Source: Xestospongia muta (Eukaryota > Porifera > Demospongiae > Haplosclerida > Petrosiidae). Taken from it: a stretch of DNA of 64,000 nt. Shown here one piece after another: positions 1 through 64,000 of this stretch. Within the stretch, counting starts at the first letter, position 1, and every line of letters starts with the position of its first letter. The DNA is taken from positions 5,461,876-5,525,875 of the forward strand of contig OY848918.1 in assembly GCA_963693285.1 (NCBI GenBank), read 5' to 3'. Both the position numbers and the translations under genes were made by a program. A model generated the notes under the pieces. The model was given only the letters and a program-made list of their open reading frames with translations, was not told the DNA's origin and did not search any database.

Positions 1-970
1 GTACTAAACTAATTTGGTCCATAATTGGTGTCTCATCTACTATTATACTATATGGTACTGTAGAATGGAGATTAGAATCTGGGATGGAACCATAATTATG
101 TCACTTATAACCCATTATTGATGTCTCGTATATTACTGTACTATATGGTAATGTGGAATGTTGATTATGAACTGAGATAGCATCATCAGATGATGAAGTC
201 ATATTGGCTGGTATAGTTGATTTAGTTAGATTGTGTTATTGATAATATTCAGATTTGTAATGAAATCAAAGAATACTAAAAAATTGCTTAAAATGATTTA
301 GTGTATTGTAATATTAACTGATGTTATCAATGTCGTTGTATTTCTTATCAGCCTCATTTTGTTACATTCCAGTCACTCCCATTGTCTTTTTATCTACCTA
401 TTATATATTATATAATAAAGTTATAAAACATATTATGATCATTGTAATATCAAACTTACATTTTCTGCTGACAAATATACCAGCAAAGACAATTAGAACA
501 GTAACAATAGTAACAATAGTAGAAAAGGATACAATTGTAGAAGCTATTAATTAAAGAGAACTCACATTAATAACAAAATATATATTATGTAAATAAAACT
601 TGCCAATATTACATTCTTGTGCTTGATTCTTGATTATACCTAATGAAAACAATATTATAATTGTAATAATTGGATTGTTTTGGAGAGTTTATAGCATTTG
701 TGATAAAGACTAATTGTCATGATGTGTGTCAACAGTTAGAACAAACAGCTGAAAGACATTACTAGTCTAGACACACAGCATAATATTACTCTTGCTTATA
801 GCACTGAGGGTGTTTCTTTTATAACAATTAATCACTAACTGGAATCTCCGACAGGTGATACCCCAAAAAGCAGTATCAATAACACAATTGTTGATAATCT
901 AAAAAACAATACAATTGTCTACATATGAGATAAGATATAATTTACCTTTGACGTGTATTCATGACAGGGC
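1..970 (-). pseudogene. Signal peptide-TM-Tyr-tail receptor-like fragment, runs off the left edge
   Basis: Read on the minus strand, a first exon near 963-945 encodes a start Met and a few polar residues; the next exon (about 905-855) gives a hydrophobic leader resembling a signal peptide. A membrane segment follows at about 515-445, then a Tyr-rich stretch from 214 downwards that starts M-T-S-S-S-D-D and contains two related units with S-T-L/V-P-Y-S. That stretch has an in-frame TGA after G-Y-K, near 113-111. No exon resembling an extracellular domain lies between leader and TM. The same arrangement occurs on the plus strand at 26346-27520, so this is a duplicated unit and not chance. Stops in the tail suggest a decayed gene. 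An unusual splice pattern cannot be excluded. Confidence 0.5.
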
Positions 971-1218
971 CTGTAATTTTATCTAGCTCAAATTTCTCTA
1001 AGTTTTAAATTTTATCTGGCTCAAATTATAACGCTTGCCTTCTTTATTGTACATTCAACTATCTTCCGGAATATACGATATATTGGGTGGGATAAAATTG
1101 GTATGAATTGGATTAGTTATATACTATAACAATAGCAATCACAACATATAAACTTACCCCTTATACTTATACAGTGATTCCTTAATGGTTCTCTCTTTTA
1201 TGTCATTTAGTTCAGGTG

Positions 1219-1545
1219 GAGTTAATGCACCACTATAGTTACTGAATTATGTTGGTCAGCAAGTTCAGGTTCGTTTACAGCTGGTGACTTCAGTATCATT
1301 AACAATGTGTCCCAGGTATATGGACGTCTCTTAGTCTCATACCAGAGTTGGAACACACCAGTGATACCTTGATAGTTCTCTTCACTGTCATCTAGTTCAG
1401 TTGGAGTTAGTGCTAGGGCAGTACCTATCTCTTGTAGTTTTGTAGTTACATGTGGAGCAACATAAATAACTAGATCTTTATGAGTTAACTCTAATATAAT
1501 AAATATAATATATCTACTATATACTAAAGTTTATTACCTGTTGTC
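1219..1545 (-). pseudogene. Death-domain exon with preceding Lys/Thr-rich exon end
   Basis: On the minus strand an exon end (T-I-K-K-T-T) at about 1545-1529 is followed by an intron with GT and AG borders and an exon from about 1495 to 1219. That exon reads E-L-T-H-K-D-L-V, then A-L-A-L-T-P-T-E-L-D-D, then W-Y-E-T-K-R-R-P-Y-T-W. This matches the Death-fold pattern of helices with a conserved Trp and a T-W-x-x-L-L motif before the last helix, and it is also shared with 24380-24620. It ends at a stop soon after the last helix. Immediately to its right the homologous Tyr tail lies in the opposite orientation (1563-1826), so the exon is cut off from its natural upstream exon. Confidence 0.55.
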
Positions 1546-1562
1546 TTCTTAATAGTTGATTT

Positions 1563-1826
1563 ATGACAAGTTTTATTTCATATTTACTAAATGGACCATC
1601 TAATGAGGAATATACCAGACTTAATCATAATGTACATGCTAGTACCCAACTTTATGATCATACTCTACATCCTCATTCTCATACGTTGACACCTATTCCA
1701 CCTATGTATTCTATGCTACTTACTAATGGTGACATGAAAAATTATATATCATCACTTGACATTCAGTACAGATCACTATATATCTCTTTTTATGATCACA
1801 GGACCCCTCCAGTGGTCAAATTTTAA
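1563..1826 (+). pseudogene. Inverted Tyr-rich cytoplasmic tail fragment
   Basis: This 87-codon open stretch contains E-E-Y-T-R-L-N-H-N, P-P-M-Y-S-M-L and I-Q-Y-R-S-L-Y, matching the tail at 24050-24320 and 27303-27521. Several tyrosines sit in YxxL contexts (YTRL, YSML, YRSL). The nominal N-terminus is not the real start, because the homologous tails begin further upstream. It abuts, head to head, the Death-domain exon on the other strand, and runs at its right end into a relic of PhyH exon 3. It is a displaced fragment and not a gene. Confidence 0.5.
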
Positions 1827-2170
1827 CTGACTTAAGAACAAGTTGATAGTACTGGACGGATTGTTGAATTATATAGGAACAATAAAGCTGTAAACTACTG
1901 GTCTATAGAATTATATAGGATTAAGTATAGGTTTTGTAGATTGTTTCAATATAATTCACTGCCAATAAAACATGCTATACAATTTTGTCCAATCAAAATG
2001 TGTCTTCTGTAAAAGTATACATGAAGTATGATCCTTGAAGTAGTACATTATAATTTTACACATATTTTATATCAGTAATGATGTTCAGTTATTATATAAG
2101 TAATTTCTATTAGTTTAAATTGAGGATGAACTACATCCTGGACAAAGTGGTCTCTTTTATGAGACACATA
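1797..2170 (+). pseudogene. Relics of PhyH exons 3 and 4
   Basis: About 1800-1865 matches exon 3 of the intact dioxygenase gene at 30261-33457 (the stretch encoding D-P-S-E-W-S-K-F at 33175-33153) but has stops and indels. About 2118-2163 matches the start of exon 4 ([10 protein letters not shown]), again diverged. Both relics are plus-strand here, opposite to the parent gene. The same exon 3 relic sits next to the mirrored Tyr-tail unit at about 25610-25700. Confidence 0.6.
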
Positions 2171-2199
2171 TCATCCTAACCCTACAGAGGATATTAGAA

Positions 2200-3372
2200 A
2201 TGACCATTAATTTTGTTTGTTCATCAATCAGTGGTTTATAATCATAGCCTATACCATCATCTACCATACCATCATCCATCATACGATCTGCATTTCTAGT
2301 ATTGACTCATGCAGTTCACAACATGCATAAAAATTTAGACTCCATAACATTTATAACTTCTTCTGCTTCCACATAGTCTTAACTCTAAGCTTCATGTGAT
2401 AAGAAGAATATTCAATAGATCTAATATAATATGTTGTTATAATAACTCAATCATGTATCGTTTATATTATTAACTTAACCAATTCTCATATTTAATAATT
2501 CCTGTTTGACTATTAGAAGTATAAGTGTAATGACTCTATTATTGTCACTACCTGTATTTATCATTATACCACTGTTTGGTAGTCCATTAAAAGTGTCAAT
2601 GAGTTCAATATCAGTAATAGTTTAGAATAAATATATTAATTACCAATGTAACTATAAGAACACCCAGTACATCCAACATGAGATAAGTAGGTTATTTAGA
2701 ACTTTTAGAGGATTATAATATATTATATATATGGTAAATGGTATTAATAATTTTTAATTGCAATATGTTCTTACTCTACAATATTTATTTATCATCAGTT
2801 CTTACACAACGTGGACATGCATGCACACACACACACTTGCATGCACTACTGTATAATATAGTTGATAGGTACATTACAGAAAGAACCCTTACTACTGTTA
2901 AATGATTGTCTTTCAGTCTCCAATATGAGGATATCAGATGTGGAAATTAACTTGTCAACAGTAATATTAAAACTAAAGATGACAGGTGTATGTGTAGCAT
3001 AAGGGCATGGACAGTCGAGATATCTCATACAATTAAAATGTTATTCCTACATAACTACAGTTTTGATTCACAAAGATTAAGCTTATTCCCTATTGTCTAT
3101 TTTAAATTTCCAGGAAAGACCAGCTGTTTACATAATATAAAGTATGATAAAATAACATTACATAATTATACTTAATGTAGAATAGAGAAAAATCTTTAAA
3201 AAACACAATGAGTCTCTCTTATTTAATGTGACCACACTAAAACACTAAATAGCACAATAGATTACACATTACTTATAAATTTACATTTTAAAAAATTTAT
3301 TGGTTGACTATAAGTATTCATTGATGAGGTAATTATTCACATGATGAGATCTAAAACTTCTACTTTTGTTGA
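2200..3372. other. No convincing gene
   Basis: AT-rich sequence with short open stretches on both strands and a short AC microsatellite near 2822-2836. The open stretch on the minus strand at 3028-2846 has no recognisable domain and no supporting splice context that I could establish. I see no gene here. Confidence 0.4.
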
Positions 3373-4244
3373 TCAATGTTCAATCACACCATAAGCAGTA
3401 CATGTGTTCATCTCTAGTTCAGTAGTAGGTAGTGTATTAGTGATCATATCAACATTCTCATATTGAGGTATAACTTGATGAGGGACAGTATCTGTTAGTG
3501 GATTAACATGAGATGGTACACTACCTACAAAGGATAATACCATTTACAAACTATTCCCACTGTTAGTATTACCTTGTCTCAGTGACTTAGTTCTTCTTAT
3601 CCAACATATTACTATATGTACTAGTACAGTACATACCAGTATTAGAACTGACACACCCATTAGACTACCTATATATTACACTAACAGTATATTATACTTA
3701 GCCATTACATACCAGCAGCTGTTAAAAAACTGTTATTGACTTGTGTATCATCTATATAACATACATAGAGATATAATAATGATAACAAATGTACTAATGA
3801 TTACTTACTAGTCAAAAGGTTATAGTTTCCTGTAGTAATAGTAAATGCAGAAACAAGACATGTAGATAAAGAATTAATCACTTCAAGAGATGGGCAAGTT
3901 GGTTCCAATCCAGTAATAGTGATATTAGTAGATGATATTGCCCAGTCATCTGATAATCTATCCTCCTCTTCAATATCATATACATACATATTATATATAC
4001 CAGTAGGTATATCATATGTACATCCAATTACTGTACTACTACATACTGGAGAACACATCAATGATATGTTAGTACTGTAGGTAGAGGAGGTTAATGAAAT
4101 AAGACAACCTTTAACAATAGCTCCTCTTATAAAATGACAGCTGTAACATGTTCTACCAATATTAGTTAGGTCATTATATAGGATAGCTTCAGTAATATCA
4201 TAATATCACATGTTTTCATGTACCTTTAGTAATATTATATCACA
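3373..4244 (-). pseudogene. R2: 5'-truncated receptor, ITAM-like tail
   Basis: Four consecutive minus-strand exons join in frame: about 4244-3809 (membrane-proximal domain with C-Y-S-C-H-F and D-D-W), 3751-3713 (stalk), 3668-3573 (TM helix followed by W-I-R-R-T-K) and 3524-3373 (tail). The tail has Q-Y-E-N-V (Tyr codon at 3462) and, 22 residues later, A-Y-G-V-I, then a stop. YEN is also a Grb2-type SH2 pattern in animals. The C-x-C-H-F motif and the later glycine-cysteine spacing link it to exon 5 of R1. Near the start of the first exon, where homologues read G-T-H-D-L, the frame is broken by a stop, and no Ig, FN3 or leader exon is visible up to 4900. It is therefore a truncated member whose 3' half is preserved. 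Confidence 0.6.
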
Positions 4245-5680
4245 TCTGACGTGTGATTACAGGATGAGCATAATACCATTTACCTGATATTAATTCTCAA
4301 TGAAGTCAACTGCTGACAGTTATATTATAGACTAAATTACATTCTCAACTTGGTTTGTATAATAGGAGTCATACACACACACACAGTAATATTATGCATC
4401 TAGTAGAAACTTGACTAATAAGACACAAAAAGTCCCAGAAGAATCAATGAAGATGTTCGTGGATAGTTGTCATTAGTTGTCATTGAGAGTGATAAGTAAA
4501 TTGAAGAATTGTATTCAACACTCCAGTTTAAAACTGTACAATTAGTTATCACATGATACAACTATTACAATATGTCCTGTAAAATTTATATTATATTATA
4601 AAGGATTAAAGAAGGTGGATTAGTTATAGTCTCATCACTCTCATGAACCAGCTCCTTGCAAAAAGAAAAAATTCTTTTAACAAGGGGATGGTTCATGAGA
4701 CAAGATGAATTATAGAATGATAATTGTACAAAGAGTATGTATGGTGATTAGCTTATGATAATGATCAATAAAAGGATAATTGTTCGTTTATTCTGACATG
4801 AGTTCTGTCTAGTCAATGATTTTAGATTTAGTAGCAATGCTCTTTGCTTATAGGATTATTTAAATGACGTCATTCTGCAGGAGTCAGGTGTAGGCTAGTA
4901 TCTGAAATATTTTTGCAACTCGTATGCTTTTTTAACTTGTATACTATTTCCTAGATGTATTTAATAGGTTTGGTACAACAATGTCAAATGAAATCAACCA
5001 CCATTACGAGATCAATTTGCTACAAAATCAACTGATAAGCAAAAGGAAGGTAGTACACTCAATAAATAAGTGAAGTTAATTTTTGGTTTCAATGTCTAAC
5101 AATTAGGATTTGGAGTATGATATTAAACTCTCATTAAAGTACACCATTCTTTACCAGCACTCTGCTTCAATATACCAGTTTATTCTTTGGTTCTTTCTAC
5201 AACCTTTTTTGAGGAGTAGCTTTGCTGACTACATTTTTAAAACAGTAATAAATGCCATTCTTCTATCTGGTTACAAGTACATAGTCTTCACAGTCAAAAT
5301 AGTTCCACTGAGTAATCTTGAAGTTGCTGTTGATCCATGTGCTGTCAAAGTAAATGACCAAGTTTTAATTATTTCAACTGGAGGGGCTTTGTGCTTCATA
5401 CTTTTATACCCAGCTGTGTGACGGTACGTGGCTGGACAAAATCAGAATGCTTATATTTTGAATTTAGCATTTGGAACACACAGTTGATTTGATAGGAAGT
5501 TGACATATATGATAGTTGATTTTGTAGTAAATTGATTTCACAGGAAATTTAATAGCAGTTGATCTCATTTATGGGATGAAACCATTTAGTATATATAATA
5601 GTGTATATTACAAATGTGTACAACTACATTTTCTCCACCTCTTAACAACTTGATGATGTAATAATGATGTAATGACAAAC
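4245..5680. other. Intergenic; one hairpin, one unknown ORF
   Basis: A hairpin lies at about 4630-4702, where the arms around C-A-T-G-A-A-C-C-A and T-G-G-T-T-C-A-T-G pair. A TGACGTCA palindrome (CRE/ATF type) is at 4865-4872. Plus-strand 5110-5421 is open for 103 codons with many aromatic and hydrophobic residues. I do not recognise it, and neither splice signals nor homologous copies support it, so it is left as a weak candidate. Confidence 0.35.
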
Positions 5681-5685
5681 TCAGT

Positions 5686-5856
5686 ATGGCTCTGATGAAG
5701 AAGAAAGCATGGCTACAACTGATATTGTTAGTATCTATTTTATTTAAATATACAGGTATGATTATATTACTAACTAATGTACTGTTTTATTTTGTTTTGT
5801 TATATAGCTATTCAGTTCATATTTACTTCATCTCCTAACATTGGAGTCTATCAGTG
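5686..5856 (+). pseudogene. Truncated duplicate of the start of R1
   Basis: Exon 5686-5755 encodes a leader (M-A-L-M-K-K-K-A-W then a hydrophobic run). After a short GT-AG intron, exon 5808-5856 encodes I-Q-F-I-F-T-S-S-P-N-I-G-V-Y-Q and then TGA. The second exon is nearly identical to the first residues of R1 exon 2, where the frame continues. The duplication ends at the stop, so at most a 38-residue peptide would be made. Confidence 0.65.
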
Positions 5857-6420
5857 ATAGTCTATTGATCCTTAACACATAGCTAATGGAGTGATCAAAT
5901 TTTGATTTTTTTAGTTTAATTTTAGTAATGCATCCATTATTTCTTTAGTTTTAGCTTTAGTTTAAATAAAACAAGTAATATTATTAAAAACCATTAGACT
6001 ATATTGTACAACATTTCTCAGAAGAGTACCTCAGGATATAAACCATATTTAAGCAGTGAAAAACCCTACAGTCTTTAAATGTAATACCTGTAGCTATGGT
6101 AGTTACAGCTATGGTAGCTACAGATAAATCAGAATGTATCATAATTTGTATAATGCATTCTACAATAAATCTTGGTCTATTTTTCTATTTATACAAATTA
6201 TTCAACATTTGAATTTTGATAGTGAAAACTAAATTGAAGATTAAACACTAAACAATGATTATATTTTAAGATGTAGTCATCACATTTGTACCTTCTTACA
6301 TTTATCAATTTATTCATACACAATTATTAATAGCTAATATTGACACAACCTATCAATATCTTTTTAACCCTAATAAACAACAATGAATAATAACTACTGT
6401 TTAATGATCAATTCTAGAAG

Positions 6421-8301
6421 ATGTTCTCTCTGATACTGCTTTGGCTCTGGTCATATCATTGTGAAGGTAAATAATGTTATAAAATATTATCAGATATCAG
6501 ACTATTAATACTTTTTATTATATAGCTGTTCAGTTCATGTTTACTCCATCTCCTAACATTGGAGTCTATCAACTAGCACATTACCAATGTTCAGTGGATC
6601 ATACTGGTGTGGGTATTGCTTGGGTTGTTAATGAAACAAGTTCTGCTAATAATGATATTATTCAACTTGGTATTGTTACAAGTGGAGCAGGATCATCTAA
6701 CTCCAGTCTTACCATACCTGGATATCCTCAATATAACAATACTGTAGTGAGATGTAACGCTTTTGGATCTGTGAATGGTAATAATTATCACAATTTTAGT
6801 GAATCTACTTTGCAAATACAAGGTATATATATTATATAAACATTCGTTTTTAAAAATTTAACCTCTTTCTCTCTCTCTCCCTTCCCTCCCCCTCCTCCTC
6901 CCCTCTCTCTCTCTCAGGTAAACTGTCAGTAGTTGAAAGCTTAACATGTACCAGACAAGGTCATTGTTGTATAAACTGTTCCTGGTCTCCTCCTTTCTCT
7001 CTTGTTGGAGTACCTATATATGGTTATATTATTAATGTCACTAATGAAGGAGATAATACACAATATACTACAACTAGTAATACTACCAGCTGGATCTATT
7101 GTCCCAGTCAATTTGGTACATATACAATTAGTATAGCTGGTAGTAACTCAGCTGGAGAGGGAAGAAGAAGTGTTAAAAGAATTATATTACTTACAAGTAT
7201 GACTTAATGATATGGGAATTCTTTTTAATAATTTGTATATTGTATCCATAGTAACCATATCTGAATATTCTGTAACTGCTAAAAGGCTAAATAGGAATTG
7301 GACCACAAATTGTACTATAAAAGTAATGCTTTACATTATTTAGTATGAGTATATCACATTTTATTTAGAAGATAGCATTTCTGGACAATCAACCATTACA
7401 TGTACATGCCCACTTAACTCCTATTAGTGATGATACATCTCCAGTTGATGATGATGGTAGTGGACAGTTTGAAGGAGATACATTTATAGGAACTGTAAAT
7501 ATGGGAGACTTACCTGATAAAAAGAAATGGTTGATATCATTTAGTTTAGTATATAACAGTGGATTATATATCAATGTATCACAACCTACTGAATTTAGTA
7601 AGTTAATATATACTGTATTATCATATGTATATGAAACTTGTCTACTAGCTACATTTGATGTACAAAATGGTAGTTTAGAAGTCATAGACTTGACTGTTGG
7701 AGAAGTTTGTTTTACTTGTCACTTTGTTACTGGAAGTCAATCACAAGGATGTTATGTTGAATATAAATGTATCGAAGCAGATTTCAATGGAAATGTTACA
7801 ATTAACAGAACATCAGTAGATGACAGTACTGCTAGTAAATGTATGACAGGAATATATACCAGTAACTATAATGTGACATTTTATGATATGGATGAGAACA
7901 ATACATATTACAGACAAGATTATGCTACAAGATTAACTGATCAGTCCGTGTCTGGACTATCTTTTTCAACTACCATATCGAGTGTATCTTCATCAACTAA
8001 TGTTATATTATCATCTCCATCACCTACACTATATACAGACAGTGATAATAGTAAGTTATTATAATTGTTATTGCAATATAATTTATTTGAAATGACTACA
8101 GTGCCAAGTCATCAAGGACACCTACCATTAGTAATAAGTTGTGGTATGTTTATATTATACATAGAGCTCTTATTATGATTTGTTTTTATAGTTGTCACTG
8201 TTACTATGGTAATAATAATAGTATTGATTGCAGTAATAATAGTTATTGTCTGTTTAAAACATACCAAGATCAAGACTGTGGACAAAAGTAATGTAATATA
8301 G
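6421..8301 (+). CDS. R1: Ig/FN3 single-pass receptor with short tail
   Basis: Seven exons join in frame: 6421-6466, 6526-6822, 6918-7196, 7252-7322, 7369-8050, 8102-8143, 8192-8301, giving 508 residues. Residues 1-15 form a signal peptide; 16-114 an Ig-like domain (Y-Q-C near the front, V-V-R-C near the end); 115-207 an FN3-like domain (C-C-I-N-C-S-W-S-P-P). The long fifth exon (231-458) is the membrane-proximal region with C-F-T-C-H-F and G-C-Y-V-E-Y, shared with R2. Residues about 472-494 are a very hydrophobic TM helix, and the tail is only about 14 residues (K-H-T-K-I-K and on). Many N-x-S/T sites suggest a glycosylated ectodomain. Unlike its relatives it has neither tyrosine motif nor Death domain, so it may act as a ligand, co-receptor or decoy (inference). 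A CT-rich tract precedes exon 3. Upstream 5860-6420 holds no gene. Confidence 0.75.
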
Positions 8302-8714
8302 CCTCAAACAACATATTATATGTTAGTGTCATACATTATAGATGAATTCCCAATAGAGTCATAACAAGTTTCTGTTAACAAGACACTATCTGTCTCTAAT
8401 GAGGTTATTGAAGAGTGATCATAATAATATATGAATTATGTACAAAGTGAAAATGTAGATTGTATTGTTGCTATAGTAGTGCCTTATTGAAGTGATAACA
8501 ACTTAATTTGATATTTGTATAAATGAACTAACAGTTCATTTTATGCCAATTTTATCTATCATTAAAATAACTGCAATATTGCTGACAGCTTGTTAAACAT
8601 TTATTATTTTTGTTAAATATTTATTTTTGATGGTGTGATAATCTTTTTTTTTTAAAAATAACTAAGATATTATACATATCATATAGTATTATGGAACACA
8701 CACATACATATATA

Positions 8715-9065
8715 GTTACTTAGAACTCCTGTCTCTGTGCACACAATACCAAACTGTGTATCAGTTAGTACAAGTCTTGTCTCTTTTGAAAAGTAATTTA
8801 TAGTTGCTGTCGAAATTTCATTAACATAAGATAGATCTACAAGGTACAAACATTTGTTAAACATAACCTCCATTATGTTTTCTCAGTCATATAGCAATAC
8901 TAGTTCTATAGTTGTGCAGCAAGTTACTGATGTTCGAGTAAATGACTGTCTCCCTGATATTAACTTTATTGTGGCCAAGTATCTATATATTATCAGACTA
9001 ATGTGTATAGACTCACCTCTTTGTACATATAATTCTGTTAATTTAATAAACCTCATATCACATAA
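8715..9065 (-). pseudogene. Unrecognised exon group (M-R-F-I-K-L / T-D-T-Q-F-G)
   Basis: On the minus strand a possible first exon at about 9058-9018 reads M-R-F-I-K-L-T-E-L-Y-V-Q-R before a GT, and another exon at about 8840-8720 reads L-S-Y-V-N-E-I-S-T-A-T-I-N-Y-F-S and then V-L-T-D-T-Q-F-G-I-V. Related pieces recur near 12520-12560 (first exon only), 19810-20020, 25010-25110 and 28020-28080, mostly broken. I do not recognise the protein. Repetition in a fixed exon order suggests a real ancestral gene that was dispersed with the cluster. The stretch 9070-9660 holds no gene. Confidence 0.3.
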
Positions 9066-9660
9066 TCTAATAGTACACCAGTCTAAATGAGAAAATAATT
9101 TATGAAGGAAAATGGGCTGGATAATACTGAATCTATTGTTATCAGTGAGTAACCATGGAAACTCCCCTTTATAGACTATGCTAACAGCTGTAGTAACTAT
9201 TTGTCAAGAGTTCAAGGGAGACTCCCATACGATTAATTAAACACTAGACAAAGCCTTGGGGAGTTATGTTACTATCAAACTAACATATATAACATGTAAT
9301 TACATCGTATCTTGACAAACATGCCATCAAACTTGATTATTATATAGGTTCACCACCTCAACACCTTGCATCATCCTAATACTTTTAATTAAAGTAGTAC
9401 TAATATTGTTTTCTAATGACAACCTGTATGATCTAAATGTTAACATAACAATAATATACTAACCATAGAGACACTATAGTGGAGTAGTGGAGTGACCTCA
9501 GGCCACATAAAGAGCTGTTTCATTTCTGGTTACACTACATGCAGCTGTATACATCTGATAGTCTACAGCTCTATAGGAAAAAAGATATAGTAATAGTAGA
9601 GGTATTATATTACAGCTGTATCAATGACTTCACATAATAATAAATTATATGTATAGGTTA

Positions 9661-9756
9661 TATACCGAGGTAAAGGTTTCCATGAGATTTATCAACCGAG
9701 CGACGAAGTCGCGAGGTTGATAAATGCCATGGAAACCGTACCGAGGTATATAACCG
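9661..9756. repeat. Long near-perfect hairpin at left end of Crypton-like element
   Basis: Arms of about 37 bp, beginning TATACCGAGGTAAAGGTTTC on the left and mirrored on the right up to 9750, differ at only a few positions. The loop contains a smaller inverted repeat, GCGAC-GAA-GTCGC. The arms include TTTATCAACC, which recurs in the right flank of the same element at 11340-11455. Confidence 0.75.
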
Positions 9757-9808
9757 GCTTGTACCATGAAATGGTCGGTCATGGCAACAATATCACGCAC
9801 AAACCTGC

Positions 9809-9816
9809 TATATAAA
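9809..9816 (+). promoter_or_regulatory. TATA box before the recombinase ORF
   Basis: TATATAAAG lies about 50 bp upstream of the ATG at 9863 and fits a core promoter for the element's gene. Confidence 0.5.
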
Positions 9817-9862
9817 GGTAGTCTAGCAACGTTTTTTCATTCTAACGAGAAGCAAATTCAAA

Positions 9863-11265
9863 ATGGAAGACGAGTTGGACTATATTCTTTCTCAGGTAGA
9901 CGCCCATTTATTTGACCACGCCTTGACCGATATTGCCTCTAGCGAGTCTGCAGTTCCTTCAGCCCTACCCAACGGTGAACGTTTCGCATTTCAAAGTGAC
10001 GAAAGTGTGGAAGCAGCAAAAACTAATTCCACTCCAAAAAACACCTCTCGCAATACTAACTGGGCAGTTAATGTCTGGAAAGACTGGAGCAGTCATAGGC
10101 GAGCGGCATTTCCTAACTCCTTCCAAGAACGGCCAGTTCACCTAGTTCTCACAACAAATTATCAACTCGACTACGGGCTCAGCAAATTTGTTGTGGAAGC
10201 TAGGAGAAGTGATGGAGAATGTTATCCACCCAACACACTGTATGGAATTTGCTGTGGTTTGCTTCGCTACGTCAGAGAAACAAGACCAGCAATCAACTTT
10301 TGGAAAGACGGTGACTTTGCAGGTTTCAGGAAAACTCTGGATGGGGAGATGAAGAGGCTGAGGTCTCTTGGCTTCGGAGTGAAAACAAAAATAGCAGAAC
10401 CTCTCAGCATTGAGGAAGAGAACCAACTGTGAGATCAAGGTTTACTGGGAGACCACTCACCTCAGGTTCTGTTAGATACTATGCTTTTTCTTTGTGGAAT
10501 GCACTTTGCACTCAGAATTGAACCTTGCAGGTCTCTCAATTTGAATTGGTGAAAACTGATCCTGATGCCCCCTATTTAATATATTATGAGAATTTTTCAA
10601 AAAACAACTCAGGTGGTCTATCCAGCAGAAAAGTACAGCCAAAGCAAGTAATTCACCACTCGAATATTAAAAATCCAGCTAGATGTTTGGTGATGCTCTT
10701 TCAGAAATATTTAGGACACCGACCAGACACTGACGAAACATCATTGTATCTGACGCCTCTGAAGAAACCAAAATCGAACGTTTAGTACTCAAAAATGCCA
10801 GTTGGCCATAACACCTTAGCCAAAACTGTGAGCCGACTATGCAAAGATGGAGGAATTCCTGGATATAAAACAAATCATTCTCTTCGAGTCACAACTGCTA
10901 CACGTTTGTTTCAGTCTGGAATCGAAGAGCAGCTAATCATGGATCATACAGGACATCGAAGCATTGATGGTGTCAGAAAATATAAAAGAATTAGTACTGA
11001 GCAGAAACTAACAACATCTGCTGTCCTCAATTCTGCTACAAATGGAGAAGAAATCAGTGCTCCACTAACCAAGAAACACAAGACCCTTGATGATCCATCA
11101 TCTATTTCTACTGCCAAAAAAAGCAACATCAGTGGCATTTTGTCAAATGCTCAAGTGTCATTTGGCAATTCACAGGACTCTGGACCTAATAATACATCAG
11201 TTAATGTACCTAATATTACTTTCAATTCTTGTTCAAAAGTTACAGTAAATTACTATGTAAAATAA
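9863..11265 (+). pseudogene. DUF3504 tyrosine recombinase, three lesions
   Basis: The reading begins at ATG 9863 with an acidic N-terminus (M-E-D-E-L-D-Y). A helical region includes W-K-D-W-S-S-H-R-R and W-K-D-G-D-F-A-G-F-R-K-T-L-D, typical of the DUF3504 family (ZMYM2/QRICH1/KCTD1-type domesticated Cryptons). Catalytic-type residues are visible: A-L-R near 10510, H-S-L-R near 10880, G-H-R near 10950 and a Tyr in R-K-Y-K-R near 10980, matching the R...HxxR...H...Y layout of tyrosine recombinases. Three lesions break the frame: a TGA at 10430-10432, a frameshift near 10520-10530, and a TAG at 10783-10785. The remainder is well preserved, so inactivation looks recent. The C-terminal tail is Ser/Thr/Asn-rich and ends at 11265. 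Confidence 0.8.
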
Positions 11266-11339
11266 TGACCAATGTAATCATATACCCATCATCATTGACC
11301 ACCATCATTTATTATTTATTTTTGAATTTACCGCTACTA

Positions 11340-11455
11340 GTAAAAAAATTGTCAACCTCCGCCAAAAAATTGTCAACCTCCGCTAAAAAAATTATCAACC
11401 TGACTAATAACAATCAGAGGTTGATATGAAATTTATCAACCTCATTTAAAGCAAT
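11340..11455. repeat. Subterminal TATCAACCT repeats and hairpins
   Basis: Three direct copies of AATTGTCAACCTCCGC-like units (about 22 bp apart) are followed by two inverted pairs of TTATCAACCT and AGGTTGAT. The same core occurs in the hairpin at 9661-9756. These are candidate recombinase binding sites of the element (inference). Confidence 0.55.
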
Positions 11456-11842
11456 CTGATTGGTCAATTCATACTAGTCATGGTACAAGAATCAATAATG
11501 ACGCATATTTTTTAATTTGGCACATTTGATAATGCTGCCTATAATTATAACAGTTTTATTGACAATGGGTGTGTCTTTTGTATCTAAGTTGCCAATGTGT
11601 AAAGATGATAGAGCTAGGTGACACAATATTGACAGATTTAATTGTCTATCAAAAATTACTTGGGAAATTATAGTGTTTCTGAGCAAACACTATTATAATA
11701 AACATTATAATCATTACTAATTATTATAATCATTATTAATTATTACCAAACATAATATTAACCTAATGTTACAATATTTATAGAGCTGAATTCAAACTGT
11801 TTTATTAAATGATGTAATCCTATCATTTCATTAACATATTTA

Positions 11843-11960
11843 CATGAATACATGTACATAACACATGTGTACATGCGCATAATACATGTATACATGTACA
11901 TAATACATGTGTACATGTACATAATACACGTGTACATGTACATAATACATGTGTACATGT
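11843..11960. repeat. 21-bp tandem repeat rich in ACATGT
   Basis: Four to five copies of a 21-bp unit, ACATGTACATAATACATGTG plus one base. Each copy contains palindromic ACATGT or ACACGTGT. It is open in several minus-strand frames only because of the repeat. Confidence 0.75.
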
Positions 11961-12654
11961 GGTGTGATTGTTAAAACAGGAAGTTAATGTCACTAATCTT
12001 CTAATCAGAAGTTCCCTATGTGTTGGTCCACTTGTCATGTTAAAAACACCTGGTTAGATCAATAGTTTATAGCCTAATATATGGAGTAGAGATAAGTCAG
12101 AAATATATATAATATAATATAGAAAGATATATTAAAGAGTAACTGACATATTAGCATAGGAAAACATTGAAGTAAGTATAAACTAATATACATGAGTGAT
12201 TCAGAACACATGTTCTAGACCCTTACTAATATTTCTATGTATTATTTAATTTCTATATTAAGGACACCTCTATACTAAGGACAGTGTCCTCTGTAAAAAG
12301 ATTCTACTATACCAGGCCTTTTTATCATGTGCTCCTGGCAGTACATTAGATTAAAAGTCTAAAGTCAACAATGGCCTCTATCAGTGGAGGTTGTACAGAC
12401 TTAGCATCAGTCACTATGAGGCATTTTGTCATTTACTGTAACTACATATAATATTTACTTTCCATAATACACATTTACTGTCCATATAATATCAATGTAA
12501 TATAAACTTATATACTTCTTTGTACATATAACACTGTTAGTTCAGTAAACCTCATGTCATAATTAATACCTATTCTAATAGTACCCTAGTCTAGTGTAGA
12601 GAAACGATAGTATGAAGGGAGATGGTCTAGACAATACTCAATTCATGGTTTAAA

Positions 12655-13620
12655 TAGCATAGTATGGGGTGTTGTTGTGTCAAATTGATCTACTTTTAAA
12701 GCTCATTATTTGTTAAATAAATTGTGATATACTAAATAATGCATGACTTATTATTTTAAATAATAAGTAAATAAAGAGTTAATTAGTAAATAATGACATA
12801 TTTAATATATCATGATAGAATAGGATATAATTATAATCATTTTTACATGAACTTAAGTAAACACTTTACAAAATCATCAGACTATTACTAACAAGGTTGT
12901 CAAACCCACGCAGAATTAAGTAGTTGTTATAGTTGTCATATTTGTTAAAATAATAATAGAACTAATGTATACGTTTGAATGTTACAATAATGATAGAATT
13001 ATACTTTGAATTACTTGTTATGAAAATTGATACAAGGACAATATAAAGAAGACATAGTGTTGTGACTAGTTTGTAATCGACAAAGCTATCATTTTAAAAT
13101 TCTAAAATTTTGCCAAGAATAGTATGGGATGTTGTTGTGTCAAATTGATCTACTTTTAATGCTCATTATTTGTTAAATAAATTGTGATATACTAAATAAT
13201 GCATAATTTATTAAATAAATAAGAAGTAAATCACCAGTTAATTAATAAATAATGACATATTTTAATATATCATGATAATTTTCTAACTTTGACACAAAGG
13301 ACGCCCCATAGAATAGGATATAATTATACTTATGTTTACATGAACTAAAGTAAACACTTCATAAATCATATCAGACTAATACTAACTAGGTTGTCAAAAC
13401 CACACACTGTCCTGGAGGTGGCAGAATTAAGTAGCTGTTACAGCTGTCATATTGGTTACAATAATAATAGAACTAACGTATACATAGTACGTATATGTTT
13501 GAATGTTACAATAATAATAGAATTATACCTTTGAATTACTTGTTATGAAAATTGATACAAGGACAGTATAAAGAGGACATAGTATTGTGACTAGTTTGTA
13601 GTCTACAAAGCTATCATATA
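12655..13620. repeat. Tandem segmental duplication upstream of the small TM gene
   Basis: About 12655-13095 and 13119-13615 are diverged direct copies (both contain GTTGTTGTGTCAAATTGATC). Each ends with the promoter-proximal segment carrying GAATTACTTGTTATGAA and ACAAAGCTATCAT. Only the second copy continues into the coding sequence; the first lacks the ATG exon. The stretch 11490-12650 holds no recognisable gene apart from the 21-bp repeat and an exon relic near 12520-12560. Confidence 0.65.
13567..13572 (+). promoter_or_regulatory. TATA box of small TM gene, copy 1
   Basis: TATAAA 54 bp before the ATG at 13621. The second gene copy has TATAAAAA at 17363, 53 bp before its ATG, so spacing is conserved. 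Confidence 0.5.
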
Positions 13621-13940
13621 ATGGATTCTATCTTGTGGTATCTACTTGTAGGTAAGATTAATTTAAGAGATTAATGCATTTATAACAATTAGTAATTCAA
13701 ATATCTAACTCTATTTTATATACATCAGGTGTTGCAATTCTGTTGTGTCTTCTCTTTGCTCTCTATCAAATATATCGATACAAACAATATACCAATGCTC
13801 AACAAGCAATTGACTCAGGACTAAAGAGTGAACTGGTGTGTAACAACTACACTTGTTATATCTATAGTTGTCCTGTAATGGCCAGAGACGATGGAACTTT
13901 AAAGACAAAACTTGTATATTCTGTGTCTAAAGTCTTCTAA
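13621..13940 (+). CDS. Small single-pass membrane protein, copy 1
   Basis: Two exons, 13621-13651 and 13729-13940, join in phase 1 to give about 80 residues. The N-terminus M-D-S-I-L-W-Y-L-L-V-G continues into a hydrophobic helix (A-I-L-L-C-L-L-F-A-L), then Y-Q-I-Y-R-Y-K and a polar domain with four Cys (V-C-N-N-Y-T-C-Y and S-C-P-V-M-A-R-D-D) ending S-K-V-F. The leader could be a signal anchor or a cleaved signal. The paralogue at 17416-17703 keeps the same intron and frame with scattered changes, which argues for coding function. I do not recognise the family. Confidence 0.6.
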
Positions 13941-15238
13941 ACACCACACTTTAATTAATGAAAATTTATATAAACATAATTTTATCATTGTACATTTATG
14001 CAAGTTAGGATCTTTTTTGCAATTATGCTAAAACTAATATAATTATTAATGATTTTGTCAGTGTTTTGGTTTCATCAAGTATATAACATTTTTAGCTAAT
14101 TTAGAGAACACTCTGTTCAGTCCTTGAAACATAATAGCAAGACTAACTATACTTCTATGTGTTGGATTTTGTATTAATTATTATCAGAGGTCAAGTTATA
14201 ATAAAATCACTGAGCATAAAGGGAGCAGTTAGTGTCATCTATTTATGATAATTACTATAGCAACCTTGTTATTTTTACATAGTATAAATTTTGAAGATGA
14301 AAGGTACATTACCATTGGGTAAAAGTTTGCACAATAATTTGGCATGTGGCCAAATATTAACTACAATATAGTCCTGCGTTTACAATTTCTTTTGTGTATT
14401 AGCTCTTGCCACTTCTTGACCATGAAAATAAACAAATATCGACCATATCTTGTATTGTTTGATAACTGGTGGCTATTATTCCAATGTTAGATTAGATAAT
14501 ACAATTATGTTACATTGTTTGAAGATTTGGAAGCTACTACATATTATCATCTAATAATGCGTGAAGTAACTCATTGAACTGGTTGTGTTTTTATAGCAAA
14601 TTTACATAAAATATTATGTGTTTATCATTTTAGACTATATACTACCAATGACCAATAATGAGGCCACATTCTACATACCACCAATAAGTTAAGTGGTCTA
14701 AGACACTCTGTAAACTCTCTTGATATGGCTTCACAATATTGGAAATTACTAGTACCTTAAACATTAAGGTCCAGACTATTACTAAATGAATGTCAAAGCC
14801 ACACACACACTATCCCAGAGGTGGCAGAATTAAGTAGCTATTACAGCCGTCATTTTTGTTACAATAATAATGGAACTAACACTCACTTTTCTATATTTGG
14901 TAGTTGTTCTCCAGTATGACTGAACATAGTAAAAGTATTATATACCTTGTCTCCATCTTTCTCTGATATACTACATTTGAACAATAAAGGAAAGACATAT
15001 GTCTTATACAATCCATACAAAATTACTATTAAGTATTAAGTAAAATATATGTATTTTGAAACTATTTTCCACTTGGGACAACTGTACATGTCAGGGAGTC
15101 CTAAGATTGTTTTGTCTATTTGGTATGTATCTATACATACTTGTATGTTTACTGGTATCATTAATTATATTATTGTATGTGACCTTCAAAAGATGACCAA
15201 TGAAATTAGTCTGCATAAAGTAACCACCCAAAATACAT

Positions 15239-15372
15239 AGCAACTAATTAGTCATATTACTCAAACTAAATAGCAACTAATTAGTCATATCACTCAAACT
15301 ACATAGCAACTAATTAGTCATATCACTCAAACTACATAGCAACTAATTAGTCATATCACAATATGGATATGA
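15239..15372. repeat. 33-bp tandem repeat, four copies
   Basis: Unit begins AGCAACTAATTAGTCATATC. Successive CAACTAATTAG starts are at 15241, 15274, 15307 and 15340, exactly 33 bp apart. An inverted partial copy (GATATGACTAATTGAG) follows at 15366. Confidence 0.85.
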
Positions 15373-15924
15373 CTAATTGAGACTTGATGCTTTTTTAATT
15401 GGAAAAAAAATATCTTTGAGTGGCACTGTAGCTTCTCCTAGCCTTCAGACATCGAAAAATATAATCTTTTGTAGTAACAACAGTACCATCAAAATAATTT
15501 TGGAGCAACTGTGAATGAGAGATAAGTGAATGTAATATATTAGCAATAACTATTAATAATAAGAGGGTGGAGCTAACATGTTGGCAGACACTTCAAGACC
15601 TTAAAGACAGTCATACTCTCAATGAAAACATTAAATTATATTATTCGGGACTAGTAACATTCTGAACAGAGAAGGTGTCCTTAATTCATATCATCTCTTA
15701 TGTTCCACTACAGTACATAAAATGATACTAATATATATAACACAGTATTACATTAATAATCTATATATACAGACAGTGGGATATAATATTGTTACCTGAT
15801 AAATGAGGCCATATTATTGATAATACATTCATCCCATATACACACCTCCAAAAATGAGTTCAAGGGTCAAAATTCAGTATTTAAAATATTCATATTAATA
15901 AATAGTGCATTATATTTTACTTTT

Positions 15925-15983
15925 TAAGAATCCAGCTTGGATCAAACACAAGAGGGAAAAATTGTCCTTCCATTTTCTGTTCC
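15925..15983 (-). pseudogene. Relic of PhyH last exon
   Basis: The minus strand encodes the equivalent of G-Q-F-F-P-L near the C-terminus of the intact PhyH gene, with the upstream AG preserved but the terminal codons diverged. No other PhyH exon lies adjacent. Confidence 0.6.
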
Positions 15984-17415
15984 TATAAAATACACATACA
16001 ATATATTATGTAATAACATCAGTGATATCACTATGATATTGGGAAGTTATCTAGAAAGCAGTAGATAGAGTGACTAGCTATCTCTCCTTTGTGTTTATTT
16101 AAATAGATAATCATTAAATTTGATTTAAGGAGATTGTTGATCTTGGTCTTGCTACATGTAAGGTTATAAGATTTGGGTCAGATTTGTCATTATAAAGTAC
16201 ATACAATGACTGTCGTTAGTTGGATACTAGTATTTTGATAACTACAACATGTACTAGTATACACATCAGTACCAACTATGATATTATAAACATAATCCTG
16301 TCACTGACTGAAGTGTTAGTGTTATATCCTACTGTGTATAAAACTAAGTACATTTATAATATGTGTGTATAATAATATATCTATAGGGTGGTACACACAT
16401 AACATCCTGTAACAGTTTGTATAATCATTGATTCTAATTGGCTATAGTGATGTAAAGGACAACTAACTATATTACTTAGAAGAATATATAATATAACATG
16501 AGCTCATCTAATTGGGTATGTCAATGGTGATTCTTATTGTTAATTACATTAGGATCCTTATTTCTTATACCCTCCAAATACATTATGTATATATGCTGAG
16601 AAAGAGTTTTGCACGCATAAGATGGGCAAAGGTAAGATTGAATTGTCAACTGGAAATATGAGCAGTAATAGAGCCTTGTTATCAGTAAGTCAAACTATCT
16701 TATCTTCTATGAAAACAAAATGGATATCAAGATATTGATCGTCAATATACTTATACTAAGATATAGCTAAGAACTGTATTAGATCAAGATGAAATGTTCA
16801 AGCGACTGAATGAGAAATAAATGTATGTAATACATGATATAAATTTATTGAATATAAAGGCTGTTGCATCAAACTATGTCTCTCATTATGACAAAACAAT
16901 AGAAAACATGACCACATTATGTTTAGTAATTTATCGTGTATATGTATAATAGATAATATTACATAATATTAATTATTATAATATTATAAAGTCACACAAT
17001 CCATATAATGTGTAAAGTTGGTAGACCAATGTTGACAGATTGTTTAGACCATTTGTATGTACTCTTTATTAATAATACAGTAATTATTATAAATTAACCA
17101 AATAATGTCTTCACTACATGTTAGTAATAACAACAACAACCACAGTAACAATTATAATTAAAAAATCAGCTAACAAATAAACAATTAAGTAGTCAAGGTT
17201 AAGTTCTATCTAACCTATGTTACTGACTAAACAGTAACATCATATGTCCGGTTGATGAGAATGGTCAATTAAGTTTATAATAATTGTTATGATGTGTACA
17301 AATGATCACATTCATAACTTCATCATTTGAATTACTTGTTATGAATATTGATACATGGACAATATAAAAAGAGCCAGTGCCGTGAGTAGTTTGTAGTCTA
17401 TAAAGCTATCATATA

Positions 17416-17703
17416 ATGAATTCTATCTTGTGGTATCTACTTGTAGGTAAGTTTGACTTAGAAATTAATATCTCTATTCTATATACATCAGGAGTTATAA
17501 TTCTGTTGGGTCTTCTCTTTGTTCTCTATCAAATATATCGATACAAACAATGTACTAATGCTCAACAAGCAATTGATCCAGGACTAAAGAGTAAGCTGGT
17601 CTGTAAAAACTACACTTGTTGTATCTATAGTTATCCTGTAATGGCCAGAGATGATGGAACTTTAAAGAAAAAACTTGTATATGCTGTGTCTAAAGTCTTC
17701 TAA
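17416..17703 (+). CDS. Small single-pass membrane protein, copy 2
   Basis: Exons 17416-17446 and 17492-17703 join in phase 1. The product is the paralogue of 13621-13940, starting M-N-S-I-L-W-Y-L-L-V-G, with a hydrophobic helix (V-I-I-L-L-G-L-L-F-V-L), the Y-Q-I-Y-R-Y-K motif and a C-terminal S-K-V-F. Intron 1 is shorter than in copy 1 and by chance is also open, so an unspliced 95-codon reading exists. The splice borders and the comparison with copy 1 favour the two-exon form. A TATAAAAA lies at 17363. Confidence 0.6.
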   Translation: MNSILWYLLVGKFDLEINISILYTSGVIILLGLLFVLYQIYRYKQCTNAQQAIDPGLKSKLVCKNYTCCIYSYPVMARDDGTLKKKLVYAVSKVF

Positions 17704-18369
17704 ACACTACATTTTAATTAATGAACATTTATATAAAAATAATTTTATTATTGTATATTTATGTAAGTTAAGATCTTTTTCGTAATTATGCTAAAACTAA
17801 TATATAATTATTAATGATTTTGTCAGTGTTTTAGTGTCATCAAGTATACCTTTTTTAGCTAATGTAGAGTAGACTCTGTTCAGTCCTTTAAAAAAACATA
17901 TACAATAAAAGTTATAATTAAATCACTGAGTACAGAGGGAGGAGCTAGTGTCATCTATTTACGATGATTACTACAGTAACCTTGTTATTTTTGCATAGTA
18001 TAAATTTTGAAGATAGAAGGTACATTACCATTGGGTAAAAGTTTGCACAATAAGTTTGCACAATAAGTTTGTACAATAAATTTGTACAATATAATGCTGT
18101 GTTTGCAATTTTTTAGATTAACTTGTGCCGCTTCCTGACCATAAACATAAATGGATAGAGACCATATGTTGTATAGTTAGTGGCTAGTACTCCAATGTTA
18201 TTTTAGTTATTACAATTATGTTACATTGTTTGAAGATTGCCAACAGTACATATTATTATCCAATAATGTCTCAGATAGTTCACTAAACTGGTTGTGTACA
18301 TAAAATATTATGTGTTTATTGTACTACCAATGACCAATAATGAGGGTTCATTCTACATACCACCAATGA

Positions 18370-18670
18370 AGTCAATAACAAGGTTGACATCTTGTGGTTT
18401 AACATTTTGTAGATAATTCTGTAAAGAAATATATCATTTTTAACACACAAATACTGTTTGAGTAAACATACAATAACATGTTATAATATGTTGTTTATTT
18501 CTATGGTTTCTCACAATATATGTTTTTTATAAATTAAATGATTAGTGTATATTATTAAATACTAATCATTCCATGTGCGATACACTTCTATGCCTTCTGT
18601 GAATGACCTCTATAATACAAATATAGTCAAGTATCAATGCTAATTGTAATGTGTAGTAATGAGTAATTGA
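18370..18670 (-). repeat. Copy of a conserved exon-bearing flank (N-Y-L-Q-N-V-K-P-Q-D)
   Basis: The minus strand carries an AG followed by a frame reading N-Y-L-Q-N-V-K-P-Q-D-V-N-L. Copies with S-Y-L-Q-N-V-K-P-Q-D-A-N-L or close variants occur at about 37685-37735, 57325-57375 and 62375-62425, downstream of R3, R6 and R8. The peptide is conserved across the four copies while surrounding DNA varies. It could be an exon of an unidentified gene duplicated with the receptors. Confidence 0.4.
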
Positions 18671-18684
18671 TACATTGAGAGTTT

Positions 18685-18960
18685 TTTTCGAGAAATGGCA
18701 ACTTGACCTCTGCAGCCTGAAAATTCTTTGCGAGTTTTTTAAGCTTTCGTTTTCCTTGACAACGTTCTTGATACTACTGTTGTAAAGTCCACACGTCTTT
18801 CTATTCGTTGCTAAACATTGGTAGCTGCTAACGCTTCGCTTGCCAAGTTATAGCAGTTCAAAAACAATCCCCAGTAACAGGCAGTGCAGACACACACACA
18901 CACACACTGACAGACTACAGTACCTTCGCTATGCCCCCGCGCACAGCGAGGCTAATAAAT
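18685..18960. mobile_element. GC-richer inserted segment, type unknown
   Basis: About 18690-18955 differs sharply in composition from its neighbours (for example GCCCCCGCGCACAGCGAGGC) and contains an AC microsatellite near 18890-18907. The flanking sequence (18370-18670, then from 18961) resumes the duplicated 3' flank of the small TM gene, so this looks like an insertion. I see no terminal repeats I can define. 18961-20340 otherwise holds only relics. Confidence 0.4.
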
Positions 18961-20351
18961 ATTATGTGTAACTGTTTATCATTTTAATCTATATACTACC
19001 AATGACCAATAATGAGGGTACATTCTACATAACACCAATGAGGTAAGTGGTCTAAGTCATTCTATAGACTCTTTTGATAAAACTTTATAATATATATGGA
19101 AATAAAAGTACCTTAAACATTTATCAGGTCCAGAAAATATGCTCCATTAGATCCTGTCTCTTGGATAAGTTCAGTAGCTAATTGAAAGATTAATCACTTT
19201 ATTAGATCCAGGTAAGAGCTGCGTTACATCGTGATGACATGTTTGAGTAACTATGAATGAGAAATAAGTATATTTAATACATGATATTAATAATAACTAT
19301 TAAAAATAAGGGGAGGAGTTAACATTGACAACTAACATACTATATAATCTATGACAGACACTTCAAGACCTTAAAAACAGTCATATTCTCAATAAAAAAT
19401 ATTAAATAATATTATCACAGCTGGACTAGTAACATTCTGAACAGAGACAGTGTCCTCACTTCATATCATCTTTTATGTTATACTACAATACATACAATGA
19501 TACAAATTAATAATCTACTTATACAGACAGTGACACACAATATTGTTTACCTATTAATGCTATCTATTAATGTTGCTATAGTAACCATATTGCTGACATA
19601 ATAGACCACAGTGCATGTAATCCACCTGTAATATCACAAATGTCCCTCCAATATGTTACATAATGATTACAAGTACAGATAAATTAAGCTATTGTCTTAT
19701 GAGTGATATAATTATCAAAACATATAACCACATATAGTTATGTACAAGTACATGTATGTACGTACCTTAAATAATACAGATGGACATATATTTATTTCGA
19801 ACTGGTTCAAATCGCATCATTCCAAACTATATATCAGTTTGTACAAGTATTGTCTCTGAAGAGTAATTGGTATTTGTTGTCAAAGTTCATTTACACAAGA
19901 CAAGATCAATCTAGAATATACAATATATGTTAAACATGATTTCTGTTGTGCTACTTCAGTCATATAGCAATGTTAGTTCTATTGATGTGTATAACAACTT
20001 ACTGATATTTGAGTAAAGAACGGTCTCCTATTATTAGCTTTAGTCAAACTGTCATTAGTAATAAAGAGGTTAAATATTGAATTGTACACTAAAATAATAA
20101 CATAAGACTAGTAACATAATGAACAGAGAGGGTGTCCTTAATAACATACATTGGTACTAATATAACAGTAAGCATATTAATAATCTACATTATATACAGC
20201 AGACAGTGACATATAATATTATTACCTAATGATGAGCTCATTGTTGTTTTCCTGATATTATTATAGTACCATCCCAGAATAAGGTCAAAGGTCAATAATA
20301 CAGTATTAAAATATTCATAGCAACTATGTTAATTATTTTATATACTATATT

Positions 20352-22510
20352 TTAGCATTTATCAGTCCAGTTTGGATCAAAGACAAGAGGGAAAAATTGT
20401 CCTTCCATTTTCTGTCCCTATAAAGAATACATAAACAATATTATATAATAGCACTTATCACAGTGATATAAAAGACTGATCTAGTAAAGGACAGATAAGG
20501 TGATTTGATGTTCTTTTTCCATGTTTATTAAAATAAATAAGTTGGTAAGTTTGATTACCACAATACCAGTATAAAACCAATGGCAGCCATTGTATGTACT
20601 TTATACTGAAAAACTGACCCAAATCTTATAACCTTACATGTAGCAGTCTCCAGATACATATTCTCCTTAAACCAGATTTAATGACTACCTATTTCAATAA
20701 ACACAGGGGAGGGATTGCTAGTTACCCAATCAATGTACTTGTATATATATCAGTACCAACTATGAACTTATAAACATACTCTTGTCACCTGACTGAAATG
20801 TTCTGGATTAGTCTTCCTATTATTATAATGTTACCATTTTAATAATAGGTACTCCATTTAATAAACACTCATTAGTATTAAAACAGACACCATCAACAAA
20901 ATAGTTTACAACACAAGCCCTTCTTGGTCTATCTGATCTGTAGTAGTTAGTACATATTATTATCATTTAGTAGATGTAGTACTAACTTGTTAGTATATGA
21001 ACCATGTACCATAAGAGGATGATGAAAACTAACATGTCCTCTCTTTAAACCAGATGGAACAGCTTTGAAGTGAGATAACTCATCATCAGTTAATATCTAA
21101 TATTAGATAAAATATTAAAATAAAAATAAAAAAATATTAAGATAAAATATTAAAATAGTTTACAACACAAGCTTTTCTTGGTCTATCTGATCTGTAGTAG
21201 TTAGTACATATTATTATCATTTAGTAGATGTAGTACTTGCTTGTCTGGATATGAACCATGTTTATATAATCTCTATGCAATTTAAAATTTAAATTTTTGC
21301 AAGTTAATGTATCTTGTGACCAGAGGTAACAAATATATTATAATTATTATATTGGTTAGTTTAATTGACAGTGCATCTGATAACTACTAAAAGTAATGTA
21401 ATGTGAAAGATAATAGACACAAATGTGTTTATTATTTATGTTGAAATATCCATTCTCACTTCTCAATAGTACTGGCAAAGTATCTATTAAATGAACAAAA
21501 CATTTATTGTACACATTATCAAGAGTAATATAATATACTACTGACAATAGATAATATTACTATATTTAGCATTAAGAATATATTAGACAATATATACACC
21601 CCGAACTAGGTCATAATAAGAACACACCTTATTTCTAATATAGTTACTAGTCAAGATAAATATAAACATGGCATAGTACACATAACATTGTTAAGTGTTT
21701 GTTAAAGAATTAATTCTTTTAAATGAATTAAAAACATAATATTACATATCTTCTATGAGAGATTTCTTTGCTTCTTTTACAACTTATGTTAGACAATTTG
21801 TAGACTCTCTTGGTTGTGCCTGAATATACCATTGTTACTTCCTGACAATAGTCAATCCCATATTTACTCATCACACACTCTAAAAGAACAAAGGTACATG
21901 TACAAAGTTATATTAGGAGGGATGGATAGGATCCACCCTCTGTTTCATTTCAATGAAATCCTTGTATTCAGATGACATTCTACTTGTACTGGCCAGAATA
22001 ATAAAGAACAGCCAATGTATGTACTTATTCTGAAGGCAGATATAGCATGTACTAGTACATACAGCAAAAACTTGAGGCCAAATAAATACCCAAAATATGT
22101 TCTAAGAAACATGTTCTCACCTCTCTCTCCAAATCATATCAGTCATAAAAGTTATGTTGTTACTCTTATTTGTATTAAAACAGGTACCAACAAAATATGA
22201 GGGATAGGTATAGTGTTGATTAAGGTACCTTAATAATAATAGGTACTCTATTTAACAGACACTAATTAGTATTAGAACAGATACCATCGACAAAATAGTT
22301 TACAACACAAGCTCTTTTTGGTCTATCTGATCTGTAGTAGTTAGTACATATTATTATCATTTAGTAGATGTAGTACTAACCTGTTAGCATATGAACCATG
22401 TACCATAAGAGGATGATGAAAACTAACATGTCCTCTCTTTAAACCAGATGGAACAGGTTTGAACTGAGATAACGCATTATCATTTAGTACCTAATATTAG
22501 ATAGCGTGGT
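20352..22510 (-). pseudogene. Array of partial PhyH 3' ends
   Basis: Reading leftwards, about 22500-22265 holds copies of PhyH exons 9 and 10; about 21240-21140 a second exon 10 fragment; 21100-20990 exon 9 ([14 protein letters not shown]); 20932-20850 exon 10 ([12 protein letters not shown]); and 20418-20352 the last exon ([14 protein letters not shown]) with stop. The last three are open and properly bordered, but the upstream catalytic exons with the HxD motif are missing, so this cannot make a full enzyme. The metal-binding distal His region is retained. Repeated gain of only the 3' end indicates serial partial duplication from the gene at 30261-33457. Confidence 0.65.
21728..21879 (-). 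other. Open exon-like stretch, unrecognised
   Basis: An AG-preceded minus-strand frame reads V-M-S-K-Y-G-I-D-Y-C, later V-Y-S-G-T-T-K-R-V-Y-K and N-I-S-C-K, then a stop at 21730-21728. It is about 50 codons, Lys-rich, with four Cys. No related copy is seen elsewhere in the window. Confidence 0.25.
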
Positions 22511-23412
22511 CTATTTATAATATTATATAACATATGAACCATATACTATAAGAGGATGATGAAAACTAACATGTCTTCTCAGATCTGTAGTAGTTACCAT
22601 ATATTATTTTCATATCAAACATGTTGTATAGTAGAAGATAAAAGTTAGCATACATACATGGTATATGTATCTATATACACTTGTAAATGTCTCATCTGGG
22701 GATAGACTCTAATATTAAATAAGACACCTTTTTAATGTATTGAGTGTTTTATTACATTATAATAGTATATTATATAATAATATTACATACCAGTAATATG
22801 AGATATGTCTTTATTTATTAGTTCTTCTCTAAAATATTTTGTACACTCTCCTGGTATAGGTTAACAATATGTAGTGAAGTAACTAGTACTATAAAGAGAA
22901 TGAAAACATTCAGAATATACAATAGCTTATACTCCATTAGAAGATACCTCTTGGACAAGTTCAGTAGCTTGTTGAAGAAATGTCATTTTATTAGATCCAA
23001 CTAAGAGCTGTATTAGATCAAGACAAAATGTTTGAGTAACTGGATGAGAGATAAAACTGTGATATTAACAATAACTATTAATAATAAGGGGTGAAGTTAA
23101 CAGTGACAACTAACATACTATGTAAAAGGGGTAGTTCTTATTGGTGTAACTTGCCTATCATGACATCACTATGTGTCATAGGGGTTAATAATGGTAATGT
23201 GAATACAGAGAGGGTGTCCTCGATTCTCTTATGTTCCACTACAGTACATATATTGATACTAATATTTATGTACATTAATAATATACATTATATATAGACA
23301 GTGACATACAATGAGTTAGTGGATGGAGACTTTTAAGTAGTATATTATAGTTTTCACATATTCTATATCACTAATGATGTTCAGTTATTATATAAGTAAT
23401 TTCTATTAATTT

Positions 23413-23670
23413 AGAATGAGGATAATACATCCTGGACATGGGAGTTCCATCATAATCAAAGTAGACAACCAGACAACAATGTTCTATATATTTAATATAT
23501 TAAATATATAGAACATCAGTACCAACTATGATATTATAAACATACTCCTGTCACCTGACTGAAGTGTTCCAGATCAGTTCTCTCTGTTATTATTATAATG
23601 TTACACCTTTTTAATAATAGCTACTCCATTTAAAAGACACTTGTTAGTATTAGAACAGACACCATAATTG
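23413..23670. pseudogene. PhyH exon 4 (+) and exon 10 (-) relics around a palindrome
   Basis: About 23413-23480 matches PhyH exon 4 on the plus strand. After the 34-bp palindrome at 23481-23514, about 23570-23665 matches the exon 10 end on the minus strand. Two fragments of the same source gene therefore meet in opposite orientation at the palindrome. Confidence 0.55.
23481..23514. repeat. Perfect 34-bp palindrome
   Basis: GTTCTATATATTTAATA followed directly by its exact complement. It sits at the switch from plus- to minus-oriented PhyH relics. Confidence 0.9.
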
Positions 23671-23739
23671 TTTGTGTGTACAATCTAGAATCTAACAAAA
23701 TCAAGCTAATATCAATAAGAAAAACTCAAATGACATTGA

Positions 23740-24735
23740 TAACATCAGTTATTATTACAATAAACTAAATCATGTTTTAAGTAATTTGTTTAGTATGCTT
23801 TGATTTCATTACAAATTTGATAATTACCAACAACTCAATCTAACTAAATCAACTATACCAGCTAATATGACTTTATCATCTGATGGTCCTATCTCAACTC
23901 ATAATCTACATTCTACATTACCATACAGTACAGTAATATATGAGACACCAATAATGGGTTATAAGTGACATCGATCATCCTGGTTCTATCCCAGTCCTAC
24001 TCTCCATTCTACAGTACCATATAGTATAGTAGCACATGAGACATCAATAATGGAACAATATAGTTTAGTACAACAATATCAGTCTTGGTATTTAGGAAAT
24101 GGACCATCTGATGAGAAATATACCAGACTTAGTCATAATTACATGTTAGTACTCAAGGATACAACTGTACTCAACATCCTCATTCTCATACTTCAACACC
24201 TATTCCACCTATGTATTCTACATTACCTACTAATGGTGACATGACAAGTCATATATCATCACCTGACAGTCAGTACTCTACTTTGTCTAATAAAACAAGT
24301 GATAAATTAACTATTAAGAAGACAACAGGTCTGTAAACTTTACTATATAGTAGATACTATATTATATTTATTATATTAGAGTTAACTCATAAAGATCTAG
24401 TTACTTATGTTGCTCCACATGTAACTAAAAAACTAAGAGAGATAGGTACTGCCCTAGCACTGACTCCATCTGAGCTAGATGACATTGAAGAGAACCATCA
24501 AGGTGTTACTGCTGTGTTCCAACTCTGGTATGAAACTAAGAGATGTCCATATACCTGGAACACATTGTTAATATTATTGAGGTCACCAGCTGTGAAGAAC
24601 CTGAACTTGCTGACCAATTCAAGGTACAATATGCTTAATAGCTACATCAAGAGTATTGTTATAATAATTATGTGTGTTACATGTGAGTGTTTTAATATTT
24701 ATTTAATATCTATGTGTTCACATGACAAGGTGTGA
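23740..24735 (+). pseudogene. Tyr-rich tail and Death domain, decayed
   Basis: From about 23873 the frame M-T-L-S-S-D-G carries two related units (L-H-S-T-L-P-Y-S-T-V and L-H-S-T-V-P-Y-S-I-V) separated by an in-frame TGA at about 23969. It continues with Y-S-L-V, Y-T-R-L, a frameshift near 24160, then M-Y-S-T-L and Q-Y-S-T-L and an exon end at about 24329. After a 50-bp intron the Death-domain exon (24380 onwards) reads A-L-A-L-T-P-S-E-L-D-D and W-Y-E-T-K-R-C-P-Y-T-W. A one-base deletion relative to the 1219-1495 copy shifts its last helix. Five YxxL/V sites before a Death domain parallel the organisation of R3, R6 and R8, though sequence similarity to those is weak. No leader or TM exon precedes it. 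Confidence 0.5.
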
Positions 24736-24739
24736 TTAC

Positions 24740-25605
24740 CAGTGATTACATTTATATTATCATTGTCCATCCTGTAACAGTTAGTGCACACATCTGGTGT
24801 GACATTATGTTATATTGTTACTATATGTGTGAATCAATCTTTAATCACTTTTTAACCCAATAAACATCTTTATAATCACAGCTCTTTAAGAAGTTGTTGT
24901 GGTATCACACACACACACACACACACATACAAAAAACAAATTCATTGATTAGTAAAGGTTATCTCTCTAGTTATGTATTGAAGTATATTTTGAGGAAAGG
25001 AACTGAACTATCAACCAGTTTGTACAACTCTTGTCTATTCTGTAAAGTAACTGTTGACTTCTAATATATCTTCTCATTGTGAGTGAATGGTGTGTAATAA
25101 CAACTTACAGATGTCTGAGTAGATGATAAGCTAAATAAACTTAGAAAAAGTTTAAACATTTTACTTAGTCATATTGAGTTGCTATCATAATTATTGTGAC
25201 AATATGATCTCAACTTTAGGTTACACATAAGAACCATATTTTATCTCTGACCATACTACTAGCAGCTATGTAAATTGATATCAGAAAGATGTAATAATAA
25301 TGTTATACTATAGCCATATCCAAGAAATAATACTATTACTCATATGATACTATTAGGAGCCAACTGTAATATTTACATAATATACACCTCTCTGATTAGT
25401 AATAAAGGCCAAAACAGTGTCTTACATGGAAACATGATAGATAAGATAACCACATTCATGTTATCATTAGTCATGTACATATCATGTACTCATGTATACC
25501 TAATATGTAGATAATACAGCTGTATTTGTACTATGTATTATAAGTGTCTTTTGGCTGCTGACTAACCTGTTGTCATATTAGAAACATCTGAATAGACCAG
25601 TAGTT
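24740..25605. other. No gene; exon relic and AC microsatellite
   Basis: An AC repeat lies at about 24908-24929, and a broken relic of the unrecognised 8715-9065 exon group at about 25010-25110 on the minus strand. Nothing else is supported. Confidence 0.4.
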
Positions 25606-25609
25606 CAAC

Positions 25610-26110
25610 AAGTACCCATCCCTTCAGTACTAATCAACTTGTTCCTGTGTCATTTAAAATTTTGACCATTAGAGGGGTCTTGTAATCCTATAACATAGAG
25701 ACATCTACTGACTGTCAAGTGATGGATGATATAATTATGACTTATCGTGTTCCATTAATAGAAAGTGTAGAATACATAGGTGGTATAGGTATTGAAGTAT
25801 GAGAATGAGGATTTTAGTATGATCATTAAGTTAGGTAGTAACATGTACATTATGATTAAGTCTGGCATATTCCTCATTAGATGGTCCATTTACTAAATAT
25901 CATAAAAACAAATGATAAATCAACTATTAAGGTCAGTAAACTTTACCATATAGTAGATATTATGTTATATTTATTATAATAGATTTCACTATAAAGATCT
26001 AGTTACTTACGTTGTTCCACATGTAACTACTGCCCTAGCACTAACTCTGCCTGAACTAGACAATATTGAAAAGAACCATCATGTTATCACAGTGCAAAAG
26101 TGCGAGCTTA
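25610..26110. pseudogene. PhyH exon 3 (-), Tyr tail (-) and Death exon (+) unit
   Basis: About 25700-25610 is a minus-strand PhyH exon 3 relic. About 25915-25760 is a minus-strand Tyr-tail fragment. From about 25915 a plus-strand exon end and then a truncated Death exon follow (from about 25983: D-L-V-T-Y-V, then L-T-L-P-E-L-D-N-I). This is the mirror image of 1219-1870, with the same internal inversion, so both derive from one rearranged ancestor. Confidence 0.6.
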
Positions 26111-26345
26111 TATGTTGTGATTGCTATTGTTATGACATAACTAATCCAATTCATACCATTCTTATCCCACCCAATATATACGGTATATTTCACCCAATAT
26201 ACATGGTATATTCCACCCAGTATGTACGTACATTCTCCGGAAACTAGTTGTCATGAATGTATGATATAAAGAAAGCAAGCGCTACTATTAAAGCCAGATA
26301 ATATTTCAAACTTAGAGAAATTTGAGCCAGATAAAATAACAAGCC

Positions 26346-27520
26346 TCATCATGAATACAAGTCAAAGGTAAATTATATCTTATCTCATATGTAGACAATT
26401 GTATTGTTTTTTAGATTATCAACAATTGTGTTATTGATACTGCTTTTTGGTGTCTCACCTGTCGGAGATTCTAGTTAGTGATTAATTGTTATACAATTAG
26501 TTAAAAAAGAAAAAGCCTCAGTGCACTAAGCAAGAGTAATATTATGTTGTGTGTCCAGACTAGTAAAGTCTTCCAGTAGTTTGTTGTAACTGTTGACACA
26601 CATCATAACAATTAGAATTTATCACAGATGCTATACACTCTCCAAAACAATCCAATTATTACAATTATAATATTGTTTCCATTAGGTACATTCAAGAATC
26701 AAGCACAGCAATGTAATATTGGCAAGTTTTAATTACATAATATATATTTTGTTATTATCATGAGCTCTCTTAACAGATATTGCGACTAAATTGATTTCAT
26801 TAGTTACTATTGTTACTGCTCTAATTGTCTTTGTTAGTATATTTGTCAGCAGAAAATGTAAGTTTGATATTATAATGATTGTAATATGTTTTATAACTTT
26901 ATTATATAATAGGTAGATCATAAGACAATGGGAGTAACTGGAATGTAACAAAATGAGGCTGATAAGAAATACAATGACATTTATAACATCAGTTAATATT
27001 ACAATACACTAAATCATTTTTTAAAGAAATTTGTTTAGTATGCTTTGATTTCATTACAAATTTGATAATTACCAACACCTCAACCACAATCAACAATTAA
27101 CAATCAATTGATCAACTACACCAACCAATATGACTTCATCATCTGATGGGCATATCTCAGCTCATAATCTACATTCCATATTACCATATAGTACAGTAAT
27201 ATATGAGACACCGATAATGGGTTATAAGTGATGTCTTTGTAGACCCAGCCCAGATTCTATTTTCTATTCTACAGTCCTGTATAATACAGTAGTACACCAA
27301 TAATGGAACAATATAGTTTAGTACAACAATATCAGTCTCCATATTTAGTAAATGAATCGTCTAATGAAGAATATACCAGACTTAATCATAATGTACATGT
27401 CATATGGAGCACCAAAGTTTATTATCGTACTCAACATCCTCATTCTCATACTTCAACACCTATTCCACCTATGTATTCTATACTACCTACTAATGATCAC
27501 ATGACAAATTATATATCATG
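26346..27520 (+). pseudogene. Signal peptide-TM-Tyr-tail fragment, second copy
   Basis: A first exon at 26352 encodes M-N-T-S-Q-R. After a 46-bp GT-AG intron the next exon reads L-S-T-I-V-L-L-I-L-L-F-G-V-S-P-V-G-D-S, a good signal peptide. An exon at about 26778-26862 encodes a TM helix (L-V-T-I-V-T-A-L-I-V-F-V) and F-V-S-R-K. The Tyr tail begins at about 27130 (M-T-S-S-S-D-G), has the same TGA after G-Y-K as its two relatives, and continues at 27303-27521 with Y-S-L-V and Y-T-R-L. No extracellular domain is present. Upstream at 26155-26230 are about three imperfect copies of a CACCCAATATATACGGTATA-like unit, also found near the inverted copy at 1070-1100. Confidence 0.5.
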
Positions 27521-27529
27521 AATAGTAAC

Positions 27530-29090
27530 TGTGTTAACTCTACTATAGTGTGTTATTGTTTGTATTACATGTTGTTTTTTACTTGTGCACAGGTTTCGTT
27601 AGTTTTTATAGCTTTATAAAAATATATATTTTGTGACAAGCAAACATTAAAATAATAACACTTTACCAGCTGTAAATGAACTTCCATCAACCTGGTATAA
27701 TTAGCAGTACAAATACACACTAACTGTATTACCATATTGTATACTACATGTTAATTAAGGTGTGTATATATGTATCTTCTTCATGAATATTCTTATCCTT
27801 GTTGTCATCCTTGTCTTTCCTATCATGAGTTAACTTATAATTCATCATTAGACAGTCATGTGACTTAAACCAATATATATTTTAGTATGATAATGACTTT
27901 ATTCAATATATAGTATAAGTGAATATGATTTGAGTCGTATTGAATTATGTTCAAGGATACACATATTAACGGTACATCACACATAGATTGTATTAATGGT
28001 TGAAAATTACACATAAGTCATGTCTCTTTTCAAGAAGTAATTGGAATCATTTGTCAAATTTCATTTACCTAAATGAGATAGCATTAGTTGAACACGTGAC
28101 ATTATTATCTTTTTAAATGATACAACAATGTTCTAATGGTGTGTAACAACTTACTAATGATGATCTGAAATAACAATAAACTCCACACCTTATTTCAAAG
28201 AACCACTAATAAATCAAGTTGTCATAAAATAATAGAGTTTATGTTATGATGTTATTATATGAAGTTGTAAACATGGCCTCTTTATATCTTTAGCTAATCA
28301 GATTATAAACAACTGTGTAATAGATCTGGTAGACCAAACCTCAAAAAAGGATGTACATTATTAATTTATAGTCACAATAACAAGTACTCTATACTAGAAA
28401 TGTACATACTATTAATATATACTAACTAATACAACATAATACAACATAATAAGTACAATACTCTTATATACAGGTAAGGTGTATGTATATTGCAGTAATT
28501 AACCGTATTAATACACAATAACAAGTACTTTATACTAGAAATGCACATACCATTAATATTACTGACTATTAGAACATAATACAACATAATTGGGGTCATG
28601 TATATTGTAAGAGTAAATTTGGTCACCTGCCCATCTGTCTTGCTAAAATTTAAGCTCTATAGTTTTGATAAACTGTACATATTTTTTATGTAGCCTTTTA
28701 GAAATGAAAGATAATGTTTAAGACTATTACATAAAAATCTTTAAACTCATTTTTCATATTTTCTTAAACCATATATACTGTCCAGGAGGTTGGTGAAATT
28801 AAATACTTCCATTACAATAGGAACTGCGTCTCGGACAAGTTCAGTAACTCATTAAATATTGGTTGCTTTTTAATAGCTGTATTAGACCAAGATGAAATGT
28901 TTGAGTAATTGTGAGTGAAAGATAAGTGTATATAATGCATTATATTAATAATAACTATTAATAACTATTAGTACTAGTAATTAGAAATTAATAGATTATT
29001 ATAATTGCTTCAATGTCGGTTCTTTAAAATTTTGTACCTTTATATAACTATGCTTTTAAAAAGTTTGAGTTATAACTTATCAACATCAAA
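27530..29090. other. No gene recognised
   Basis: Contains a weak relic of the 8715-9065 exon group at about 28020-28080 and a tandem pair of similar segments around 28376-28600 (each with ACAAGTACT...ATACTAGAAATG). The minus-strand 28426-28626 open stretch runs across that repeat and has no domain. Confidence 0.4.
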
Positions 29091-29095
29091 TTAAA

Positions 29096-29560
29096 GTGTT
29101 TCTTTATGCTCTCTCATATTTTGGCTGGAGTTTAATTCAGCCTATTACTGTGTTCACACTAGCCAGTACTGTGTACATACCAACATACCACCATCCACCA
29201 TACCACAATTCACCATACTACCATCCACCATACCACCATCCACCATACCACCATCCACCATACCACAATGCACCATACTACCATCCACCATACCGCCATC
29301 CACCATACCTCCATCCACCATACCTCCATCCACCATACTACCATCCACCATACTACCATCCACCATACTACCATCCAACATACCACCATACCTCTATCTC
29401 CTCCATCCACCATACCATTGTTGAGGAGGCCTTACCATTGTTAAATGTTGGTGATATACAACATGTGAAATACAATATAGACATAACTCAATACATTGTA
29501 ATATTATTAACATTTGGAGTGACCATATCAATACTCATGATAATAGAATATCTTACATAG
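29096..29560 (+). CDS. His/Tyr/Pro repeat ORF with C-terminal hydrophobic helix
   Basis: Open for 154 codons; it starts at GTG, so an upstream exon or no gene at all is likely. Residues about 30-100 are a run of five-residue H-P-P-Y-H/Y units encoded by a 15-bp minisatellite (CCACCATACCACCAT). The last about 25 residues form a TM-like helix (Y-I-V-I-L-L-T-F-G-V-T-I-S-I-L-M). Because the repeat is a multiple of three it is open in other frames too, so openness alone is weak evidence. The open, non-repetitive flanks (about 30 and 50 codons) are the better argument. Function unknown. Confidence 0.3.
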   Translation: MFLYALSYFGWSLIQPITVFTLASTVYIPTYHHPPYHNSPYYHPPYHHPPYHHPPYHNAPYYHPPYRHPPYLHPPYLHPPYYHPPYYHPPYYHPTYHHTSISSIHHTIVEEALPLLNVGDIQHVKYNIDITQYIVILLTFGVTISILMIIEYLT

Positions 29561-29593
29561 TGATTACTAGTTTATATGTACATAACACAATTG

Positions 29594-29596
<3 letters not shown>

Positions 29597-29646
<50 letters not shown>
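29597..29646. repeat. TA dinucleotide microsatellite
   Basis: About 24 uninterrupted TA units. Confidence 0.95.
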
Positions 29647-29649
<3 letters not shown>

Positions 29650-30260
29650 CAATCAAACAATCTGACTAAATTGCTAATCTAACTTTCATTTCTGACCACA
29701 TTACATACACATGAGTAAATCTAATAGTCTAAAGCTTTATAGACAAAAATAAGAAGGGGCTGGTCTTGACACACACTCCCACAAATTGCTGTAATGCTAG
29801 GGTAGCTTTGAGATCTATCTTACATGAGGTCCAGGGAGTGGTCCACATAGACATCAGAGTATGAGGTTGTGTAAAGGGAGGACTTCTACTAGCTATCTAT
29901 CAAGACATTTTACATTGACTAGGAGGTCTTTGTAGGCTCTAGTGATTGTATATGCTAAGGTTGCAGCTAGTGCCCTCTATAGTCAGAGTGGAGTAAAGCT
30001 ACGTCTAGTTCTGGGTATAGCCTAAAGAATGTTATAGGATATAGTAATAGCATAGGTAGTCATATTGATGACATAATAGCACTTCACGTGTGCCACCTGG
30101 AATATTACATATATGCCCTCAATATTATACATTTATGATAAAGGTTATTGTCCTGATTATACAATTATACAATACATCCAGCTTGTAATAAGGTTAAAGG
30201 TCAAAGGTCAACAATTCAGTATTAAAAATATTCATAGCAAATATGTTAATTATTTTAATA
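29650..30260. other. Intergenic between repeat ORF and PhyH 3' end
   Basis: No gene. 30113-30295 is open by chance across the PhyH terminal exon. The segment from about 30150 is shared with 15840-15990 and 20270-20350. Confidence 0.45.
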
Positions 30261-33200
30261 TTAGTTTTTATCAGTCCAGCTTGGATCAAAGATAAGAGGG
30301 AAAAATTGTCCTTCCATTTTTTGTCCCTATAAAAATACACATACAATATATTATGTAATAACATCAGTGATATATCACAATGATATTGGGAAGTGATCTA
30401 GTAATCAGTAGATAGAATGACTAGCTATCTCTCCTTTGTGTTTATTAAAATAGATAGTCATTAAATTTGATTTAAGGATAATGTTTATCTTGGAGACTGC
30501 TACATGTAAGGTTACAAGATTTGGGTCAGTTTTGTCAATATAAAGTACATACAATGACTGTCATTAATTGGATACTAGTATTTTGATAACTACAACATGC
30601 ACTAGTATATACATCAGTACCAACTATGATCTTATAAACATACTCCTGTCACCTGACTGAAGTGTTCCAGATCAGTCTTCCTATTATAATAATGTTATAC
30701 CTTTTTAATAATAGGTACTCCATTTAACAAACACTCATTTGTATTAGAACAGACACCATCAGCAAAATAGTTTACAACACAAGCTCTTCTTGGTCTGTCT
30801 GATCTGTAGTAGTTAGTACATATTATTATAATTAGTAGATGTAGTACTTACTTGTTAGCATATGAACCATGTACCATAAGAGGATGGTGAAAACTAACAT
30901 GTCCTTTCTTTAAACCAGATGGAACAGGTTTGAACTGAGATAACTCATCATCAGTTAATATCTAATAATAGATAGTATGGCTATTAATAGTGTTGTGTTC
31001 TATATATAGTATCATGTCTATATATAGTATTGTGTAATAGTATCATGTACTATAAATAGTATGTTCTATTAATATTATTGTGTTTTATAAAATTAATAAT
31101 ACTGTTTGTAATATTGTTTTAGACCACAAATTCATTTTTATGTTATTATATTGTTATATGTGACTATTAAAGATGTCAAATATAATTAAACTACATGTAT
31201 ACAATAAATACACTCACTATAACTAATGATTGTCTATATTGTGACTATAATAATAAACAAACAAAACCATTGTCTCCTTTAAAGTTTTTATCTACTCTAC
31301 TATTGTTCTTTGTTATAACTTATATTAGTACCATATTTAAGATAATATTTTATTAATTATAATTTTATTAAATTACAGTTTAATTATGTCATCTAATAAA
31401 GTATCATGTGGTGTGTATTATAGATACCTTTTTAATGGACTCCATATCCCCAAATGAGGCATCAGTTATTGGGAGTGGTTTATTATTTCTATGCCATCTA
31501 ATAATAAGACATTATAATAATAGGATTTACTAATAATATACTGACCTGTGTGATCCAGGTATAAAATGTAAACCACCAATCTCAGGAGTCTGATCATCCA
31601 ATGCAATATGTACCTATAGCAACAGTAATAACATGTATCTATGGTAACAGCAATAATAATATGTATCTATGGTAATAGAAATAATATATAGATAGTAATA
31701 TACAATAAATCTATTATTTATTTAGCATGTCTAAACTGAGCAAGTACCTGAGCCTCCAATCTTATAGCTTTTATTCTAATGTTCTATATATAGCCAATGT
31801 TCTATTATGTAGCCAATGTTCTATGTATAGCCAATGTTCTATATATAGACAATGTTCTATATATAGCCAATGTTCTATATATAGCCAATGTTCTATTATG
31901 TAGCCAATGTTTTATATATAGCCAATGTTATATTATGTACCAATGTTCTATATATAGACAATGTTCTATTATATAGCCAATGTTCTATTTATAGCCAATG
32001 TTCTATATATAGCCAATGTTCTATTATGTAGCCAATGTTTTAAATCATTCCATAAAGTCTACTATTAATTATGTGTACTAAATTCAGTCATTTAACAACT
32101 ATAATAAGTTAATAACAAATACTAAAATTAATATTTACTAAAAATTTAAATAATGATAAATTAATAGTACACATTGATGACTCAATTCACTTACTGTAAT
32201 ATGTTTCATTGGTGTAGTACGTGTCCAGTAACTATAGTCTTGATGCCTAGAGTGGTAGGTAGAGAGGATTTAATCTTGTGTCATTGTACTTACTAACCAG
32301 GCCACAACTCCACCATGTCTAGGAGGTTTTGAGAACAGCTGATCATGCCAAAGTCGAATGGCAACTTGTTCTTTACTTGGATCAGTTAATTGAGATGCTG
32401 GAACCTGTACTTATAAATTAATGACAAGATATATTTAATGATAGGTTCACTTACAGCAATGTCTGGTTTAAAACAGATATCATGAAATGCTTTGGTAATC
32501 CTCCATTGACCAAGTGCATGTAGGAGAACATTGTCTGATTGTCCACTTTGATTACGATGAAACTCATAAAAGAGACCATGTCCAGGATGTAGTACATCCT
32601 CATTCTAAATTAATAGATATTAATTATATAATAATTGAACATCATTAGTGATATGGAATCTGTTTGAAACTATAATGTACTACTTCAATGATTTGAGATT
32701 TTAAAGTCTCAATTGACTTTAGTGATAATTACAAGTATTCTTTTCTGTTATAGTCTTATTCTTTAAGAGTTGAACTTATCATTCTCTCTCTCTCTCTCTC
32801 TCTCTCTCATACAAACACAGAGAGAGTGATGAGTCAGTCATCAAGAAGGTACATATATTTCTATTCCTATATCATTTGATCCAAGACAAACTGATCAAAT
32901 TAATTACATAATTTCAATTGATACAGCTGGAAATTATGATCATTATATAAATATATAGGAGATAATATAAATGTCAATTGAAGTATCAAATTATCTTTCA
33001 TACAAATAGTAATTAGTATCAATATTGACCCACTCACTAAAAAGAGTTGATAATCTTTCAATAGAAGATCACATTCCTCATCAGACAGTACATGGATACC
33101 AGATAAGTAGCCGTCCCTCCAGTATTGATCAATTTGTTCCTGTGTCAGTTGAAATTTTGACCACTCTGAGGGGTCCTGTAATCATATAACATAAGGAGAG

Positions 33201-33457
33201 ACGTATAGTGATCTCTACTTACTTGTATTACATCACAGAGACAACCTAATGGATGATGTTCTAGTGATAGATCATGAAAGTCATCAGGTACAGCAACAGA
33301 GACATGTCCTTTCCTGTGCTCCTCATTAATATACATTAACTTATCCTCTTCATTGTCTTCTGTTAGCTTCTAGAGTGAAAGAGGAGATATATGGACTGCC
33401 ATTTACCATTGATATGATTATACAAACCTGTTTCTTTGTTGCTGGGCTTTCAGTCAT
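30261..33457 (-). CDS. Phytanoyl-CoA dioxygenase (PhyH) family protein
   Basis: Eleven exons join in frame on the minus strand: 33457-33428, 33369-33223, 33175-33038, 32604-32455, 32404-32298, 32246-32195, 31613-31546, 31497-31428, 30961-30852, 30803-30701, 30326-30261, giving 346 residues, a normal length for this family. PhyH proteins are Fe(II)/2-oxoglutarate oxygenases. The HxD iron motif is W-H-Q-D across exons 5/6, and a distal His lies in [10 protein letters not shown]. Other family hallmarks are [36 protein letters not shown] and D-R-P-R-R-A. It starts [10 protein letters not shown] with no obvious targeting signal; no PTS1-like C-terminus is seen (it ends W-T-D-K-N). The substrate cannot be told; some family members act on substrates other than phytanoyl-CoA. 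It is the source of many exon relics in the window. Confidence 0.88.
31773..32040. repeat. 18-bp minisatellite in a PhyH intron
   Basis: About fourteen imperfect copies of GCCAATGTTCTATATATA, alternating with TATTATGTA variants, between PhyH exons 6 and 7. Confidence 0.85.
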
Positions 33458-34391
33458 CTCCAGTATTCAGCCACACCCTTCTTTCCAAAAGGCGTGACGG
33501 TTAATAATAATTAGATATGAATTTATTTATATTATAAGTGCTCTGGTATTATAAAATAATTAAACTATACACTTATATTTTGTATATATATAACAGCACA
33601 GAGAGATATCAATAATATTATTGCTAATAGAGATACTAAGTAGCAAGAGCAAATAAAGTGGCTCTACTATTACTAAAATAAATATATTCATCTAATGAAC
33701 TATGTGTCACTTGTGGTCTGCTGAGTCATGGTTTGATTATGGAGAGTCATTTCAAGATGTGTTGTTAAAGTTGTTAGTTATAATTAAAAGCTCTGAGTGC
33801 TCATTGATTATTGATTAGTCTATATCTTAAATTGAAGATTCTAAATAAATTGCAGTATTGAAGGCAGTGGCAGTTGTACTACACAGGAAGTTGATGTACT
33901 CAATCAGAAATTAATACCATAGCTTAGACCCTATATCATAAACATTAGAACCTAACTGTAATAATTTTGCACTACTGTTTGCACTTTCTGTGTCATACTA
34001 ATAGCTACTACAATGTATATGAATAAACTATCATATCACCTGTAGTGATAATTCTATTTAATAACATCACATTTAACTGCTTGCAATGACAAAGCATTAA
34101 AGTTATTGTTATATACATCACATCATCTATATAGTTTAATATATACATATAATATGTGACAGTTACTTGTACAAATGGAAAAATACAAAGCTGTGTTTAA
34201 CATGTGTTAAAATGATTCACACTTTGGTAATATTTGGGACGTTAATAACAGAAAACATGAAATGGAAAGTGCAAGGATATAGTCACTGTTAGAAAAATTA
34301 TTTTAATTTGCTTATTAAACAAATTAGCCACACCCATTCAGCACACTATATATAAACAGCTGCCTGATTTTTGAACCATATACAGTTCAAG
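33458..34391. other. Divergent intergenic region between PhyH and R3
   Basis: About 930 bp separating the two start codons. Possible shared promoter space; no ORF recognised. A TATA box for R3 is near its right end. Confidence 0.45.
34347..34355 (+). promoter_or_regulatory. TATA box of R3
   Basis: TATATATAAA-type element about 40 bp upstream of the R3 start codon at 34392. Confidence 0.45.
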
Positions 34392-37059
34392 ATGAGAAAG
34401 TAAGAGATTGTTATTTATATATATTAATTATGATGTTAATTTAAAGTACTATATTTGTGACAACATTATTCTTTCTTCATGTTGGTAAGTGTATATTATA
34501 TATATAACTGATTATATTGAGTCAAATCCTGCTATATATGAGGGTTTGACTCACTAGACTAGGTAACTCTTATTTCAGTGTTCTTGTAGTAGCTGCAGCT
34601 GGTATCTTCACTATTGTACCAGAGACACAATATGTCTACCTCAATCATAATGTGACATTTGAATGTGCTACTAACTTAACTGGATATACTCTAACATTTG
34701 CCTATGATGGATCTGTAGATGTAACATTTAAGAAAACTAATCTACCTGATGGTGGTATAAAAGTCACAACAACCTTCATTGTAACTCATACACTCAATGG
34801 TACTAGAGTAAAATGCCATGCTGATGATGATATTAATCAATTTATATCTACTAGCACTTCAAAAGTATACGCTTATGCTCAAGGTTTGTATATGTTAAGA
34901 TTATATATATTAATATCTTAATACAAACCAGGTCCTCCTAAAGCTGTCTCTGATCTCCAAGGATATCAGTTAGATCATTGTTGTATTATCTTCTCCTGGT
35001 CTCCTCCATTCACATTAGGACAGTTAAGTGTGTGGTATCAAGTGACATTAAGTGTAGGAGAAAAAGTGATGTCAACAAAAGTAATCTATATTACTAACTA
35101 CACTTATTGTCCTATTGACCTAACTAATGGAGAATATAGACTTAATATTACTACAATCAATGGAGCAGGGACTGGAATATGGAACAGTAACACTACAATG
35201 TTTAAAACAGGTAATGTGTATCAGATAGTTCAGTTAATAATAATAGATTTATTTATAGTTCGTAAACCATTGAGTAATATAGTAATATTATGGTGATTTG
35301 ACATGTTATAATAACTAATTAATATTACATTCAGATTCAATTACTTCATCCTACTTTGACCTTATACTCTGACCTGTACATAATAGTGTTAAAAGCAAGA
35401 TGACATACAAGTATATTGTTTATTTTCTATTCACAGTTCATACACTAAATGTCTTTTACTACAATCACATGACTTACCAGCAAAATAACAAGTGGACCTA
35501 TTACTTTAATATACCAGTAAGTGATCATGTGATCTGTTGATATATCACATGACATACTCTCTTACAGTCCACTCAACTCTGTACTCAACCTATTATGAAT
35601 TCAACAGTGATGAACTGTAATTTAAAGAACTCTTCTGATTGTTATAACAGTACTAATGTTACTATTATCACTGACTCTAATGGATATAAGACTATAATAT
35701 CAGTAATTGATCTTCCTCCTAAAGAGAAGTTCAATACATTTGTATACTTACAATATAAGAGTGGACAGACATTTCAAACTACTCCAGTTGTTACCAGTAA
35801 GTATATTGTATGTGTTTGTATATATTATTTATAGTTGTTTAAAGGTACTCATGATCTACAAGAAATCACTGTTTGGAATACTTCAGATGATGTCATGTGT
35901 CTTCAATTTAAGTTAGTTCATGGCAGACAAATAACTGAAATATATCTAGATATGAGAAGTGGAGATAAACATCATAATCTGGTTGTGACTAACATGACAC
36001 ATTCCCACTTTGATCAATGTTTCAATGGTATACCTCCTGGTAATTGGACATTATATGCATGTGATGGAGTCCTACCTAATGTCAATGATACGTGTTCTAA
36101 TCCAGCTGTTATATTAACTGATATTAGTATCACTGGCAGAATATTTATAGAACCTTCTATGTCATCTACTACTATAACTAAGGTTTCATATTATACTATT
36201 CAGAAGTCTAGTTCACCAGGTTAGTTAAGAAAATAAACATTTAATATTAAAGAATAGTTTATGATATAATAATGTTATATCCAGTCTCATTTATAGTTAT
36301 TGTGAGTATATCACCTCCTGTTATAAAGACTGAAAACAATAACTGGAATGTGACAGGAATTGCTCTTGGAACAATTAGTGCAATTATTATTGTCATTTTT
36401 ATTGGTAAAAATTACTACTACTAATAATTCTAATGTTAATAATTATTAATCATATATAGTGTCACTTACATTTATCATTGGTGTGTTTATAAAAAGGAAT
36501 TCAAGAAGTAAGATTGTAACATCTACTGATAATAATAATAATGATGCAAATATTATCATACTTTAGAACAAAGTGTGCTGTCTTCAAATGACCTCAATGA
36601 ACCCAGATATTGTACAATACATCAATACAATACTCAGGAAAGTTCTAACTCCTCTGACTCAAATAATTCAGCACAATTAACAGAAATTGTCACAAATAAT
36701 CAAGATAAAAATATAACATCTGATGATTCTTCTCCTATTACTACTGATATGGTATTAATGATTAATGCTATCATCTAATATGTTAATAATGATTAATGTT
36801 ATCATCTAATATTTCAACCTCAGGGACCACAGATAAAGAGTTCTTTTACTAGTAATCTGATACCAGCACCTGTAGAAAATGGTTCTCATAAGGTACATTA
36901 ATGTTTGTATTGTGAGTGTATGTTATCAACTATACTCTATTACAATAGTCTCTGTCACCAGCTGTAGTATATATTGAAGTTGAAGAAGTAAGAAAAAGAC
37001 CAAATCCAGCTGCTGGACTACAATCTGAAGTCCAATATTCTAAAATTACATTCCAATAA
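34392..37059 (+). CDS. R3: Ig/FN3 receptor with tandem ITIM-like tail
   Basis: Twelve exons join in frame: 34392-34399, 34447-34484, 34599-34883, 34932-35210, 35437-35516, 35568-35796, 35845-36219, 36297-36404, 36460-36507, 36567-36751, 36824-36892, 36949-37059, giving 604 residues. Order: signal peptide (1-15), Ig-like (16-110; V-T-F-E-C and V-K-C-H), FN3-like (110-203; C-C-I-I-F-S-W-S-P-P), two membrane-proximal blocks (to 431; C-D-G, S-N-P-A-V-I-L), and TM (about 449-478) followed by K-R-N. The tail is Ser/Asn-rich and has V-V-Y-I-E-V at 36964-36981 and V-Q-Y-S-K-I at 37030-37047, both fitting the ITIM pattern, with the tyrosines 22 residues apart. The paralogue R8 reads CAA where R3 has its TAA stop, two codons after the second motif. 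The Death-domain exon downstream has lost its first two thirds. R3 thus ends as a Death-less form. Confidence 0.75.
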
Positions 37060-37111
37060 TGTAAGATACATATATTAATTAATATTTATAAGATTACTTG
37101 ATTTTTAACAG

Positions 37112-37234
37112 AACCCTCACAAAGACAAACCATTTACTTGGAGTACTCTTCTTAAAGTAATGAGATCTATTAAAGTTGGAGAGAACTCTTTTGCAAATGA
37201 ACTCCAGGAACAACTTTATCAATGTGTCAAATAA
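37112..37234 (+). pseudogene. Remnant of R3 Death-domain exon
   Basis: Reads N-P-H-K-D-K-P-F-T-W and then L-R/K-S-I-K-V-G-E-N-S-F-A-N-E-L-Q-E-Q, the C-terminal third of the Death domain that is intact in R8. The intron AG joins directly at the point where homologues have E-Q-N-P-H, so an internal deletion removed the front of the domain. It lies after the R3 stop. Confidence 0.75.
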
Positions 37235-37259
37235 CTATATAGAATTTTGGATGTTTTTT

Positions 37260-39760
37260 TATTTTTGTAATTTGATTTTTAGTTTTTGTCATACAGTTCT
37301 AATAATTGCAGATTTTATTTTTTATATGTTTGACTACAGAAAATATTTGACATAAAAGTAATTCTTTTAACCATAATATTAACACTATAACCAACCATAT
37401 GGTTTATACATGTTGTATGTAGTGAACTTATTTTGATCAAAAAAGTAAGCACAATACTGTTTTCATTACTAATTAATGCACTACTGTTTATGTAATTACT
37501 ACATTACTACATAATAATCAATTTCATAATACATTAGTAATTAAAAATAACATTGTTTCCATCTTACATATTCAACTTGTATAACAATGTATTAGTTAAA
37601 TCGACCAATCAACTTTTACAGTGATGACAACATAAATATAAGTAGTTATAAAGTTCATTAATGCTGTGTAAATTCTAAGAAGAGGTTGGCATCTTGTGGT
37701 TTAACATTTTGTACATAACTCTCTAAAGAAATATATTATTTTTAACACACAAATACCACTTGAGTAAACATACATGTTATAATATGTGGTTCATTTCTAT
37801 GGTTTCTCACAATATTTGTTTTTTATAAATTAAATGATCAGTGTATATTATACTATTATTAAATACTAATAATTCCATATACAATGCACTTCTATGCCCT
37901 CTATGAGATGACCTCTATATTATTTGTACAAATATAGTCAAGTATGAATGCTAAGTGTAATGTGTAGTTATCAGTGATTGATAAAAAATGTCTATCTGTC
38001 TTACCAAATATAATGGTCATGTGAAGTTAACACAACACTTATGTCAGCAGAGTGTGTGTATATATATGGAGTAGATTGTCAAGATATCCACGAGACAATA
38101 AAGATTTTAAAAATAATGAAATTAGTATGATGATGTTGATAATAGAATGTGGGAAAGGAGAAATGGTCGAATGATGGATGGCTTATGTTTTTACTCGTCC
38201 TAAGTGTACTAATTGTCATGTGACTCATGTACTACTATCACACATGGAAACAAGAAAACTAAACAATAACAACAGAATTACAAGAGAGGTCAGCCACATT
38301 TGTAGCTTGAACATGACATGGGAATATATTCAATAGGCTAATAGATTGACCTCCATACATTATTATTAGATATTGTTATATTGTATTTGTTAACAACTAA
38401 TTAAGAAGTAGTCGCTGATGTGTTGATAATGAGTGGCTTGTTATGGGACATAAAGGACATTTAGTTCAAGAAACCTCAAATAGTAAATCCTACATATATC
38501 TTGAATCACTCTATTAACAATTAGTGAAATGTGATCATATTAATAATGTAAGGTGTTAGCTTTGATGTTGACTATCTAATCTATAGCTATATTAACAATA
38601 TGTCAATACTATATATGGAAGTATTGATACTGAAAATACTGTGTTACACCTGTACCAACCCAAATGTAATCGATAAGCTTTGATATGCCCTGGTTATACA
38701 TACAAGTACCATGAGATGGTTGGTACAAGAATCAGCTACAGGTGTACACTATAAAGTGGTCACTTTAATGACTTCATTGTTTTATACACAAATTTATCTA
38801 GTAAAATTGTCATCTTGTGGCAAAGCTTTGTTTATGAATAATATAACTCAAGTTTGTAAATGTAAATGAAGAATAACAATTTACTGTCATGTGTGATAAC
38901 AATCAATGATATTTTAAGTTTCTAAGTTTAAAGTACAATCTGGTCAGTACAACTAAATAACTATTCACATTGAAGCAATCAAAAAATTGATATACATACG
39001 AACTTTGAAGTTTTGATAGTTATCTCTATAGAGTTGCTTGTTGACTAATCAAGTCTATAAACAGCTTCATGTTATATAAAGAATCAACTGTGATACTATA
39101 ATTATAACTATATAGTACTAATACTGTTTCTAATAATATATGTGCTGCTCGTGGAACTGTTTGGTACTTTGTAATTAAAGGTCAATCTTCAGTAACATCA
39201 TTGAGACTAACTATTGGTAAATCAAAGTAATGCTAATAAAAAAACAAATTTTAGTTGTTGTAATACAATGACCTCCTATAGGTCACCTTAATGGCTTCAT
39301 TATTATATACACAAATTTATATGTCATCTTATGGTAATACTTTATTTATGAATAATATAACTCAAGTTTGTACAATGCGAGATATATCTAATACTAAATG
39401 TGCTCATGGAACTATTTGGTACATTATAATTAAAGGTCAAAGTTCAGTAGCCTTTATTAAGACTGGCTATATATTGGTAAATGAACGTACTACCACTAAA
39501 AGTCAAATTTTATGCTGTTGTTCACAAGGATATTGGTTTGTTTTTGTTGCTCAATAGTTCATGCTAAACTTTCAGTACTATATGTAGACAGTCACGGTGT
39601 AATGTATCCTGTTTAAATATAATCACCTACATACATGTATAAATAAATTATATTAACAAGCTAGGTCAACAATATGTGTATTACATGAGTAAACAACAAC
39701 ATCAAAAATCTAATTTTAACAAATTGCTTAGTCAGCTGGATCAACTTAACAAACAACTAC
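37260..39760. repeat. Duplicated 3' flank of Death-type receptors (copy after R3)
   Basis: Shares long stretches with 57150-58740 (after R6) and 61925-64000 (after R8). It includes the minus-strand S-Y-L-Q-N-V-K-P-Q-D exon (about 37735-37685) and, at 39291-39557, an 88-codon plus-strand frame (M-A-S-L-L-Y-T-Q-I-Y-M, later C-A-H-G-T-I-W-Y, ending F-V-A-Q). A broken copy of that frame precedes it at 38770-39230, and others are at about 58365-58600 and 63460-63830. I do not recognise this product. Confidence 0.5.
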
Positions 39761-39764
39761 TAGT

Positions 39765-39815
39765 CTCGTGTCCAGACTCCCACTTGCATCAAGTGAGTAG
39801 GTGTCTGGACACAAG
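39765..39815. repeat. 51-bp inverted repeat (hairpin)
   Basis: CTCGTGTCCAGAC...GTCTGGACACAAG with ACTTGCATCAAGT at the centre; only a few mismatches. A degraded form lies at about 58683-58732. Confidence 0.75.
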
Positions 39816-40164
39816 ATTAAATAACTACAATTTATAAAGGGGGTGGAGATCAGTTATTAAGTAATAATTACCACAAACAATTAACATTATAGTTTATACA
39901 TGTGACCACCCAATATAAGTCACTGATAGATACAAATATTACAAAACCCAACACACCAACAAGAAAGTACTTATATAATTAGGATTATCAACATGGAGAT
40001 AATGACATCCAAATAAAGGAGGTCCAAAGTAGCCATGTAAAATTAGTATCATTGTCATACACTTTTTTAAATGACTCTGTATCATCAAATGATGTCACTT
40101 ACATAAGAGAAGGAGTAAGTATCTGTTTTATCCATAAATGAAGTGCCAGTCTGTTCATGCATGT

Positions 40165-41500
40165 AATATATGTAATGCCACTTACATTATCTAGTGGTCC
40201 ATTACAAGCAGATATAGTCCAGTTATTACCAGTAGGAATATCACTAATACAATGATTAAAGTATAACATATTATAATGAGTTATATCATAATGTAATATG
40301 GTAGTACTATCCTCAATGTATTATTACTTAAATTATTTAAATCATTTTGTTGTATCAAGTACACACTGACGTAATAGTACACTGTGTTACTATAAGAACT
40401 ATAAACATAATATTGTTATTACAAACTAGTCTTACCTTCTGTCAATATAATAGTGTGTGTGGTTGGTTCTCAATAATAATGTAGTAATTACTATGACCTC
40501 TTGTAATGATGACGTACACATCTCTTTGCTTGTTTCATTCACTATGTTTACTCAATATAACATAACAATTGTATTATGACATGATATACCATTCAATAGT
40601 GTAGTTCATGAATTGTTTATGAGCAGGTACAGTCACTACTGGGAATGTCTATTAAGTAATTCAACAAAATAATTATAATAAAATTAAATATATTATAAGA
40701 AATTTAATATTTAATACATATTTCTTATATAAAATTGTTTATTTTGTATGATTATGTCATTATTACAGGTACAGTCATTAGAGTAATACTATGTTATGTT
40801 ACTAGAAGTACTAAAGAGTTGTCGATACTATCCAATGGTCCATAACAAATGAATTATAGTCACAGACAAAATTAATAAATTATAAGTACATGTATAGTTT
40901 ATGAGTGTGGTCATTGCTGTAATATCAAATATGGAGTACTCATAGTTTACAATTACATCTGTTATGATTGCTTCATACAATAGTAACAACAAAACTGAAT
41001 ATTAACATTATCAAGTAAACATGTTTACTGTTCTATTGCCATAAATTTAGACAAATTACAGTGTTATTGTGTTTGTATGAATCCAATTTCATATCAGCTG
41101 TGATATTTCATTTGATATTGTTACATTTGCTTGCAATGATGATGAAGTGAAGCAGTTATTATATACGTCACAACTTGTAACAGTTACTTCCACTAATGGA
41201 ATAGAACATAGTTGATTGATCTATTAAAATAATATATTATACACTATCTAGTAACTGTTGGGGCTATATTACTAACTGATAATATGAAATAGAAACTCCA
41301 ATAATGTTGATTATCAATCCCAGTCAATATATTTATATACTGATATTATTATTTGGTAGATAATAATATAGTTGACTACAATAAAAACATCAATCATGAA
41401 CATGACTGTGACATTGGTTGTTAACTTCTTCAGTACAGATGGTACATCAATTGTAGTAATATTAAGTGAACATTCTCCATTGTACACTGTAAAAATTGAT
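40165..41500 (-). pseudogene. R4: degenerate copy of the ITAM-type receptor
   Basis: Minus-strand segments match R5 in order: FN3 end (about 41490-41390), exon 4 (about 41310-41250), exon 5 (about 41225-41025; Y-K-H-Y-like and N-V-T-I-S), and pieces of exons 6 and 7 (40870-40170), with deletions, stops and an internal duplication of the exon 6 end. No leader, TM or tail survives. It follows the R3 flank exactly as R7 follows the R6 flank. Confidence 0.65.
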
Positions 41501-41504
41501 AGAT

Positions 41505-42105
41505 GTCTAATATTTATTCAATCTTTCTCTACAGATTATATTCATTCTCTCTGACCTAACTTGATCTAAATAGCTATAGAGAAGTCTTCATAAGGTAAGA
41601 TATAACTATCTTAAAGGAGGTCTGTTAACTTTCATAATGTCATAGATTGTATAGACTACATAACCCTAACCCGGAAAACCTAAACCAAAATTGTCTATCG
41701 AAGTTCAGTAGACTATAGGTATGTTTATTTGTAGGTAGTTATTTTAGGAAGTTAATCTTTTGGGACATCTTATTTTGGGAGTTGGCGTTTAGGGGTAAGT
41801 CATATTTTGGGAAGTGACCATATCACTGAGGGGTGTGGCTATAAATATTCTCCACTTCAATTTTGTTGATTTAATTATTTATTATGTACAGCTGGTATGT
41901 CAATAACTCTCTCTCTCTCTCTCTCTCCAACTTTCACAGACATTTAGATATAACTAACTTCACAACTAGGCCTATCATAATCAGAGATGGTGAGTGGAGA
42001 TGAAGCGAAGGCAAGGGATGATTAAGTAAAGAAAAAGGAAAAGAAAAAGTGAGAGAAAAGTAAGTCAAAATAAAGGAAATCAAAAGACAGCATGTGTTTA
42101 TTATA
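41505..42105. other. Intergenic; repeated TTTTGGGA motifs
   Basis: Four TTTTGGGA-type motifs at about 41758-41812 and a GTATAGACTAC motif at 41649 that also occurs in the 59090 palindrome. A CT repeat lies at about 41909-41928. No gene. Confidence 0.4.
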
Positions 42106-42454
42106 CAGATCAAGATGATCTCTTTGGTAGTCACAAAGACAGTGTGGATGAAGATGAAGACATGCCCCTTGAAAGGGGGAGTGGTTTATTTAGTAGTACT
42201 CAAGTCAGTAGTAGTGGAGGACTATTTGGTAGTGATGAAGAAGAGGAGAGTAGGCGTGACCGGGCAGAGTCTAATGCTTCTTCATCCAAGTCAAGTGATA
42301 GCAGTTCAAAGAAGAAGAAATTACCAGTTGGTGCTGTGCTCCTGTTTGGAGGGGGAGGAGGAGGGTTCTTTGGAGATGATGATGATGAAGTAGAAAATGA
42401 ACTTGAACAGAGTACTCAAAGTGTCTCTAAATCATCCAAGGTACATGAATCTGT

Positions 42455-42562
42455 CTGTCTGTCTGTCTGTCTGTATGTATGTATGTATGAGTGTATGTCT
42501 GTGTCTGTATACATGTATGTATGTATGTATGTATGTATATGTATGTATGTATTTATGTATGT
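42455..42562. repeat. TCTG/TATG microsatellite
   Basis: CTGT repeats grade into TATG repeats just after the first WASHC2 exon. It creates long open frames on both strands that have no meaning. Confidence 0.9.
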
Positions 42563-42606
42563 ATGTCTGAATGAAGTAGGAATATTGTTTATCATGTAAT
42601 TCATAT

Positions 42607-42967
42607 TTTAAATATAGAAATTAATTGAGCTTTATGAACATGATAGAATTCTGAAAAAAAGGTTAACAGAACGTTTCGGCCACTCCCCCTATAATTAATT
42701 AACCAGTTCGCATTCATTTCGTGCTTCGTGGTACAACTCTGTACTCGTGATCTCTAACATGGTACAACTTAGCGTCCTTCTTTATCTTCCTAGGACAACT
42801 TCTGGCCTACATAATAACTGTAAACATCATGCATTTGCTATATAAGTGAATGGTTTTTTTGCCATTGTTTCTTAAACAGCTGATGAAGGCCTTTGGCCGA
42901 AACGTTCTGTTATCTTTTTTCAGAATTCTATCACGTTCATAAAGCTCAATTAATTTCTATATTTAAA
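42607..42967. mobile_element. MITE-like element, about 73-bp terminal inverted repeats
   Basis: Left arm 42607-42681 and right arm 42895-42967 are inverted copies with few mismatches (TTTAAATATAGAAATTAATT and its complement at the edges, GGCCGAAACGTTCTGTTA inside). The interior of about 213 bp has no ORF. Host duplication is hard to define in AT-rich flanks. The right arm contains a hammerhead-like core (see findings). Confidence 0.75.
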
Positions 42968-44604
42968 GTATGTCTGAATGTTACATGTAGTGTACACTAC
43001 ATGTAACATTCATCTTATCCATTCATCCATTCATTTGCAGAAGGAATATGATGGTAGCGAAAAGGAGGGTATGAAGAAGACCAGTGAGAGTGAGGAGACC
43101 AGACCACATGGTGTAGCCAAAGGTGGAGCTAATATATTTGGAGAGGAAGATGATTGGATGACACTTATGACAGGAAGTATCAGAAAGGAACAACCCTCGT
43201 CTGGGAAAAAAAACTTCAAGAAGTCAGTTGATGGTAATGATCTTTTCAGTGTTCTTGATGATTATGTTAGAGTCCCCCATCTGCTAAAGAACTGGAGAAG
43301 AAGAAAAAACCTGCATATTTGGATCTGCAGTTGCTAGAGATCTGATTGGGTCTTTTATAACTAATTTCCTGTTGTTGCTAAGAAACCAGAACTAAAAGAA
43401 GAAGTAAGAGATTGTTTATCAAATCAACACCTTCTTATTGTCTATCTGTCTATAGTCTCCTAAGACTCTACCAAAGACTAGGAAGAGTAGTTCTGGATTA
43501 GATCTATTTGATGAGGAAGGTGGACAAGATGATGATATTTTTAGTTTTTCAGATCCTAGAGGAAGGTTGGGATTTGTTGATCATATATATATATATATGT
43601 ATGGATTGTTTGTATTATCCTTTCATTGTCAGATCTAGTAGTAAAACTGGTGAGGATAAGAAAAAGGCTAAAGGTGATACTGGTCTCTCTCATAGTTTGT
43701 TTGGTAGTGTGTACTCAAGGTATGCGTGTAGTCATTGTAAAGAGAAATATAAATCTCACACACACACACACACACACATAACACACAATAGAAACTTGAC
43801 CTTCTTCCTAAAGACAATAACAATGACTTATTTGATGACTCATTAGGAGTCAGAACCAATTAACAAACCAACTATACAACCCGAACACAAACTACAAGTG
43901 AATGGCTTGTTTGGAAATGAGGAAGAGGATCCTCCCACGTCTAATCCTGCAACTATCATATCTGCTATAATAAAGTTTGGTGGTCTATTTTCAGATAATA
44001 AAGGTCACATGGACTTGTTTGGCAAAAGAAAACTACAAAAGAAGAGACCAGCTGGTGCAGTTCCTTTGTTTGGATAAAGAGGTGAGAATTCATTTAATTC
44101 AGCTGCAAAGAGAGAAAGAAAAGAAAACAAAGATAGAATAATTAATAGGTATTTTATCACATTAGTTATAGCCATACCCTCTTTAGATAATTTATTCAAC
44201 TCCTTCACATAGATAAATCAAAAGATCTGTTTTCTTTTGAACCTAAAACTCTTCTTCTATGGTTCCTAAGAAACCAACGAGATTGCCTCTGGAAGATGAC
44301 AGCTAAAAGGAACCACCTGTCAAGCATTCAGTGTCCAAGTTACAGGTACATATAAAATAAATGTACATGTGTAAAATAATTTGATTAAATTGGTCCAACT
44401 GCATTGTACATGTTACAATGATAAGAGTTTGGCTGTCAGCCTAACCCTCTTCCAATAGAGCTATAATAGTAAATAGTAATACTAACATTTTATATGACGT
44501 GTATGTAATATATACAATACAATATAATATATATTGTGTATTAGTTAGTATATTGTTTGTGTAGTCTGGTATATCACTTTATTGGAAATCAATGTTTAGA
44601 CTAA

Positions 44605-44687
44605 TGATGGATGAATGGATGGATGGATGGATGGATGGATCGATGGATGGATGGATGGATGGATGGATGGATGAATGGATGAATGGA
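44605..44687. repeat. GGAT tetranucleotide microsatellite
   Basis: About 18 GGAT units with occasional GAAT or CGAT variants. Confidence 0.9.
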
Positions 44688-44894
44688 CTGTTATAAACTA
44701 TTGACAAGTGTACTTTAAATAAAGTGTTTACATTATATAATTACATACTAACTTATTCTATTGTTAGGCTACTCTCAATATTAATCCACTATTATTAACT
44801 CCTGGTTCTGCTCCACCATTGACAACTTCTGAAGAGAAAACTGTCTCATTTGATGAACCAGTACAAGCTAACACTTTCCACTCTATTACTAAGG

Positions 44895-45353
44895 TAAGTT
44901 GCTATAGTAACAAACTACCATATCGATCATGGTTTTGTTAATTTGTTGCTGTAGTAAAATAATCTTCAAAAATGTAGTTATGTACTCATGTTTTCAATGG
45001 CACATATATACGAGTAATACAGCTGTTGATATTATATATTGTTCTTCCTAAATACCTCTAACCTCTCTTCTAAATTTTCGACATTTTTATTGACGATAAT
45101 ATTGTGGAAGCATTGTAACCAAATACTTCAGAGATTTCATATATAGTTGTTGCACTAGTACTTTAGCCTCCATTAGTTGATCACTACAATGTTATGTGAC
45201 TATTGTAATAATATTGTAGTTTCATATAAAGCAAAGTAGTGTACACAAAATAAAACTCTTGGAAATATACAACTACTATTAAAATTGTCAATGTATAATA
45301 CAGACAACTATATATTTAAAATTATCAATGATGTTCTGGTTCTTGTAATATTG
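44895..45353. other. No gene
   Basis: AT-rich spacer between the WASHC2 relic and the R5 3' end, containing a duplicated AATGATGTTCTGGT next to the R5 stop. Confidence 0.4.
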
Positions 45354-48016
45354 TTAATGATGTTCTGGTATTATAGGTATTGTAGCATATGCTGGACACT
45401 CTTTTAATCTTATTGGATCAATGTTTTCATATTGTGGACCTGTGACTGCTTCAATAGGAGACATCTCATGATCAACAGTAACTTCATTAACACTAATTGT
45501 TCCTTAATAACATATGATACAATGATATGTTTATATTACAATAATAAAGAATGAACTAACTTTGAGATTTCCTATATTTATGTTGACAGTATATTGTTAT
45601 GATGACAATATTTCCCAATAGAGAGATCATCATGATAAATGTAATAACAGCAAATAATGTAACTATAGACAATAGAATACAAAGATGAACACAACAATAA
45701 CAATGGATAAAAAGAGAAATTGATTACTTACATTCTTCCTACATTTTATAACAAAATATATTTGTGTATGCAAGTTTTCTACATTGTATACAGCAAATAG
45801 ATCATTTCCACAACAAAATCATTTTTGTGTGTACCAACTCACCACTGATATAGAAAGTAGTCATAGCATCATTAATTAAATCATTTGATTGTATAGTCAC
45901 TGAAGTAGTAGTAGTAGTAGTAGTACACTGTGTTACTATAAGAACTATAAATAATAGAAAAAGTACACTTTCTATAAACTAGTCTTACCTTCTGTAGATA
46001 TAATAGTGTGTGTAGTTGGTCTCATTGATATTGGAGTTATGACTCCATCATGTGATGATGGTATGCATATATCACTGCTTATGTTCTTTGTTATTTTTAC
46101 TCCATACAATATAACAGCTGGATTATGACATGATGTACTGTACACATTATCTAGTGGTCCATCACAAGCAGATATAGTCCAGTTATTACCTGTGGGAATA
46201 TCACTAATACAATGATTAAAGTATAATATATTATGACGAGGTACATCATAATGTAATATGGTAGTAGTATCCTCTATATAGAGATGAACTAGACATGTTT
46301 CACTTCCAATAATAAAGTTATATTGAAGACATAAACTGTTATCAGAGATATTGACAATAGACAGATCTAATAGATCATGAGTACCTATATGTTTCAAGAT
46401 AGACAGTAGTTATTATACCATTACATAGAGTACTCACTAGTTGTAAATACATCTGTCATAAAGGTTCTATTACCATAGTCTAAATAAATTATAGTGGTGT
46501 AATGTTTATATGAATCCAGTTTCATATCAGCTGTGATATTTTCATTTGATATTGTTACATTTGCTTGCAATGATGATGCAGTGAAGCAGTTATTATGTAT
46601 ATCACAACTTGTAACAGTTACTTCTACTAATGGAGCAGTACATAGTTGTTTAATCTGTTAAAATAACATATTATACACTATCTAGTAACTGTTGGGACTA
46701 CATTACTAACTGATAATATGAAATGGAAAGTCCAATATTGTTGAGTGTGAATTATAATTAATTTATCAAGGAAGACATCAATTTTATTGGCTAGATCATA
46801 AAACAATTAACATTAATTTTAATTACACATAGTACAAAGAAACATACCAGTTACAAACATGACAGTGATATTAGATGTTATTCCAGTCCCTGCTCCATTG
46901 ATTGTAGTAATATTAACTCTATATTCTCCATTAGTTAGCTCAATAGGACAATAAGTGTAGTTAGTTGTATAGATTACTTCTGATGACATCACTTCTTCTC
47001 CTACACTTAATGTCACTTGATACCACACACTTAACTGTCCTAATGTGAATGGAGGAGACCAGGAGAAGACAACACAACAATGATCTAACTGATATCCTTG
47101 AAGATTAAAGACAGCATCTGGAGGACCTGAATTGAGTGATGAATATTAACAAATTAGTGTAGAATCCACTATTTTTAGTCTTGCAAGCCAGATCTAGCCC
47201 CTAAGAATGAACAACCATGGGTGGGCAAGGATCAGGGAAACTGTAGTAGACTTAATGTATGAAAAACTGAGATTACAGAACATTCAATTATGTCATGTGT
47301 GTTATTGCAACACTTAGCATTAATGAACAACCTCAAAACTTTAAGCTTATATGTTATACTCAAGCTTTTGTTATAAGAGCTAGTAGCTAACATTTCTTTT
47401 CTATGTTTGGTAGTTATTTCACGTTCTGCCTCTACAAACTGTACATACACATTACAACATGTAGAACACCACATCTCAAACTAAATTTTTATAGTCCCAC
47501 TCATCGAACAAGAACTATTATAGAGTTCACCAGATCCTTTTCATCTATTATTCATTCATAGGGGTTAGGTCTGGCTTGGTAGACCAGCAATATTAATATT
47601 CAGACCTTGAGTGTAAGCATATACTTTTGAAGTAGATATAAGTGGATTAGTATCATCATCAGCATGACATCTTACACTAGTACCATTGAGTGAATGAGTT
47701 ACAATGAATGTTGTTGAGACCTTTACACCTCCATCAGGTAGATTAATTTTTTTAACGGTTGCATCTACTGCTCCACCATAAGAAAATGTTAAAGTATATC
47801 CAGTTAAGTTAATAGCACACTCAAATGTTACATTATGATTGAGGTAAACATATTGTGTCTCTGGTACAATAGTAAAGATACCTATAATTGTTTATAATAA
47901 TATATTATAATCATAATTTAAATAAAATAAATATTGTTACATATGTACTTACTAGAAAAACAAGGTAGAATGTGCCAGGCAACCAATTGCAACAAATTAA
48001 AAGAATTTCTTACCAT
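45354..48016 (-). CDS. R5: Ig/FN3 receptor with ITAM-like tail
   Basis: Nine exons join in frame: 48016-47953, 47881-47606, 47126-46848, 46790-46711, 46654-46438, 46384-45989, 45944-45843, 45662-45561, 45502-45354, giving 554 residues. Order: signal peptide (1-21), Ig-like (22-113), FN3-like (113-206; C-C-V-V-F-S-W-S-P-P and W-Y-Q-V-T-L), two membrane-proximal blocks (to 437; C-D-G and H-N-P-A-V-I-L), a Thr-rich stalk (T-T-T-T-T-T-T), a TM helix in exon 8 (residues 471-495) and Y-C-Q-H-K-Y-R-K. The tail has Y-E-N-I and Y-A-T-I with ten residues between (45431-45378), an ITAM-like arrangement with V/I in place of L. There is no Death domain. Ectodomain sequence is close to R3 and R6, so ligands may overlap (inference). 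It is the best-preserved member of its tail class. Confidence 0.8.
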
Positions 48017-48053
48017 AATTCTTAATGCGAGAAAGGGCGTCTGGTGACTATGA

Positions 48054-48061
48054 TGACGTCA
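48054..48061. promoter_or_regulatory. CRE/ATF-type palindrome upstream of R5
   Basis: TGACGTCA lies 38 bp upstream of the R5 start codon, in a stretch that is less AT-rich than its surroundings. CREB/ATF-family control is inferred from the motif only. Confidence 0.4.
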
Positions 48062-48683
48062 GGATTTGAGATTGATGACACCAGTGAAACGATCGATTGC
48101 AAGCTGTGCACTAGCATTCCTCCTAGACTGCTCCTACCCGCAGGAACAAGTCACTTAACATTCACAATGGGCGTGGTTTTTCATTATTATTATATGACAT
48201 TTTAAATGAATAATAAACAGTAATAAATATAATACACATGATACTGCGCTCAGTTTGGATTACTGAGAGTTGTGATGGACTCAAGTCTTCCCTCAGAATT
48301 AACAAATCTAGGAAACATTTGATTTGCAAATGCAACTCTTCAGCCAATCCTTCATATAATCCTCTTCTACAATGAACATAAAGATCCAGTAAGAATTATT
48401 ATTGTCAATAACATAATGATATAAATGTAGCTATATTATTCTGCATATGCTTGATAAAAAGATTGAAGAATCTCTGCATGCAAGAGGGGGCTAAGATGAT
48501 ACAGCCAACAGAGATCTACAATAACCTGAACAGTAATGGACAAAATTAATATGAAGCAAATTACATATTTTCATTTCACACTGGTTCAGGTGATCAGGAA
48601 GGTACCCCATGTGTAAACATTATTACCTATTTATTAAGTATATAAACTCTCACCTGAATCGTATTCCAGAAGAACCATCAAAT

Positions 48684-49065
48684 GAAGTTACTCAATGTTG
48701 GGAATGAGGAAATATTCAGTGAAGTAAAAGTCTTAGGGGAATACACTATAACACCTGCCATAAAAGAAGATATACAGAGAGATATGGATCATCTATATAC
48801 ATTATTAGATCAATGTACAGATGAAGATATCCTGCAACAAATAAGAATATAAGAGCAGTATTAAATGTTGTTGAAGTCAATAATTATAATAGAAGCATCA
48901 TCTAGATTTAACAGGATATCAAATGAACCAACAAACAAAGCACTATCTTCACAAAAACCATTCTTCTCAACTCAAAAGTATCATAAAACTCTATCAACAA
49001 AAATCACTAAACCAACAAACAAACAAAAACATGAGCTAAAACAGTCACTTCTATCACAACTCTAA
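48684..49065 (+). pseudogene. Broken ORF, possibly transposase-related
   Basis: One frame reads M-K-L-L-N-V-G-N-E-E, then I-Q-R-D-M-D-H-L-Y-T-L-L-D, two stops at 48850-48864, then M-L-L-K-S and P-F-F-S-T-Q-K-Y-H-K-T-L with K-P-T-N-K-Q. The last pattern faintly recalls tails of SWIM/MULE-type transposon proteins of marine invertebrates, but I cannot confirm it. A separate 48-codon frame lies at 49304-49450 (M-T-V-N-Q-R-S-N-E-T). Confidence 0.25.
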
Positions 49066-49504
49066 TCACTCAATTTACCTAAGTCTGTTATAAGTAAGTA
49101 GTGGCTTACATACTTTTTCAATAAACACTATATACACGCATATTTTACATGTGATAATGAGATTAAAACTGTAAACAATGAAAACTGTTGCATGTGTAAT
49201 TATGTACAAAAATTTGAGGATAATAGTTGACACTACAGTGGTGACATGAACAATGAAGTTGTTACTACACTATATATAATTCTTGTGCCATAGAAATTCT
49301 AGCCATGACTGTCAATCAAAGAAGCAATGAAACATTGTCACAACATGGACAACTAATTACAACAAATAGTCTTTTAACATCATTAACAGATGAAATCATT
49401 AACAACATCATTAATGATGTGAAGTATTATTTCACTAATCATGCCTGATATAAATTAATACAGAGAGGTATATCAAAATATGTAATGCAAAGAATTATCT
49501 TACC

Positions 49505-49762
49505 TTGACAGCGGAGTAGGAACAATATTAAAGTTGGGGAGGAGGGGCATCTACCATGTGCTCTAAGTTGACCAGGTGGACTCAAATGTATGTGCTTTCA
49601 AGCATAAAATCAATAGCCAAGTGTTAATTGTACTACAATGTAATCATACACTAGCTAATAGTGAAAGTAAAAGTGAACTTTGGGGGGCCAGGAACACCCT
49701 GCAGCAAAGTTGGGGGGGGGCAAGGCCCCCTGGCCCCCCCTATTCCTACTCCAGTGCTTGAA
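49505..49762. mobile_element. GC-rich MITE-like insertion with imperfect inverted ends
   Basis: The left end GCGGAGTAGGAACAAT at 49511 pairs imperfectly with the right end up to 49759 (complement reads GCACTGGAGTAGGAATAGG). The right interior is strikingly G/C-rich (runs of G and of C at 49715-49740) in an AT-rich region. The 61-codon ORF across it is not considered coding. Confidence 0.5.
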
Positions 49763-49769
49763 CATTGTT

Positions 49770-50972
49770 TCATTATTCCATTTATTATAAGCAATACACG
49801 GTAGTTGATTCTGAACGTTCACGTGATGACTATAATATATATAGTGTTCACGTGATCGACCAAAATAATCAAATAAGTCTTCCTGTGACTATAGCCGTTT
49901 TGGTCCTTCCGTAGACACACCTTTTTACATAACATTGATAAATAATACATAACATTGATAAATAATTAATTCTAAAGCAATTTGAAAAATTCGTTTAACT
50001 AGTCGATTGACGCGACACTCTCTGAATGTCAAAGAGTCTGGATAAGAAACTAGAAGTACTTTAAAAGAATTAGGGATGTTTAAGGTACTTTTTCTTCAGT
50101 TCTATTTGTTTAGCGGTTCCTACTTTAAGAAGCTTTTCTGGAAAAACGTCGGTTCGACAACTCTCTAACTGCGATGTCTTTCCTTGCAGGAGCAACGGTG
50201 CTGAGCTAGCTTCCATAATACTACATCCATCTATTCTACAGCTCTCTGTGTTCACATCCTCTTCTAATTTTCATGATCTGAATTCGGACGCTTCAATAAC
50301 ACACTCTCTTTCAACAACTCTATCTATCTACACTTCAGTAATGCTGGAATTCTTTAAAAGAAGTCTGAACAAAAGTCATCACCCTATATACATGCGAGGC
50401 CCAGCTTCCACTGAAGAAGACAGAAGTGTTACAATATGACTAAGTATATGTGATCCTGGCTGATTTATAATTTCTTCAACTTGGCTTGGTGAGGGATACT
50501 GGCACACATAGTTGTTGCAAAGTAAAGAGATAGCAATAAAAAATAAATGTAACAGCTAAACATAAACATTCATTCAATTGAAGAAGAAAGTCAATACAAG
50601 AACACATCTCCTAAACAACATATAATTGTTGTTTTCCTTCTTCTAGTTTCTGTTTGACTGTTGGGTCCCAAGATTGCTCATAATGAGGTATGTTGTGCCA
50701 TAGACAATAGAGTAATAAGCAAATTATATATAATACAGTGCATATACAGAATTTTTACCACGATCCGATTATATATAGTAAGTAACCAAAAGAATTTCAA
50801 TTAAATGGTCGTAACTGTAAACCCACGCTATTATAGGTGTGTCAACCGTGCCCTTTTTTATTATACTTTTATTATACTCCGCCATGTTATGAACCACCCT
50901 CATTATTGTCACGCCCATTAATTTAATTAACTCAAACGGCATGCCTAATACATGCTAATAATTGCTGTTGGT
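49770..50972. other. Divergent upstream region of R6
   Basis: No supported gene. 50030-50450 is of more balanced composition and has short open stretches on both strands (minus 50255-50070, plus 50248-50439) without recognisable domains; it may be an old insertion. No clear TATA box before the ATG at 50973. Confidence 0.35.
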
Positions 50973-53900
50973 ATGAAGCAAGGTTTAGGAGTCTTTTCTA
51001 GCGCCTTTAGTTGCTTTTTTGGACTATTGTTCCCTTTTCTGATCAGGTCTTGTCCTGCAGGTAAGTGATTCAGTTAATTACACATAAATAATTTTGATTT
51101 TAGTTTTAGTTAAAAAGAATGTGTAAGTCAGCCATTTTATGAGCTTGACTATAGCTGGCTCGTAATATAGATATTAGACTATAGCTTTGTTCATAAGGTT
51201 ATCTAGCAGGCTGTGTTGATATTGTTTTGGATGTGTGTATGCATAGATTAATAAGATAAACTATGAATCATTGAAGGATCTGGCCCAAGATATCAAAATT
51301 AAGATATCTTTAAGATTTACTTATTTCCAAGCCTAGCCTAGTTTTAGACTGAGATAGTGTACAAGATTTCTGCTTGTTTAGGACCCCTCAGTCATTATCC
51401 ATGTGTCACATTGACAAGTACTACCCCCAGTTTGGTACCTGTTTGCCTACTTGCATTTGCCTACTAGATGTTCAAGTATCTTTTCACCTACTTACTAAAA
51501 TACCTGATTTTACAATTACTATGAGAAGCCCATAGCCTCGCAAAGAAGGAAGGAGCATGCAACTCCCACTTGAAAGCTATTACAATATTAGACGACCCAC
51601 ATTAATCAGCTCATGGCCATATTTCGAATCTTAATAATTATGAAACACTATAAATATAATTAAACATTTCTTGAAGATCATGGTGTTTTACTTGCTATAT
51701 CATGTAGTTGTATACACTTTCCTCCTTTGTGAGTCTATAGGATCTTATCATTACTGATAGTTAAAAAATTTTTAAGATTTAGCAAGTAATGAAAAATAAA
51801 GACCTATTAATGAGTACTTGTATAATACAAGGTATTGTGTCTTATATTCTAGAAATGTAATTCTCTAGTGAAATGATGTTTCCAAGAGAATGAGTCTTTA
51901 ACTCAGTTATTTTGTGTTCCCTGTTGATTGCTCTCAATATTCTCCTAGATTCATGTACCCCAATGCCAACTCTTATAGGTCCACTTTTGTTACATTATGT
52001 TCATTTTGAATTGCTTCAACAAATTGATACAATTTTGGATGTGCTTTTGTAACCATGTGTTTAAATCAGCTATACCTGCAACATTTAAGGCTTAACCCTT
52101 ACAGGACCATTGTCACAAATTTGTGACACACGTGTACTTTAATTGAGACAGCTGTCACAAATTTGTGACATTACACTACAAGACTGTTTTTAGACTAACC
52201 TTTGCTTCTTTATCAAAGACAAGGTCCTCTTTTGTTTATATAGTTATTTATGGTCCCGCCCAACATGTAACGAATAATAATAAGCATGCAATGAATAATA
52301 TAAAAACCAGCTGTACTAACATTTTGCAAATTCACTATCAGTGTGCAGAAGTTATTATCAATGACAAGGTTTAGAGCAGAAGAAGTAATAAATATATTAG
52401 GAAAGGATTTTAGTGATGATAAATTTGATGATAGTGAATTTGCTGATAGTGATAGTGTCATCAAAGGCAGCTAAAACATCATGGCAGCAAGCAAGCGCTC
52501 ATGTTCTTGTGAAAAATTGCTGTCTCCAGGAAACAAATAATGCAATTACATGTGGGCGGAATACATTGATATTAATATTATTTATGATCTCGTAAGGGTT
52601 AATCAAATGAATATACCAGACTATCTTTCACCATGAGGAATGGTCTGATATTCTAGGGATGAGTCTAAAAAGTTTTACATTTCTAGTGTATGTAATCTTT
52701 TGATAGCTTACATTTATTGTTTGTGGACCTTGTTTTATTTAACAGAAAAAGGTCTAGTTCAGTAAACTTTTTCTTATTATTTTGACATCTCACAATTCAT
52801 CATTTGATCCATAGCATTATTTTGAAATATTAACACATACCAACTATACAAATCCACTCTTCTTCATTGCAGTATGTCTTTTAACTTAAGATGCAATGAA
52901 AATCTTATCTGTTCAATAATTAATAATGTTTGGAATATCTTTACTGTATACTATAAATGACAGAAGTTAAGTTTTTTTGACAAATTTGAAAAGAGATTAT
53001 AGTTGTCACCCGAAGATCCTTTTAAAGGAATTGTGTTGTAGCAAAAGGCAATAAAAGAATAGGAATAAGACCTGGTGAATTAGTAGAAGCTGTAATGTGT
53101 CAACAGTATGTAAAAGAAAACCCTTTCTTCCTTAGAGTAATTGATATTGTGGTTTCCATTGAAATTACTTAATTAAAATCAAATCCTTGTACCCTGTTGT
53201 CATCTTATGTCAGAAACTAGAGATGTTATTGTAATCTTTTTTGTGTAGTTCTGGTAATCTAATTATAAGTTATAATATGAAATTAAATAGATTGATTTGA
53301 CTGGCATAGCTATGACCACTAAAAGTCTCATTATTTACTTCAGAATATATTAAGGCACTTGATACAATTTATTGTTTTCTTTTTATAGCTGACAGTAACG
53401 TCACTATTGAACCAGGGACACAATATGTCTACCTCAATCATAATGTGACATTTGAGTGTGCTACCAACTTAAGTGGATATACTCTAACATTTTCCTATGA
53501 TGGATCTGTAGATGTAACATTGAAGCAAACTAATCTACCTGATGGTGGTAGAAAGATCACAACAACCTTCATTGTAACAAGTGATAACAATGGTACTACT
53601 GTGAGATGTCATGCTGATAATGATGATACAAATCAACATATATACTCTTCAAAAGTATTTGCTTATGCTCAAGGTCAGTATATATTTGGATGTATATTAA
53701 TATCTTAATACAAACCAGGCCTTCCTGGAGTTGTCTCTGATCTCCAAGTATATCAGTTAGATCCTTGTTGTATTGTCTTCTCCTGGTCTCCTCCATTCAC
53801 ATTAGGACAGTTAAGTGTGTGGTATCAAGTGATATTAAGTGTAGGAGAAGACGTGATGTCATCAGAAGTAATATCAACTTCTAACTACATTTATTTTCCT

Positions 53901-56732
53901 ATTGACCTAACTAATGGAGAATATAGAGTTAATATTACTACAATCAATGGAGCAGGAACTGGAATATTGAACAGTAACACAACAATGTTTAAAACAAGTA
54001 AATAATTTATCATAAATTTTCTTAATTCTAAAATTTGAGTTTTCATAGTAAGCTAATTACGTTATTAATATCTGAACTATATAGTATGGACAAAGTAATA
54101 ATTTTTTTAAAATGCTATGATCTAAAATCACTATGAATAAGTGATACAATAATAAATATGACTAAACTAATGTACTTATAGAATGCATAGCATTTGGTAT
54201 AGTAATACTATTGTGTTACATTGTATACTTCATTGATTCACTAATTGATAAATTATGTTTTCTTTTCACAGATCAGACAGTCAGCGGCAACTATAATAAT
54301 CACATGACTTATCGTCAAAATGACGACTGGACCTATCACTTTGAAATAGCACCAGTAAGTGATCACATGATCTGTTGATATGTCACATGACTTATTTTCT
54401 TACAGTCCACTCAACTCTGTACTCAACCTATTGTGAATACAACAGTGATGAGTTGTAATTTAAAGAACTCTTCTGATTGTTATAACAGTACTAATGTTAC
54501 TATTATCACTGACTCTAATGGATATAAGACTATAATATCAGTAATTGATCTTCCTCCTAAAGAGAAGTTCAATACATTTGTATACTTACAATATAAGAGT
54601 GGACAGATATTTCAAACTACTCCAGTAGTTACCAGTAAGTATATTGTATGTGTTACATATGTCGTTACTATCTTTGATAACAGGTAGTCATGATCTACAA
54701 CAGTTAATTAGAACTAATACATCAAATGATATATTGTGTCTTCAGTTTATCTTTGTTAATGGAAGTACAATAAATGAAGTACATCTTTACTTGAAGAGTA
54801 GTAACCAGAGCTATCTAATTGGCAATGTCTCCATTAACAATCAACTTACCTTTACCAAATGTTTCAGTGACATACCTGCTAATAATTGGACATTATATGT
54901 ATGTGATGGAGCATTACCTCAAGGCAGCAAGACATGTTCTAATCCAGCTGTTATATTACGTGATATTAGTATCACTGGAAATATTTCTAACTCATCTTCA
55001 GTTAGTAGTAGTGTAATGCCTACTAGATCAATAGGTAAGCTAAGAGTAATAATTATAAAATATAACATAATGTTAATTTTGTATTCTTGGTTGACCTATA
55101 GTCCCTTATTTATAGATATCACAAGTACTACTCCCCCTACAACTACTGAACCTGATAATACAGGAATAATAGTAGGATCTGTTGTAATTGTGATAATTGT
55201 TACTGGTGTTGGTATTGGTAAGTATTATGACTATTATTAGCATCAATTTACTTAATGACAGTAGTTACGGCATTGTCTGTATATCTTGTGAAAAAGAGAC
55301 ATTCATACAGGAACAGTAAGTTAACATAATGATCTAATAGCTAATATTATAAGATATAAAAGAGCAGTGTCAAAGTGAATAAGATTAAAGTTTAAGTAAA
55401 AAGCTTAGCTATAGTGTCAGTCTGTTCTGCTATTGGTTTAGAGATCAATGAAAACTATAGTGTCAGTTTTTAGTCCAATTAAAGCTCTTCAAGTAGTAAT
55501 GAATGAGCTCAACAGCTAGTGGTTTTCTGCAACAACTTTATTTACACCATAATAATGTAAACATTACTTCAGATTAAAATATTCTTTTCCTATTACTAAA
55601 CAGGGGGCACAAGAGTACCTACTCAACAAAGCCCTAATTCCATTGACTCTAAGTCTTTAGTGTTAGTTTGTCAAGATAAAAATGGACAAACAACATTTAA
55701 TAAGGTACTAGACAACACGTTAATGATATGGTATTTACATCTGTGGTAACACAGGAGAATTCTACAGATAATTATAAAACACCAACACCAGTACAAGATG
55801 ATACACATGAGGTATACTTATGTTCATACTATAATTATGCCAATCTTTGGACAACACAGGAGAACCCTAATGACATACCAATAACAGTACGAGACAACAA
55901 TCCTCAAGTAAGTTATATTTATATAATAATTATTATGATGTTATTATATATTATTAAGTTACAGTCTCCGTCATCATCGTTACCACTTTATGGTGATGTC
56001 TTGAGTAGACCTAAAACACCTCCTTCAGTACAATATGATGTCACCAATTCTACAACTATCTTCCAATCCAGTAAGATCTTAAATTATAAACTATATCCTA
56101 ATCTATTAGTAAATGGTAAAGCTATAGGTACATGTTCCTTTGAGAGAGAATCCACAGAGAATGGAAATATTTCAAAACCATTGCCTTGCTTTGGTACTTT
56201 CATAAACCTTCAGTTAACTTTTTCATGTAATAACTATGGACAAATACTATCAGGTGATTCTCTTCCAAGTAACAAAGATGAGGTACAACATGTTATTGTG
56301 TGACTTTATTGAAATATTTCTTTATAATAGTCTCCATCATCAATACTACTTTATGTTGATATTAAAGAAGTAAGCAACAGACCTAAAGCACCTCCTAATG
56401 TACAAACTGATGTCATATATTCTGAACTTACATTCCAATCCAGTAAGATTATTATAATTTAACTGTGTGTATTATTGTATTTCCTTTTAGCAAACAATAA
56501 AACCAACAAATTTCCTAGTCAGAAAGAACTTAAGAAGTTGGTCACATCAAAAGTGACACATAAATGGTTTCCAGTTGACATTAGACTTGGTATGAGTGGA
56601 GAACAACTTGAAGAAATACGAGAAAATTCCATTGATATTCCTGACCATTGCCTTGGTAACTTGTTCTATGAATGGGAACAGATCCCTCACAAAGACAAAC
56701 CATTTACTTGGGAGTTGGGACACACTCCTTAA
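50973..56732 (+). CDS. R6: Ig/FN3 receptor with ITIM-like tail and Death domain
   Basis: Fifteen exons join in frame: 50973-51060, 53389-53673, 53719-53997, 54272-54354, 54406-54634, 54684-55034, 55116-55217, 55262-55315, 55604-55704, 55755-55811, 55860-55907, 55965-56070, 56122-56282, 56331-56442, 56491-56732, giving 765 residues. Signal peptide 1-29; Ig-like 30-124; FN3-like 124-217 (S-W-S-P-P); membrane-proximal blocks to 438; TM about 457-482 followed by K-K-R-H. The tail has L-L-Y-V-D-I (56346-56363) and V-I-Y-S-E-L (56412-56429), tyrosines 22 residues apart as in R3. The Death domain starts at about residue 690 (K-E-L-K-K-L-V and W-F-P-V-D-I-R-L-G). It is cut short: after T-W an extra G-A-G-T-T-G-G-G-type insertion shifts the frame to a TAA, losing the last helix. 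Exon 13 is the least certain. Intron 1 (2.3 kb) is far larger than all others and holds a piggyBac-type element. Confidence 0.7.
52096..52598 (+). mobile_element. piggyBac-type non-autonomous element
   Basis: Ends CCCTTAC at 52096 and GTAAGGG at 52592-52598 are inverted and flanked on both sides by TTAA (52092-52095 and 52599-52602), the piggyBac target duplication. Two GTCACAAATTTGTGAC palindromes are subterminal on the left. Inside, at about 52362-52472, an acidic frame (M-T-R-F-R-A-E-E-V-I-N-I-L and D-S-E-F-A-D-S-D) resembles the N-terminus of piggyBac-family transposases, but the catalytic DDD region is missing. It sits in R6 intron 1. Confidence 0.85.
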
Positions 56733-57045
56733 AGTACTAAGACTGTTAAAGTCGGAGAGGAATCTCTTGCAAAAAATCTGGAAAGATAATTTGTATTGTT
56801 TGATATGAAAATTTGTATTTTGTCATATTTTAAGTGTGAATCATTGTTGTATTGTCAATTCTTTGTCATTTGTAACCCCTTATTCATTTTGTTTTAATAA
56901 TCATTATTATTGTTTTACTATATAAAACTGAATATTCTTTGAAGAGGTGTGGTCACGAGCTGTGGGAGTGTTTTTGTTGAGTCTGTAGTCTGTATTCGTG
57001 AGATTCATGTGAAGAGCAATTACTAACCTCTTTGCTTGGGGCCAC

Positions 57046-57133
57046 TCTCCTTAAAGTACTGAGATCTGTTAAAGCTGGAGAGAAATCTTTTGCAAACGAA
57101 CTACAGGAACAACTTTATCAATGTGTCATATAA
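57046..57133 (+). pseudogene. Orphan last part of a Death domain
   Basis: Reads A-T-L-L-K-V-L-R-S-V-K-A-G-E-K-S-F-A-N-E-L-Q-E-Q and ends with a stop at 57131-57133, the exact part missing from R6, about 310 bp downstream of the R6 stop. I found no convincing splice route joining it to R6, so it is taken as a duplicated remnant. Confidence 0.65.
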
Positions 57134-57149
57134 CTGTGTATGATTTTGG

Positions 57150-58740
57150 ATATCTTTTCATTTCTGTAATTTGCTTTTTAGTTTTATAATTTGATTCTTT
57201 TAATTGTAGAGTTCATCATTTTATTTTACATGTTTGATATCTTGATTTAAAAGTAAATCTTGATCACCATGACAACATAAATATTAATAGTTATAAAGTT
57301 CATGTAAGTTGTGTCAATTCTAAGAAAAGGTTGGCATCTTGTGGTTTAACATTTTGTAGATAATTCTGTAAAGAAATATATCATTTTAACACACAAATAC
57401 TGTTTGAGTAAACATACATGTTATAATATGTGGTTCATCTCTATAGTTTCTCACAATATTTTTTTAATTAATTAAATGATTAGTGTATATTATAATTATT
57501 AAATACTAATATTTCCATATACAATGTACTTCTATGCCCTCTATAAGATGACCTCTATAATATTTTGTACAAATATAATAAAGCCCTTTTGTTATCAATG
57601 CTAAGTGTAATGTGTAGTTATCAGTGCTTGATAAAATATTGTCTGGCTGTCTTACCAAATTTAATGGTTAGCAGAGTGTATATATATATATGGAGTAGAT
57701 TGTCATGATATCTGTGGTGGATGGATTATGTTTTTACTAATAAATTCAACTGTTGACATAGCATTTTATACTATTTCTGTTCTCTCTGCCAATTCTCCTT
57801 GTCCTAAGAGTAAATATTTAACTAATTGTCATGTGACTCATGTACTACTATCACACAAGGAAGCAAGAAAACTAAACAACAATAGAATTACAAGAGAGAT
57901 CAGCCACATTTGTAGCTTAAAATGACATGGGAATATATCCAATAGGCTAATAGATTGACCTCCATATATTTTCATTCGATATTGTTATATTGTATTTGTT
58001 AATAAATAATAAAGGAGTAATTACCGATGTGTGTGAAGTGTATCTTGCTTGATATATACAGCTGTTAGTTCAACAGATCACAGCTGTCAATTTGTAAATA
58101 TGTCCAAATCACTCTATAATAAAAAAATAATTAGTAAAAGTATATATCCCTAATACAAAGGATGATCTTTGATGATATAATCTGGCTATATCAATAACAT
58201 ATCTACCCTCAAAGCCAGCATAGTTACTACAGGAAGGGTCATAGGTTTGCATGAGTAAACACTGTGGTACACATGAGTGTAACTGCAATATAATTGGTAT
58301 TTCAACATAAACCACAAATAGCAGGTGATGGCTAGTACGAAGACCTCCTATAAGTCACCTTAATGGCTTCATTGTTATATACACAAATTTATATGTCATC
58401 TTATGGTAATACTTTATTTATGGATAATATATTGTTTGTAAAATGTGAGATAAAACTAATACTACATCTGCTCATAGAATTATTTGGTACTCTATAATTA
58501 AAGATCAAAGTTCAGTAACCTTTATTAAGACTAGCTACATAATGATAAATGAAAGTACTGCTAGTAAAAAAATCAGATATTGTGCTTGGTCAACAATATG
58601 TATATAATATGGGTAAACAACAACAGCGTCAAAATTCAATTTTAACAAAATTGCTTATAAAGCTATAAGAGATCAATTTGACAAAAACTACTCATGCCCA
58701 GACATCCACTTACATTGAGTAGGTGTTAGGCACAAGAGTA
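57150..58740. repeat. Duplicated 3' flank (copy after R6)
   Basis: Diverged copy of 37260-39760, with internal deletions. The minus-strand S-Y-L-Q-N-V-K-P-Q-D-type exon is at about 57375-57325, and a broken form of the 39291-39557 frame at about 58365-58600. Open stretches at 57728-57925 (+) and 58315-58109 (-) have no recognisable domain. Confidence 0.5.
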
Positions 58741-58764
58741 AATAACTAAAATTTATATTCTTGG

Positions 58765-58950
58765 ATATTTTGACCACTCTGAGGGTTTTATGATCATATA
58801 AATGTAGACAGACATGTCATGTTCTCTACTTACCTGTATTAACATCACAGAGAAAACCTAACACATGATGTTCTAGTGATAGATCATGGAAGTCATCAGG
58901 TAAAGCAAAAGAGACGTGTCCTTTCTTGTACTCCTTGTTAACTTATCTTC
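58765..58950 (-). pseudogene. PhyH exon 2/3 relic
   Basis: Minus-strand sequence matches PhyH exon 2 (G-H-V-S and L-E-H-H near 58915-58860) and the start of exon 3, with frame damage and loss of the rest. Confidence 0.65.
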
Positions 58951-59089
58951 TACTTTCTAGAGACGTAAGTTTAAATTAAAAGAAGTTTGCTGCTGGTCAG
59001 CAACAGGGCTCTCCTATAATTTGTAACCTCCTTCAACCATACCCTTCTCAGTTTATTTGAGGTGTGGCTACTTCAAGCAAAACATAAGG

Positions 59090-59137
59090 ATAGATAGTAT
59101 AGACTACGTAACCGGTTACGTAGTCTATACTATCTAT
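59090..59137. repeat. Perfect 48-bp palindrome
   Basis: ATAGATAGTATAGACTACGT then AACC, followed immediately by its exact complement; no loop and no mismatch. It lies between the PhyH relic and the 3' end of R7. A half-like motif (GTATAGACTAC) occurs at 41649. Confidence 0.95.
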
Positions 59138-59220
59138 GACATAAGCAAACCATACATAGATTACTTAACAAGCAATAAACTATATTAATTAATTTGTACT
59201 GATGTTATATCTAACTAATA

Positions 59221-60642
59221 TCAATTATGCTGTGATACTACAGCATATGCTGGACATTGACTTGTTATTGGGTCTGTGACATTTTCATATTGTGAATCTG
59301 TGACATGTTGAATTGGTACCATTTCATAAACTTCAGCAACAGCTTCGCTATCACTACTGGCACCTAATTTAAGTAGAGTATTTACATGAGGTATGATAAA
59401 ACAACTCACTCTGCTTTTTTCTATGTTTATAACAATATAGTGATGCAGCTATAATGTTTGCAAGTAGAGATGTCATCATAATAATCCCAGTAGCAGTAAA
59501 TAAGGTAATTAAGATGTCTGGTATTGGTATATGATAGAGGAGACTCGTGTATCAAGAAATGTGCTTACTACTGAAAGTATCAATGTTGTCAATTGAACTA
59601 GAATTTAGTGGTAGGCCAGTGTTACAATTACACAGTGAAGACGATATATCTAAAAAAGCACTGTAATACTGAAATTAATTCTAAATAATGCAATAACCAT
59701 TACCTTCTATTGATATACTAGGATGTGTATTCTGCATACTTGATGTTGTAACTATGATCTCCTGATGCAATGATGTCTCCCTATTAATATCATCAGTTAT
59801 GGCCTCTGTTATGGAATTCTTGATCTCATTTACTATATTTACTCCATACAATATAACAGCTGGATTATGACATGATGTACTGTACACATTATCTAGTGGT
59901 CCATCACAAGCAGATATAGTCCAGTTATTACCAGTAGGAATATCACTAATACAATGATTAAAGTATAACATATTATGACGAGGTATATCATAATGTAATA
60001 TGGTAGTAGTATCCTCTATATAGAGATGAACTAGACATGTTTCACTTCCAATAATAAAGTTATATTGAAGACACAAACTGTTATCAGAAATATTGACAAT
60101 AAACTGATCTAAAAGATCATGAGTACCTATTGTAAGTAGTTACAATGAGATGATAAATACAAATATTTGACATACTTGTCTTAAATATATCTGATAGAAA
60201 CACTTGACCGCTGTTATATACTACATACAGTAGTGTAGTGTAGTATTTGTATGGATCAAGTCTCATTGTAGCTATTACAGTAATATTGGATAAAGTGTTA
60301 TCAATTGTCACATTATGTTGTGATAATGAAGCATTGAAACAGACATTTTGTGAGTCACAGCTCATTGTCACTACTTCTTTCAATGATAAACTACATAATT
60401 GTTCCAACTACAAACAAATACAATATTGTCACTATTGTATGGATAAACATACTAATAATATAATTTGATACTTCCAATATTGATGAATACGGATAGTGAC
60501 TGGAAACTTGTAGATGATGTCAATTTTATTATTTGCTAAAAGAAATTAACTTAAACATGGTTGAATAATTACATTTATTACCTATCATATATAATGTAGT
60601 ATTACTGTTCCATATTCCAGTCCCTGCTCCATTGATTGTAGT
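59221..60642 (-). CDS. R7: 5'-truncated receptor with ITAM-like tail
   Basis: Seven minus-strand exons join in frame: 60642-60582 (only the last part of the FN3 domain, I-N-G-A-G-T-G-I-W), 60535-60453, 60407-60176, 60126-59704, 59649-59569, 59517-59410, 59363-59221. The membrane-proximal blocks (H-Y-D-I-P-R-H-N and C-D-G-P-L-D-N-V) are nearly identical to R5. The TM exon carries A-T-G-I-I-M-M-T-S-L-L-A-N-I-I-A-A, then H-R-K-K-Q. The tail has S-Q-Y-E-N-V, which also fits the ITIM pattern, and Y-A-V-V after ten residues (59289-59236), plus a Y-E-M-V further upstream. All remaining frames are open, but signal peptide, Ig and most of FN3 are missing because sequence switches to R8 on the other strand at about 60645. 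Without an alternative 5' exon it cannot be a surface receptor. Confidence 0.65.
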
Positions 60643-60651
60643 AATATTGAT

Positions 60652-61921
60652 TGTAGTAGTCTAGTTCACCAGGTAAGTTAATAAAATAAACACTTAATAT
60701 TAAAAAACGTTTATAATATAATATGTTATATCTAGTTTCATTTATAGTTATTGTGAATATATCAACTCCTGTTATAGAGACTGATATCAATAAAGTGATG
60801 GTAATAAGAATTGCTGTTGGAACTCTTTTTATTCCAATTACTATTGTCATTTTTACTGGTAAAAATTACTACTAATAATAATAATGTTAATGTTAATAAT
60901 TATTAATCATTTATAGTATTACTTATCATTGTTGTGTTTATAAAAAAAGAAATCAAGAAGTAAGTTTGTAATATTTACTGATAATATTATAATTATGCAA
61001 ACATTTTCATACTTTAGAACAAGATATGTTGTCTCTAAATGATTCCAATGAATTAAGATATTGTACAATACATCAATACAATACTCAGGAAAGTTCTAAC
61101 TCCTCTGACTCAAATAATTCAGCACAATTAACAGAAATGGTCACAAGCAGTCAAGAAAGAAATTTAATATCTGATGATTCTTTTCCAATTACTACTGATA
61201 TGGTATATGGTAATAATAAATAATGATTAATGCTATCATCTAATATGTTAATAATGATTAATACTATCATCTAATATGTTAATAATAATTAATGCTATTG
61301 TCTAATATTTTAATCTCAGTCACCACAGATAAAGAGTTCTTTCACTAGTAATCTGACACCAGCACCTGTAGAAAATGGTTCTTATAAGGTACAGTAATGT
61401 TTGTATTGTGACTGTATGTTATCAACTATACTCTATTTCAATAGTCTCTGTCACCAGCTGTAGTATATATTGAAGTTGAAGAACTAGGAAAAAAACCAAA
61501 TCCAGCTGCTGGACTACAATCTGAAGTCCAATATTCTAAAATTACATGCCAACAATGTAAGACATATACAATAATTAATATTTATAAGATTACTTAATTT
61601 TTAGTGAACAATAAAATTTTAAATAAACCACCAAACCAGAAAGAACTTAAAGAATTGGTTACATTGAGAGTAGCTCATAAATGGTTTCCAATTGGTATCG
61701 GACTTGGTATTAGTGGAGAACAACTTGAAGAAATACGAGAAAATTCTAATGATATTCCTGACTGTTGCCTTGGTAACTTGTTCTATGAATGGGAACAGAA
61801 TCCTCACAAAGACAAACCATTTACTTGGGGCACTCTCATTAAAGTACTGAGATCTGTTAAAGTTGGAGAGAAATCTTTTGCAAATGAACTGCAGGAACAA
61901 CTTTATCAATGTGTCAAATAA
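60652..61921 (+). pseudogene. R8: 5'-truncated receptor with intact Death domain
   Basis: Exons homologous to R3 exons 7 (end only, to 60672), 8 (60748-60858), 9 (60917-60959), 10 (61018-61202), 11 (61320-61388), 12 (61445-61556) and the Death exon (61605-61921). It keeps V-V-Y-I-E-V (61460-61477), V-Q-Y-S-K-I (61526-61543) and CAA where R3 has TAA, so splicing into the Death domain is possible. The Death domain is complete: H-K-W-F-P-I-G-I-G-L-G-I, E-Q-L-E-E-I-R-E-N, C-C-L-G-N-L-F-Y-E-W-E-Q, F-T-W-G-T-L-I-K-V-L-R-S, ending Q-C-V-K. The A-run in exon 9 makes the exon one base out of phase relative to R3, and the ectodomain is absent. It is therefore probably dead, but it preserves the ancestral tail. 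Confidence 0.7.
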
Positions 61922-61924
61922 ATG

Positions 61925-64000
61925 TGTATGATTTTGGATGTCTTTTTATTTTTGTAATTTGCTTTTTAGTTTTTGTTCTAACAATTGCAGGCTTTATTTT
62001 TTTATTTTTACATGGTTGACTACAGAAAATATTTTGACATAAAAGTAACATTTTATCACAATATCAACACTGTAACCAACATATGATTATATATGTTGTA
62101 TGCAGTAAACTTTCATTTTGATCAAAAAATTAAGCATAATACTGTTTTCGTTACTAATTAATGTAATTAATTAATTAATGCTTATGTATCTACATAACAA
62201 TCAATTTCATAATACATCAGTAACCAAAGTAGCATTATGTTTACAATTTACATATACAACTTGTATAACAATGTATAACAATATATTAGTTAAATCAACC
62301 AATCAATGTTTAGAGTGATGACAACATAAATATTAATAGTTATAAAGTTCATTCATGTTGTGTAAATTCTAAGAAGAGGTTGGCATCTTGTGGTTTAACA
62401 TTTTGTAGATAACTCTGTAAAGAAATATATCATTTTTAACTCACAAATACTGTTTGAGTAAACATGTATGTTATAATATGTGATTCATTTCTATGGTTAT
62501 GGTTTTTTTATAAATTAAATAATTATACTAATAATTCCATGTGCGATGCATTTCTATGCCCTCTATGAAATGACCTCTATAATATTTGTATATATATATA
62601 TTCAAGTATCAATACTAAGTGCAATGTGTAATCAGTAATTGATTAAAAAATGTCTATATGTCTTACCAAATACAATGATCATGTGAAGTTAACACAACAC
62701 TTATGTGAGCAGAGTGTATATATATATATGGAATAGATTGGTCAAGATATCCATGAGACAATAAAATTTCAAATATAATGATGATATGATAGAATGTGGG
62801 AAAGGAGAAATGGTCGAATGATGGATGACTTATGTTATTACTAAATAATTCAACTGCTGATATAGCATTTCATGTTATTTCTGTTCAATTTCTTCTTGTC
62901 CTAAGTGCACTAATTATCATGTGACTCATGTACTACTATCACACGAGGAAACAAGAAAACTAAACAACAACAACAGAATTACAAGAACGGTCAGCCACAT
63001 TTGTAGCTTGAACATGACATGGGAATCTATTCAATAAGCTAATAGATTGACCTCCCTATATTATCATTAAGTATTGTTATATTGTATTTGTTAACAACTA
63101 ATTATGAAGTAGTCACTGATGTGTTGATGATGAGTGCCTTGTCGTAGAACATAAAGGACAGTTAGTTCATGAAACCTCAGATATTAAGTCCAATATATGT
63201 CTTAAATCACTCTATTAACAAGTAGTAAAATATTATCATATTAATAATGTAAGGTGTTAGCTTTGATGTTGATGATCTAAGCTATAGCTATATCAACAAT
63301 ATCTTTATAAAGAAGTATTGATATTGAAAACACTGTGGTACACCTGTACCAACCCAAGTGCAAGTGATAAGCTTCAATATGCCCTGGTTATACATACAAG
63401 TACCATGAGATGGTTGGTACAAAAATCACCTACAGGTATACATTATAAAGTGGTCACTTTAATGACTTCATTGTTTTATACAAAAATTAATTTTATATAG
63501 TAAAAATTGTCATCTTGTAGCAAAGCACTCAAAAAATACAAACTTTGAAGTCTTAATAGTTATCTCTACAGAGTTGCTTGTTGACTAATGAAGTCCATAA
63601 ACAGCCTCGTCTTATATAAAGAGTAACTGTGATATTATATAATTATAACTATAGTACTAATACTGTTTCTATTAGCTCATGGGACTATTTCGTACTTTTT
63701 GATTTAAGGTCAAAGTTTGGTAGTCTTTATTAAGGCTGGCTATATATTGGTAAATGGAAGTACTGTCAGTAAAAGTCAAATTTTATGCTGTTGTTCATAA
63801 GGACATTGATTTGCTTTTGTTGCTCAATAGTTCATGCTAAACTACAAATACTTGTAGACACTCGAGGTATAATGTATCCTGTTTAAATATAATCACCTAC
63901 ATACATGTATAAATAAATTATATTAACAAGCTAGCTCAACAATATGTATATTTCATAAGTAAACAACAACAAAAATATAATTTTATCTAATTGCTTAGTC
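61925..64000. repeat. Duplicated 3' flank (copy after R8), runs off the right edge
   Basis: The closest copy of 37260-39760, collinear almost throughout, with the S-Y-L-Q-N-V-K-P-Q-D-type exon at about 62425-62375 and the C-T-like frame at about 63460-63830 interrupted by stops. No intact gene in it. Confidence 0.5.

What the first reader, a model, noticed from the sequence alone, without database searches (positions are those of the whole stretch)
34392..61921. Receptor family with shared ectodomains and two opposing tail types
R3, R6 and R8 pair tandem ITIM-like motifs with a Death domain. R5 and R7 have nearly the same membrane-proximal ectodomain but carry a YxxI/V-x10-YxxI/V pair and no Death domain. 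Similar ectodomains with opposite signalling tails is the logic of paired receptors (KIR, LILR, SIRP) in vertebrates. I know of no description of an ITIM-Death receptor or of such pairing in an early-branching animal; novelty is my inference.
Basis: partly seen in the sequence, partly recalled or inferred. Interest (0 to 1): 0.9.

Follow-up and report, generated by a model that had tools for sequence, protein, structure and literature searches.

The report
Sponge receptors with swappable signalling tails
A clustered family of cell-surface receptors in a giant barrel sponge joins nearly the same outer parts to different inner signalling tails, and one tail type couples an off-switch-like tyrosine motif to a cell-death domain, which may show how old immune-style on/off receptor pairs are.

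Summary
The exons are real, but the finding is only partly right as written. In the window none of the three 'ITIM-Death' genes is intact: R3 stops after its second ITIM, R6's Death domain is frameshifted, R8 lacks an ectodomain and is frameshifted. R5 shares only the outer Ig-FN3 part with R3/R6; the membrane-proximal domains average 35-42% identity. Elsewhere on the chromosome the idea holds better. Six paralogues read openly from Ig through FN3, two further domains, TM and a two-tyrosine exon into a Death domain; the second tyrosine is a canonical ITIM in 11 of 11 copies and the Death domain is under purifying selection (pN/pS 0.30). Three other tail types exist, two of them on ectodomains about as close to the ITIM-Death genes as those are to each other. 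Four intronless SHP genes and a Syk-family kinase are present. ITIM/ITAM families are known in Hydractinia and Botryllus; my searches showed no ITIM-Death receptor. Opposite signalling is unproven.

The parts
34392..34484 (+). R3 signal peptide, two exons 34392-34399 and 34447-34484 (MRN|TIFVTTLFFLHV)
34599..34883 (+). R3 Ig-fold exon
   Evidence: AF2 pLDDT 93.6 and Ig fold
34932..35210 (+). R3 FN3 exon
35437..35796 (+). R3 domain 3 (exons D3a 35437-35516 and D3b 35568-35796), family unknown
35845..36219 (+). R3 domain 4, membrane-proximal, family unknown
36297..36507 (+). R3 transmembrane exons (36297-36404, 36460-36507)
36949..37059 (+). R3 two-ITIM exon (VVYIEV, VQYSKI) with an in-frame TAA at 37057
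37109..37231 (+). R3 remnant of the Death exon, about the last 41 of 107 residues, behind the stop
40153..41214 (-). R4: fragments of D3b and D4 of the class B type
45357..47882 (-). R5, class B: Ig 47606-47882, FN3 46848-47126, D3a 46711-46790, D3b 46438-46654, D4 45989-46384, stalk 45843-45944, TM 45561-45662, tail 45357-45502 with YENI-x10-YATI
   Evidence: no stop or frameshift in the model
53388..55315 (+). R6 ectodomain and TM exons (Ig 53388-53673, FN3 53719-53997, D3 54272-54634, D4 54684-55034, TM 55116-55315)
56331..56442 (+). R6 two-ITIM exon (LLYVDI, VIYSEL)
56491..56783 (+). R6 Death exon, joined in frame to the ITIM exon but frameshifted from about 56721
59224..60651 (-). R7, truncated class B: FN3 remnant 60582-60651, D3 60176-60535, D4 59704-60126, stalk 59569-59649, TM 59410-59517, tail 59224-59363 with YENV-x10-YAVV; no Ig exon found
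60747..60963 (+). R8 TM exons; no ectodomain exon found upstream on this strand; frameshift at 60958
61445..61556 (+). R8 two-ITIM exon (VVYIEV, VQYSKI), joined in phase 1 to the Death exon
61605..61921 (+). R8 Death exon, intact

Best explanation
A common ectodomain (Ig, FN3, two more domains) is joined by in-phase exons to one of at least four tails. The main tail of interest, class A, has an exon with two phosphotyrosine-type motifs, the second a canonical ITIM, spliced straight into a Death domain. Shown here: exon anatomy, in-phase reading, six open paralogues, purifying selection on the Death domain, conserved tyrosine motifs in an otherwise fast-changing exon, class A and C tails mixed over the ectodomain trees, and genes for SHP-type phosphatases and a Syk-type kinase in the same genome. 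Inferred: ligand binding clusters the receptor; a Src-type kinase phosphorylates the tyrosines; an SHP docks and damps local kinase signalling, or holds the Death domain in check, while the clustered Death domain can nucleate an adaptor assembly (CRADD/FADD-like) for cell death or NF-kB-type output. Class B, C and D receptors see related ligands but send YENI/YxxI-based signals. The window copies R3, R6 and R8 are decayed members.
For: 41 D4 matches (some partial), all on C2 between 3.73 and 5.59 Mb; nine near-full Death copies at 71-99% identity, all on C2, R6 and R8 among them (150 of 1002 candidates scored); 11 ITIM-exon matches, all on C2, two of them degenerate. Six copies (L041, L042, L043, L045, L046, L047) show no stop or frameshift in the exons aligned from Ig to Death. 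Death: 9 copies, 36 pairs, pooled pN/pS 0.30; ITIM exon: 11 copies, 55 pairs, 1.12, yet both tyrosines and the -2 valine of motif 2 are invariant (test on 5 columns that I chose, 8 dereplicated copies: p 0.013 by difference, 0.0014 by BLOSUM). Death fold. P0034 (YSEI) and P0036 (VTYSEC, so not canonical at +3), ORFs from other assemblies, read the second motif and the Death domain in one unbroken frame. Ectodomains are shared across A, C and D; class A is as scattered on the trees as shuffled labels (6 changes, shuffled mean 6.3; 7, mean 6.8). SHP: SH2-SH2-PTP ORFs, best PDB match PTPN11 2.7e-196. Syk.
Against: No transcript, protein or phosphorylation data were available. All three ITIM-Death genes inside the window are broken. 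Motif 1 is a canonical ITIM in only 4 of 11 copies (one of the 11 lacks letters at -2). Among the six open class A copies I read a signal peptide only for L045, L046 and L047. The cytoplasmic exons between TM and ITIM exon were aligned only in part in some models (L041, L043). YxxI/V also fits AP-2 endocytosis signals. Shuffling the residues of four tails gave as many ITIM matches in 0.26, 1.9, 2.3 and 20% of shuffles. Class B is a separate clade, and all labels together are more clustered than shuffles on both trees (7 changes against 8.5, as low in 13 of 200; 8 against 10.3, 5 of 200), so in this window the A/B pairing is weak. The trees are quick ones with few well-supported branches. Gene conversion could scatter tail classes and bias pN/pS.
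Confidence: 0.55

Rival explanations
1. The tyrosine motifs are YxxPhi sorting signals for AP-2, not ITIM or ITAM. Class A is then a Death-domain receptor whose tyrosines drive endocytosis, and the tail classes differ in trafficking rather than in the sign of signalling.
For: The conserved tyrosines have I, V or L at +3 in A (11 of 11 copies for both motifs), I, V in B and C and D; the -2 residue of motif 1 and of the B and C motifs is often P, Q or D, which does not fit ITIM.
Against: The -2 valine of motif 2 is invariant in 11 of 11 copies, which AP-2 does not require (recalled), in an exon with pN/pS about 1.1. Four intronless SHP genes and a fifth set of SHP-like exons are present.
Confidence: 0.2
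2. All tails are activating or adaptor-docking: SHP2-like enzymes act positively, and YENI docks a Grb2-type SH2 (pYxN). The classes give different positive outputs, so there is no activating/inhibitory pairing.
For: The sponge SHP on C5 matches PTPN11 better than PTPN6 (2.7e-196 against 1.4e-174), and PTPN11 is mostly a positive regulator (recalled). YEN[IV] is kept in B, R7 and D. No charged residue was seen inside the B, C and D TM segments.
Against: The second motif of class A is of the ITIM type in all 11 copies.
Confidence: 0.17
3. The locus is mostly a birth-and-death graveyard; ITIM-Death genes are not expressed as joined proteins.
For: R3, R4, R6, R7 and R8 are broken or partial; of the fetched loci L050 and L053 are fragments and L052b has a stop.
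Against: Six open class A copies and Death pN/pS 0.30.
Confidence: 0.08

Closest known systems
Hydractinia Alr genes and Botryllus fester co-receptors (FcoR)
   Same: Invertebrate candidate allorecognition receptors, in a locus, whose tails carry ITIM, ITAM or hemITAM, or in FcoR a bare Y-x-x-I/L/V core motif; FcoR are an Ig-superfamily multigene family (PMC12065747, abstract and passages; that Alr are Ig-type is recalled)
   Different: No Death domain is mentioned in the passages read; the review says that candidate allorecognition proteins are not conserved between phyla; homology to the sponge family was not tested
Vertebrate paired receptors (KIR, LILR, SIRP, FcR-like)
   Same: Clustered genes, near-identical ectodomains, different tails, ITIM of the VxYxx(L/I/V) form (motif details recalled)
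   Different: Activating members usually have a short tail with a charged TM residue (recalled); none seen here. No Death domain (recalled)
TNF-family death receptors that bind SHP-1 (TRAIL-R)
   Same: One receptor engages both a Death-domain pathway and an SHP phosphatase (PMC10967194, passages)
   Different: SHP-1 binding depends on the death domain itself and that paper says TRAIL-R has no ITIM; here separate ITIM-type motifs precede the Death domain, and the ectodomain is Ig/FN3
Sponge Ig-TIR receptors and an Ig-CARD gene
   Same: Sponge Ig-type domains joined to a TIR or CARD signalling domain (PMC6208332, passages)
   Different: Different signalling domain; no ITIM is mentioned in that paper (0 occurrences)

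Membership tests
Death-domain superfamily | six-helix death fold and profile match | tested here: met
   Pfam Death at E<=0.1 in 32 of 36, CRADD profile hit 3.3e-5, AF2 and Foldseek (the model shows five helices of 4 or more residues); the R8 exon alone scores below Pfam's cut-off
Immunoglobulin superfamily | Ig fold in the ectodomain | tested here: met
   sequence profiles alone were inconclusive
ITIM receptors | (I/V/L/S/T)xYxx(I/V/L) in the tail | tested here: met
   second motif 11 of 11 copies, first motif 4 of 11
ITIM receptors | phosphorylation and SHP recruitment | not testable with these tools
   SHP genes present
ITAM receptors | YxxI/L-x6-12-YxxI/L kept as a spaced unit | tested here: inconclusive
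   x10 in B, x19 in D, a single motif in C
Paired receptors (KIR/LILR/SIRP type) | clustered genes with highly similar ectodomains and different tails | tested here: met
   A, C and D; for in-window A and B only the distal Ig-FN3 part
Paired receptors (KIR/LILR/SIRP type) | activating member with a charged TM residue or an ITAM | tested here: inconclusive
   no charged residue seen inside the B, C and D TM segments read; ITAM only approximate in B
TNF receptor superfamily | cysteine-rich TNFR ectodomain | tested here: inconclusive
   the ectodomain exons scanned gave no TNFR family; domains 3 and 4 remain unassigned

The most novel reading that the evidence does not exclude
A sponge has a true paired-receptor system in which the ITIM-bearing member is fused to a Death domain, so that one receptor decides in cis between SHP-mediated restraint and death- or NF-kB-type signalling, while sister receptors with the same ectodomain send other tyrosine signals: a self/non-self or microbe sensing module from the sponge branch, with several SHP genes to match.
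Probability: 0.35. Interest if true: 0.9.

Novelty: new variant of a known kind. Interest (0 to 1): 0.72.

Why it matters
Allorecognition in sponges is well known but its receptors are not (recalled). A clustered Ig-type family with swappable tyrosine tails, beside SHP and Syk genes, would carry the ITIM/ITAM logic seen in cnidarians, tunicates and vertebrates down to sponges. The ITIM-Death fusion would be a new receptor architecture whose two outputs can be tested separately.

Tried and rejected
Rejected: R3 as an ITIM-Death gene (stop and deletion); R8 as a complete receptor; 'membrane-proximal ectodomain nearly the same' between A and B; ITAM as a settled name for the B tail. Led nowhere: profile search of the Ig exon against PDB (settled by folding instead); domain 4 against PDB gave a yeast kinetochore protein at 9e-4, which I take as chance; a single-exon signal-peptide scan gave none for L043 and L045 and nothing convincing for L041, L042 or L046 (L045 and L046 were then read as split peptides); a search for sponge SHP papers showed no sponge SHP paper among the 12 listed of 986. 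Not in print, as far as searched: searches for sponge+ITIM+death domain, ITIM+ITAM+Porifera, Ig/FN3/Death sponge receptors, sponge+ITAM+Syk+SH2, paired receptors in invertebrates, Hydractinia+ITIM and Amphimedon+immunoreceptor tyrosine-based showed no ITIM-Death receptor. Most listings were seen only as titles and abstract starts; passages by term were seen in PMC12065747, PMC11999971, PMC6208332, PMC10967194, PMC9505182, PMC4772301 and PMC12398682. No paper was read whole, and the library lacks most subscription papers. Dropped before counts: two degenerate ITIM-like exons (window 55974-56069 and its L047 counterpart) were left out; R3, L043b and L046 were left out of the column test as near-copies; R6's Death exon was cut before its frame break (73 codons); L043b has only part of its ITIM exon; L052b, L050, L053 and L055 were left out, and L052a and L059 from all or parts of them; L057 and L058 entered the trees without a tail class.
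Full report
Where it is. The window is G000:C2:5461876-5525875 of a 158.03 Mb genome in 28 contigs. The contig lengths seen (35.35, 22.15, 13.57, 10.60, 8.75, 8.28, 5.92, 5.78 Mb) match within about 0.01 Mb the chromosome table of Xestospongia muta odXesMuta1.1, 158.52 Mb (PMC12398682, passages). The species name rests on these lengths, not on a sequence comparison.

The observation. R3 reads from a split signal peptide through Ig, FN3, two more domains and TM to an exon with VVYIEV and VQYSKI, but a TAA at 37057, just before the donor site, closes that exon, and only about the last 41 of 107 Death residues remain behind it. R6 is open down to LLYVDI and VIYSEL and enters the Death exon in frame, then loses the frame at about 56721. 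R8 has intact ITIM and Death exons in phase, but no ectodomain on its strand and one frameshift at 60958; it lies head to head with R7, which lacks Ig and most of FN3. R5 is open from Ig to its tail.

Is it more than chance? The ectodomain exon D4 has 41 matches in the genome, some partial, all on one chromosome within 2 Mb. I fetched 20 loci. Six class A copies (L041, L042, L043, L045, L046, L047) show no stop or frameshift in the exons aligned from Ig to Death; L045 and L046 also show a split signal peptide (I read its tiny first exon by eye) and L047 shares a single-exon one with R6. Across nine Death copies pooled pN/pS is 0.30 (36 pairs, dN/dS of single pairs 0.14 to 0.58); across 11 ITIM exons it is 1.12 (55 pairs). 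So the ITIM exon changes freely as a whole, yet both tyrosines, the valine at -2 of motif 2 and an I, V or L at +3 of both motifs are kept in all 11 copies. Motif 2 is a canonical ITIM in 11 of 11, motif 1 in 4 of 11. A test on five columns that I chose, with eight dereplicated copies, gave p 0.013 (differences) and 0.0014 (BLOSUM). Residue shuffles of four tails are weaker evidence: as many matches in 0.0026, 0.019, 0.023 and 0.20 of shuffles.

Tail classes. A: ITIM exon plus Death. B: QYENI-x10-AYATI (R5, L049; L048 with AYAMI; R7 with V at both +3). C: a short tail with one motif, AYGVI (L044, L051, L060; L052b has a stop in Ig). D: QYEN(I/V)-x19-AYGVI (L054, L059), with a second, apparently alternative end exon; L055 gives the same model as L054, L052a only in part. 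L056 keeps the ITIM exon, with no Death exon found in the 7 kb fetched; L057 and L058 have tails I did not resolve. Mean identities between classes: A-A Ig 73, FN3 84, D3b 89, D4 67%; A-C 78, 85, 89, 67; A-D (one D gene, L054) 68, 84, 88, 74; A-B 68, 80, 35, 42. On quick trees of Ig+FN3 (18 rows) and D3b+D4 (20 rows) class A needs 6 and 7 changes, as with shuffled labels (means 6.3 and 6.8; as low in 274 and 359 of 500), and starred branches force at least 2 and 4; class C needs 3 changes for 3 rows in both; class B is one clade in both; all labels together are more clustered than shuffles (as low in 13 and 5 of 200). Tail swapping between A and C is therefore supported, and for D suggested; recombination or conversion is the likely means (inference).

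Effectors. Four single-exon ORFs carry two SH2 domains and a tyrosine phosphatase domain: one on C5 (560 aa) and a tandem triplet on C3 (558, 566, 522 aa); the C5 one matches PTPN11 structures at 2.7e-196. A fifth set of SH2 and PTP exons lies on C8. A tandem-SH2 kinase on C7 has SYK or ZAP-70 as best match for its two SH2 exons. Eight SH2-kinase ORFs without stops stand in an array on C8.

How it may work. Shown: anatomy, conservation, gene content. Inferred: ligand clustering, phosphorylation by a Src-type kinase, SHP docking at the ITIM, and Death-domain assembly with a CRADD/FADD-type adaptor. Whether SHP restrains the Death output or other receptors is open. TRAIL-R offers a precedent for one receptor serving both an SHP and a death pathway, without an ITIM (PMC10967194, passages).

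Known and new. ITIM/ITAM-type motifs on candidate allorecognition receptors are reported in Hydractinia and Botryllus (PMC12065747, abstract and passages); sponges have Ig-TIR receptors and an Ig-CARD gene (PMC6208332, passages), and Amphimedon has many NLR-type genes with CARD or DEATH domains (PMC9505182, passages). A study of another Xestospongia, X. testudinaria, found DEATH domains enriched in two other sponges rather than in it (PMC4772301, passages), whereas here they are very numerous. The ITIM-Death fusion and a sponge family with tail classes were not found in the searches named under Tried and rejected. I call it a new variant of a known kind.

Decay in the window. P0002, from another ENA assembly, carries a full Death exon with residues like those of R3's remnant (STLLKVMRS), so an intact relative of R3's Death exon exists elsewhere; whether it is an allele or another species is not known.

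Noticed in passing
L062 and L063 (G000:C5:8740700-8742700, G000:C3:11956050-11961900): Four intronless SHP-type genes (SH2-SH2-PTP), three in tandem; the first of the three has an altered signature motif (VQCSNGVGRTG, against VHCSAGIGRTG in the C5 copy).
   Followed up: partly
G000:C8:6531713-6584463: An array of eight open SH2-plus-tyrosine-kinase frames.
   Followed up: no
G000:C2:9.4-9.7 Mb, C11:3.76-3.99 Mb, C12 near 1.0-1.3 Mb, C7: Very large arrays of tyrosine-phosphatase-domain exons, suggesting expanded receptor-type phosphatases.
   Followed up: no
whole genome G000: Death-domain exons are very numerous: 1488 first-look candidates, of which 150 were scored and all 150 matched, many in arrays on C3, C6 and C9.
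   Followed up: no
window 1222-1530 (-), 24337-24735 (+), 25957-26247 (+): Further Death-like exons; the first two align to the R8 Death exon at 30-33% identity; only the second has a (weak) Pfam Death match, 0.018; the third is by eye.
   Followed up: partly
window 6483-8064 (+): Another receptor-like set of exons with an FN3 match (2.8e-4), about 32% identical to the R3 FN3 exon.
   Followed up: no
window 9827-11265 (+): QRICH1-domain and tyrosine-recombinase (Phage_integrase) ORFs, like a Crypton-type element (the element name is recalled).
   Followed up: partly
window 29069-29560: A tandem minisatellite, open in several frames (repeat unit of about 12 bases judged by eye).
   Followed up: no
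window 55974-56069 (+) and G000:C2:5542655-5542750: R6 and L047 each carry a second, degenerate ITIM-like exon just upstream of the good one; possibly an alternative exon.
   Followed up: no
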